DNA from: Antedon bifida
Taxonomy: Eukaryota; Echinodermata; Crinoidea; Comatulida; Antedonidae
Reading direction: 5' to 3'
DNA length: 64,000 nucleotides
Assembly: GCA_963402885.1 (NCBI GenBank)
Contig: OY727095.1
Location: 8,623,001 to 8,687,000 of the forward strand
Shown: positions 1 through 64,000 of the stretch, one piece after another
Numbering within the stretch: the first letter of the stretch is position 1
How the letters are laid out: each line of letters begins with the position of its first letter
The notes under the pieces: model-generated
What the model saw: the letters and a program-made list of their open reading frames with translations, nothing else
Database searches by the model: none
Told to the model about the DNA's origin: nothing
Translations under genes and position numbers: made by a program

Positions 1-796
1 TTACCCTATTCTATGGCATCGTGGTCCCTCTCCTTTATTCAAACTCCTTGGCAAGCATGCTTCGGAAGCTAATTCGTCCCGACCCCCAACCACCTGCCAA
101 AAATACATTTCATTACACTGTATGAGGCCTACTATAATCCACTATCGATTTGATAACATTTTCAGGTTTAATAGCAATCATCACCCACTAAACACGTGAA
201 AGAAAAATAATTTGGTTTTACTCGATAACGAGCAATTTATTAGCACTATACACACTGGCAAGATTAAGGAATTATTCACTAAGTCATAACATATTCTAAA
301 TATAGTTTTGATTTTAGAAACCCATTCTTTACTAAATTACCATTCTCCTTGGCACAGTTATCTCAAAGTACACAATTTAGGTAACAAATGTGGCAATTCA
401 TATTATGATAATTGAGTTGTTTTGTTGTTTCTGTCGTTGTTGTGTACGTTGACATTGAGGTCATATTTTAAAGAGAGCGCACACTTTCAATTTGTGCAAG
501 TTTAAGTCGTTTATCGCAATTGTGCAGGTTATTGAATGTTGTCATCAAACTATAATTCACATAAATGTGAAACATAATTACATAACTGAAGGCGTTTACA
601 TAACTTGTGTTACTGTGAGGTCTGATAAAGTAATGACAGTGAATAAGTGCATTTTGACGTCAAGTCATGAACCATACACTGTCATATCTTACTGTATGTT
701 TAGTAATTGTAGAGAGATTATTTAATGTGCCTATCCATGTTGCTATCATGGAATCGTATTTTGTGTATTTGTAAATGTAATATTAGAATCGGTAAA
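1..796. other. Non-coding, nothing recognised
   Basis: AT-rich sequence. A 77-codon frame at 492-725 has no signal, domain or splice support. Confidence 0.6.
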
Positions 797-952
797 GCTT
801 GGTTCCCACTAGGACGCAACGCAAGGACGTAGACGCAACGTAAGCGAGTTGATCAATCACACGTGACTGTTCGAATAATCCATCGCTTGAGATTGGTCAA
901 ATCACTTTGCGTTGCGTTACGTCCTGTCGTTGCGTTCTAGTGGGAACCAAGC
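797..952. mobile_element. MITE family 1, copy 1
   Basis: A 156-bp element with long imperfect terminal inverted repeats beginning GCTTGGTTCCCACTAGGACG. The interior has CCAAT-like GATCAATCAC and its complement. This is one of the two best-preserved of six copies here. It has no coding capacity, so it is a non-autonomous DNA transposon by structure. Confidence 0.85.
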
Positions 953-1032
953 TATTAAGAACCCTTTGCAAGAAGGCGTCAAGTCGTAGGACACTTCCAA
1001 TTACAGACCAATCGAGTGACTCGGTGTTCCAT

Positions 1033-1173
1033 GCTTGGTTCACACGCACTAGAGATCCAACGAAGTGAATTGACCAATCACAAGCGATGGATTATTCGAA
1101 CTGTCGCTTGTCATTGGTCAACACGCTTGCGTTGCGATTACGTCCTTGCGTTGCGTCCAAGAGGAAACCAAGC
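1033..1173. mobile_element. MITE family 1, copy 2
   Basis: Same ends (GCTTGGTT... and ...AACCAAGC) and same interior (GACCAATCACAAGCGATGG) as copy 1, but the left terminus is more diverged. It lies 80 bp from copy 1 and is an independent, older insertion. Confidence 0.8.
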
Positions 1174-1621
1174 TTAACGATCACTGATCCCAAAAGTAAT
1201 TAAGTAAAGAAAAAGAAATTTCACGTATTATAGAATCTGATTTTAATGCTCGACAAAACAACAATTAATAATCACATATTTGTTTATTTTCGACTGATAA
1301 CTACCAATTATTTCATTTGTTTTAGCTATATGACGTCATTAGTTTAGCACAAATAGTTCAATATTATGATTACGGCTTAATATGTTTCCAATACTAGTGC
1401 ATTTTAATTATTAAAAGACTCCAATAAATTGATTTTCAAAAGTAATCAATAAGTATATTGATGAACAACGCGAATTTATTAATTTATTCATCAAAACTAT
1501 GGTATCTCAAAATAAGCTATTGATGAACCATTACAATGCTTAATGATTTCAAACTATTATTGTAGAAAGACTATACCTGACTATATATATAAAGACTATA
1601 TTCTGACTTGATCGTAATTCA

Positions 1622-1662
1622 TTAAGCACTGACCTGGTAATAATTACCAGGTCAGTGCTTAA
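1622..1662. repeat. Perfect 41-bp palindrome
   Basis: Two 20-base arms (TTAAGCACTGACCTGGTAAT and its exact reverse complement) around a single central A. No mismatch is seen. It lies outside any gene or recognised transposon. Confidence 0.9.
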
Positions 1663-2957
1663 ATAAAGGTAGCTTTTGATTTTCGATCTGCTTGTAGGTT
1701 TTCGCAAAAGAAAGAAATAACCTATAAATTTATCTAAAAACCCAAGACCCCGGGTGTGTTTTGTTATTTTAGATAAGTAGGCCTAATATTAATAACATTA
1801 AATATCCGTAAACATTAAAGTACATATCCCTAAGACCTATACAAGTTTGTTTAAACAATTTTGGAGAAAACGTACTGCTTGTAATATTTGACTTGTCAGC
1901 AGTACCTGCTGCAACTAATATATTTTATACAACTGTTACATTCAAATTTAAACAAATAATACACAATTATACATAAAATAATTACAATATACTATAATAC
2001 AATACACGTGTTATACATTATTATACGAAATGTGAATGGAGGATCCAAAATCACACTGTACTGTTTATACATGTTTGTATAATGAGCCGTATAAACTTCT
2101 TGTTGCGAAAGTCCTATGTTCAATCATTGTAACCCAATAATTGTCTTTTCTAGTTTTGGATTCAAATAATTTACTATTTTTCATTAAAAAAGTTACTATT
2201 ATTAATATTAGTACGCGAACAATTCGTTGGAAGGTTCACACCTAAAATTCACCAAAGTTCGTTCTTAACAAATAAATAAAGGTAGCTTATTCAAGCATTG
2301 CACACCATTTTAACATGTATACACATAATACAAGTATATAACTCAATAAGTTTATTTATATTTTATATTGTGGACGGGGAAATGTGCAATTATTTGTTAT
2401 TAATATTATTATAAAGTAATTTAATTTTCTCTGTAAACATAGGTTTTATCAATTATCTTCTCAAATTGTGTCTGATTTGTTTCCTAATGAGTTTTATTAC
2501 TGGTTTCTGTTGGTTTCTTCGCATTTATTTCTTTTTTTTTAAATCGTAAATCTTGGTTCATTCTTTAGCGGGACTGAACCTTTCCTGTAAGGCAAGAATG
2601 AATCTCATGACAATACAACTGAGGTTAATTTTGTTTTGTTGTCTTTTCGACTTCTTGGCAGGTCTGTGCTTTATACGTTCAATTCACAGTAAGCCACCGT
2701 ATACTTATGAGACATGTCTAGCCCTAAAGTTTAGTGTTTGTATGATGAAGACAAACTGTATTGCACGCGGGATTGCTTCTCCCCAGCGGGTGGGTGTCCA
2801 CAGACGAGCTAGTGAGGCACTCTGGTGATTCATCGTTGTGTTTGGTTCATTTAAGAGAATAAATTGTTTCAGGTCAGATATTGTAGGGTACCATAGCTTC
2901 CCAGACATCCCTGTAATTAACGATACAAATATAATTTTCTTGTAGTATAGTAGGTGT
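1663..2957. other. Non-coding 3' flank of peptide gene A
   Basis: AT-rich sequence after the 41-bp palindrome. A 91-codon plus-strand frame at 2553-2828 shows no recognisable features. Confidence 0.55.
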
Positions 2958-2963
2958 TTTATT
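2958..2963 (-). promoter_or_regulatory. Polyadenylation signal of peptide gene A
   Basis: AATAAA on the minus strand, 20 nt past the TGA of gene A, which implies a very short 3' UTR. It is seen directly; use in vivo is inferred. Confidence 0.55.
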
Positions 2964-2982
2964 GTCTCGCTTTTGCAGCTTT

Positions 2983-4899
2983 TCATGTGGGCTTGCATTG
3001 TGGTCTGACACGAGTTATCGTAAAACCTGGTACCGTCTGCATCGTGACGACACATTTGTAACCTGGGCAGCATTCGGTCAGTCCGGACACCCAGCTTTTT
3101 GGATTGACTGAGCAAAGTCGTCCACTTTTGTCTGTGGCGCATGATGATCCACGAAACTAAAAAAAAAACAACAAAACATAATAATTATAAAAAAGTATCA
3201 TATTAAAGTAATGATTGGCATGGAAGGATTATAGTTTCATTTTAATTATGTGAAGCGTTACGTTGCCAGATCAATAAACGTTTTTACGCGACGTAAATGA
3301 TATTCATAATTGAAAGGGTGGTATTGCCTTTTTGTCTGAAGAAAATACCCGAGTTAGTTTGACTTGATATACCTTTAAAACGTGATATAAACAATGATTA
3401 CTATTTTTTTTATTCTATTTCATCAGTCTCCTGATGTTATATGACATATAACGTATGTAACTTGATAAGACCTTTCATATTTCAACGTATTATAAATGCT
3501 TTTAATTCATTTTTTATATTAAATAATTGTTATCAACCCACGATGTATTGAATATCATATTAAAAACGATTTGTGATTCAACCTTTAAAAATGAAGCTCA
3601 ACCTGTCGACCATCGATGTTTTTTTTATGGAATTGTAATTTTTAACATGTTTAGTTCGATATTGTCGTTAGTTTCCAATTGCAAAAAAATCGTCAATTAT
3701 TATCGTCTAGTTAGACAAAATCGTGATGGTTTAAAGTTATTTACTAAAAGGCTGGTTTTCGAGTGTATAATTTTAAACAAAATCTATTTAAAATGTAGAC
3801 TGTGGAAGTAGGATGATTAATTTATATGGTATTTTTAGTATAATGTTTATAGAGAAATAGGTGGTATACTCATAGGAGTAGGTCAAGAGAGTTTCGCGTA
3901 TACGAGCCTATTACTGAGCCTTAACGATTTCCTAATTAAATAGGCCTACATTTTCAATTTTATATTGTGTATAGACATCAATACTAAATAAATAAATGTC
4001 GTTAACTTTCAGTTTAATTGGTAATTTTGAATTCTCCTTTATCATAAAATTGATCGCCTTATAAAAATTAGTTTATAGATGTTGATTTGACCAATGGGTT
4101 CGAACTAGGCCTATACCGAATTTCTTTAAATTGATATATTAACTATAACGATTAAATTCAGTATAGTTTGATCCCATTAGGCCCTGATCTGAATATTATT
4201 AAGTGAATGTTTTATGTATTGTTCAATTAATAAGTTTTGACATAGGAAGATAATTATGCCCACACATCGGAAATTATGAATTTAAAGTTGGAATCAATAT
4301 GACTATTAGTATTTCCATCTATCACAATTATTATTCATAACACTCGATACATTTCTGAAAATATGCTAAAAATTTTTTGTAAAATAAAAGACTAAAGAAT
4401 TTACGTGTTATTCCTTCGCAGAAATCTATCTTTTAATGTCTTTAATATCCATAACCCATCTGGCTATTTACACAAAAATGATTGCGTAGGCGCAACGCAA
4501 GTGAGTTAACCAATCACAAGCGGCAGTCCGGATGACCCATCGCGTTGTGATTGGCCTGAATGAATTACGATCGGCTTAATGTTGCTCTAATGTGAACCAA
4601 ACATTCCGAAATATTTCGATCAATACATCATTTAAAGGAATATCCCCAATCAACTATAAATACTTCTAAATTGCTTTACCGTACAAAACAGTTCGTCTTC
4701 TGGGGGCTTAGCGTCAGATTATAGACTACAAACTACTTACATTCCCCGTAGATGGTTGCATTAACTTTCGGCTTAGCTTCATCTTGTACCTGTTCCTACG
4801 GTTCGGAGACGACGCTGACTCGCTCACATCCATCATAAGACACAATAACAGTAAACCGGCCATTACAAGTATCGTGCTTTGCTTTATCACCCGATTCAT
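2983..4899 (-). CDS. Secreted six-cysteine knottin-like peptide precursor A (two coding exons)
   Basis: Spliced minus-strand gene. Coding exons are 4741-4899 (53 codons) and 2983-3156 (57 codons plus TGA), with an intron of 1,584 bp, donor GTAAGT and a T-rich acceptor, in phase 0. The 110-residue product starts MNRVIKQST, then has a hydrophobic core (about residues 10-23) with likely cleavage near SES-A, then a basic pro-region containing RR and RK. The second exon carries six cysteines spaced C-x8-C-x13-CC-x4-C-x18-C, including LTECCPGYKC, and ends PQCKPT. This is the inhibitor-cystine-knot framework. I chose the second in-frame ATG because a strong acceptor (a pyrimidine run ending CTCAG) lies 14 nt upstream, so the upstream ATG at 4941 is probably intronic. 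AATAAA follows 20 nt after the stop. A MITE sits in the intron. The function is unknown; it could be a neuropeptide-like, defence or venom-like peptide. The homology to B and C is clear. Confidence 0.85.
4484..4602. mobile_element. MITE family 1, degraded copy in the intron of peptide gene A
   Basis: GCGTAGGCGCAACGCAAGTG, then the CCAATCACAAGC interior and a decayed right end ATGTGAACCAAAC. The outer left terminus is missing. Confidence 0.7.
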
Positions 4900-4913
4900 C
4901 GTTGGATACTGAT

Positions 4914-5639
4914 CTGAGATAAGAAAAGATAATGACTTCATTGATCCAATAATTGGAAAATGCTTTGTTTATGTCATGGACGAAAAAGCAACGGTAAACA
5001 TAAAATGTTTCCTTATTTAGAATATGAGTTGAACAACAAGTAAAAGTGAATAAGATTGCTCAAGAAAAGAACAAGAAACAAGCAAAAATTGATCTTGAAT
5101 GTCACACAGTTTTAAAATAGTCAAAATAGTTAAATAAGTCAATAAAAAAAAAACCCTAAACATGTATTGCCAGGGAAGAGTGGAATTTCATTCTTCCCTG
5201 GTATTGCGGTAAATGTCTGTATCTATCGCCAGTTCACTGCTTTTTCCCCGCGCATATAAAACATTAACATAAGTTAATTGATAGGTCTTTTTCCGTGGGT
5301 CCATAATACAAAATTTGACACAACCCCTTGCACGGATACAACGACCAGCGAATTAATGGCAGGCGCCATTTCCTGATATTAATATATGATATAACAGTGT
5401 TCATTTACTATGTTAATGTTATGAACGTTCGCGAACATTATCTAATACAACATTGAGAATCCATTGTATAACGAATAAAATGTATACTTATTATATTGCT
5501 GCAATCGTACATAGGCTTTCAATTTACTGCAGCGTATGATACAGATCTGATTATAAACTATAAGAGATCTATCATTATCAACTAATGTACCTATGTCAAA
5601 ATAAATCATGAATTTGACATGTATGACAGACGTAACACT
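4914..5639. other. 5' flank of peptide gene A
   Basis: Should contain the upstream non-coding exon and promoter implied by the acceptor at 4914-4915. A TATA-like TTTATATG (minus strand, about 5249) is the only candidate seen and is weak. Confidence 0.4.
5170..5201. repeat. Short palindromic motif (CCAGGGAAGA family)
   Basis: CCAGGGAAGAGTG, a short spacer containing AATTTC, then CATTCTTCCCTGG. Similar paired motifs occur at 17885-17918 and 44424-44457, and degraded ones at 8223-8262 and about 47150. Confidence 0.65.
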
Positions 5640-6256
5640 ATATCAACACTATAAGGACGACGTATACATTATTATCAATCATGTTAAGGTTAAAACCGGT
5701 TATTATCTACTGCTAATTACAAATCTCTAATGTGTATATTATGTTGTACGATAATTTCGGCTTAAACATGACAAATAAAGATTAATAAAATCAGATTTTG
5801 AATAGGCAATTTCACAGTTTTAATAAAATTATTCACTTCTTTAGAAAAAAAAATCATAAAAAATAATTATTTCACTTATAAAAAGACAAAAGAAATGGTT
5901 TCAACCAAAAACCATTGTCTTCCAGACAATTTAGGTATATTTTGCTTTAAATTACATTTTTTTAGGGGAAAATGTTTTTTCTTTGATTAAGTTTTTGGTC
6001 AAAGTGAATAACTTTTATGTGATATTAAAATGGCATATTCAACAAAAAAAAAGGAAAAAATTATTTTTTTAGGGGGACAATATATCTTTAAAGGACCCGT
6101 TTTTACTACTGTTATAATAACAACTTCTGGATGACGTATGCAATAATTGATATCAATCATTGTATATAGTTTCATAATGGTTGTTATCTGGTATTAATTG
6201 CAAACCTTTAATGTATATTGTTAAGATATATCACAATAACTTCGGCTTAAAGGACC
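5640..6256. repeat. Diverged tandem duplication interrupted by a TTAA-flanked MITE
   Basis: Segments at about 5650-5768 and 6125-6250 are homologous: both read GA(T/C)GACGTAT(A/G)CA, later ATTACAAA/ATTGCAAACC, and end TTCGGCTTAAA. The first is split after CGGCTTAA by MITE family 3. The second is unsplit and reads CGGCTTAAAGGACCC, which is effectively the empty target site. Confidence 0.7.
5762..6091 (+). mobile_element. MITE family 3 (TTAA type), copy 1
   Basis: Matches the copy at 24452 over most of its length (ATAAAGATTA, CAACCAAAAA, GCTTTAAATTACA, CATATTCAACAAAAA, GGGGGACAATATATCTTTAA). The left terminal repeat is missing about 18 bp. It is flanked by TTAA on both sides. Confidence 0.75.
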
Positions 6257-6576
6257 CATTTCACTATATTAGCAACACTTCGCTGTTTAATTACAAATAT
6301 GTATTTACTGTATTATGTTGTATCATGTTGATTTAGGATTTAATGGCCCATTTTTATTATATACTTTAATAGTACACAGCCGTTAGTAGCCTATCGCGTG
6401 TGCATGAACCAGGGGTCTTGTGGTTTTATATGCTTTCGCCGCCGCCGTATCACTAATTACGCACGTATACCCATGCTATACTATTGTGATATTCTATCGT
6501 CGTCTAAATCGTCTGATACTACAGAAACGTACAGGTTTCCTTATAATCAAAGACTATGTTAACTCAAATTACTCAT

Positions 6577-6710
6577 CCTTGGTCCCCACTTGGACGCAAC
6601 GCAAGCGCAACGCATTTGATTTGACCAATCACGACACGATAGATGTTGATCCATCTCGTCTTGAATGGTCAAATTAATTGCGTCGAGCTTCGTCCTTGCG
6701 TTGCGTCCTA
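6577..6710. mobile_element. MITE family 1, copy 4
   Basis: Begins CCTTGGTCCCCACTTGGACG and ends CCTTGCGTTGCGTCCTA, with the outer part of the right terminus lost. The interior keeps the GACCAATCAC / TGGTCAAAT pair. Confidence 0.75.
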
Positions 6711-8274
6711 AATTTAAAATGTTACATTCCATTAACCAATAAACAAAAAACTAGAAAGATAACCAAATTAATTGAAAACGACAATCCTAAATCCAGTCCA
6801 AAATAATGCAATAATAAAAAGATAAAGAGTTCACTTACGTTTATGTAAATATGTACAGAGTAACGTCTTTTAACAAGGATAATAATAATCGATGGTTTTC
6901 CTATGTCTTACAGTATCGTTGACCTGTAGTATGATTCAGTCCGCCGTACAGACATGAAATGAATCTAACTACTTACTTGCTCGTATATTTATACTTATAT
7001 CGAAGTGGAAATTTCGTGCCCTGGACAAGTTTGAAATCAACTTCGACGAACTTAGATAATCCGAGCCTGAGTAGACAGTAATCCCACCGGCTCCTTGCAC
7101 AATTTGATTACCTCACAACTAAGATTGCAAATTCATCACCTCATTGGTCAGTCCTTTAAATATGACGGGATATTTTTTTCCCGTAAGCTCAAGGCCAATC
7201 CGTCATACGGGTATGAAAACGGCTATTATTGTTGGAAATGATTACTTTTAATATCTACTACAACAAATCACATGATCATTTTACATGCTAAGTGGGCGTT
7301 ACCAAATTACGAATTAATAATTTACTATTAGTAATAGTATATTTCACTGTTTTATGTAATAATTTATTATATAAAAAGTATAAATCAAAAGACAAATTAA
7401 CTGACAGAATAATGATAAAAGTAAACTGAAAAAAAAATGTATTATTTTTAATTATGTTATTCCTACTACAGGTTATATAAATTATACCTGTGATAATATT
7501 GTTATCAAATTCAAAACATACAGCTCACGACTGTTAATTCGAACCTTTCGCGAGAACCAAATGGTCATTCCTAGTGTAGGCCTACCACTTTAAAAAAATC
7601 TTTTTGTGGCATGTACCACCTTTATTCAATTTCATTCAACATTAGAATATCAACAATAATAATAACAATAACAAGTAATCAGATTGTGCTTTATACAATT
7701 ATTCTATAACCATTTACTCATTTATTAATATTAATCAGAATCATTTTTAAAAATTGTTTTTAAAAGTTATAATTATATATGGTGTGTAAATAAGTAGGCA
7801 TACATACAGGCCAACATAAACATGTGTGTAAACACGAACTGTACATGTCCGCATGTAACCATGGACTGTACATCATGCACGCATACACACATCTCCATAC
7901 ATTTATTATAATTATTATATATAATGTACTATTGATTTGAGTTATTTTTATCTTACAAGGTTTAAATAGATCATTACTTTAAATGCACATACGTTGCTCA
8001 AAAGGGATTGCTAGGTTTAGAGTAACTCACTATATACCTAGAGTGTACATAGTACAACTATGTAAAATATATAAAACAATTATCCATTAACAAACATTTA
8101 TTGTCGTATTTATCTTTATCGTTTCTATACTGTGTAAGTGTATGTAATGTCACAAACATGTAATAAACCAACAGTAAATACAAAACCCTCTTTGAATATC
8201 TATTCACTTCAGTATGTTTGAACCAGGGAAGGGTGAACTTACAATGTGTAATTTCACTCTTTGAACACACTATT
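6711..8274. other. Non-coding, nothing recognised
   Basis: AT-rich sequence between a MITE and a minisatellite. A degraded CCAGGGAAGGGTG palindromic motif lies at 8223-8262. Confidence 0.55.
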
Positions 8275-8396
8275 CATTGCACATACGACCATCCTCTCAG
8301 TGCACAACTGCCAGCCCCTATTCAGTGCACATACGACCAGCCCCTCAGTGCACAACTGCCAGCCCCTATTCAGTGCACATACGACTACCCCTATTA
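8275..8396. repeat. Minisatellite, 48-bp unit made of two half-units
   Basis: Alternating half-units CAGTGCACATACGACCAGCC(CCT) and CAGTGCACAACTGCCAGCCC(CTATT), about 2.5 copies. The short ORFs on both strands here are consequences of the repeat. Confidence 0.8.
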
Positions 8397-11040
8397 AGAA
8401 GACACCTTGTTGGCTCAGACGGCGATTTTGGTGTAGATGACCAACAGAGAGAATTGCCATTTTATGCATGATTATTAATCATTAAAACCATGTTCATATT
8501 ACAAATTCTGGATTTACATTCTAATTGCTGGGATTATATATACTAATTAATTAATCATCATCTTCATCATCTCGACAGTATAATCATAATTCACGTCATT
8601 TCAATTTCAATGACAATAATGGGGCCTGGGAAACCAAATCAGTACAGGTTAATATTATCATCAATGTTGAAAAGGAAAAATTAAACGAATTATCAATTAA
8701 AATGTTATTAAATCCACCTTATGACCAGAGGTAAACTTTTAGCTTACGTCACTGATTAGTACATGTTAGTTGTGTATAAATACACTTTAATCCAACTATT
8801 TCCTAAATAATATTGTGCGCAACTATTTTTGTAACCTTTTTGATAATAATAATTATTATTTTAAAGATATCGCTTAAAGATAACTTATATTCATCACTTA
8901 ACAAGCTGAGAGATAGTGTGAACATCTCGTTTGATGATCCTCGTGCATTTCTAAGATACTGACGAACTTACAGCCATTGACACTCAATATTCCCTTGATT
9001 GGAATTAATTTACGGTTGCGTCATCATTCATATCAAAGAAATTCTTAAATTAATGATCTTTAATGCTAACAGGACCCTCGGGGTCACGAAGAAGATCACG
9101 TGGATTAATAGGGCATTTATAACCCAATAAGATCTCTAATTTTATAAGATTGTTTCAATATGTTTGACGCACACAAGCGAGCAAACTTTCTTCTGCAGGA
9201 TACAATAATTCTTTAAATAGAGAATAAGAATAGAAATTCATTTGATCAAAAGTGAAAACTGATCTAACTCACTATATTTTTGTTTTGGCTTAAGTGAACA
9301 GCACATGCGTATGTAAATAAAAAAAAACATTCGATAAACTTTGCCAAAAAACTAAAACTAGGTTTCTATGCTTTTGTTTTTTGAAATCAGTAAAGTTTGA
9401 ATTCAATGTTGCATGCGAGCATTGGGAAATTCTTTAATCTTCGATCAATTCTTTAATTTCCTCCTCAACATTGGTTTTTTTTTATATTAAGGAATGTATT
9501 ATGCAATAACAAGTAGTCTTTTCAAGAGGTATTTTACCCTGCTTAAACTTCTATTGCATTATGTTAAATTACCGTGTTTTTAATTATTCACTGAATGAAT
9601 GATAAAATAAGTGTAACTTAGTTAAATAGTTTTAAATTAAAATGTCATCACAGAGCAGTACATAATGACATGAAAAAACTATTAAAGTGAAATAATTATT
9701 AAAACTACAAAATAAATCCGAATTCGCACCTTTAATTTACCTACAAGTTTTATATCAGAGTTCTGTTGAGAATAATATGATGTAAGGAAATGCATGCTTT
9801 ATGTTGTATTTAGGAGAAGAAAAAAACAACTGACATAGAAGTAGTCGTATTTGGCCTAGATATTCTTTACAGTGTTATAGTTACTCCTCCCTGGATAGCT
9901 AATTAACAACAAAGTTGTTTAGATAAGGTTAATTGGGTCAAGTTCGCATAGCCTATATTAAACGTATTGATGGCGAATAGGCCCTACTAGTGTATATTAT
10001 AATTAATTGAACTTCAAAATTGCCCTACGAAGCAGGCAGAATAACGAAAGTTACTTATTGATAATATTATTAGGCTAATTTAATCATTTTAACCATTATC
10101 CCATGGCTCCTAAAATTATTATACAATTTCTTTAAAATATAATTTGTAGATTAATAGCGCCACCAACGGTTAAATTATTATTTATTGCGTTCACAAAAAA
10201 ACGAATGAATAAATCATATTTGAAATAGGCCTAAATTGTTTTTCTTTATGTTGTGTGTCTTCTGAATGATGCTCCATAACATTTCTTTTCCCAAAGGAAC
10301 TAAAATCTAAAATTGTTCTGTACTGGCTGCAAGGGTCGGAATAATTGTATCAGTCGTAATATCACTGTACCTTTTGAAATGATCTAAAAATAAAGTAAGT
10401 ATTAAGCGGCGCGGTGCTGGTACATGATTGTAAACAACATCATATGTTCATGATAGTTTTAAATATATAGCCCTACTTATGGAAACTCTTTTTTTAAACG
10501 ACTTTGAAAGGATAATTTTTATTTTTCCAAATACGCAAATTACCTCATCAAAAGTAACAGACTAAAACACATATTTTTCAAAATGCTGATCTATGAGAAG
10601 GAACATTGCAAAGTATTCATATTATTGTTTGGTATGACAAACTATCAATTGCAACACATTTATGTCCTTTTCAACTCTTTATTGATTGTAAACATTTATT
10701 TCTGCATTCGGAACATTGATGACACAATACAGTATACACTTTATAATTTAAAAGTAAAGATCAACAACCTTACTTTACATTAAGCCTGAACTCATTTGTT
10801 TGGTATAAGTAAATTAGCTGAAGATATTGCAGTCTCGAGGCACCACCATGGGCACTGTGGTAAATAATGTCCTCAGTGTTGGTAGGCCTACAATAGTAGT
10901 TACGAAGCAGCATATATGTTTTCCTATTTGTTCTGCTCTTTCTAATAAGATAATTAGTTATCAAATGTGTCCAACATAAAATGGTATGAAGTTTAGAGTA
11001 CGATAATTGATAAATTTTAAATTCATTGAGATCAGTCTAT
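8397..11040. other. Non-coding, nothing recognised
   Basis: No gene, RNA or transposon recognised. Short AT-rich frames only. Confidence 0.55.
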
Positions 11041-11122
11041 TTTTATATCTAAAAATTGTAATCAAAATATGGGAAGCGCTTTGATCAACTTGGAAAAGCA
11101 ATTATTATTATTATTATTATTA
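11041..11122 (+). mobile_element. 3' tail of an old LINE or SINE with (ATT)n end
   Basis: GGGAAGCGCTTTGATCAACT followed by GGAAAAGC and (ATT)n. GCGCT-plus-ATT-repeat tails are typical of CR1/L2-type 3' ends. Related tails occur at about 14876 (GCGCTATATAAATCCAGG, ATTATTATT) and 49037 (GCGCTATATAAATG). No coding part is visible. Confidence 0.45.
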
Positions 11123-11202
11123 AATATTGTCTGATTTGCTTAGTAACTGAAAAAGTTTCTGTAATGTAGCTCTTGTGACAAAAATAAGCTTTCGCTTTAA
11201 TT

Positions 11203-11328
11203 AACAAGGCCAACAGCCATTAAGTCGCGTGCTACAATGCATAGTGATACCGGACCGACAGACCGACAGACCGACCGACCGACCGACCGACATAGTGAAC
11301 TATAGAGTCGCGTCCACGCGACTAAAAA
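11203..11328 (-). mobile_element. TCGG-microsatellite element, copy 1
   Basis: Reading the minus strand: TTTTTAGTCGCGTGGACGCG hairpin, ACTCTATAGTTCACTATG, a TCGG/TCTG tetranucleotide run, GGTATCACTATGCATAG, then CACGCGACTTAATGGC and GGCCTTGTT. The same architecture occurs four times in the window. The class is unknown. Confidence 0.75.
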
Positions 11329-13793
11329 TTGTCCCCAACGAAGTCCTACATCTTGCGTTTCAGGCTGTTTGCACGATTGGATTAGGATGAATTACACAAG
11401 ATCATGATTAATTTAAAATTATATTTGGCACGTAATGTTTGTTGAAAAGCACGTAACGCGTGTGCGCAATCCAGTCTTGATTTTTCTAAACTCTAATTTA
11501 TTTTACGATTTCAAATTTGCGACTGGTAATCATTAAAAGAAATTTAAATCTTTAAAATCTTTATCGGCTTAGAGTTTAGATCTTGGATTTACGCCAACTC
11601 ACTTAAAAACATAATTATTATTAACTTGTTTATTTGTCGGGTATTTTAGGCATACATTAGATTATCGGGTAAAACATTCTGATTTAGCACGCAGCAGTAG
11701 AAACCATAAACGAAAACCGCGCTCACTCAACCAACTGGCTTTGTATAACGTCACAAACTTTCACACACAAAAATGACTAAGAATTAATTTTAAATTACAA
11801 TCATTTCACTAAAACACTGTAGTATAACAATCATGACAATGCTAATAACAATAAGACTTATAACAAAACAACTTGTGTTTACCTGTTCTGTTTACTGTCT
11901 TGTTATCTAATTGTCATCTTGGGATTTTAACCTATTAATTAACACTAATTATTTGCTTTAATTAAAAGCACACATCCAGTTTTAATTCGTTTTTACTTAG
12001 TCTCCTATACAAAATTACTATTGTATCCTTTAAGTCTGTCCATTAACACAAGTTGTTATGCGTTTCGGAAACAAGTTGGACTTGTTGAGAAAGGGAAGGG
12101 AACTTATTTGATCCATTGGGACAAAAGTTGGGAATCCAGCCTAATCCACAGTGGAAACAAACAGCAGACTTTAGTAACAGGGATTGTGCAAGTTATGCAG
12201 TACCTGGCTGTGATCCAATCCAACGGCTGTCAATCAATCGAGTTCTTGATCATGGTTTCCTATTAGGACAATTATATTATGAAGTGTTACACAAATAACA
12301 AAATGAACTATTTCATATTGTAATATTGTTGATCAGCAAAACAATATAGATACACCAATGTAGAAAATGCACTGTCAATGTCTAAAATTAGAAAATGCGC
12401 TTAAATACAGTACCAAGCTAATTTGGCGCGCTAAGCTGTCTTGTTCTTTTATTCTCGAAATAGAGGTATCTCAGTTTTAAATAGAGATATTTAGTTGAGA
12501 GATTAAATTGAGAGATTAAATTTTTTACAAATGATCAATGTAACCATTTACCGATATCTATCTAGTACCGTACTATATATAATTTAGGGATTTATCACTT
12601 CCACGAAGCTTTAGTGTATTGTTCTTCTGGAGGTGCAATCTCTATTTAGACAGCACCTTTTATAGAGATAAACAAAAAGATCATAAGTCGTAACCAAATA
12701 TTGAGAGAATGAGTTTTTTGTCAAACTTAAGGCGCATTATATTTCATGCGTTTGCATTAAGCAATTCGAATTCAGATGCAAGAAACACAAAAGAAGATTT
12801 GCCGATATTGATAGAGAATGCAAGAAGCGTGTGCTAGAAAGGAAAAAACCTTACTTGAGGAATGAGAGAAAAATAGGAATGAATTTAAAAATTTCCTAGA
12901 AAGATTAGGCATTGGCCTAAAAAATAATAAATATCTGAGAGGGAACAAAGTGTGCTCATGTTTACTGCTAAATCACACCTCATCCCTTCAGTGAATCATT
13001 AATGTAGGACGATGCTTATTGATATTACATATCTGATCTAAACCCTTCAGAATGAGCAATTGAAATTGTATTATACTGCTTGTCATTTCAGAAGGACAAT
13101 TGGTATACTTTATACCGGCAATCAGTGGTTATATTACGCTATCTCACTCTTGTACGAGTAAGACCAATCATTCTCTTTACGTTCGGTAAAGTCGAGTTAG
13201 TATGTCGTTCGGTTATTGTCTTTAATGAAGAATGTTCAAGGAAATTATTGACACATTTATAAAGCAAAATTACTGGTAGTTTGTCAGTCTGTCCATCAGT
13301 ATGTTATTGGTCGGCTTGTGTTCATATGGTCGTGTTACAGCGCTAAGGTCTGAGGTAAATTAGTAATACAAATTTTAATCCTCTCTATAGTGTCACAATC
13401 CTTATCTTCATAATTATTATTCTCATCATAACGTATTCGTGTCATCATGGTTTTAACAAAATAATCTCTAGATATAAAAATATCGAAATATCACTGTTCA
13501 ATACATCAAAATAATTTATTCGGACCAATAAAATTTACTGTATTTACATTATACAAAATGTACACACTATGTACAAGTATATAAATTATAACTTTGGCAT
13601 AACAAAGCAAAACATAACAATACCATTTTTACATTAAAATAATGTTTACGTTACTTAATTTAGTTGAACTGAAGTGGTGCTGTTTGTTTTACCTCATTAT
13701 ACATTTGTAACGCGTTTATGTATTTAAAAACGTGATGGCGCTGAAGAGAAATATAGGCCTAACTAGTGCATGAATTGTAAAGCATTTTGAAAG
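11329..13793. other. Non-coding 3' flank of peptide gene B
   Basis: Overlapping frames of 60-81 codons at 12021-12298 have no recognisable features. Otherwise AT-rich. Confidence 0.55.
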
Positions 13794-13799
13794 TTTATT
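13794..13799 (-). promoter_or_regulatory. Polyadenylation signal of peptide gene B
   Basis: AATAAA on the minus strand, about 50 nt beyond the stop codon of gene B. It is seen directly; use is inferred. Confidence 0.5.
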
Positions 13800-13849
13800 C
13801 TATAATAATTTAGATAAATAAAGTTATTGATGAAGAATAGATAACTGTT

Positions 13850-15809
13850 TTATACTCGTTTGCAAACTGGCGTTGGTTTAAACTGAGATAAATTGTTAAT
13901 TTTCTTGATGACGTAAACGCATTTGAAACCTGAGCAACACTCGGAAAGATTCTGAAGCCACCCTCGTCCACCCATCCCGCAAGCTTGAGTGTCTTTATCT
14001 GTTAAACAGGATTTCTGTGGAGGAAGAAATTTAGAATTAGTTATAAAAATATATACATAGATTTTTGGAAAGTATGCCTCATGAACCAGTGACGCATAGG
14101 CCTAAACACAAATGCTGCGCGCCGACAAAAATACATCTATTATTTATCTATTTTCATAGCGAGTGCAATGTTTTTTCATACAGACATAACTGTTAAAAGG
14201 AATAAAAGAAAATCTTCGAAAGAAATTGATACCAACATTCTATATACTGTAATGCCAGAACGACTCTTTATATTTTCAAAGACTTGACTTGCATAATACA
14301 AAACAAACATGATTGGATCATTGGAATACATTAATACATTGTATTATATTACTAATAACATAATGATTGTCAACATTATGTATGTTTTGATTACATTTCA
14401 ACGTATTTCATTTCAATTACAGCATTCGATTGAAACATAGTAATGCATCTTTTATTATAGCGAAATGATTGTTCTCATAAACGATTTTGTTTCAGTTTAG
14501 AATTACAGATAAAACCGGGCATGCAATTATCATATCCTTCGACCAACATTACACTGAAGTACACGAATCAACTGTTTCTTTTAATATAGGTGTAGACCTA
14601 AGTCGCGAAACCCTCTGAAATAATTGTCTGATCATACGAAAGAAATCTATAGAAAACTAATTCTTCGGCTATCCACTGTAGAAATTTAAAATCAAGTAGT
14701 CGATAAATCATAAAGCAAGTAGTTCTATAAATCACAAATAAGATCGTAGGAAATGTCCTATTTGAACGGTACGGTCAAAGATAGCAAAGCAGAAACCAGA
14801 CAAATATACGTTTTGTGTCTGGATATTTTGTAACATCAATCTTGTTTACCGTATTTTTAGAGGTTTCACAACATTAGGCGCTATATAAATCCAGGATATT
14901 ATTATTATTTTTAATGGGGTATATATTGGAAACTAAACTAATACACTTTTTTTGTATTTAAACATATTTATTTTATAGTAGGCTACATGACTTGAGTATA
15001 GTAATCTTGTCTCATTAACATGCAATCCTAACGCAGAAAATGTAATGAACTTATTGGCTAAATACTTGTAACTAAATACACACTTGTAAAAGATCCGTTA
15101 AAGCAGTATCTAAAGACCATTAGTTTATCGTTATTATATCCAGGTCAGGATTTTCTATATAGATTATGCCTAAACTAAGGTCTAACGTAAGATGATTAGT
15201 TTATAGGCATCAAGAGAGAATTGGCAAACACGAGATAACCACTACAGCACGCGTAATTTATGACGTAATGTAATTACGCATTCTGTATTGCATAAATTGT
15301 ATTGAATTTGTAAAATTACTTTGACCGGACAAAATTAAGTCGGGAGTATAATTGAAATTCTTTTCTCTATTGGAGTTAAATACAACTCTTTAATCGGTTT
15401 AACGTGTACTGCGTTCAGATTGAAACAATTCGGAGTTGTATCGGACGAACATCGGGCTAATTATATCGGAGAGGGTTCGGACTAATTATAAATGGAGTTA
15501 GTGCCACTGAGGTATATAAGAGAGCACGTCTGATTTAATTATGATTATTTTGTCTTAACTTTAGTGCGTGTGAACGGACCTTAAGATTTAATCAACATTT
15601 TCTTAAATTAAGGCATTAATTAAAACATTGGTACGTACCCGTGAACCAATTCCCGACGCCTTCCAACTGTTTCTTGTGTTCGGCGCTCTGCCTTTTCCGA
15701 ACCCCCTTGATCTTTGCTTAGCCGCCTCAGAAGGAGATAGAAGAACAGATAAAAGTGTTGCGACTAAACAAACTGTTATCACATATCGTGTTGTACAGGT
15801 AACTGCCAT
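13850..15809 (-). CDS. Secreted six-cysteine knottin-like peptide precursor B (two coding exons)
   Basis: Spliced minus-strand gene. Coding exons are 15639-15809 (57 codons) and 13850-14014 (54 codons plus TAA), with an intron of 1,624 bp, donor GTACGT and acceptor CCTCCACAG, in phase 0. The 111-residue product has an N-terminal hydrophobic stretch (VITVCLVATLLSVLL) ending SPSEA-A, the likely signal-peptidase site. A strongly basic, glycine-rich pro-region follows. Exon 2 has cysteines spaced C-x8-C-x13-CC-x4-C-x18-C, identical to gene A, with WLQNLSECCSGFKCV and a terminal TPVCKRV. Over the cysteine module about one third of residues match A. The start is supported by an acceptor (TTTATTTCTAG) 16 nt before the ATG, so the in-frame ATG at 15845 is probably not used. 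AATAAA (13794-13799) lies about 50 nt past the stop. The role is unknown; secretion and disulfide folding are inferred. Confidence 0.85.
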
Positions 15810-15825
15810 TTTAAGAATTTTAAAT

Positions 15826-16442
15826 CTAGAAATAAAGCAAAACATAAATATAAAGACAGATTACATTAATATATTACGGTACAAAATAGAGTTACTAGAG
15901 CATTGGTTTAAATATCACAGTGAAGACATCAGAGAAAATCTTAGCGGCGCTTAAAAAAAATAACTGCGCTTTTAGCTGAACCAAATGAATTTAACCAATT
16001 TCCTATCTTAAAAAAAGCGCGCATGTGTAATTTGTTGCAATGGGCAAAAGCCCTAACCAATTACAACAATAATTATTATTCAATTCTTCAACTTTCTTAC
16101 CAAGATTTTGTAGTTTTGCCAAAACAGCAACGGAGCTTCCTCACAAGTTGTTTAGTTTTCAACGGACCTGGCAGCGCTTGCTCTGTAGGGTGAACTGTGA
16201 CTAACAAGAGGAATACTATAGATCTTATATATGTTGCGGAGGTTGTAAGGCTAATTATCAAGTCATATTAACCACCAATAGGAAGGCTTGAGCTGTTGAG
16301 GCTTATTGTAACAGTATTAAGCGAGAGTTAATGCCAAAAGAATCCTCGGGGATTATGACCAAGTTAATCCATTCGCTTCTCGCTGCAGCTCGCACATTTA
16401 AAAATTTTAACAAAGTTTATATACTTTACATAAAATTAAACG
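15826..16442. other. 5' flank of peptide gene B
   Basis: Expected to hold the promoter and upstream non-coding exon of gene B. Nothing definite is seen. The plus-strand 108-codon frame at 15628-15954 is largely antisense to the signal-peptide exon. Confidence 0.4.
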
Positions 16443-16690
16443 ATTGGAATTAATATTCGTAGGCCACAGTAGAACCCCTACGTTGGAACACTTTTCCGAG
16501 AAGCGAACAAGGGGAAATGTTTCTGCCAATTCCTCTCCACTCCTATTAAAGGTACCTGTAAACTTTAATAATTAAAAAGATTGGAATTAATATTTGTAGG
16601 GAGACCACAGTAGAACCGCTTACCTCCGTTGAAACACTTTTGAGAGAAGCGAACAAGGGGAAATATATATTTTCTGGCAATTCCTATTCC
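16443..16690. repeat. Tandem duplication of a diverged interspersed repeat
   Basis: Two copies, about 137 bp apart: ATTGGAATTAATATTCGTAG / ...TTTGTAGG, CCACAGTAGAACC, GTTG(G/A)AACACTTTT, GAGAAGCGAACAAGGGGAAA and GGCAATTCCT/GCCAATTCCT. No gene is seen. Confidence 0.7.
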
Positions 16691-19600
16691 CTTTAATTCA
16701 GTACAGAAGAAGGGGTTCTATTTATTAGGCACCAAGGCACTGTATTTTTGCAATCATTATAGGACCTAGCACAGAAAATATCCGTTATATATTAGTGGTA
16801 TGTTTATGAAGCCTAAAAATAATAGACGTGGGTGTCGAATTACTGAAATATTAATATTAAAACACCGTATTATTTATTAAAAAAAGATATTATCACTTGA
16901 AGAGGTTGTCAATTTACGACATGCTTAAGATAACATCATTTAAGTCAATGTTCTCTATTTTGTGTTATTACTTATCAGTTCTGATTTCAACGTTGTTTAT
17001 ACAATGATTTTGAATCTACCGACTTGTCTCATTACTTTTCAGGGCATATCCACTACTAATTCAAAAATCCTTTGCTTATAAACGCATTTGTTTTTACTGA
17101 AGTATATCAAGCATTCACAGTAAAGTTAAGCAGTAATTAAATATAACGTATATCACCACATTAAATTGTTGCGATAGTGATATATTTTTTTTTTATATAG
17201 TAACATATCTGTACAGAGTATTCTGGTGTTGGAAATAGAAACAGAAAAATAATATAATTATGGCGCGCCAAACTGCCATTTCTATTGTAATTACAGATTT
17301 ATTATAGAAACCTTACTAAGTGACAGCTTTGCGCTCCATAGATTTATCTAAAAAAAAGGCAACTTTTTGTGGCTACACTGCTCTCCTTTAGTCTCTTAGT
17401 AAAAAGAGCCAAGTAAAGACCACGCCAAAATGCGAATCACACCCACAGAATTGTGCAATGTACCGCGAACACAATAATGGTTATTATCCATTACCTGTTT
17501 TATTTTGCCTTGTAAAATTAATTAAAAGGACAAAATATTGCTGTTATTTTAAAATAAGATGTATTCAGCTATTATAAACCTCTTAAAACAGTCTATAGGC
17601 AATAACACCTGATATAGTAACTTGAATAGTTCACTATTATAGTATTTGGTCAGCTTACAATAATTAGCGTAAAGCTAATTTATCTATTAATGCCACGCCA
17701 ACACATATCAGCCGGTTAATTAAAAAATGTCAGTCAATCTGCAGATACTTTTTAATAAGAAAATAAATCTTTGTTTTTATGAATCGCAAACACATATAAA
17801 TCACAAAATTTGTAAAAACTTTTTGATTCATTATTTGCGATGTGATTTCAAGGCCTCAACGGTATCAAATAATATGTGATCTTAATCAGAAAAGAGTGCA
17901 ATTTCACTTTTCCCTGATCTCAACCAATAATACTAACATTAATTACTAATATAATTAATATTAAATAAAGAAATTATATTTAAGTAAAAAAAGACTGAAC
18001 CCAGAAAGCAAAAACGTGTTGTTCCGTCTAAACAATTAAAAAAAAACCACTGTAACACAAAAATGAACCTGTATTCGAAATGAACCATAACAAATACAAT
18101 TGCTAAACTAGATTAAATCAAATTGTACTTATATGGAACGATAATTCATAATTGACCTACTAATGATAAATAAATTTCATTTCTGATAAGTAAATAACGG
18201 TTGTATAGTTGCTTTTTCAGTGCTGTTAAAACTTTCTGTCAATGTAGTATCTGTTCAGGACGTAGCTGCAGGCCTACTTGAGGAATTGAAATCTTATTAA
18301 ATACAAACAATCAAAGAACATTTTTGTCAGAATTCTCTTCATTCTTATGATGTCAGTATTCAATTACAACAGTTATTACAGAACCTTGGAAAGTGGATGG
18401 TCTTTGATTAGAAAGTAGATAAAGTGACCTTTTGAAAGTTGACCTTTCTTAATACATTAATGAGATGTTACGTAAAGTCGTTACAATGTGACGCAATACA
18501 AACGCGTTAACACCTCAGAGTACGTTGACTTACCGAACAAAAATATTATTACAACTCCTTAATTGATAAATTTGTTTGAAGGTTTTTGTTAATGTTCGCA
18601 CTTGCTTTTTATTTTTCTTGACACGACTCGGCGAATAATTGAAATAAACATGAGGTGTTTCACAAATGAGCCGCAAACATTAGAATGGATAACTATCTCG
18701 GCAGCTGATAATCTGGTTTAAGTTTTTTGTATTAGAATAATATCTACAAAATGAAAGACACCTATTGTGCATGGGTCAAGCATGGATCAAGTCAATAGTC
18801 TTTTACTCCTCAATTTTTTCAAGTTCAGGCAAATAAATATAATAATAATAATTATAAAGTGACATTGTCTTGGTTGAGATAAAGTCCACGCTCTACCTTG
18901 ATATTTTGTACCACTTAGAACAAATTAAAATTAGAGCTCTAGATGAACAAGTGTCGCTATTTTGAGAATGTATTGTTTTCCATTATAATAGACCTATATT
19001 ATCAACGCCAATTTCACCGAACAGGTGAGATATAAATGATTATCACAATGACCTAATTAATAGATAGGCACGACGTATGATATATGCTTATATAATAACT
19101 TTTTATATAACACTTTAACACGCTAAAATAATAACAATAATGGACTAAATATAGTCATAATTTATTTGTCATTTGGCTATAAATAAAAACATGCTTTGGT
19201 CGATGACCACCAGGTGTTTTCTTTGTATTCATTGGCTTCTTATGCAAGACATTGGTCTTAGAATTTTAAATTGTGAATACAATAATTGCCACCGATAAAT
19301 GCTGGCCTGCGAAAGACATTTCTTGGCGTACGTATTCGGTCGCAAACCCGTATAATTGGTGTCAACCACGCTCTAATTACTATTAGGCCTAACCGACGTA
19401 CTATAACCGTGTCATTTTGTCACGTCAGATCGAGTTTTAGTATCGACGGTTTAATGTTTTATAATGTTCAGCTCAGCTCCCAAGGGTTAGTACGATTTAT
19501 AAGGTGTTACACCAGTCATTATTGTAGCTTCTCACAAATCTTTTCTCTACGTCTTGCCCTCCGTAAGCTTCTAAAAGATTAAGGGCAATGTGTGGCGCTC

Positions 19601-21995
19601 ACTTACTATGATCTTCGTTTCCGTTCTGAGGGAGCGTCAACACGGTGATGAGAAGTTTTTTAAAAAGTTGACAGGTAATTCCACGTATTTGGCCAAATTA
19701 TTCTCTGGTGTTTTCTATCAGTAGATACCATATTTTTTCATGTTTCGGTAATGATTTCAAGATTGCTTGGCATGTCAACACACGTAGTTGACATAAGAGA
19801 AAATTAAGACCAGTTTAACAACAGTTAGGCAGCACCAGATGGCGTATTCGACTGGTTCCAATTTTGAGAACATCTATCTACTCAAATCCGCACGTGCTTC
19901 TAGTTAACTGATCAAAACAAACCTGTCGAATACTCGTTAATTCGTTTATACAAGTGTGTTTCGTTCGTTTCCGTATTTTAACTTTTGATTTCACTTTGAT
20001 GTTTCGTATTTAATATCAAAGGAATTATGTATTAGCTGAGTAAAAAGTTGTGAAGTGTTATTACATATGCAATTACCTTAAGAAAGCAGAACCGGAAATA
20101 CCACAGGTTTTTTCCTCTAATTAATGGGTTTTTTTATCCTGGTAATTTCCGCGCACCCTTTGAATGACGTCATAACTTAATTTGTCCAAAGACACTCTAA
20201 TACTCTTGTTTCAATTAACTATTGACCTTTATATATTATTCTTAATAATTATGTTTGGTTTAGTTTAAAATCATCTGGAGTGATATTAAAACCGTCTAAC
20301 TAAGTAGTGAATGCTTTGGTGCAATGGACAATGCCGTTAATATCTCTACCCGTTATAAAATGTAGGCCTATATCTATGAATACAATCAAGTGTTAGGATG
20401 ATAGGATAGTGGTAGAATATTACATAAAAGTGGTGTCAAACCCGGGTTATCAAACAGGCGCCATGTGACGTAGGCCTACAGTAAAAGGAATCCTTTTCTC
20501 TGACACTAATCGGGGGACACTATTAGAAAGTTTCTCGGGAAATGCATTTTTAAACACTACACTCGGAGGTGTCCCTTTTATTGGCTCCACTTTGTATTCA
20601 GATTTATTAAAGCAGGTTTAAATACTGAAATGTCAAAAGTAATCGTTAATTTGTCTTTTTGTTGATGTGTTTATTAGAATATGATAGTCTGTAAACAGCT
20701 TAAATGTTGCTTTTTACTTCCGCTATGATATAATAAACACCTACACATTTTAGATGTTAATACGTTTTATCGTCTTTATCTGTTTCTTTGTGTCTCGGGG
20801 ACGTGCCATACGTCACTTTTTTGTAATTATTCTTGAAAAATATTTGTTCGTGTCTCACTCAATGTGTCTGATGACGTCACGTACCAGACGGTATGTGATT
20901 ATTGAAATTTTGAAAAAATCAAGAAAAAAATCAATAAATATTATATGGCATTTTTCTGTAGATGGTAATCGTGTATATACATTCAGTTTTGCAATTTTTT
21001 TTAAACAGTTATTTCAGAAAATCCGTAGCTAAGAAACTGATGATTTTTTAGGTCCGGTTAAATTCGAGCGGGTGTACTCGATTGCACGAGTCGTACAGGC
21101 ACTGTGACGCCCAGCAACATGCTTGTTAATGTTAAGTCATAAAGTTTGGACGCGCTTCGTCACTCTACTATTATTACTCGACACAGGTTAGATGACGTCA
21201 TTGGATTCGAACTTGTAAGCCAATGTATGGAAAAAATTTCCTCACTACCACAGATTAGCTTTATTTTTTGTTGACGTATTTCCATATCTTTACTGCTGTA
21301 CACATTGTAGACCCTAACTACTGTAGCATCTATCACTGATTATGGTAATTGAATCGAAGTCGAATTTCGTTCAGTAACGTGTTTTGATTCGGTCATTCTC
21401 TAATAGAGATCATATCGACATTAAACAGTAAATACCGCTATTCGCCGGTAATAATTATAAAAAGCAATTAGTTCATTCACTAATGAACAATGTACTTTGC
21501 GATAATTTAGAAGGAACAGTAGACATTTTAACACCGATTAACTTAAATTGACATTTACTGTTCATCTGTTAACAAACGTACATAGCAGTTTGAAATACAC
21601 AGTTATAATGTTATTGAATACAATTTAGTCGATCAATGTAACTTAAGACGATTGCCTCGATCACAATGAAATTATAGAGAATGTTGCTCGTTACAATGAA
21701 CAATCTTTGTTCAGATTTCAATATGTATTAACCTTTGTATATAAAGTACAGTGCTGTAGCCTATTTGCAAAAAAACCCCCAAAAAACAAGTTGCTATGTT
21801 TTTTAAACACGTCGTTGTTGCTAACTGGACAGCAATGTGACCTCGCGTCATGCTTTATTGCATGTCAGACCCGAAAGTTCACTGTTTGTCTAAAAAACAT
21901 TGGCCTAAGACGACCTAGGCTAAGTTTACGGCTCTACGCGGTTGAAATCAAGTATTGCAGGCGATGATTGTACACTGCATGGTCCATGGGAGGTA
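16691..21995. other. Long gene-poor stretch
   Basis: No transposon of the families above apart from one short palindrome. A 92-codon plus-strand frame at 20754-21032 begins with a signal-peptide-like MLIRFIVFICFFVSRGRA just after a possible acceptor, but is unsupported otherwise. Confidence 0.5.
17885..17918. repeat. Short palindromic motif (CCAGGGAAGA family), second copy
   Basis: ATCAGAAAAGAGTGC, AATTTCAC, TTTTCCCTGAT: imperfect arms around the same AATTTCAC core as at 5170. Confidence 0.55.
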
Positions 21996-22140
21996 TTTTT
22001 AGTCGCGTGGACGCGACTCTATAGTTCACTATGTCGGTCGGTCTGTCGGTCTGTCGGTCTGTCGGTCTGTCGGTCTGTCTGTCGGTCCGGTATCACTATG
22101 CATAGCACGCGACTTAATGGCTGTTGGCCTTGTTTTATCC
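21996..22140 (+). mobile_element. TCGG-microsatellite element, copy 2
   Basis: TTTTTAGTCGCGTGGACGCG, GTTCACTATG, a run of GTCGGTCT repeats, GGTATCACTATGCATAGCAC, GCGACTTAATGGCTGTTGGC. Nearly identical in plan to copy 1 in the opposite orientation. Open frames across it come from the tetranucleotide run. Confidence 0.78.
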
Positions 22141-22995
22141 AATGTGAAGCGTATAGACATTCGGTTTGTGTCTTTAGGAGTATTGTTGTTGATAATGAAT
22201 TTAAAGTTTCATTAAATGGCATTTGGTCAAAAAGAAAAGAACAAACACATTTAAGAAATTCTACTTGCACGTTATGTTTGTATATTTTGCAATTTTCAAC
22301 CATAATTTTAACAAACAAATGTTGATTTGATTTAGATTTGTTCCGGTTTCAAATTAAATGGTAATATTTCGTTCAATTTTTGACTCTTGACTGTCTGACT
22401 TTAATGCATGTGTCATACCTATTCTATGATATTATCTTGTTTGTTAGATTCGCGTCACAAATAGTCTCGAGCAGCTGACAACTAAAATGGTGGATTTAAT
22501 ACAACCTAAAATTAAAAAATTGATAGTGTAAAGCCATAAGGTTTGGTAAACAAAACGAGGAAATTGATTAACTTAAAAAGAAAATAAAATCATTAGGCCT
22601 ATTATAGATATTATCTCTAAAAGGTAATTAATTGTTTTTAGAGATTTTTTTAAAGGAATGTTGTCTAGACGCAATAACCGTTGTCTACGTAACGGAATAT
22701 CAATAATCGTTAAATGAACTGTATGATATGAATAAATAATTCTATAAAAAGAAGTAAAAGATTAAAATACTTATTAAGTACTGTAACTGTATTGGATTAG
22801 GTATTTTTTTTATTAAATATTTCCGTTTGAATATATTCTTACAGATTCTTGGAATTGGCAGTCACATTGGGTTCATTTAGTCTACTTGTCTTGCCATTTT
22901 CCTGGATTATTTTAAATTGATTTGTTATGTCTGATTGTCAGATGACCCATATAAGTCTCAATAAAGTGTATAAAGTATAATGTGAAAGTTATATA
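22141..22995. other. Non-coding, nothing recognised
   Basis: AT-rich sequence between a TCGG element and a MITE. Confidence 0.55.
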
Positions 22996-23307
22996 TTAAA
23001 GATATATTGACCACCTGAATTTTTTTTTTACATTTTTTGTTGTTGAATATGCCATTTTTACGTCACATAATAGTTATCCATTTTGAACAAAAATTGAATC
23101 TAAAACAAAATTATTTGCCTGAAATAATTGTAATTTAAATTGGCTGCCAGTCAGTGGGTTTTTGGTTAAATTTGACAATTTATTTTGTCATTTTATTACG
23201 TTTATTACGGAAGGGATTAACTTTATTAAAACTACAAAATAACCTATTCAAATTCTGATTTAATTAATCTTCATTTTTCATGTTTTTGGGGGACAATCAT
23301 CTTTAAG
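22996..23307 (-). mobile_element. MITE family 3, copy 2 (inverted)
   Basis: Reverse orientation relative to the other two copies, bounded by TTAAAGATATATTG and GGGGGACAATCATCTTTAA. The interior contains the complement of the TTGCTTTAAATTACAG and GGCAGCCAATTT blocks. TTAA is present at both borders. Confidence 0.78.
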
Positions 23308-24451
23308 GTGGATATTTATTCCATGTTATTTAATTATAAATTGAATACAATCAACATCTCGGTTTCATACAAATTTCTTTTATTGCATATTTCTTTTTGC
23401 GAAAAATGTATCTGTCACTATTAATTATTATTTAGTATGTTAACAAATTATAATTATTTTAATTAAGTCGAGCGATTGACACATATTTAGCATTCATATG
23501 ATATTTACGTGTAATCACATAATGACGGATTATTGTCTGTTAGCCGATATTGGTCGATAACTGATATACAAACAAAGTCTAAATCTATTCATCTGATAAT
23601 GGATTCCTACCAAGTGTACTGCAGTACAAATTATTATAGAAATAGATGCAATAAATCAGTTTACCGTAAAACCTTATATTTTCGCGGACCATAATTGTTT
23701 GTAATTCGAAAAAAATGTAGGCCTACAGTATTTTTCTATAAAAGATACGATAAATCACAAAATTATAATTGGTCTTTATTTTGTGAGCTCTGAATTTTCG
23801 CTATCAATTTTTACATTATTTGCAAAGATAGCAGAGTTAAGAATCCGCGAAAATTAATAGCGTTATAAATGCCACTGAACTGAATCAGGAAAGTTAATAC
23901 AATCGTCGCTGTTTGAGTTAATTGCGCTCATGCATTGATAACGATGCTCTCAAGTGGATATTTATATTAGTCTAATAGTCTTTCCATTTGTACCAATAAA
24001 TTTAATAACAATATTATATAAACAGCAATTTTATAATGACCACCTGTGTGCACATGTGATGATTTTATTCCGTGATGTGACCTGCAGTTAATTGCTCGGC
24101 GATGTTTTACATTGAAAACATTACGTGGTATTTATCAACCGCCTGAGTCGGACCTGACTGCGCAAAAATGTAAAGGCACGCACTGATTTGAAATAGCCAT
24201 TAAGAATGATTATATAATATGTTGATCGATGATAGAGTATTCAAAATAAAGATGATAAGAAATAAGACTTCGAAAGGAAATCTGCCCTATGATATGCAAA
24301 CATAAAAAAAACTAATTTAACATTTGAAAAAAGATAATTAGCAGTTTGTATATTTATCTTAACGTGCGCTTAATGCTGCTTGCCAAGCTCACGTCAATTG
24401 TACTGTATTTACCATGTTTAATCACTCGCGATATTATTATGTAATGTATTT
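23308..24451. other. Non-coding, nothing recognised
   Basis: AT-rich sequence between two inverted copies of MITE family 3. Confidence 0.55.
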
Positions 24452-24778
24452 TTAAAGATGTATTGTTCTCAAAAACATGAAAAATAAAGATTATTAAAAA
24501 TAGATTATTTTGTAGTTTTAATAAAGTTAATCACTTACATAAAAACAAAAATAATAATAATGTTTTCACTTATAAAATAACATAATAAATGGTTAAATTC
24601 AACCAAAAATCCAGTAGCTGGCAGCCAATTTGATTATTTTTTGCTTTAAATTACAGTTTTTTCAGGTTTAGATTCAATTTTTGGTCAAAGTGTGTAACTA
24701 GTATGTGACATTAAAATAGCATATTCAACAAAAACATTTAAAAAAATTACTTTTTCAGGGGAACAATATATCTTTAAG
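24452..24778 (+). mobile_element. MITE family 3, copy 3
   Basis: The most complete copy: TTAAAGATGTATTGTTCTC at the left, GGGGAACAATATATCTTTAA at the right. The TTAA borders and inverted termini resemble piggyBac-type target use. There is no coding capacity. Confidence 0.8.
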
Positions 24779-25018
24779 AACATGTGTGTAAACGTACATG
24801 TATTCCCTTTAAACAATAACCGGTAACATCAAAATGAACTGTTTTTAAGTATTACATTTTTTGTAGGCACTTTCAGAACAAGCTCTGCTTTTTGAAAACA
24901 GTGCCTCCTTCATTTACGTTGTAAGAAAATAAATTTATGAATGAAGGAAATAAAATGTTATTTTGATTGATTGATTGTGTACCGAGAATTACAAAACGTA
25001 TGATAAACATTATGGAAA

Positions 25019-25261
25019 CGTAGTGGAGTTGTGGTGGTTATGATAATTAGCTACCAATCTAAGGATCCTGGGTTCAAGTCCTATGTCAGGATTTTTTCTA
25101 ATGACAATTTACAACTCCACTCCCAAAGACTTGTAATAAGACTTTGTTTATGTAGAGTATCTTGTGTATGGGGTTGCCACCTTTAAGAAGGATAGTGAGT
25201 GAATTCACTTATGGTTATCCTTGGCAATTTACCTAAATATATAAAAGAAAAGAAAGAAAAT
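25019..25261 (+). mobile_element. tRNA-derived SINE, copy 1
   Basis: The 5' part is tRNA-like: TGGTGGTTATGA (A-box region) and GGTTCAAGTCC at 25071-25081 (B box, close to the GGTTCGANTCC consensus). The body AAAGACTTGTAATAAGACTT, TAGAGTATCTTGTGTAT and TATCCTTGG...TTTACCTAAAT is shared with the copy at 48206. The 3' end is A/AAAG-rich. It would be transcribed by RNA polymerase III and mobilised by a LINE. Confidence 0.8.
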
Positions 25262-25748
25262 GAATAATAATATAGGGATTTATATTTCATACAGAAATTG
25301 CCATACTACTTTTTAATACGGATATCACCTTAACAAGTGACTTTTTTTCTTTTTTATTTCAACGCACATCCAACCGCGAGAAACTCGCCAATTACAGGAT
25401 GGATAAACTATTTTATAATTATAACTTATTGTAATTTATATAAATACAAACATACCGTAGACTCCCACAAGTATATAAATATGTAGGTCGTTAGAAATAG
25501 AAACACTATATATGATTTTAACAAATTATAGGATTAACCGAAATAGGTACGGCATACAGAAAAATATATAAGAATATAATTTTACATAAAAAAATGAAAT
25601 TCATGATGAAATGTGATACAGTAGAATTCCTATTAAAGGGTGTCTGAAGCCAAACAAAGTATCCTCTTTTAATATAGTGGACCAAGTGTGAACACATGTT
25701 TCCCCTCGATCGCTTCACAGGAAAGTGTTGCCTTAAAAATTGTTCTTT

Positions 25749-25898
25749 TAGCCTTGTTTACACAATCAAAATTTATGTGACAAAAAATGTGATGTGCCCA
25801 TATACGGAAACGATGATGTCATATCACTACCATATTTGGGAATATCACTACCATATTTGGTACTTTTTATCAAACTTGATAGTGTAGACAGAGCTTTA
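25749..25898. mobile_element. MITE family 2, copy a
   Basis: Right terminus TTGATAGTGTAGACAGAGCT; left terminus is a diverged version. The interior has TGTGATGTGCCCATATA and duplicated ATCACTACCATATTTGG, the hallmark of this family of about 150 bp. Confidence 0.8.
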
Positions 25899-27307
25899 CT
25901 GACTGCAGTGTCCAGTATTTGAAAATAGACAATTTTAGGTGTGGTGGAGAATCAGTTATTAACTTGGACAGTTTCCAAAAGAAATATTATTCCCAAATCA
26001 AATTAAAAGAGATTTTAGTTAAATTGAACTCCGGCACCCCATTGCCGGCGGTCAGACAAAAAACTAGACCAGGCCAATGAGACCTGACCTAAATGTCCAG
26101 GAAGCTTCCGATGATTTCTTTAACTCTATTACTTTATTATCCTAGTTATAGGAACTTATATATATTGGCGGAAAATTATTTGTTACTTTCATTTAAAAAT
26201 TGCCAAATTGAAACATTTACTTTCTGTTGTTTAACCATTTTATCGTTGAGCCAACCAACTTAAAGGGAAAGTTATTTGAATCGTTTATAATCCAGGTTGA
26301 GTAATCACGGACCTGGAATGACGGATTTTTAAGTCCGAGAAGACTTAGCCTACAAAATGATCTGGACAGCTTTTACGATTACTAAAGCGATTCCATGTGA
26401 TTTGCTAATACCAAAATGGAAGTTAAGCTTTTTGAGTATTATATCACAGGTCGGTTCCCAGCTCCCGTAGCTATGTTGAAGTGTTAGGCACGTGGTGGCT
26501 TTAGCTACCGTACACTCATACTGAGTCCGGTGGCTGGATAAAACATCGTGAACAATCGTGTTTAAAAATAGAACCGCGCACAACGAACGCATTCCGTATT
26601 CCGTACAAAATATACGTGTGTGATCGAAAAGTTTTCTCTGACAACGTGACCGAATCCGGGTTCAATGCGGACGTAAGTTTCAAGAAAATATTCAATAATT
26701 TTAAATTTGAAACCTCCCATATTAAGAGGAGTATCCTAACCATTGCTACTGTTGTTTAGCCTTCCGTTCCTCATCCAAGTATTTCCTACAACTACAAACA
26801 ACTTTTTTACGATGAGAGATCCGGTGATTTTTCTCAAATGGGAAACGACTAATACCATTAGAGAATACCATTTAATTAACTTAACAAACAACAATAATTG
26901 AGGAAATCAACTTGAATTAAGTTTGTGATATGAGTTAGTTGCTTGTTTATCTTTCACTAAACGCGAAACGTAAGTTGACATATTGATTGAATTAGACCTC
27001 TGTTCACACCATAATAATTTAAACATGAAATACCATGAAAGGCGATAAATGAATTTGGCTGGTGTGTCCCGTGCGTAATTCAATTTCGACGCCGTGCCTA
27101 TGCATTATTACACGGCACATTGTTGCTGTAAATGTTGACAGAATATTATGTCGTCATTAGTGTAAATAATAGGCTATATTGGTTGAACACGCTTACACAT
27201 TCATATGGAGTAGTGGGGGTGAAATAAAGAACCTTGTTCGACGTTTGTGACTTATCCTGTCTTAGTTACGTTAAATACACGTCCAGTTTTGGTTCATTAC
27301 GCGTAAT
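25899..27307. other. Non-coding, nothing certain
   Basis: Minus-strand frames at 26350-26592 and 26516-26743 were considered and not accepted; otherwise featureless. Confidence 0.5.
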
Positions 27308-27462
27308 GCTTGGTTCCCACTAGAGACGCAACACAAGGACGTAACGCAACGTAAGTGACTTGACCAATCACATGTGATGGATTATCCGAACTGTCGCTTG
27401 CCATTGGTCAACACGCTTGCGTTGCGTTTAAATCTTTGCGTTGCGTCCTAGTGGGAACCAAA
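27308..27462. mobile_element. MITE family 1, copy 5 (well preserved)
   Basis: Full-length copy of about 155 bp with both termini intact (GCTTGGTTCCCACTAG... and ...CTAGTGGGAACCAAAC), so it is relatively young. It can serve as a reference for the family. Confidence 0.87.
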
Positions 27463-30400
27463 CTTAAGAACGAAAATGAGGTTCCCGAATCAAAAGTTTT
27501 TGGGTGAACCTGTCTTATGAATAAAACATACAGATTTCGATTTAATGTTGATATTATGATGATAAGATTATATCAATAGACCCATTGCAGTCGGATTACT
27601 TTATTGTGTTTGCGTGTTTACATAATATGTTGGAGCATAACTCGTTTGTAGACTCTTTACAATCAGCGTTAATTATTAACGCTATACGACGGTGTTAAAA
27701 AGACATCTATAGGCACGTTCGGCGTGCCAGGCATTGCTGTTCTGTAGTTCCGAAATCGTGCTAATATCATAATTACTATACTTAACAACCGTCTCATAAT
27801 ATAATCACCATTCTGAACTTGGAACATATTCTGTCGTTGTATTCAGATAATAATAAATATAGGCTCACGTAAATAAAGGTGAATATGTGATAAAACAGGC
27901 GGCAAACAGCATATGGCAACATAGTTGGTCCTATTGATATAATGAATATAGAGGCACATGTTTTCAGACATTTGTATGCTTTGATGTTTCCGTCACTGCA
28001 ATTACAAGAATGTTGTTGAAGTTAAATATCATATTTCCATGAGCAAACTGATATTGCTGACGTATGTAGCTAATTAAAAATATAGTTTTATTAGATAATA
28101 AATATAATGTTTGATTCATTTAAACATTACGGGCGCCTTAAAAAGACAGATTATATAATCTTGATTTTCTTTTCTTTCTGATCAGAAACAAGTTCGTAAG
28201 AATGTCCGATTCCTTCTGCACCAATGCCATGTATACATTTTTCTGTCAAACAGCTTACATTTCAGTATCCACATGTATCCGTGGGTGGGTACCATTTTTT
28301 AATGGTGGGGGTGTAGTAGGTGGGGGAGCGCTATTGTGGAATCCTGATATGAGTGTCCGCAGACTTTTTAAAGATTATGATAATCTCTGGAAGGACCGAG
28401 AGTTCTTAAATGGTAAAGGCCTATATCTGAACGATACATTGGTTATTGATATAGGCCAAGTATAGTTGTAGTACCGAGACAGGTGATAGAAATGGGTACC
28501 GGTATGTAAAAAGTACTGGGAAGGAAAATCAGACTCGTTTGTGCGGGAGGAGTGGCGTACCCCGACAAACATACACACTTAGTGGAGTCTGGCCCAAACG
28601 CTAAAGAAATGGAGATGGGCACCACGGCCGTTAGCATTAGCTTAGGTTTCTACTTTACCTTTACCTTTACCTTACAGAGACAGTGCATGCAGATATTGTT
28701 TCTGGAAATAGAAACAGCGACAGAAAGGCGACATCGCGTTATATACCGCTGTCGTAGGTTATATACAGTGATGAATAAAGTATATGGTTAAAAGTATAGC
28801 TACTGTATATCTGATTAAAATACGTTAAAATGTATAAATAGCAGACAACCATGTCACAATGAATAAAGTATTTTTTTAACATTGAAAGTGAACTCGGCTA
28901 CCTACTATATCATCAGTGTGAAATACAAGACAATTTGTTTTCAAGAAAAATCTAGATTGGAAAATTTAACAAGCAGATCTAAAATTGGCCAAAAGTATGC
29001 CTATACATTTAATTGTCGTAATGGTAATTTTGATCTGCCTGAACATTTATCACGTCTACTAATACGAGCCTGTAAGTCCCAATCGATCATTGGTTGGCGT
29101 TGGTGGAAAACTGCACGTGAAACCCCAATTACGCGTTAAGAACGCACAAATTAGGCATGAATGGAAGGCAGCCATCCTTTAGCAATCTCAAACGAAGATG
29201 TGTGAATCTGGATCTGCCGAAATACATCAATTATCGCTAACACCGCGTCATTGCTAATGCCATGCTTATGATGACCTGATGCATAACCCACGGCTTAAAT
29301 TTACGCGATCGTTATTAAGATAATCCTTCTCTTACGTGACGTTATTAGTATAATCCATCCCTTTTGTATAAGGATTTCCGGTCGACTTTGACCGATGATG
29401 ATGACAATTTATTTACTCCACTTGAATCTGCTCCTCGCCCTCAGTAGTATCAGCAGACGTCATACATTCCTTTAAGCTGACCCGATTTGACATTATTTAT
29501 AAAAATGGGCAAGAGAGTTATATTATAATCCTTTGGCATCGTCTACAGCCAACAAAAAATTAACGAAATTGATATAATGCGCGCCTGTGACGTCATAGTG
29601 ACGATTCACACTGACTGTAGAATCTTAAAGTTTAAGTCGTTTTTTCTAAGGTTAGGTATCTGAGTGCAGATCAGTCATTCTCTAACCTTTATAAGGTAAA
29701 ATATAAATGTGTGCATATTGCTTGTAAATGACAAATATTCTTTGAATATTCTGTGACATCCAGCGGTAAAGTAAATTAATCATCATTTTAATCAGTTGTC
29801 AAATAACTGATTGATGCGGTAGTGTTTTTAAAGTGATTATCAGACGATTTACATTCAAAGCCAAAATTGATTATTATTATTATTGATTATACTTCGAATC
29901 TGATTTTATCGAAAGTCGATAATAATTATATTGATCATTGAAGAGTTTTCTTTATAAGTTTAAGAATTTGTTTTGCATATTAGTAAAGAATTGAAAGGGA
30001 ATCGTTAATGATATTAATATGCCCCTCTTAATATACATACACCTGTTTTTTTTAAATAAATATTATTGAGAGAAATAAACGTTAATTTGAATGGTTGATT
30101 GATTGCAATGAACAAAAAAACTTTTCTTGTTTCTAAATCTCTAATTTCAAATATGTAAGCCAAGTAACAAATAAGTTTAAATGTATCTTTAATCACATAC
30201 AATAATATCATCAATATTACATAACACTATTATATAGATAATTTTAACTTATTAACGTATGGAATATAAATACTATGTATAGATCTATAGTTATTCGTAA
30301 TTATAGAAATATCAATCTAATCATCTAAATATGATTATATTTAAATATTATAACGCTACAATCGTTTTCTTTATCGAACAAAATAAATGTATCAACAAGG

Positions 30401-30610
30401 CACGACATATAATTTATATAACACTAGTAAGAAACCAAAATATACAAAGTAACATTATGTTATATTAGTTACGGTAAGTTGCGCCTGCGCATTGGCACAG
30501 TAATCATACAAATATCCGTACTATCAATTACGAAGATTGGAGATATTGGTTTTTTTTCTTAAAATCAAGTGAATTTCTAGAAGAAACCTTCTGGGTTTAA
30601 AGCAAGAACT
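27463..30610. other. Gene-poor stretch with one exon-like segment
   Basis: A plus-strand segment 28946-29071 is bounded by a possible acceptor (TTTGTTTTCAAG) and a consensus donor (GTAAGT) and is open. The plus-strand frame at 28202-28465 is unsupported. The remainder is AT-rich. Confidence 0.45.
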
Positions 30611-30761
30611 AAAGCTCTGTCTACACTGTCAAATGTTTACAAAAAAGTGTGATGTACCCAAATATGGTAGTGATATACCTAAATCAGGTAGTGATATGAC
30701 ATCATCATCATGCCTGTATATGGGCTCGTCACATAAAGTTTGATAGTGTAGACAGAGCCTA
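30611..30761. mobile_element. MITE family 2, copy b
   Basis: AAAGCTCTGTCTACACTGTC at the left, AGTTTGATAGTGTAGACAGA at the right, CCCAAATATGGTAGTGATAT inside. Complete. Confidence 0.85.
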
Positions 30762-31665
30762 AGTTTAGAACAATGGGGCAACTATGATTTTAATTTACCT
30801 GAAGCTTGAATGATATACTAAAATTCTTAAAAAAATTAATTAATTGTTAAGATTTATACCATAACACGAACTTTGGTTCGAAGATATTAACGATTGATTT
30901 TTGTTTCTCAATCAGAGATGGACACTTTGGGTGTCTGGAACATGGCTTTGTGCTCCTCGTCTTTCTTTTTTAGGTAATATTTTTTGCAAAGACGGCAGAT
31001 TTCATTGCGTTATATACAAACAGTATCCTACAATACCTACACCATGAAGGAAATAATTTAATATATTTCCTCCAGGCTTACACCGTACTTTTATTGTCAT
31101 TGTTCTTTTCTCAAATGTAGATCTCATGATGTTTCATTTTAGTATAAAACTTGAGCAGAAAATGTTGTCGGCCTTCATTCAACTGATTTCATTTTCAACG
31201 CTGTTGTCATATCCGAAAGGTTTGCCTTTTATTACGCTCACTTGGAAGGGTTAGTGTTACCCGCGAAGCTCTGCAAAATTTCTTTCTGGCAGTTTTCCTT
31301 TATTGTTTTGAGTTTGATTTAGCTTGTTGCTTATTTTATTAGTATCTGCATTGAGATCCAACCACCGATACCCACATCATTGTCATTTGCCCTTTGATAA
31401 ATTAATAAATAATGAGTTTCTATAATATAAATTATCCATCACAAATTGTTTTAAGGCGATTGGACTAATGTACAGCCAAGACACACGATATCAGTTTTGA
31501 TTTGTTAAATGAGATTCATATATGATACAAAACAAAATAAAATGGTCTCTTCGTGCTGTTCTTTCAGTATGTTTGAGTTTGTTCTCAAGATTTTAAATAT
31601 AGCCTAGATAAATATGAAAACCACCTAGAAATGTAACAGTAGCATTGTAGTACGATGACACATTA

Positions 31666-32443
31666 TCAACCTTGCTTGCGGTTGAACCGAAACTTTCGCC
31701 TTGATTGCGGTGCCGATGAGTGTCGACACTTCGGTACTATTCGGTATCCCGAGTGTGTATTTCGTGATTTTTGAAGTACGTTGACACATCTGTAGCCGGG
31801 ACAACATTCCGGTAAACCTTGTAACCAACCGTGTACTGCTGTCCCGCACGCGGTGAATGTTTGCTCTGTGCCGCAGTCTGGGTTCTGTTAAAAGAAGAAA
31901 TAATGTAAAAACAACATTTAACGATTATTTGGTTATTATTTTTGCTATTTTTATCGAATTCCAAATTAATTTAATCATACATGAACTAACTGCCCTTGGT
32001 GCGTTCTATATTTGTCATTTCGGCAATAGCGCACCTGTATGTGTGTATGTTCGATCATGGTAGGAAATTTGTGAAATGTGCATTGTTAATAATATAATAT
32101 GAAATTGGTTATTGGTTATAAATGGTTCGGTCCGGTTTTCTAGTTGTATTTTTTTAGTCGCGTGCAAACGCGACTCTACAGTTCACTATGTCGGTCGGTC
32201 GGTTGGTCGGTAAACACTAACTCAAATTTGAACACGCGACTGCAGCCATGTATACCGGTATGGCCTTGTTTCATGTCTGGTTGGCGCTGTGTGGGATTGG
32301 AAAATGTAATAACCATTAATGCTTACCTTAAATATGGAAGTCTTGCGTTGTGGTTCGTTGCTTCTAGTTCGCGCGTCTATCGTTGTCAAGAGTCCTAGCA
32401 ACAAGAACATTACTAATAATTCGATGTATGTTGAACATCCCAT
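31666..32443 (-). CDS. Secreted six-cysteine knottin-like peptide precursor C (two coding exons)
   Basis: Spliced minus-strand gene. Coding exons are 32327-32443 (39 codons) and 31666-31884 (72 codons plus TGA), with an intron of 442 bp, donor GTAAGC and acceptor TTCTTTTAACAG, in phase 0. The 111-residue product starts MGCSTYIE, then has a hydrophobic core LLVMFLLLGLL and likely cleavage after TIDA. The pro-region is short (about 15 residues). The cysteine module is C-x8-C-x13-CC-x4-C-x19-C, with WLQGLPECCPGYRCV and VPKCR. It differs from A and B in carrying a 19-residue basic tail after the last cysteine, with SRRK and NRK sites that proprotein convertases could cut. The start is supported by an acceptor (TTTTTAACAG) 11 nt upstream of the ATG. 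A TCGG-microsatellite element fills about a third of the intron. The only AATAAA seen downstream is distant (31335-31340). The function is unknown. Confidence 0.83.
32150..32275 (+). mobile_element. TCGG-microsatellite element, copy 3, in the intron of peptide gene C
   Basis: TTTTTTTAGTCGCGTGCAAA, CGCGACTCTACAGTTCACTA, TCGG run, ACACTAACTCAAATTTGAAC, ACGCGACTGCAGCCATG, GGCCTTGTTT. Belongs to a second subfamily shared with copy 4. It ends about 50 bp short of the exon-1 donor of gene C. Confidence 0.75.
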
Positions 32444-32454
32444 ATTTTCAGAAT

Positions 32455-35400
32455 CTGTTAAAAATGGAATCATAAAACCAATCAATCAATTACATATATT
32501 TCAAGTTAACAAACTATCTAACCAACCATCTAATTCATTTTTAAGAATCGTTCAAGGAAAGGACAAATGGTGACGTGTAAACGTGATAGAAAAGAAAGCA
32601 GAAGAAAATGTCAAATAGATTTTCATTCATTTCATTTTACTTTTATTTAGTTGGTTTTTGAACGTTTTATGTACGGTATAACAAACTGCATTAGTGGTCT
32701 GTACTATTGAACTCTGGAAAGGAGAATCAAGCATTTAGAAGACTTTACAGGGTTCATTAATTCTTTTAAAAAACGTAAATGTCAGAAGGCATCATTTATA
32801 AATACAATTCGTGAATTGAGGAGGTGAAATGAGTTTGGGGGGGGGGGGGGGAAAGAGTGTGGTTGATGGTGGTGACAGAAACATGTTAAACGTGCTAGAC
32901 ATCCGGAAATGGGAATCCCGTATTTGTAAGAGGTTTAAAAACTTTAAATAAACTTTAAAATGTAATCTATCTTTTAATTTCATTAAGTAAATGAAATCCC
33001 CCGGAATCTGTCACAATTTTTTTCCCAAGAGGGCGGTCTTTTCAATGGAAATGCAAAAGGAATAGACATTGCAGGCATAGAACATATATGCCAGCTACCT
33101 AATTTGTGACGCACATTGATCATGTTGTTCTTGTTATGCTTTGTTATTAATTTCTGATGTCATTGTTTTTATTAATTCCCAGACACACTAGTGCTATTAA
33201 TTTCTACACTGGACTGCAATTCGCTGACGGTCCCGAAGGTCACTGCTAACGTAATTTTAAATCATACCATTTTGCTATGTAATACACGTTCATTTTTAAA
33301 GGTTATTACTGCAAAGTATTGTACATTTTGCAAATTGTACAAAATGCATAATTATAAACGCACGTTTGCAAGTATTGTTGCCTGCGCGGAGTTTCTCGTG
33401 CTCGTGTTTTTACCCGTAATATATTACGGCATATTAAGCCACTTAATCAGAGGCAGCGCCAGCTAAGTACATTATTATCAATTTGCAAGCGCGCAAAGGT
33501 TACATGATTGCTAGCATGCAATGATTAGTTGAAACTGTAATTTTACTGTTAATGAAATAATTAGGCCTACTTACTGTTTACTCTGTGTATAGGAAACGTT
33601 TTAACTTCACTGAATCCTTCGCCAAGATGAGATAGGCAAGATGAAATACTCAATCAGGAGATAATGCACCATTTGGATTTTCACACAACATCAATAACAC
33701 TTTGACTAACAATGTTTGCCTGGCTATTAATTGTGAACGAAAGCCTTCAATTGATAACATTTCACTAAATCCCCTTTACTAAATAGGAACACGTTAAGTA
33801 CAGTTTGGTCACATAACGCCTCGTCGGTAGTCACATGACATTGCATAACTGCCCTCTGATTGGCCAATCGAGCATTTTGTCTTTATCAAACTGTTTCTTG
33901 TTTAATACCCACTAAGTTATATTAAAAAAACTAATAAATTGCTGATTTGTAAAATGTACAGATGAAACAGCTATTTTTTTGTCTTATGGTAATTTGAGAA
34001 AGAAAATCTACCCCAAGGAGCGATATTGGTTTACAAAATGACACTTGTATTGTGCTACTATTTTGTATAAACTGTGATTTTAATTAAACGCCTACGATCA
34101 GAGAAATGATATGGTAGTAACAATACATCAGTACATCGTGGGAGTAATGGACCGTCCCGGGACTAATTTCCGCGAAGAAACAAAACATAATGCACTTCGG
34201 TATAATTAATTCTTGAGCTGCCCATTGTATGTGTCGCATTAAAAAACAATATGGGTTTTCAGCGTATACTTGTTCACGCGTTATCATGGCGTCCAACAAG
34301 CGACAGTCACGGGTTCGTCACTGGTTTGGTTTACTTTATGTGTGAACTCGTATTGCGTTCGTTATAATCGTGTGAATAAACTGCACTTTTAACGAATAAA
34401 TGTGAATGTAAAAAAAAGTACAGGTTTTCATTGTATCTTAAACAGTGCTGTCTTTGTACCCATTAGGAGTCAGGCCTATTTCGGGGGTCTAATTTGATGT
34501 CTACAGCTGCTATGTCTAGTCAGTCTATGTTTTTGCAATACGTTCAGACAAAGGTTCTGATTTTAGTAGAAGTAAAAGTACATTCTGTTAAACAGACAAA
34601 CAACACCAGACTTTAAAGGACATAATTACGAAGGTATTTTTTTTGCAGTTTCCGTTGTATGTTGTCTGGTAATAACCTAAAGAAATTCGACGATCTTAAT
34701 TTAGACCTACCCGTAATAGTAGGCCTATAGTTTAACTCACAGTTGGAACTTTGGTTTGAGAAAATCAATTCATGTTTGTTTTTTGAATCATAAATTGATG
34801 GTCGCAACGCAACATTACCACACAAAAACACCACCCCTGCTCGTTAACGCAATAATGTGGTTGTTAACACAAATCGCGTTAACGTCGACGCAATTGCTTA
34901 ATAATAACATTATAGATTATTACCGTTTATGATTACGTTGATTGATTTAAATTGATTTTCGTTGTTCTCCTTCCCATTTAACATTACAAATTCACTACGT
35001 AACAGTTCCTATAATATTATTAGTATTAGTATACGCTTTTTACAATTTCCTAATCATATATGATTTACGACAACGCGTGCCATGTCGATAAGTAGGATGT
35101 ATATACATTGTGCTCAATCTGTGCTTTGCTGTCATATCTTAATATAAATCGTAGGGTATAAAACAGATAATACCGTAGCACTTGAATCATCATTCGATAA
35201 GTTTAAACTGTCCCTCTTAATGTAACATGGATTGATAAGATAACTCGTATCATTGCAAAGGTTTTATACTTAAGTTATTGATAGCTGTATTTATGCATAG
35301 GAATATTCAGATCACAGAACAGGACCAAAATATGTAAATTTACTAATAGTTGACATAGTTAAGCACAGATTGTAAGTTACCTGTCGAAGACATGGAATAT

Positions 35401-36764
35401 TAAACTGAAATGCAATATTGTAGTTTTGAACATATTTCATCATTGGGTATAGTCATGACATATAGAAATATTGTACAATACATGTTTTACTTCTGAACCG
35501 AGACAGACTATACCATGAACTTTGCGGCAATTGTACAAGGTATGCAGAAAGTTCGATTATTGTTAATGTCAGAGTTTAATTTATTCATGATGTCTTACTG
35601 AACTGAAATGAGACATAGTTTACAATTATGATGAATTCAATTTAGTTATAGGTCAGGTATCTGTGTTGATTTGTTATTATGGATGCTCGATTTGCTGAAA
35701 TATGCCCTAAATTGTCATACTATAATATCTAACGCCGCAATGTAAATAAAAAAACGCTTTTGAATCATTTACAAACAGATATTGTTATTATAACATTCCA
35801 TTATATATTACCTTACTACCAAAGTTAAAAACTACAACGAACCAACAGAAAATAAAGAACATAGCATCTGATCGAATACTTTGGAGAAACTTTACAGCAA
35901 AAATAAAAAAGTCAGAAGAATATTCGGCGAAACGACGTTAAGTAGTAGTGTTATGTCAACACACTATTTATATTGAAAATATTAAAAATGATTGTGTATT
36001 TATCAACAAACTATTTATATTGAAAAACTAGAAAAAGAATGTCTATACTTACTTATATGTATTATGTAGGCCTGATATTTTTAGAAATCACAAAGCTATC
36101 TCTAACTTATTAATATTCTTTACCATCACTTCTATCAACGGACAATCGAAAGTTTTAATTAAAATACTTTTAGTAGGATATATAATTAATTCAACATGTA
36201 AATTCAATCTCTAATCAGAAAGAAAACTTAATATAACGAGAACTTTCTATTAAAATGATATATCAATGTCGCTTTTAAAACATTTTTCCTCATCGTGTAA
36301 TCTACGCTGACAGCGAACACAATGCATTCTTACTTTTTATCTCTCATATTCATTGCAGCAATCCAAATAATAGTTTCGTTTATTTTTAGGTAATGTAAGG
36401 TAATGTAAATAGATATAACGTGTATAGAATTAAACGTAATGTAAATAAATATAAAATGTAGAATATAATTATTTTAGCACTAAACTTCATTTAAAGGCCC
36501 TGGGTGATGGATGTCTGCATATTAATCAGAAAATTATATTTTGGTATTTTTTTTATTATTCAATATTTTTTCATCTTTATCGTTCCATATAATTTATTAT
36601 CAGCATTATGGCTGGCCCCTAAAAAATATTCCGTTTAGCCCGAATCCTCCAACATTGTTGTGTAGGTGTTGAGATATTTATAGAGTTATCCGACGAACTT
36701 CATACTCTCTTTGAACTCTCGCACTTACCGGCGATCTGATTGAGTTTCTATCTATACGCTTATT
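32455..36764. other. 5' flank of peptide gene C and gene-poor sequence
   Basis: The first part should contain the upstream exon and promoter of gene C. Apart from the poly-G run nothing is recognised. Confidence 0.5.
32837..32851 (+). repeat. Poly-G run
   Basis: 15 consecutive G residues. The exact length may be a sequencing uncertainty. Confidence 0.8.
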
Positions 36765-36903
36765 CTCTGTCCACACTATCAAATTCGATTGAAAAAAGGT
36801 GTGATGTGCCCAAATATGGTAGTGATATGTCATCATCATGTCCATATATGGGCACACCACATTGTTTCGTCACATAAAGTTTGATAGTGTAGACAGAGCT
36901 TTA
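36765..36903. mobile_element. MITE family 2, copy c
   Basis: CTCTGTCCACACTATCAAAT at the left, GTTTGATAGTGTAGACAGAG at the right, one rather than two copies of the AAATATGGTAGTGATATG block. Confidence 0.85.
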
Positions 36904-38905
36904 TACAATCAAACACATTCTTGTTCGTACTTTGTTTCTTGTCATTGACGAAAAAAACATAATGTAAAATACAGTACACTGTATATTTTCTGCAAAAACA
37001 TTAGATAGTTCATCCTAACATTAACCTTTTACAAAAAGCGAGGTCGACACAGACAATGCTTTACGGAATTAAACACACTGTAAAGAAAACTATACGTGAT
37101 GTATAATACAAGAAGTTAATACCAATACGACATGTCCGCAAACATTTATTTATTATTTTTAATATAAACCAGTGAACAATGTTATTGCACTGTTCAATTA
37201 TTATTATCAAAGCCTATATCTTATTTTTCTTCCGCTCATTTCTTGTTATTTCTATTTTGCTGTTACTTAATTGAAAAATCCTGAAAAAGGCCGAATAGCA
37301 AAATAATTTCTTAATTAAAATAGCCTACTTACCAATAATAATAATACTATGTATATTATTATTATTAAACAGTTGTTTTTTTTTAAAATCTAAAATTAGA
37401 TAATAGGTTGTTTTTTGTGATGGGTTTGATACAGTACTGTTAAGTAATTAACGTTTTATTAATAGAAAAATAATAACTCCAATACTAAAAGTAATATTGC
37501 AAATAGATTTTTGCTAATTTTAGTTGATTCGAATGAAAATTGGTTAGTCATTGGTCGTATAACTAGTTTGGTTGAACCTTTTAAGTTAAAAATAGTTATA
37601 TAGTAATTATTTTTAGTATATGACTGTATATTAGTTGTTACGCGTCTCCTTGTGTATTGTAAATAGTTGATAATAGATAGATATGTATTTTCTTACTGAC
37701 GTCATTAAATAGACAATTCCTTATATTTTGTTGTGAGTTATCCTGATTGGTCAGAATATATTACGTCTAGACGTACGCGCTGTTGGTCACTTAATATAGT
37801 GGTGAGAAAGCAATTTTAGGTATTGCCTTGTGTAGGCCTATATACAATGTTTTCTGGATCAGTCTTTCCACTGATCAAAAAAAACTTAGTAAAGAATAAC
37901 GTTTTGGCCGTCAGAAATTCAGGATGTTCAAGACCAAATCAGTAGAATTCGGGGTAGAATTCCAACCATATTACATCACACATTTCTGAAGTGTTACTGT
38001 CTTCTGCTGTAGATAAGTAACCACTAAGAGACAACCGTCAAAAGACAACTCGTTTAAACGTATACACTAGTATTATTTAAAGTAGTACTTTCACTTACTT
38101 CACTTAGGCCTAATGCAACTCAAATAGTGTTCAGCGTTTATTTGTTTTAATTTATATTTCCAAAAATCTCTTTATTAACAGAAAGGAAAGCCTACAGATG
38201 ACATATGATAACAGTCCAAAGGAAACAACTAACATTATTCATTCTGCTTTTATTCAATATTTCTCTTTGCAGTATATATAAAATAAAACTGAATTGCGAG
38301 AGATTTACAAATTGGTACAAGCTTTCAAACATCAAAATTCACAACATTAACAAGTTAAATAATTATTTTAAAAAGGAGATATTACACATGGAATAGACTG
38401 ATGAAAGTACTTTATACAAAATATTATATTATACACGTTTTCTTTAATACATATAAGGTTAATTCAAGGGTTTTGTTTCTCGTAATTTGTCGTTTATCTT
38501 CTATTTATAAAGGTTTTGTTGATTTCGGCCCGTGTTCTAAAAAAACATTCAACCTTTCGAACATGAAATCCATGTTGTTTATCGTAACTTTTCGTTTAGT
38601 GGATCTTATATTGCCCGTAATATTTCGATAATGTCAGTCTGTGGTCTTTATTTCCAATCGTATCTGTGACCTAACGTAAATGTATCGTCCAATTTCATGG
38701 TATTTCTCAATAATGTTTTCAAAGTTTTAATTTAGCTGCTTGTTTACCAAATTTGTGTCTCGATTGAGAATTAACTTCAGTTGTGTATTGAACATGTTTT
38801 TATTGAAATTTGACATTAAAATTACAACGCTTTGAATTATTTGAACTCTATATAATGTAAGCGGATTGTATGGTCACTGTAAGACTGAAGAAAAAAATAG
38901 TATAT
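36904..38905. other. Non-coding, nothing recognised
   Basis: AT-rich; short frames at 38205-38631 have no recognisable features. Confidence 0.55.
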
Positions 38906-39279
38906 CGTAAATCTTCTAGGCCTAATAGTAACCCACACTCTAATAGTAACCCACCTTATAAGTCAATCTATAATAATAACCCACTACCATTAGAGTCGCA
39001 AAAACTTATGATGCAGCCGTAATTTGAAAATAAGGAGATAATGCATGTTGATCTCGGGAGTGGGAAGGATTGAGTGTTTTTGAGTTTATAAAATAAAGTT
39101 AGAGTTTATTCGTACTGTTGTATTATGTTTTGCTGTCCGGTAACTATTTTCAGGTGCCTAATTTAAGATTAGTAATAGTAACCCACTACGATAATAGTAA
39201 CCCTTCCTTCTAAAATAGTAACCCACTCTAAAAAACAATAAAAGAATAATAACCTAGAGTTACAATTAGAAGATTTACG
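38906..39279. mobile_element. TIR-bounded element with AGTAACCC repeats
   Basis: Exact 13-bp inverted termini CGTAAATCTTCTA / TAGAAGATTTACG bound 374 bp. About three AATAGTAACCCAC motifs lie next to the left end and three next to the right end, in the same orientation. No coding capacity. A new MITE or foldback remnant is the simplest reading. Confidence 0.6.
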
Positions 39280-39840
39280 GTAAATCTATCCAGTTTATAT
39301 AGATCTATTTTGACATTCTAAACATTGGGGTTTAGTACCACATTATACATCTCAGATGTTTAATATGTTATTAGTTATCCGCTTGGTAGAGCGGATAACT
39401 CCTTGTTATTGTATGGGATCAATATTTTTGGTTATCCGCAACCGTAAGGTATTGCGGATAACCCTTGTTATTGTAAATATCTTTTTTTTTTTCATCTTCT
39501 TTGTTCTTCTTTCTTTCCCGGAATTTTGTTGCACGCATATCTGTCATCCTTGTCAACATAAGATTGTATAACTTTGTCATAAGATTGACCTGTAGCTGTA
39601 GATGTGCAGGAAACTTTGTTATATGACGTTAGAGTCGCGTAGCGCAAGTTACGCGCGATTTTATGAATTTCAATGATTGGTCATAGATTATAAACCAAAA
39701 GTCATTTTGTATTGACACTTGGTGAAAATTTAAGTCATATCAAGGGCAAACTTTCTATGGATTAAAAATGGCATGTTTAATATTTAAGCAGATATGTTGT
39801 AGATATAAATTCATGCAGAATCTTTACCACTCGGATGTTA

Positions 39841-40425
39841 TGACGTCATCGTATGGCCACATGAATGTAAAATATAGAATTTTTTACTCTTTCGTTATTG
39901 CTCATCACATTAAATAGAGCGCATCTCGCTTATACGTATTCCATTTCCTCAGATATTTTAATACTGTCTAGGTCAATCAACTATCTTTCGCATGAGTTAA
40001 AAATATTTTAATTTTTATGACGTCATCATGTCTAAAAATGTAAATAACGTGGGTCACCTATTTTCATCTTTACAGTAAATTTCAATCTGTTATAGCTCGT
40101 CAGAATTAAAATCGATAATCATGATTAAAACGTTTTCTGGAAGCTATTGGATTGTAGATACAAATTCATGTGAATATTTTGCCAATTAGATGTTGTGACG
40201 TCATCATATGGCCAGTTGAATTCAAAAAGTCACATTTACATCTCTTGCGTAAAAGTTCATTGCGTTTAAACGAGAGCGGATCTCACTTTTACGTGCCCAA
40301 CATTTTTCAAATTTGTATCAATGTAATTAATTAGATAATTATCTTCTAAAATTGTTATTTTATATGTCAATTTGATGACGTCATCGTGTTAATAATTGGA
40401 TTTAAAAGATGGGTCTCGTAATTTC
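39841..40425 (+). repeat. TGACGTCATC-phased repeat block, unit 1
   Basis: TGACGTCA occurs at 39841, 40018, 40196 and 40376 (steps 177, 178, 180). The first and third segments resemble each other (CGTATGGCCACATGAATG / CATATGGCCAGTTGAATT), as do the second and fourth, so the higher-order unit is about 356 bp. Confidence 0.85.
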
Positions 40426-41337
40426 GTCTATGCTACACTGTATATAACATATACAGTGTATTCTGTAAATACTGTAATATGCTGTATGCTACATATTAGG
40501 TACAATTCAGCACTTTAAACATATTTATTTCATGTCATAGGATGGCATAATAATTGTCGAGGTTCATAGTTTAAAGTATGTGCATGTTGCGTTTGCGCGG
40601 ATAACCCAAACTCGTCAAAGTGACGAGTTCAAATCTAGTTTTTCTGTATTATTCTTCTTTCCTTCCTTCCTTTTTGTGAGTCGCGTTTCTCTAAAATGTG
40701 TAAACATAACATTTCATAACTTTGACAACATATGGGCATTTACGTGAAGTTGTGCACCTCCTATTTTTGAATGACGTCATAGTTGCGCAACGTGACTTAC
40801 GCGCAATTTATGAATTTCAATGATTGATCATAGATTAAAAACCAAAAGTCATTTAGTATTGACACTTTGACAAAATTTAAGTCATATCAAGGGCAAACTT
40901 TCTACGAAGTTACGCGCGCACGCGCATTTAAAATTTTTAATGCGCAAAATTAATTTCTAATCAACTTTTTACGCATTTCTTGTCATTTTAAGCATGTCAA
41001 AAATTCCCACGGGCGCGCATTTTTTTACGCGCGCGGTGCGCACGTAGCGTTAAAAACATATTTTTTTCTCTTGAATTATATTTTTCAAGCCTTTCCTAGT
41101 AATTTTGAAAACAATTTAGACCTTTTCCAGTTTAAATAACGCCATACGAACACGTTGAATTAGACAATTTGTGCGCGTTTTTTATAAAAAAGCTTAAAAA
41201 ATTGTCAAAATAATGTCTTTTTTTAAACAGTCATAGTTTCTAAAGTAAACCGTGAACCGTTTATTTTTATTACAAAATCTAGAAGTTGATGAGTTGTAGA
41301 TATTGGATCATGCATCGATAAGGCTAAAAAAACATTG

Positions 41338-41920
41338 TGACGTCATCGTATGGCCACACGAATGTAAAATATAGGATTTTTGTCTCTTTCGTTATTGCTC
41401 ATCACATTCAATGGAGCACATCACGCTTATCCGTATTCCATTTTTTCTGAGATCATAATATTGTCTAGGTCAATCAACTATCTTTCACATCAGTTAAAAA
41501 TATTTTGATTTTGATGACGTCATCATGCATAAAAATGTAAATTACGTGGGTCATTAATTTCATCTTTACAGTAAATTTTAATCTGTTATAGCTCGTAAGA
41601 ATAAAATGTGATAATCACGCTTAAAACGTTTTCAGGAAGCTATGGGATTGTAGATACGAAATCATGTAAAATTTTCGCCAATCGGATGTTGTGACGTCAT
41701 CATATGACCAGTTTAATTAAAAACGTCAAATTTTCTTCTTTTGCGTCAGAGTTCATCACATTTAAATGTGCGCGCACCAACATTTTACGTATTCAAATTT
41801 CTTCTACATGTTAACATTTTGTTGCTGAGATAATTTTCTTCAGAAATTGCTATCTTTGTGTTTTATTTTGATGACGTCATCATGTTAAATATTTGAATTA
41901 AAGGCGGGTCCCGTAATTTA
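41338..41920 (+). repeat. TGACGTCATC-phased repeat block, unit 2
   Basis: Direct copy of the block at 39841, with TGACGTCA at 41338, 41515, 41692 and 41872 (steps 177, 177, 180). The phasing is kept although the sequence between has diverged. Confidence 0.85.
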
Positions 41921-42187
41921 TTTAATATGTCATATAATATACAGTACAATGTACACCAGCTGTAGGCTTTGATGTGAGCAAATTGTTGTTTGCCGCCCTC
42001 TGTATCATGTAGAATTAATGTCTCCTTGTATACACAGTATACTGTATAATTATAGTACATTGTAGCATAGGCGAAAATTCAGGACCACCTCTTATTATAG
42101 TTTTTAACATAGCGATGACGTATGACGTGCACGTAGCGTCTGTCGTGCGGATAACTAACTCGTCAAAGTGACGAGTTTCATGTCTAG

Positions 42188-43697
42188 TTGTTATTTTAAT
42201 GCTAACAAGATGATATTGTACAATGTTTATTAAAGGTTTATGACGTCATACTTTTTGTTATAAAGATGATTGGTTAAAAGTAAAGTATAGGATAGATATT
42301 AAATACTTTGCTATATGCTTTAAATACCGTATTTGTGTCGTACTTTAAAACTACTTAGCTAGCACTTAATTAATTCGAATAATGTAACATATAAACAAAT
42401 TTATCAGGTACGTATCAAGTACAAAAGTCATGATTTAATAATTCCTTTATAGCAGCAACTGTAGTGATAGTTCTAAACCACAAAAAAAAACTAGTACAGA
42501 ATAAATTTATAGGACGGAGATTGTTTTCGTAGTAATGTTTGTGAAAATATTGCAGGTTGCTTCGAAATAGCTAACAGTAATAATTACTGATGAAAAGCAG
42601 CCAAGTTTAGCTTCTCTATTCTTAGAATGCATGATAGTAACTCGTCTTATGATTCATCATTCTAAAGTACTTGAAAATGTGATAAATCTGGTGAAAATGG
42701 CATTAATTGGTGCTAAGAACATCGGATACAATTCTAAGATCAGAAATTATTTATTTCGTCTTCGTTAAGGTCAGGTGCGGTAAAAAATTGTTCATGTGTT
42801 CTAGTTTTTTTGCAGAATATTATATCTTCATCATCAATACACGAAGGAATGGAGGTTGTAAAACCTTCAACGTAAAATTTACTTTACTTAACATGAGTCC
42901 GCGTTTGTGAAAACAATTCGCAAGCTTGCCGAGAGTTATGATTATATTTAGATTCTAACCCATGATGACTAAATAAAATAATATAGAGCCTAAATTACCA
43001 CGTTGGTGCAAGTAAGGGCCTGATGGCAGGGTTGAGGTTCGAGTTTAGCATTATTGATTCAAATTTACATTATTGTAGTGTATTTAGGGAACTTTTTGCA
43101 AAAAAATCTCAAGAAGTCAGTTAAATGTAACTTAACAATCCTAATACATAGCTACGTTTGGACCTGCAACACCAAGAACAACAATGAGACACAATTCAAT
43201 GAAAAACAATAAACGGTTTAATAATACAATCTAATAATGCAGGAATATTGATATTGATACCAATAATAGATAGGTGAGACCCTCGATACAGAATGGTGTA
43301 CTTTTTAATATAACCTCCGGAAGAAAATGTTGCTTTGAAAAAAAAAAAATAACGTAGTAAGCCTATGATTTAAATTTCGTTGTACTGTAAGCCTAAATTA
43401 TAAACTCACTAAAACGTGTAGGCTTAAATAAGTTTGACAAAATTATTCAGTTCGTCATTAAGAGATTGTAATCTTAATGCATTCTTTACTGAATATTAGA
43501 TTAAATTGTATTGTATGTGGGTGTTCATCATTAAAACGTATTCAATATGAATTTTAATTTCAAAACATGTTTGTTCATGTATTTACAACATAATAGGATT
43601 ATATCAAGAAGCAAATAATAACGGCCTTCCAAGTATTTTAATTAAGAAAACCGCACAAATCTTAATTATAAACGCTTTGTTATATTTAAAACACTTT
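42188..43697. other. Non-coding, nothing recognised
   Basis: AT-rich sequence between the Helitron-like block and the MITE-2 cluster. Confidence 0.55.
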
Positions 43698-43830
43698 AAA
43701 GCTCTTGTTTAAAGTATGATGTGCCCAAATATGGTAGTGATATGCTTAAATATGGTAGTAATATGACATCATCTTGTCCATATATGGGCACATCACATTT
43801 TCTTGTGACATAAAGTTTGACAGAGCTTTA
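43698..43830. mobile_element. MITE family 2, copy d
   Basis: The left terminus lost about 20 bp (GCTCTTGTTTAAAG). The right end has an internal deletion in TTTGACAGAGCTTTA. The CCCAAATATGGTAGTGATAT core is intact. Confidence 0.8.
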
Positions 43831-43931
43831 TAACTAGTCAATTTATCATAGCTAATACAATGTGACGTTGGAAATGTTTCTTATGCATTTATATTCATCG
43901 ACTTATCATCCTTTATTTGTCAATTTCTATT

Positions 43932-44095
43932 TAAGCTCTGTCTACACTATCAAACTAATTTGACAAAAAAGCGTGACGTGCCCAAATATGGCAGTGATAT
44001 GCTCAATTATGGTAGTGATGTGACATCAAAATGTCCATATATGGGCACATCACATTTTTTGTCACATAAAGTTTGATAGTGTAGACAGAGCTTTA
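43932..44095. mobile_element. MITE family 2, copy e
   Basis: Complete: TAAGCTCTGTCTACACTATC to TGATAGTGTAGACAGAGCTT, with GTGCCCAAATATGGCAGTGA and CCATATATGGGCACATCACA inside. Confidence 0.87.
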
Positions 44096-44268
44096 GATGA
44101 TCTTTACTTACACGTACACTAAATTCCATCACCCCCACACGGGAATCAAACATTTAATAACTTAATCACATGTATATCATTAATTCATCATTACGCATCA
44201 AAAGTAGAATGTTTTTAAAGTATCATTCACATTCAGTAAGTCAACAGATTTACTTTCATTATTTTATT

Positions 44269-44417
44269 AAGCTCTGTCTACATTATAAAACTAGATTGAT
44301 AAAGTAGTGTGATATGCCCAAATATATGGTAATGATATGCCCAAGTATGGTAGTGATATGACATCATTATGTCCACAGGCACATCACATAAAGTTTGATA
44401 GTGTAGACAGAGCTTTA
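44269..44417. mobile_element. MITE family 2, copy f
   Basis: Complete ends (AAGCTCTGTCTACATTATAA and TTTGATAGTGTAGACAGAGC). The right half of the interior is shortened. It is the third family-2 copy within about 720 bp. Confidence 0.85.
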
Positions 44418-44423
44418 CAATTC

Positions 44424-44457
44424 CCACCAGGGGAGAGCCTGTTCACTCCCTGGTGGT
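44424..44457. repeat. Short palindromic motif next to MITE 2 copy f
   Basis: CCACCAGGGGAGAG, CCTGTTC, ACTCCCTGGTGG: 12-base near-perfect arms. It lies 7 bp beyond the end of a family-2 MITE. Confidence 0.65.
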
Positions 44458-46439
44458 TCAACCACCTCGAAATTGTGACGTTTTTACCCATCACAGATAC
44501 GTAGGCCTATATCAAATTTAGTTTAATTAGTCGGTCTGCAATTTTACAATGTTGTATTCCTTACTTGCCTCTTTTAATTTAAAACTTTTTTGAAACCTTT
44601 ATTTTGAATTTCGTCGAGTAGATTTAAAACCAAAGTATCTTCCTTCGTACCTTAGTAGGATGCCTATAATTATAGCTTACTGGACACATTTTATTTTTTA
44701 CTCTTTAATTGGATCTGTATTCCATTCATTGTTAGGCCCACCGAAATGATCAGACGTGGTTCCTAGCAAGGGCACCCCAGGTCACACACGTTTAAGCGGA
44801 TTAAATCAACTTTTCTCACAGTTTTCAACAATGAATGCTTTTTATGACCCTTTGGCCATGCCCAAGGTAAAAACATTAAACAACGAATAAAACAAAACTA
44901 TTTTTAGCCAATAATTGATTTCTATACATCATTTATTACATTATTCCTAAACCAACCTTGAATTGCAAAGGTCTTTGTTGTGGTAAGTGAAATGAGGGGG
45001 CGGCCATCCGTCTTGATGATGTGGTTATGGGATTCTCAGTTGATTGTAGACCAATCTTTTAATCACGCTATCTGATTGTTTTTGCTTTGTATATGATTTT
45101 AAATCAATTAGGCCAAGTGCCGTAGATTGCTATCCTTAAACATGTATTTTAAAAATACACTGTATGTACTATAGAAAACCAATACAATAATTTGAATGAA
45201 TTAAATTTGTCAATAAATAATGTTTCCAAGACCCATCGATCAAGTGTGGAATCGTCAGTGCAGTGGCGTAACGCAGATGCCTTAAGTCAACTGGAGGCCT
45301 CGGGCGTTTTTAGCCCGTTTCGTCATATTTTAATGTCTTTTTCCTCTGGGCACTGCTCAGGGCCCCCATAAGCTCCGGGGCCCCTGTCACTGCGTCAGTG
45401 ACAGATCCAATGGGCAAATTCTCCGAATTCGTAGAATGTGTTTTTTTTCTTATCATAATATCTGTATATTATAAATTGAATCCATTCTGAATGTTATTTG
45501 TTACTAATATTATTAATTATTGTTATTAAAATTATCTGTACATAATTTCATGTTATTCATACTCCTCTGTAGCATCACTGCAGTTGACTATTAAACTGTG
45601 GAATCGATATGATTGTTATATAAAAAAAATATTATGCTATTTAGGACACAGTTTCAATTTTCTTTGAATTCATAAACTACAATCGGCATATTTCCAAACC
45701 CAACACGGGGGTGGTTTACGAGTCCCGATATCGCCCTACTTTCACAGTATGCCTTTAGATGTGGAGATGATGACCATGCAGGGAAATCAAGTAACTACTG
45801 ATAGGGCTTATGGGATGACCAAATAAAAAGAAATTGAGAGTTCATCTAAGGACATTGACAAACGGCATTAATTTTAAGAAAAATAATTTACCCGAGGCAT
45901 AATTAATGCGATTTAAAAGGGGTAATTGGAAAGGTCATTGGCGGTGATGGTTAAAACGACCTGACCAAACTTTCCAACAACATGACTCTGTGCTATTTAT
46001 TTATTTGTTTTGTGAAGTGAAATTATGTTTTTATTAGTCGTATATCGAGAGACCCAAAAACAATCCAGACTTCGACTGAGCTTAATTAGATTAATTATCA
46101 CTTTTAGCGATGTCAGATGCAGTGAAACCCCTAATTAAACACATTCGAACTCCCAGAATTCTTATGGTCGACTTCTGTCGTAAACGACAATGTCAAATAA
46201 TCTTACATTCATCTGAATGATGACTAAGCTAAGGACTGTTTAAAACACCTTTGACCAAGGGCGTCTCGTCCAATGCCATAAGAGTCAGCAGTGCTGATTT
46301 TAAAGGGTGTTTTAAAGGGGCAACTTCTACTGTATATTACAGTCCCAAATGAGTAGGTGTGATGGTTATTTGTTGCCACCGTTTACATTGTCTCTGTATC
46401 CCATTTTCCATGTTTATTTCTGATCTTATTAGGCCTAAT
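44458..46439. other. Non-coding apart from the hAT-type MITE
   Basis: No gene seen. The hAT MITE at 45261-45392 is the only recognised element. Confidence 0.55.
45261..45392. mobile_element. hAT-type MITE with perfect 8-bp target duplication
   Basis: 132-bp element flanked on both sides by CGTCAGTG (45253-45260 and 45393-45400). Termini begin CAGTGGCGTAACG and, on the other strand, CAGTGACAGGGG. An 8-bp duplication and CAGTG ends are typical of hAT elements. The GC-rich interior is unlike its surroundings. No coding capacity. Confidence 0.82.
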
Positions 46440-46625
46440 ATATATTTTTTCTATTATTATTAAAACATATTCATTTCATTATGACGTTTCATAATATTCA
46501 TATCTTAACATATTCATTAGTATGTTCATTTCTTAGCGTATTCATTTCTTAATGCATTCATTCTTAACACATTCATTTTATTAACACATTCATTTTCTTA
46601 ACATATTCATTTCTTAACATAGGTC
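46440..46625. repeat. Imperfect short tandem repeat TTCTTAACATATTCAT
   Basis: About nine copies of a 16-20 base motif (TTAACATATTCATTTC variants). AT-rich and non-coding. Confidence 0.75.
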
Positions 46626-47069
46626 ATAATTAGGCCTACCTTTTTGTATTATTTCCTATCTCAAAGAATTGACAACAAAATATCGGTTTATCAAATTTAA
46701 CAGTGAACTTTCTTCTTATTTATGTCATTGATCCAAAAGTCAGGCTTTCACTGAACAATGTATTGTTGGCATCAATCACATAATAAAACTCTTGATCGAA
46801 TTCTGTGTAGGTGTATCTGAACTCGATAAAAACATATCGACCTTTTACCCACTGTCGTCTTAAGAAATAAAACAATGATCACTCGTATCCATTAAAGATG
46901 AGCTGACAACTAGAATTGGCTGTACTACCGTAAAACCACTCCTTTGTGAAACCCTGTTAAGACACCTCTATTATTAGGATAACACGTTGTTGGTGGGTCC
47001 TTTAATGCGGGTTGTAATAATGTAGTATGTATATATTCAATTAATGTTAGTCAATGTGGAACCAGCAAA

Positions 47070-47240
47070 GTGTCCCCTTAATTTTGATGTCACCTGATAG
47101 GTTGGCCGTATTACAATCATGTTTAAACATTATAATTATTGTATAAATTACAATTTCACTCTTCCTTGATTGCGCTTTGTTTTGTTTCAAGGGAATATGT
47201 CCCCTTAATATGGATGTCCCCTGAATATAGGTTGGCCGCG
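47070..47240. repeat. Diverged interspersed repeat, two copies
   Basis: GTCCCCTTAAT, GATGTC(C)CCTGA, ATAGGTTGGCCG occurs at about 47070 and again at about 47199. A related copy (GTCTTCTTAATAGGGA, GAACAGAGGTTGG) lies at about 50289. Open frames on both strands here are shadows of the repeat. Confidence 0.55.
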
Positions 47241-48205
47241 TTAAAACCGAAATTCGTGCCCTTCTTCGTTTCACGGAAAAATGAAAGGGATATCTCAAAG
47301 CTTCTTGATTCCATTGAATGATTTACTGTAGGTGTCATTCAAACCCACATAGACACTGTTTATTTACTGCGGATTAATATCCTATATCCATAGAATATCA
47401 CGCTAATTAGAATACGCAAGTCATAGGATTAGGTATGACACTCAATGTTGCGATGCCCTTTTTTATTATGTTTTAGTGACTCGTTTTGGCGTAATTAAAA
47501 ACCTACATGAGATAATATACTTCTCGAGGGTCCCTCGTGCGTTTTACCATCAAATATTTTGTGATTTATGTGCGATTATACAGTCGCAAACAATTTCTGT
47601 CTGTATGGAGGGTGCACATAATCACTTGTTATCTCCGTCGTATGTCTGTGAATTAATATTGATATCAATGATAAATGACATAGTAGGAAGAAATAGAACT
47701 TGTTTTTTTCAAGTCGCAATAATCATTATCATCCACTATGTAGGTCCCTAATATAAAACAATGTTTTCGAAGTTTCACCTTTTAGAAGAAGAATGCCAAT
47801 GTATTGTAAACAATATAACTATTAGGAATGTAGTCGTCGTAATTATAATATCAATATTGCTATTGTCCGCGTACGCTGGGTAGGCCTACATAATAAAGAT
47901 ATAGGGAGGGGTGTCTTTTCGTGAAAAAGGGGCTATAATGTTTTGTATTTACAGGTTTCATTCATTCATTCGTTTATTTCACAATGCATAACACTTGGTA
48001 AGTTGTTACCAATTAATTTAAAGTATTAATATGCAAAGCCTGGAAAAGACCTAGTCTTAAGCCTAGTTAGAAGCAGTAGAGAGCGGCGGGGTGGTTTAAT
48101 CTTCATTTTTAATCGACATCATCCATTACATTATACAGTAAGTAGACCCCTTCGCCTACCCTTATTCAGTCGACACCCAATAAACCCTCCATACCAGTGT
48201 AATAA
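47241..48205. other. Non-coding, nothing recognised
   Basis: A 91-codon plus-strand frame (47476-47751) has no recognisable domain. Confidence 0.5.
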
Positions 48206-48410
48206 GTGAAGCTGTGGCTTGATGGTTATGATGCGGTTATGAAGCTATCAATCCAAGGGTCCTGTGTTCAACTCCCAAAGACTTGTAATAAGACTTTGTA
48301 TATGTAGAGTATCTTGTGTATAATTATGTTAGTCTTGTGAACAGGATAGTGAATGAAGTCGCTTATGGTAATATCCTTGAATATTTACCTAAATAATATA
48401 CAAAAAACAA
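48206..48410 (+). mobile_element. tRNA-derived SINE, copy 2
   Basis: Same family: GTGGCTTGATGGTTATGATG, decayed B box TGTTCAACTCC, then CCAAAGACTTGTAATAAGAC, TAGAGTATCTTGTGTAT and ATTTACCTAAAT. Compared with copy 1 it lacks about 40 bp after the B box. Confidence 0.78.
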
Positions 48411-49206
48411 TGTCACTGTGCAAGTTTGAATGTGTCGGATATGATTTGAAGCAATCAACACCACTTAACAAACTAAATTGAATGTAAAATCATTATCACA
48501 ATGTCGATGGTTAGAATGGTTGAGAAATAAAAACTTTAATTCCAACCTAAACTTGATATATGCACTGACGCTAAGAATGATTTTCCACAATTAAAGCTTT
48601 AAAAGACGGACTTGCGGATTACAATAAATATTTCAAAAACAACTTGTGTTTTTGATAGAAGTCATCAATCGATCATAGCAAAAACTGACAGAATTCAAAT
48701 GGTCAGTTTTACAATATTGCTTTCAGACAGGAGCAGATGCATTTAATGCTGTTATGGATGATTCGTCGTGAATATATTGCCATTTGTGGATAACCTTGCG
48801 ATTTGATTTCGACATCAGGACAAGTTATTGCGTTCAATGAATGTTGTATTACTAAGTGTAAGTCTAAGAAATGCATTATATTTAAAAGTATTCATTCATC
48901 AACTTGTAACGTTTAATGTATTATAGATTTTATATATTGCAACGATTATCTTTAGAAAAGTTTGTACTCTGGTTCTCCAGGTCAAAGCATTATTTTTACT
49001 GAGGATGTATCTTTGAAAGTTAGCTACAACATAGTGCGCTATATAAATGTGTATATTTATTATTGTATGTTAAAGTTGAAGAAAAACGATTACGCAGATA
49101 GATGACAATATATTCAAATAAAAGTAATGCTAAAGAAAACTATGGTGATTTTACTGATTTTGCATTGATAATATAGTAATTATGGACAGCTTTAGTAGTT
49201 ATTGTC
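48411..49206. other. Possible terminal exon, otherwise empty
   Basis: A strong acceptor (TATTGCTTTCAG) at 48726 is followed by a 14-codon frame TGADAFNAVMDDSS and TGA at 48769-48771. It may be a last exon of an unseen plus-strand gene. A diverged GCGCTATATAAATG tail is at 49037. Confidence 0.3.
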
Positions 49207-49312
49207 TTTTTAGTCGCGTGCAAATTCGACTCTACAGCTCACTATGTCGGTCGGTTGGTCGGTCGGTCGGTCGGTAAACACTAACTCAAATTTGAGCACG
49301 CGACTGCAGCCA
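49207..49312 (+). mobile_element. TCGG-microsatellite element, copy 4, left part
   Basis: Same subfamily as copy 3 up to ACGCGACTGCAGCCA. The remainder (TATGGCCTTGTTT) reappears at about 50124, beyond a LINE fragment, so this copy is split. Confidence 0.75.
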
Positions 49313-50123
49313 CTTCATATTTATATAGGTTAAAGACCCTAAATATTTTAAGTATTGAAGATATATTTAAATTGTATAGACTCACATTAGGTTTTAAAAT
49401 AATGCATGGCCTCTGTCCCTCATCCTTTAATGAGTTTGTGAGATGTGTGAAGGGCGTTTAATACACTGGAAGGCTAAGACCAATACATTTTTGAATTCAT
49501 CGTTCGTTATTTTTCCTAGATTATGGAATTTCCCAATAAAATTAAACAATGTGCTACAATTTCAGACTTTAAAGCCCAACTCACCAAACATTTGATCTCA
49601 AAATATTAAGATGTAATTGTTTATATTTTTTTTCCCCACTCTTATTATAATTCTCAGATTTATATGTATACATATTATATATAAAAATAAAGCTACATTG
49701 TAACAATTAATTATTTGTATGAATATTTCTCTTTCTATTGTATATTACTAAGATTGTTACAAGTTAAAAGTAGTTAAAATGTAGGCATATTTACATAAAA
49801 AGATGATTGATTTAAATATAATAACCATGCTTTCATTTACAATTTTAAAAAGATGTTATTAAAATATAAAGATAAAACATGGTAATAAAAGTCTATGAAC
49901 TGTTTATTCAATGCAGCTTATTATTAATTGGTGTATCCCATTATAACTTTGTTTTGTTTTGTTTTAAATTAATTTTTACTACTTAGTTTTGTTATTTTTG
50001 TATTTTATAATAATGATGGAGTAAGAGCATTTTTCTGTTTGGGCTCATGCATATTACTTGCTCATGGCAAGATGAAATGTAAAGTACTCCTAAAATCTTT
50101 TGCCGAATAAATATTATTATTAT
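49313..50123 (+). mobile_element. 5'-truncated LINE (CR1/L2-like C-terminal reverse-transcriptase region and 3' UTR)
   Basis: Translation gives RLKTLNILSIEDIFKLYRL, then TLGFKIMHGLCPSSFNEFV, later FPRLWNF, and PNKIKQCATISDFKAQLTKH ending LISKY-stop at about 49610. W-N-x-L-P-N-x-I followed by a short FK-x-L tail is the usual C-terminus of CR1/Jockey-type ORF2. There is a stop at about 49460 and a frameshift at the WNF/PNK junction, so it is dead. The 3' part is non-coding and ends AATAAATATTATTATTATTA. It is inserted in a TCGG element. Confidence 0.75.
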
Positions 50124-50136
50124 TATGGCCTTGTTT
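50124..50136 (+). mobile_element. TCGG-microsatellite element, copy 4, right remnant
   Basis: TATGGCCTTGTTT resumes right after the (ATT)n tail of the LINE, matching the position that follows GCAGCCA in copy 3. The match is short, so this is inference. Confidence 0.45.
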
Positions 50137-53100
50137 ATGTTAGTCCACCAGTCGGCGTTTCGATTTTTGTCTGAAAAATGTGAGCTCAAATATTATGCGT
50201 ATGAAACGCCATATATGTCCCAAAATATTTAACTTTTCAATAATTTCGGTCTAGAACCGAGACTACTTTATAGGACCCAGCAGTGTCTTCTTAATAGGGA
50301 TTTCCCTTGAACAGAGGTTGGTTGTAGTGTGTTAAAAACTATATTTCCACTTGTTAATTTCTTTTTTCACTTGTATTGGTGTGCATTAACAAGGGTGTTC
50401 CAGGAGAGACAGGGCTGTATACCAGTTCTAACCATGGAGGTAGTACCACCGGATTTTGAAATGCGTTAAATAACTGAACTTGTAGTGTAATTCAGATCAT
50501 CGCATTTATTCAATGATAATGCACCCCGGGCACTGCATCACTTTGCACTCTCTGTACTGTATGTTAGGGCCTTAATATTTTAAAATGCGTTTATTATAAA
50601 GAAATTATATAAAACGAAACGAATTTTCTTTTAGAAAGATAATACGGATAATTGATCGATTTATTTATAGTCAATTATTATTTTGATTGGAGCAAAACAA
50701 ACATTTATCTACTCGAAACCACTTTAAACTCGGCGGCCTAAAATAAAAGATATGTGCCTAAATTAATCATCATTGTGCAGTTTGGTGAGATTAGCCTCTT
50801 GTAGAATGAAGTGATTAATTATGATTATTTTCAGTACGTTTCTTCAAAAGCTCTACGAAAAGTAGTGAAACTATATTGAAAAATGTGTAGTTTCTTTCGG
50901 CATGTATAATTCATGGTTTCATTAAATAATAATCGTTAAAACACGCACGTTGTTTTTTTAACTGTACTCTTTGTGGTCATCATGCCATGAGCTTACCTTT
51001 TAGGCCTAGACACATTTGGGTTGAATATTTACTGACGAGTTTGTTTATTACGAGTTGCATGCGTTATTCTTTAGCAAGAAAAATGCATGTATTGAATTAT
51101 GCATGTAATTTAATATAATATCTAATGCGGTCAATAATAATGAATATTAATAGTTATATAATGCCGATTATTTAGCATGGTTTGTGCTGTAGACTATTTT
51201 ATTTTAATACAAACTTTTGTTCTAAAATGGCATAGCATATTTGCGTTATGTCATGTTTGTAGTAGTTCCAAAAACCTATAATTTTATTGGTTAAGAAATG
51301 CACGTAGCGTATGTACAGTGCATTGGGCCACCTCATACCTGTCCGGGGAGAATGTCCGGGGAGAGCCGAACGTCTTATCGCTAGCCTCACAGTTAGCACT
51401 TCTTAATCTGCCAACTTCCCATACTATGCGACTCCCTCCCATTGGATTGGTGACCTAATTATTGAGGTAAGGTCAGACCTTATCATTCCTCCGTTACACG
51501 TTATGTTATTAATAATATAACATAATAGGCCTATAAAGCGCGAATTGTAAAGATACGAGTCGTGATTGGCGAAATTATTTACGTTGCGCAAGCTTGAAAA
51601 CATGCGGATGATACACGACCGAGCGCAGAAGCACAATGTACAGGTTTTACCAACAAAAGGAAATAATTTGATTGAAAAAATTTGAAATTGAAAATTCTTG
51701 GAACTGATCATTTTGACGAGAAAGAAACAATAGCAAACTTGTGCACTACTATTAATGTTTGAAGCGCAGAACATTACAGGAAAGAGCCAAACCAAACGTC
51801 AATCGAAATTTGACAGTCATTATTTCAACAGAAACTGAATCCATGTGTTGAAATGAAAGCACAGGTGCTTGTCCTGTCCAACTGCCTCCCTAACCCGGCT
51901 TAGCTCAGAAAACGGAAATGTGGCTTAGCTTACCTTGTTTACTGAAAGTTAGGCCCCTGGTTAAATATTGACTACAATTATGACCGTATTTAATTTTTAG
52001 CATGAACAATAATGTATTCTGTGTGTGTGCTGTGAAACCTAAAAAGCTAGGCAATGCGTATGTACAGTAGGTAGAGTAGAATAGTTTCATGTAGCGTCTA
52101 AACCTGCATATGTACAGAGTACAGCTTAAATTTCGCGCTCAGGACGATTATTTTTTTGTCGGTTTGTGCGTGTATGGATGGATGATGATCCATCGCGTCG
52201 ACTTGCGTTGCGCATACGTCTTTGCGTTACGTCCTAGTGAGAACTAAGCGCCTGACATTTTCTAGGCATAAATCCAGCTTGATTTGTGTTAAATCGATAC
52301 TAAAAAGTGTACAATTTTCTTGCTATCGGTACCAATTGTTTCCAAATTCAATTGTCACAGCCTACCAACATTACGTATGTAGTGGTTGAATGACCTCTTT
52401 ATAAAACTGTTACAAAATACAGCATTCGTAGTTGAATTAGTTTCCCCGACACGCTTGACAGATTGCTGTAAAGAACTTTGACGTTTTGTTCCTTCGAGAG
52501 AAGTAACGTTAATCACAAAATACTTAGTGTTGTCTTAAATGACTTAAAGTGAAATTATGATGTATGATTTAGCCTTCAAGTGGCAAATTGAAAGTATAGT
52601 GGTTACGCATAGCAATGCTCGTGGCGAGTATTTTGTTTCGTTATAATAGCCAAGTATTTAGAAAACAAATATCGACAAGTGAAATACAAATTTCTCCAGA
52701 TTCCTGGAAGAAACAAACAAAAAAGTACAACGATCTTTTTAAAAGCTTAGTTTCCTTTCGTTTTTCATTAATTGTTGTAATGTACAGCGCTTTGTAAATA
52801 AAACATTATAAAAATGTTATATTTCTATAAAGATTGGCTTAATTGTCACAGTATCACACTTAAAATTATTTTTAATCAATGATATAATTATAGTCTGGGC
52901 TATAGGCCTATAGATCAAAATAATTATTTTATGTTTTATTACCTGGACGAAAAAATAAATTTAACTCATAAATATTTCATACTTCTGTTAGTTGAGGTAA
53001 CAAACCTTGTAATACAATCTGTCCGTACCGTACATCCATATGGGCTGTACCGTTACTACTGTACCAGGAAAGCAACACGAACGTGTAAAAAAAGTTTTCT

Positions 53101-53157
53101 AATTAGAGAGGGCGGCAAACTAAAATTACTTTATGTCATAACACAGTTATATCTCTT
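50137..53157. other. Gene-poor stretch
   Basis: Includes the MITE-1 fragment at 52172 and a diverged repeat at about 50289. The longest frame is 123 codons on the minus strand at 51424-51795, without recognisable domains. Confidence 0.5.
52172..52250. mobile_element. MITE family 1, right-half fragment
   Basis: Only the right half is visible: GATCCATCGCGTCG, ACTTGCGTTGCGCATACGTC, then TTGCGTTACGTCCTAGTGAG. The left end is missing. Confidence 0.6.
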
Positions 53158-53206
53158 TAAGGTCTGTCTACACAATCAAACTTTATGTGACAAAAAAATG
53201 TGATGC
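53158..53206. mobile_element. MITE family 2, left-end fragment
   Basis: AAGGTCTGTCTACACAATCA to AAAAAATGTGATG, cut where a hAT-like end (CAGGCCCGTAGTCAGG) begins. No right half was found. Confidence 0.65.
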
Positions 53207-53295
53207 AGGCCCGTAGTCAGGGGGGGTTTTTATGGTTCGGGCGAACCCCCCTTTACAGCGAACCCCCCCTTAACCGACTGCGAACCCCCATCCCC
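53207..53295 (+). mobile_element. hAT-like element, left end
   Basis: CAGGCCCGTAGTCAGG, then a GC-rich stretch with GGGGTTT, GGGCGAACCCCCC and GCGAACCCCC, of the type seen at ends of CAGGCCCGTA hAT elements. No matching right end was found, so it is partial. Confidence 0.45.
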
Positions 53296-54092
53296 GACAT
53301 CCCCAATACCTCACCACCCTCATCTCTAAAAATCCTCCAAATACGTGCCCCACAATACAAAAGGTTATTTGTAAATTGAAAAATTCGTTAACTCGTTCGT
53401 TAATAACTCATACCTTATTGTTAAACAAATGAATTGGTTGCCGAAAAATAATACGAATTTTTGGTCCCAGGATGTAACATGATATTGACGTGAGCTTGGG
53501 CACGAACGAATCGTACAAAGGACACCGCTAGACAACCGCGTACCTATTGTTTCGATCACTGGCAGTCAGCATGCATATAATAATAGCCTTCCGACGTACA
53601 TCAAAAAATGGAACGCTCGGTTACCTACAATATGTATGTGTGGCTATGAAGTATAGTGGATTATAGTGAATTTAATATATTACACTATAATATCTATGGT
53701 ATCATGTACTGTAGTTTACACCTATTAGACCGGCAGCCCAGAGACATTTCGTTAGATGAGCTAGGTACCAATATCTGACTATTTAAGTTTTATTAACTAT
53801 TTAAGATATTTGCTGCGCGCATGCACGATACTTCCTTCCAGATCAAGGCCATGTTATATCATTGTTGCTTGTAGTTGTGTAGTTGTTAACTGGTTGACTT
53901 ACTATTATGTACGTATAGTTCCAAGTCGATGCAAAAAACATCGAACATGGTAATATTCCAACGCGTTAATGACGACCCTAACAGACGTATCGTGAACACA
54001 CAATTATTGAAACAACTCAATACACATTATATAATGTATTAACTTGATCAAAATTGTTTGAGTCTAGCACTAAATTTGATTTGATTTTTTTT
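53296..54092. other. Non-coding, nothing recognised
   Basis: May be interior of the hAT-like element whose left end is at 53207, but no right end is found. Confidence 0.4.
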
Positions 54093-54293
54093 TACATTTG
54101 TGGGCGATGGTCGTTTTCACATTTGTGGTCGCTGTTTTATTACATTTGTGGGTGATGCGTTTTCACATTTGTGGTTGTTTTCACATTTGTGGGTGATGCG
54201 TTTTCACATTTGTGGTTGTTTTCACATTTGTGGGTGATGCGTTTTCACATTTGTGGTTGTTTTCACATATGTGGGCGTTTTCACATTTGTGGG
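54093..54293 (+). repeat. Minisatellite of ACATTTGTGG motifs
   Basis: About ten copies of TTTTCACATTTGTGG. In the middle they form a 41-bp higher-order unit alternating GGTGATGCG and GGTTG spacers. Confidence 0.8.
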
Positions 54294-54330
54294 TTCAACA
54301 GGGACCCCGAAATGTGCTAAAAAATCGGTA

Positions 54331-54950
54331 CCGGTTAGATGAGAGAGATACCACCTAATTTTACCACCACGGGATGCCCATTGGCATCCTTATACCAGTA
54401 TCACAAACGACAGACTTTTTGTCTGCTGCAATAGGCCCGCCAGACCCTCCGAGGGAGGGCCTAAAATGGGGCTAGCATAGATGAGTGAGGTACCACTCAA
54501 AATTAATGCCAAATGAACAAGTTGTGTTCATAAAATACGAAATGGATAACAACAGACTAATTGTCTGCTGCGCCGCAAGTGCCAGACTCCCTAAAGTTAG
54601 ACTAGAGACCCCCTTCCCCCAACTAGCCCAGCCTAGATATTGTAGATACCACCAGCAACCAATTTTATATGATTTAGCACAATGTAAGCAATACCAAATG
54701 ACCTATTACAGACTATCTGTACACTGCCTTGGCCCTGGCAGACCCCTCTAAAGTTAGACTGGAGACCCCCCTTTCCCCAACTAGCCCAGCTTAGATATTG
54801 TAGATACCACCAGCAACCAATGTTATATGATTTAGCACATTGTAAGCAATACCAAATGACCTATTACAGACTATCTGTACACTGCCTTGGCCCTGGCAGA
54901 CTCCTCTAAAGTTCGACTAGAGACCCCATTTACCCCAAGTATAGCCTACC
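54331..54950 (+). repeat. Tandem array of about 155-bp units at the left of the foldback element
   Basis: Four units with increasing similarity toward the right. Shared blocks are GATACCACC, CAGACTATCTGTACACTGCC, CTGGCAGACCCCTCTAAAG, GACTAGAGACCCCC, CCAACTAGCCCAGC and TAGATATTGTAGATACCACC. The last unit continues into the left arm of the foldback element. Confidence 0.75.
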
Positions 54951-55680
54951 TTAGATATTGTAGATACCACCAGCAGCAAAAAAAACCCAAAACAACATGT
55001 TTAATTGAATAAAGTTTAACTTTAATCGAACTAACACAAAACAATTGAAAATATATCCCATCAATGACGATAAAATGACCATTACCATTCTAAAGGGAAA
55101 AATAGTTTAAGAGTTTCACATAAAACTTATATAAGCCAAATAATAAAAACTTTTCAACGTATGATATGGTTGGAATCTACCTAAAACATATTTTACTGAC
55201 TAAACGCTGTAGTTTTACAGAAATAGGCCTACTGCACATACAATTTTAAGTAAAAAAAAACGATCTGTTGCCCAATGCTTTTTAGAAGAGTATAGTAATA
55301 ATTTGTAACATAATGTGGTAATTACTATTAACATTTAAACATAATTCTGACCAAATCCAGTAGTATTAAATAAATAACCTAATCAAAGCTTTCTTTTTAT
55401 TTAAATATTTCTTTGTTATATTATATTATATATAATGTAACTGTAAAACTGTAGGCCTAGTTGTAGCCAAATTAGAAGAGTATATTAATATATTTTCAAC
55501 AAGTACTGTAGCCCAATGCTTATTATAAAAGATTATACTAATTTTTTTATCAGTTTTTATCAGTTTAATAGATCAGTACTACATAACTAGCCCAATGCTT
55601 ATTAGAAGAGTATATTAATCATTATTTTGAACAAAGTTTGTGTATTAAATAAATAACTTTTACAATAAACTGGTTTCCAG

Positions 55681-55811
55681 AATCGGCATTACCCAAAAAC
55701 CTTTTTGAAGATGTACCTGTGAGCGTTAGCGAAACCAACGAAGATGATATAAGTTCTGGGCCGGAATGGAGCGACGACACTGACAGTGAACTTGAGATGT
55801 TCTGTTTTTAG
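55681..55811 (+). CDS. Exon-like acidic C-terminal segment inside the foldback element
   Basis: A good acceptor (CTGGTTTCCAG) precedes an open frame of 43 residues ending in TAG. It is markedly acidic (ETNEDDISS, EWSDDTDSELEM) and ends FCF. It lies in the unique centre of the foldback element and could be the last exon of an element-encoded or captured protein. I do not recognise the protein. No upstream exon on this strand is identified. Confidence 0.35.
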
Positions 55812-56393
55812 AAATTAGAAATTTACATACATACATAATTCATAGTTCTCCCGTTATACCGTTTTTATGGTTTTTATTTAATATAAATGTTTATATGTCC
55901 ATGTCAATACAATTATCAAACTCTCACTAATGCAGCAAGGGCTACAATATAATATTTACTATAACATATACGTTTACATAGTAATATCCAGTATTTTGAG
56001 AGAGAAAAAAAATATATTAAACACAATAATTATATTTTAAATACTTTTAATACTTTTACCCGAGTTTGGTCAGTAATATGTACATCTAAACATATTTTAT
56101 TGTTAATAGTAGATTCCATTATAAAAATATTAAATATACTATTTTAATCAGCATTGGGTTACAGTACTTTTATTGTAAAAGTTATTTATTTAATACACAA
56201 ACTTTGTTCAAAATAATGATTAATATACTCTTCTAATAAGCATTGGGCTAGTTATGTAGTACTGATCTATTAAAAAGGTACACAAAATTTGTATAATCTT
56301 TTATAATAAGCATTGTGCTACAGTACTTGTTGAAAATATATTAATATACTCTTCTAATTAAGAATTTGGCTACAACTACTGTTTTTTACTTAC

Positions 56394-56471
56394 AAATTGT
56401 ATAATGTTGCCCGAGAGTAGCTCTGCTAACTTCTCTGGCTGTTTTACTGTCATCGTTTTGTTGTACTGTAC
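56394..56471 (-). CDS. Exon-like segment in the right arm of the foldback element
   Basis: On the minus strand an acceptor (TTTTTTCTAG) and a consensus donor (GTAAGT) bound 78 nt that are open in one frame (26 codons). The frame includes MTVKQPEKLAELLSGN followed by IIQF. The left arm has no counterpart of this segment. It could be an internal or first coding exon of the same unknown protein, or chance. Confidence 0.3.
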
Positions 56472-56796
56472 CTAGAAAAAAGGTATTTAAAGTTATTTCT
56501 GTAAAACTACAGCGTTTAGTCAGTAAAATATGTTTTAGGTAGATTCCAACAATCTCATGCATTGAAAAGTATTTATTATTTGGCTTATAAGTGAAACTCT
56601 TAAACTATTTTCCCTTTAGAATGGTAATGGTCATTTTATCGTCATTGATGGGATATATTTTCAATTGTTTGGTGTTAGTTCGTTGTTTTGTGGGGTTTTT
56701 TTGCTGCTGGTGGTATCTACACTATCTAAGGTAGGCTATACTTGGGGTAAATGGGGTCTCTAGTCGAACTTTAGAGGGGTCTGCCAGGGCCAAGGC

Positions 56797-57635
56797 CAGG
56801 GCACATAACATGGCACCTCTAATTGGCCTGAAAAACACTCTCATGCAGCATGCTACCATTGAACAAAACGATCGTACTTTTTATCATTGTTGAATGATAT
56901 TAGCCTAATTGTTAAAACGACCTTCACAACCAAAATATTTCTTTGTATTTTAAATGGAACGCTATAAAAATAATCCTCTGCTTCATCAGAGCATGAATAC
57001 CTAATAACCAGACAAGAACGTATCTTGCATATTCCCCTTCACTATAGATCCCACCCCTTACCACTTATCCTCCCCATTAAAAACTAGATATCCTTAGATA
57101 TTCATCATTATATATCCTCTTCGCCCTCTGCATTTGCCACTACACTAAATATTTTACTACCATACGCGTATTTCCAAGGAGATTGATCGATTATTATTAT
57201 ATTAATATATAAACGATGTACATGCACAATATTCTCAGTGAAAAATCAAATACTGTAATAAGAATATCATATTTAATCGATTTTCTTTAGTAACAGTAAT
57301 TTCTTTACGATATGAAGTGGACAGACAATTATTTATTAGTTTATTACGGACAGTTTTAAGGTCCTTTTCAGACCATAAAAGATAAGCATTGTCCAGTAGA
57401 TAATTGACGATATCTAAGATTAATTTCAAAACGTATAATGTGAATTAATAGCGAAAATACAATACATTGCTAAAATTACCATACTCATATAACAATTGCT
57501 ACTTTATGACGTGTAAGTGTATACAATACGTGTCATAAAATGAAATGGTTTACATACGTATTTAGAAATATATTGTAAAACTTTTATGGAATTATAATTA
57601 GTCCATGGACCCTCCCATTCTGGGGAAACTCTATA
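56797..57635. other. Non-coding, nothing recognised
   Basis: AT-rich sequence between the foldback element and the minisatellite. Confidence 0.55.
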
Positions 57636-58975
57636 AAGGGACACCTTACCGTGTAATAATACTACTGCCAAATCCTATTAAAGGGACACTTTACCGTGTA
57701 ATAACAATACAGCCAAACCCTATGAAAGGGACACTTTACTGTGTAATAACACTACTGCCAAATCCTATGAAAGGGACACCTTACCGTGTAATAACACTAC
57801 AGCCAAATCCTATGAAAGAGACACTTTACTGTGTAATAACACTACAGCCAAATCCATTAAAGGGACACTTTGCTGTGTAATAACACTACAGCTAAATCTT
57901 ATTATTAAAGGGACACTTTACCGTGTAATAACACTACAGCCAAATCCATTAAAGGGACACTTTGCTGTGTAATAACACTACAGCTAAATCTTATTATTAA
58001 AGGGACACTTTACCGTGTAATAACACTACAGCCAAATCCTATGAAAGGGACACCTTACCGTGTAATAACACTACAGCTAAATATTATTATTAAAGGGACA
58101 CTTTACCGTGTAATAACACTACAGCCAAATCCTATGAAAGGGACACTTTACTGTGTAATAACGCTACAGCTAAATCTTATTATTAAAGGGACACTTTACT
58201 GTGTAATAACACTACAGCTAAATCTTATTATTAAAGGGACACTTTACTGTGTAATAACACTACAGCTAAATCTTATTATTAAAGGGACACTTTACCGTGT
58301 AATAACACTACAGCTAAATCCTATTAAAGGGACACTTTACTGTGTAATAACACTACAGCCAAATCCATTAAAGGGACACTTTGCTGTGTAATAACACTAC
58401 AGCTAAATCTTATTATTAAAGGGACACTTTACCGTGTAATAACACTACAGCCAAATCCATTAAAGGGACACTTTACCGTGTAATGACACTACAGCCAAAT
58501 CCTATGAAAGGGACACTTTACTGTGTAATAACACTACAGCTAAATCTTATTATTAAAGGGACACTTTACCGTGTAATAACACTACAGCTAAATCCTATCA
58601 AAGGGACACTTTACTGTGTAATAACACTACAGCCAAATCCATTAAAGGGACACTTTGCTGTGTAATAACACTACAGCTAAATCTTATTATTAAAAGGACA
58701 CTTTACCGTGTAATAACGCTACAGCTAATTCATATTAAAGGGACACTTTACTGTGTAATAACGCTACAGCTAAATCTTATTATTAAAGGGACACTTTACC
58801 GTGTAATAACACTACAGCCAAATCCTATGAAAGGGACACTTTACTGTGTAATAACACTACAGCCAAATCCTATGAAAGGGACACTTTACCGTGTAAGCCA
58901 AACTATATTCAAGAGACACTTCACCGTGTAATAATACACAGCCAAACCCTATTCAATGGACACTCTATAATTAAT
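57636..58975 (+). repeat. Minisatellite, about 30 copies of a 43-49 bp unit
   Basis: The unit is AAAGGGACACTTTACCGTGT, AATAACACTACAGCCAAATC and CTATG, with two variants (a CTATG end or a TTATTATT end). The 45-bp form is a multiple of three, so it leaves long open frames (for example 58041-58391) that are not evidence of coding. The copies at the right edge are the most diverged. Confidence 0.92.
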
Positions 58976-59879
58976 GGCAAACTTGTTTTGGGTCCCGCGG
59001 GTGACCCATTGTACTACTTTCTTCTATTTTTTTTTTTTGCTAAATTTCCAGTTTCTTCCCCATCAAAACAACTGTCTATTTGTGTTTGACCTAATAAACA
59101 TGAACTTTGATGTATACAATAAGCATTTATCTATTTGAGCATGTATCGGTAATTATTTGTGGTAGGTATTAAACAAAGGGTTTATACATATTATTATCAT
59201 TTGAATATCTAATTTCTAATTCACATACTTAGTTTTTATATATTTTATAAATATTAATCAATCAATTTTATTTATATTGTTACTATTTATATTGTTACTA
59301 CATGTGTTATAGTTTATTGTAAATGTTTATTCTTATGGTGTTTTTATCCTTAAGGGCCACAATGGAAATAAGTTCGACCTTTGGGTTACTTTTTTGTGTT
59401 ACCCTGAATTTATTCTTTGTATTTTTTTAAAACATGGTTTAAAATAGGAGCTACTATCAGTTTTGAGTAAAAAATGGGGGCCATTTTGAAATCCAAGATG
59501 GCGGCCAAAATAGGGTCGGGAAAAATTGGCCCCCAGTTGCAATGAATTCTGCTAGTCCTAAGAATTCCAAAACTGCCAAGAACTCAACTTGAGCATTAGA
59601 ATCTCACGGAACTGATTTTTGGAACATTAGGTTCTCCACTAAAATGTCCTATCATTATTTTCTTTGTTTTATTTGGAGTGTGGTTTAAAACAACACTTTT
59701 GTAAAGTTTATAGTGGATAAATAAAAATGAATTTTTGGAAATTGTGGTTTTAACATCTGAATTCCAAATTATACAATTTAACCTTTTGCTCAATATATTT
59801 ATAGCAACAGCTTCATATTTTTTGTATAACTTTTTAAAATTATTAATTGATAATTAATTTACATTAATTGAGTACAGTT
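58976..59879. other. Non-coding, probable old repeat
   Basis: Contains AAATCCAAGATGGCGGCC at about 59490, a phrase common in old DNA-transposon repeats. No gene seen. Confidence 0.4.
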
Positions 59880-60264
59880 ATTAGAATGTATTACCGTACC
59901 AAAAGTACCTTCATCGGGGACTTCCATGTGACGTTCGCATTGAACGAAAACAAATTTATCATGAATTTTACGTGAGAGAGTACCATTTGCGGCCATCTAG
60001 GGGTGTCATTTAACAATTTGCTTGCCATTACCAATCTAGAAAACGTATTAAATTTATGGAAAAGAAGGAATCTTACATTTTTTGGTAAAATAACTATTAT
60101 TAAAACACTTGCATTGTCTAAGTTTATATATAACGCAAGTATAATTGATGTTCCCAAAGATATAGTTAAACAAATAGAAAAACTACTATATACGTTCCTA
60201 TGGGGAACTAGAAGGGAAAAGATAAAGAGAATAACCTTAATTAAAAATATTAAGGAAGGTGGTA
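59880..60264 (+). mobile_element. Tx1/L1-like LINE ORF2 fragment (upstream part)
   Basis: Translation from about 59995: HLGVSFNN, NLENVLNLWKRRNLTFFGK, ITIIKTLALSKFIYNAS, IVKQIEKLLYTFLWGTRR, and NIKEGG at 60264. This is the region just after the reverse-transcriptase catalytic core in Tx1/L1-type ORF2 (LGV-x-F, LNLWK-x-R-x-LT-x-x-GK, FLW). The catalytic core itself is absent. The left boundary is uncertain and an in-frame stop lies just upstream. The text resumes at about 62717. Confidence 0.75.
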
Positions 60265-60280
60265 GATGTATGCATGTAGG

Positions 60281-60404
60281 ATGGTGTAAATATGGTGTAA
60301 GAATGTTAAACCATGATAAACACTATCTAGTAAGTTGTAGGATGGTGTAATATGGTGTAAGAATGTTAAACCATGATAAACACTATCTAGTAAGTTGTTG
60401 CATG
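60281..60404 (+). repeat. Tandem duplication, about 61 bp
   Basis: AGGATGGTGTAAATATGGTG to TAAACACTATCTAGTAAGTTGT occurs twice in a row with one base of difference in length. It lies just inside the interrupting segment. Confidence 0.85.
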
Positions 60405-62043
60405 GGCCTAGCCATTAAAAACATAGACCAAGAGCAATCCAATATATTTTGTTAATTGGATAGACAAAGTACAATATTATTTTGACTTTTGTATTTAATA
60501 GTCTTATATAGTGACAGCCCCCTGGCCTCCCTAGCACCGCTCACATGGTATTCAGTATAGCTGATTTGTAAATTTGCTTGCTTGTGGTAATCTTGTTTTT
60601 CACACTTTATAGTTCTTTTACTTCTTTTAATATTTATTGTTATGATTTTTGTGTGAAAAATAAAGAATACTCAGTATTCAATCCAGGAAGAATGAAAGAG
60701 GTCAATTATAACCGAACATATCAGATTGACCAACATTTATACCATAATTAATATTTTCAAAAAATATCCCTTTAGATGATGATAGTTAACTTTATTTACT
60801 AAAATGGGAAACTTTTCCAGAATTTTGCGGGAAAAACATTTTTTACTAGACCAAATGTTCTGAAGATTTCTTACTGTATATTGTAACTGTCCCTTTTAAT
60901 TGAATTTGAATAAAAAACTATTGTAGGAATTAGATACTAACTTCACACATTCTTTAAATAAAACCAGAAAATGTTATGATTCTGGTCAAGAACATGTTTG
61001 GCCAGCCCAATGTTTTATGGCGATTTACCTATACATTGTAACTATCCATTTAATTGAATTTGAATACAAAATATTAGCTTACTCTATGTACTAATAAGGG
61101 GAAAGGGGAAATACATTACATTGTTGACAAACACAGTTCATTTACATGTTATAAAAGGAAAACATGATGGTTGTTGAGTAGCTTTACATAAATGTATTAC
61201 TAAATCAACTGTAATATGTGCTTGTGCTAATATCAGGACGTGTTTCCGCAGCCATAACAATTAAATGATAACAATTAACTGATAAAGTTTCAGTGGAACC
61301 GATAATCATCTTAGTTGTATCAGATAATAATATGAGATGGTGTTTTAACCTTTGACCTGGAAGACAAAATGTTGCGTTGTTATTTGTAACGACTGATCAT
61401 GCGCATTTTATGTGTTATTACTTAAAAACTACATCACCTTCTTCCAAAAGCGCCTAAATCTAGATACAATTTAAGACAAGTTAAAGAATTTTGCATTCCA
61501 AAAGTAAAAACGGAACGATCAAAAAATGTTATTGTAAACTTTGGTCTCTTTCACAAGTGGTAGGCATACATATCCCTGCACAGTCATATCTTCCCCTGAC
61601 TTGACTTCTGTTTGTCTGTTCTTCGATGTTTTTGTGTTATTTGATTTATATTGTTGATGGATTTGATATATTTTTTCATTTAAGTATAAGTATATATTTT
61701 TGTATAATTCAACCCAAAAGTTGCAATTTAAGTATTTTATCAGTTTAATTATGAATTAATAATTTGTGTTATGGATGCGGAAACACGATTTTATGCATTT
61801 AATTATATTTTTATATGAATGTTTATTGTGATTATGATATTAAAATATATTTATCACCTTGATGTTTTAAAAACATTGCAATTTTTTAAATAAGGTAAAA
61901 ATATGAAGAGCTTCTTTGCATTGACATAACAGGACATTCTTAATCTTAAAATAAATGTATAATAAGATAAAAGTATGTTATAATATTGTTTGAAGGTTTG
62001 CAAAATCAATATGTTGATATAAAGTGTGCAGTACGTATATAGT

Positions 62044-62135
62044 TCTGAAAAGAATGTATCGATTAATATACTTTTGTCTCCAGGATCATTCTCGCTCCTA
62101 AGGATGATCAAAGTATATTGATCGATTCTTTTCAG
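62044..62135. repeat. Long imperfect hairpin
   Basis: TCTGAAAAGAATGTATCGAT, TAATATACTTT pairs with AAAGTATATTGATCGATTCT, TTTCAGA, with few mismatches. The stem is about 30 bp and the loop about 35 bases. Confidence 0.75.
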
Positions 62136-62192
62136 ATCTTATATCTATTATATTACTGTATATACTACAGATCCCATATAATAACTGTAAAC

Positions 62193-62225
62193 TAAAGCTC
62201 TGTCTACACTGTCAAACAAAAAAAA
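62193..62225. mobile_element. MITE family 2, terminal fragment
   Basis: AAGCTCTGTCTACACTGTCA followed by an A run; only one terminus is present. Confidence 0.6.
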
Positions 62226-62716
62226 AAGTATATACATAACAAACATGGTAATAAAAAGACGATAAACATCGTACATACAATGGTCATTGTTCTTGTTCGT
62301 GTTCGGTTAGAAAGGCTATAAACTGAGGGAAGAATATAAAATATCCTCCCTTTTCATCAAGACAAAAATGGATGATAAGACGAATACAAAAGTTGATAAT
62401 TAGAATGATAGCATGGAATTATATATTAGTAAGGATAGTTTTAGTCATTTATGGACGTATTATAGTTTTCTAATTTCTAATCTAACTTTATTAATCGGTT
62501 TTTTAATATCGTTATTTTTTGTCAGAGTGCAGGTAGGCCTAAGTCACGTTTGTTCGTGCGGAAAAGCTTCATATTTTGTGGGGCTTAATTAAAAATATAA
62601 CTTTAAATTTATCAATATGTTCTACCAGAAATTTAATAATTCTTCCATGTTTCGCGCAGATCGATTTATTTACAAAGTGGGCGGAGACTGCGCGTTACAT
62701 GTTTGGTATGCGTTAA

Positions 62717-63881
62717 AGTTAACGTGCCAGATATTAGCTCTGTGGTTGAATCACTTAAACTGAATTGGGTCAAGCGACTGTTAAGTCCAGATCCAGGTAA
62801 ATGGAAATGCATACCAAAATATTTCCTTCACCCAATTGAATATACAATAAAAAGTACTAAACTTAATGTACATGATCATGCTAACTTGAGAGATATGCCT
62901 ACATTCTACAAGAACATGATTAATGCTGTTGTAAGATTTAATAATATTGTGTATTCAGAACCAACAACTTTAATAGAAATAAAAAATCAACAATTATGGG
63001 AAAATAAGTTTATACTATCTAACAATAAATCATTGTACTTCAAATCATGGTTATATTCTGATTATAAAATAATTGGTGACATATTTATAAATGATAGAGT
63101 ATGTACTGCAGGTGAAATAATCTCAAATTTGTATAAAAAACATAATGGTTTAATTGAATATTTACAGCTTATGAATGCCATACCAAATGGGTGGAAAGAA
63201 ATTATTAGAAAAGACAATACAAATAATCAAGATGTAGGTAATAATGATTCATTGTTGCATAAGAACATTAAAGGATCTATCTACTATAAATGGTTTATAA
63301 ACAAACGTTCCACTGAACCAGGTTCACAAAGAAAATGGGAATGTGAGCTAAATAACGTAGAAATAGATTGGAATAAAGTATGGTATTATAAGGTATACAA
63401 GATGAAACATATAGTTAAAGTTGCTCAATTCAACTTTAAACTCTTACATCGAATATTACCGTGTAAAAAAAGATTAAAATTATGGAATTTGGCAGAAAAT
63501 AATTTATGTGACAATTGTATAAATCAGATAGAAAGTGAACAGCACATGCTGTTTGAATGCAATGCCATTCAATGGACATGGCACAAATTTAAAGGTGTGC
63601 TGGCTAATTGCTTTCCAGCTGAAGATAATATTACATGGTTTAAAATTGTTACAGGAACAACAAACAATATTGTAAATGAATTGATTTCTATGTTTTTATT
63701 CTGTATATACAAGGTACACATAATATCCAATGCTGGAAGAAAAGATAAAGATGATAAAAAAAAGATCTGGATTCTTTTCACTGCTGAAGGTAAAAATCTA
63801 ATAGAAAATGAACATATGTGTAACTTCATTAAGGCACAACGTAAATGGGGTGCAAAAAAAAGGAAACTCTTCTACAATTGA
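62717..63881 (+). mobile_element. Tx1/L1-like LINE ORF2 C-terminal part
   Basis: An open frame of about 388 codons ends TGA at 63881. It begins NVPDISSVVESLKLNWVKRL and runs to KKRKLFYN. Later it has WYYKVYKMKHIVKVAQFNF, KLLHRILPCKKRLKLWNL and then C-DNCINQIESEQHMLFECN, the C-x2-C-x8-H-x4-C cluster found at the C-terminus of L1/Tx1-type ORF2 proteins. There is no in-frame start; the ATG-less beginning is the resumption of the fragment at 59880-60264. It is uninterrupted over this stretch, so the copy is fairly young. It is not functional, because the upstream half is missing or split. Confidence 0.82.
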
Positions 63882-64000
63882 TAGCATGAATATAATTTGT
63901 ATGAAGTGGTTTTTCATATTTTCTAAAATGCAGTATTTTTTGTTTATTTCCCAATTACAAATTGTATACAGAAGTAGAAGTAGTATTATAATAAGATGAC
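63882..64000 (+). other. Probable 3' UTR of the LINE
   Basis: AT-rich sequence following the ORF2 stop. It ends in AGAAGTAGAAGTAG and ATTATAATAAG at the window edge. The element end is not reached with certainty. Confidence 0.4.

Follow-up and report, generated by a model that had tools for sequence, protein, structure and literature searches.

Three nearby genes (A, B and C) on the minus strand of a 64,000-nucleotide stretch of the Antedon bifida genome (OY727095.1, positions 8,623,001 to 8,687,000; hereafter the window) encode putative secreted, cationic, knottin-like paralogues. We tentatively read them, at slightly below even probability, as most likely host-defence effectors, with an endogenous ligand role a close second.

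Gene A has its coding exon 1 at 4741..4899 (ATG, predicted signal peptide and basic pro-region, 53 aa; whole-genome match L030) and its coding exon 2 at 2983..3156 (six-cysteine module C-x8-C-x13-CC-x4-C-x18-C and stop), separated by an intron of 1584 nt (3157..4740). In gene B, coding exon 1 (15639..15809, 57 aa; L005) carries a predicted signal peptide and a basic, Gly/Arg-rich pro-region, and coding exon 2 (13850..14014) a module with the same spacing followed by the stop; the intron between them (14015..15638) spans 1624 nt, and both exons have their counterpart in the protein P0001 described below. Gene C combines a 39-aa coding exon 1 (32327..32443; predicted signal peptide and short basic pro-region) with an intron of 442 nt (31885..32326) and a coding exon 2 (31666..31884) in which the module (C-x8-C-x13-CC-x4-C-x19-C) runs into a basic C-terminal tail before the stop. 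All three introns are GT-AG and phase 0, and the precursors are 110 aa (A) and 111 aa (B and C) long. Possible polyadenylation signals (AATAAA, minus strand) were found 20 nt past the stop of A (2958..2963) and 51 nt past that of B (13794..13799). The positions and strand of the three genes, the spacing of their cysteines and the residues that they share came out as given in the earlier note.

A pyrimidine-rich acceptor was present 11-16 nt upstream of the ATG in 3/3 genes. It defines, on the minus strand, a candidate 3' splice site and a 5'UTR piece of 14 nt in A (4900..4935, AG ending at 4914), 16 nt in B (15810..15848, AG ending at 15826) and 11 nt in C (32444..32477, AG ending at 32455). 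The same acceptor criterion selected 202 of the 2502 ATGs of the window, and an upstream exon for the candidate acceptor of gene A was not located. The genes had been described as two-exon genes, which holds for the coding exons; since the acceptor recurs before the ATG in all three, this description is probably incomplete and omits a 5'UTR exon.

Across all six frames, the window contains three matches to the six-cysteine spacing pattern; 200 first-order Markov resamples contained none, in strict or loose form. When the cysteines were held fixed, all three pairwise module alignments scored above every one of 2000 shuffles (z of 8.0 for AB, 7.1 for AC and 8.7 for BC), and the non-cysteine residues T, W, L, E, G, V and P were kept in all three paralogues. 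Aligned as exons, the exon-2 pairs gave z of 7.7, 7.5 and 9.1, and the exon-1 pairs were no better than chance (1.1, 0.4 and -0.3); the sequence evidence for common descent therefore lies in the cysteine exon. We read A, B and C as a small cluster of old paralogues.

We searched the whole genome for further copies using the C module alone, full B and full A as queries. The flanking 100 kb to each side held no additional copy: a profile search of the 264-kb neighbourhood returned only A, B and C (95-114 bits), the next best score being 10.8 bits (E 0.16). The motif E-CC-x-G-[YF]-x-C-V matched three times genome-wide, at A, B and C, and not at all in the reversed control. The shorter motif CCPG[YF] gave 68 matches versus 34 in the reversed control, and 65 stretches covering 66 of these (A and C left out) were tested. 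Three of them (L050, L055 and L096) contained the loose six-cysteine pattern via one low-complexity repeat, and the top profile score (L098, 15.1 bits, E 5.6e-5 in this tiny set) came from a stretch devoid of the cysteine framework; no stretch among the 65 was judged a member. The whole-genome searches also gave two weak matches, one to full B on C9 (E 5.78, two stops, in DNA with no noticeable cysteine framework) and one to full A on C7 (E 2.88, 25%).

Outside this genome, the A-B-C profile returned 113 candidates from 5.8 billion proteins. A single one had E <= 10: P0001, an uncharacterized protein of 110 aa from Antedon mediterranea with no stated function or domain. P0001 and B are 98% identical over the cysteine module (1/54 residues changed), and the sequence at the exon junction is identical. 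Searched as single modules, A found one candidate, not at E <= 10, and C none. These searches are word-based, and counterparts of A and C did not appear among proteins sharing 5-residue words with the queries; distant crinoid or echinoderm relatives may be missed for that reason. The proposal that the family is lineage-restricted agrees with A. mediterranea as the sole outside source of a relative, within the reach of such searches. The expectation that gene finders would easily overlook these genes is half right: the counterpart of B had been annotated, and none appeared for A and C.

That independent annotation reproduces the splice model of B. An explanation by gene-prediction artefacts or decaying paralogues would draw on the fact that an annotated counterpart appeared for B only. 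Such an explanation is very improbable given that open exons, GT-AG phase-0 sites, the cysteine framework and the W, E, G, V and P residues are intact in 3/3 genes, that the six-cysteine pattern was absent from the resamples, and that the B counterpart is conserved in a second species. The reading of A, B and C as three secreted six-cysteine paralogues is supported, and they are very likely real secreted-peptide genes.

In agreement with the earlier note, which recognised no named family, no entry in Pfam or NCBIfam exceeded its curated cut-off. Delta-atracotoxin (PF05353) remained below its gathering cut-off of 25 bits for B (16.3 bits, E 0.01) and P0001 (16.0 bits, E 0.013), and was not listed for A or C in Pfam. 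Other sub-threshold Pfam matches were DUF4933 (E 0.098), CBM_1 (E 0.15) and DUF2516 (E 0.18), and NCBIfam gave the CCPGW family (E 0.23). Among PDB sequences, A matched two theraphotoxins (E 0.9 and 1), C a zinc finger (E 0.14) and an FKBP (E 1.6), the profile Magi-4 (E 0.2), LuxQ (0.25) and two theraphotoxins (1.5 and 1.9), and P0001 a viral capsid protein (E 0.12), crotoxin chain A (0.35) and Magi-4 (0.65). All these weak matches are taken as chance or as convergence on the CC-x-G-x-x-C stretch. Literature searches of freely accessible main texts brought up no paper on Antedon and knottins, and no comparable family was noticed there.

The order C-C-CC-C-C, found in 3/3 modules, is that of inhibitor-cystine-knot (ICK, or knottin) peptides, in which Cys3 and Cys4 may be adjacent. 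Structure models of B and C (2/3 paralogues), of moderate to low confidence, place a C-terminal beta-hairpin across Cys5-Cys6 (strands 30-39/44-53 in B and 31-39/47-55 in C). In structural comparisons of these two models, ICK peptides were the top rows, at low scores and noise-level Z, and the top row for both was an ICK peptide aligned over its entire 39 residues; plain Foldseek gave no significant match. Unlike typical ICK peptides, the crinoid modules have long loops and no sequence homology above cut-off: loop e has 18-19 residues and loop b 13 in 3/3 modules, compared with 2-7 in 90% of known knottins, a usual range rather than a defining rule (PMC10138031). We therefore call the modules knottin-like instead of filing them as proven knottins. 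The long loops, together with Dickkopf, Argos and J-atracotoxin-Hv1c among the low-score rows and the disulfide-directed hairpin reported for the sea-star peptide KASH2 (PMC11891777), would suit a disulfide-directed hairpin or a colipase/Dickkopf-like arrangement with no true cystine knot; the full-length ICK alignment heading both comparisons argues against this fold, which we consider unlikely. The ICK assignment first proposed is consistent with two models and is qualified by the low structural scores, the Foldseek result and the atypical loop b. A knottin-like fold is likely, and each peptide probably has three disulfide bridges; in a true knot their putative pairing would be I-IV, II-V and III-VI, one bridge threading the ring of the other two.

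In the mechanism that we favour, coding exon 1 would supply the signal peptide and basic pro-region and coding exon 2 a 54-72 residue module, with a knottin-like core and a C-terminal beta-hairpin carrying Cys5 and Cys6. The strongly cationic peptide would enter the secretory pathway, be oxidised there and then be released as an extracellular host-defence effector whose basic face may bind microbial surfaces or membranes. Expression, signal cleavage and every functional step are put forward here as predictions, and the defence function is a tentative assignment. By description, sea-urchin strongylocins are similar echinoderm peptides, cationic, with six cysteines, a signal and pro-sequence and a mature size of 5.6-5.8 kDa (PMC4805251, PMC2866484). 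Mussel CRP-I knottins (PMC10138031) likewise combine a signal and basic precursor with a cysteine module in the last exon, are cationic on average and have a short first exon made up entirely of 5'UTR, for which the crinoid genes offer a candidate. They differ in having KR/RR sites and short loops, and in conserving the signal and pro-region while varying the mature peptide; the crinoid genes conserve the module, and their exon 1 scores show no such conserved signal and pro-region.

This reversal of the CRP-I pattern also bears on a channel-acting deterrent or venom-type knottin directed against predators or parasites. Most of the weak sequence matches point to spider peptides (Atracotoxin in Pfam for B, Magi-4 for the profile), and several channel-blocking ICK peptides occur among the structural rows. 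The Atracotoxin match is nevertheless below its cut-off, the module is conserved while the signal and pro-region are unalignable, and there are three loci only. No venom apparatus is known from crinoids, and a venom review (PMC4280546) contains neither "crinoid" nor "feather star". We regard such a role as quite improbable.

The conservation of the module speaks for an endogenous extracellular ligand or inhibitor, with the peptide acting as a signal or blocking a receptor, channel or protease of the host and the paralogues sharing out the task. The near invariance of the B module across two species and the residues kept in all paralogues would be expected with a fixed binding partner. The low-score structural matches include several to regulators (Argos, Dickkopf/Wnt-related and IGF-binding protein domains), at noise-level Z. 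Crinoid neuropeptide precursors have dibasic sites bounding the peptide and often a C-terminal Gly for amidation. The dibasic pairs before the cysteine module are RR 34-35 in A, RK 57-58 in B and RK 33-34 in C, and C alone of the three ends in Gly. Two observations speak against a ligand role: B and C have no canonical KR/RR immediately ahead of the module, and the main-text section on other precursors in a crinoid neuropeptide survey (PMC9793003) holds no similar precursor. Sea-star KARTESH (KASH2) and CHUPA are reported as echinoderm-restricted, secreted and disulfide-rich, with an ICK-related hairpin fold (PMC11891777). They have four cysteines, and their pro-region is acidic and contains convertase sites; the crinoid peptides have six cysteines and a basic pro-region. 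Against the host-defence reading, we hold a ligand or inhibitor role to be possible, if on the doubtful side.

The three genes enlarge the poorly annotated crinoid class by an unstudied secreted family. Venoms of arthropods and molluscs are the best-known source of cystine-knot-like peptides, and crinoids are sister to all other living echinoderms. The Discussion of PMC11891777 presents the sea-star hairpin fold as probable convergence that bears on the evolution of the ICK fold, a question for which a constrained six-cysteine crinoid family provides a testable case. A. bifida may, with low probability, hold a deuterostome-born, crinoid-confined cystine-knot family with unusually long loops, whose members serve as conserved endogenous ligands and not as venom or antimicrobial weaponry; if so, the ICK fold would have arisen here independently, beside the hairpin fold reported from sea stars.

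The three neighbouring genes for secreted, knottin-like peptides proposed in the earlier note were all present on the minus strand, at 2983-4899 (A), 13850-15809 (B) and 31666-32443 (C). Each first coding exon opens with an ATG and strongly hydrophobic residues (hydropathy of the best 12-residue segment 3.11, 2.87 and 2.87) and is joined by a GT-AG, phase 0 intron to a last exon encoding six cysteines. The claimed spacing was recovered as C-x8-C-x13-CC-x4-C, with 18 residues in A and B, and 19 in C, separating the last two cysteines. The shared non-cysteine positions also held; those invariant in A, B and C are C-x-T, W, L, E-C-C-x-G, C-V and P-x-C. A pyrimidine-rich acceptor ends 14, 16 and 11 nt before the ATG of A, B and C (pyrimidines at 13/15, 12/15 and 10/15 positions). 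Across the window, 202 of 2502 ATGs have an acceptor that equals or betters the weakest of these, and by simple arithmetic the chance of one at all three genes is about 0.0005 if they are independent. A predicted non-coding first exon is therefore likely upstream of each gene. AATAAA lies 20 nt downstream of the stop in A, 51 nt in B and only at 326 nt in C.

Translation of the window in six frames yielded three occurrences of the six-cysteine spacing, strict or loose, against none in 200 first-order Markov resamples. When modules were compared with the cysteines held fixed, 0/2000 shuffles scored as high as observed for each of the three pairs. Exon 1, encoding the signal peptide and basic pro-region, aligned no better than chance, the observed pair scores being matched by 293, 652 and 1200 of 2000 shuffles. 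The paralogy of A, B and C is therefore supported by the cysteine exon, by an intron position immediately ahead of this exon that all three share, and by the clustering of the genes on one strand.

When the whole assembly (315,563,634 bases, 27 contigs) was searched with the C module and with the complete sequences of A and B, no further locus emerged; A and B each drew one weak match (E 2.88 and 5.78, respectively), taken as chance. The motif E-CC-x-G-[YF]-x-C-V matched exactly three times genome-wide, at A, B and C (reversed control, 0). CCPG[YF] gave 68 matches, and the 65 stretches covering the 66 other than A and C were judged to hold no family member. A loose six-cysteine pattern in three of them was owed to one low-complexity Cys/Trp/Ala/Gly-rich repeat frame, caught by CCPGY at three genomic places. 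Three more stretches (contig C1, about 29.98 Mb) carry near-identical tandem frames some 4 kb apart, with CCPGYVDTDMTSHKGTKTPDEGA in common; the frames look like the C-terminal portion of a short-chain dehydrogenase, and so represent a local triplication. The genome search scores the best candidates only, and very divergent members of the family may therefore remain.

Other elements were found in and near the window. A 413-aa plus-strand open frame at 62640-63881 encodes a zf-RVT domain (reverse-transcriptase zinc-binding, E 5.8e-7) and is a retrotransposon remnant; about 9 kb past the window's end there is another open frame that shares its start. The repeated peptide of a 45/93-bp minisatellite at 57634-58896 (45-bp unit, 27.5 copies) recurs in an open frame about 67 kb past the end, on the opposite strand. 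A 158-bp unit is repeated 2.5 times at 54583-54975. Two inverted 116-nt arms (792-907 and 1063-1178) are 87% complementary; another copy sits at 27353-27467, 26 kb from them, and the arrangement looks like a miniature transposable element.

No Pfam or NCBIfam family matched these peptides at its curated cut-off. The best matches were Atracotoxin in Pfam (for B, E 0.01, 16.3 bits, 25 required), an NCBIfam entry at E 0.23 and, for the family profile against PDB, Magi-4 (E 0.2); they have in common a CC-x-G-x-x-C-V stretch, taken as convergence. One relative was found outside this genome, P0001, an 'uncharacterized protein [Antedon mediterranea]'. It matches B along its whole length, including the residues flanking the exon junction on both sides; an independent annotation thus agrees with the gene model predicted for B. 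The two differ at 8/57 positions in exon 1 and 1/54 in exon 2 (Fisher p 0.032; two species, one gene), and among the paralogues conservation is likewise confined to the module. In this two-species comparison of one gene, the conserved module may be read as constrained by an unchanging partner or surface, and its conservation would argue against an arms-race arsenal.

All three products combine a secretory precursor design with an oxidisable six-cysteine module, with net charges of +13, +14 and +13 and pI above 10 for the assumed signal-cleavage sites. The signal peptide would be removed, the module oxidised within the secretory pathway, and the peptide released to act outside the cell. Evidence for defence and for endogenous signalling is nearly balanced. 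Defence is favoured by the cationic charge, the clustering of the genes and the strongylocins as an echinoderm precedent (PMC4805251, PMC2866484); the constrained module favours an endogenous ligand. According to PMC10138031, a mussel knottin with a similar gene layout is without antibacterial activity and somewhat toxic to cells and larvae, which calls for caution over presuming antibacterial action here. The CRP-I knottins of mussels are described there as conserved in signal and pro-region but variable, under positive selection, in the mature peptide; the pattern is reversed in our genes, where the module is conserved and exon 1 is not.

In the main-text portions covered, a crinoid neuropeptide survey lists peptides with 2, 4 and 8 cysteines among its unassigned precursors, and in addition an orexin-type peptide of 36 residues with six; the A/B/C framework was not found in those portions (PMC9793003). 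Sea-star KASH2, a related disulfide-directed hairpin judged by its authors to be convergent with the arachnid fold, has four cysteines rather than six (PMC11891777). Collectively, A, B and C form a genuine three-gene feather-star family of secreted knottin-like peptides, apparently not previously described as far as the literature listings searched go; the kind is known, and its members stand apart in having long loops and an unusual pattern of conservation.
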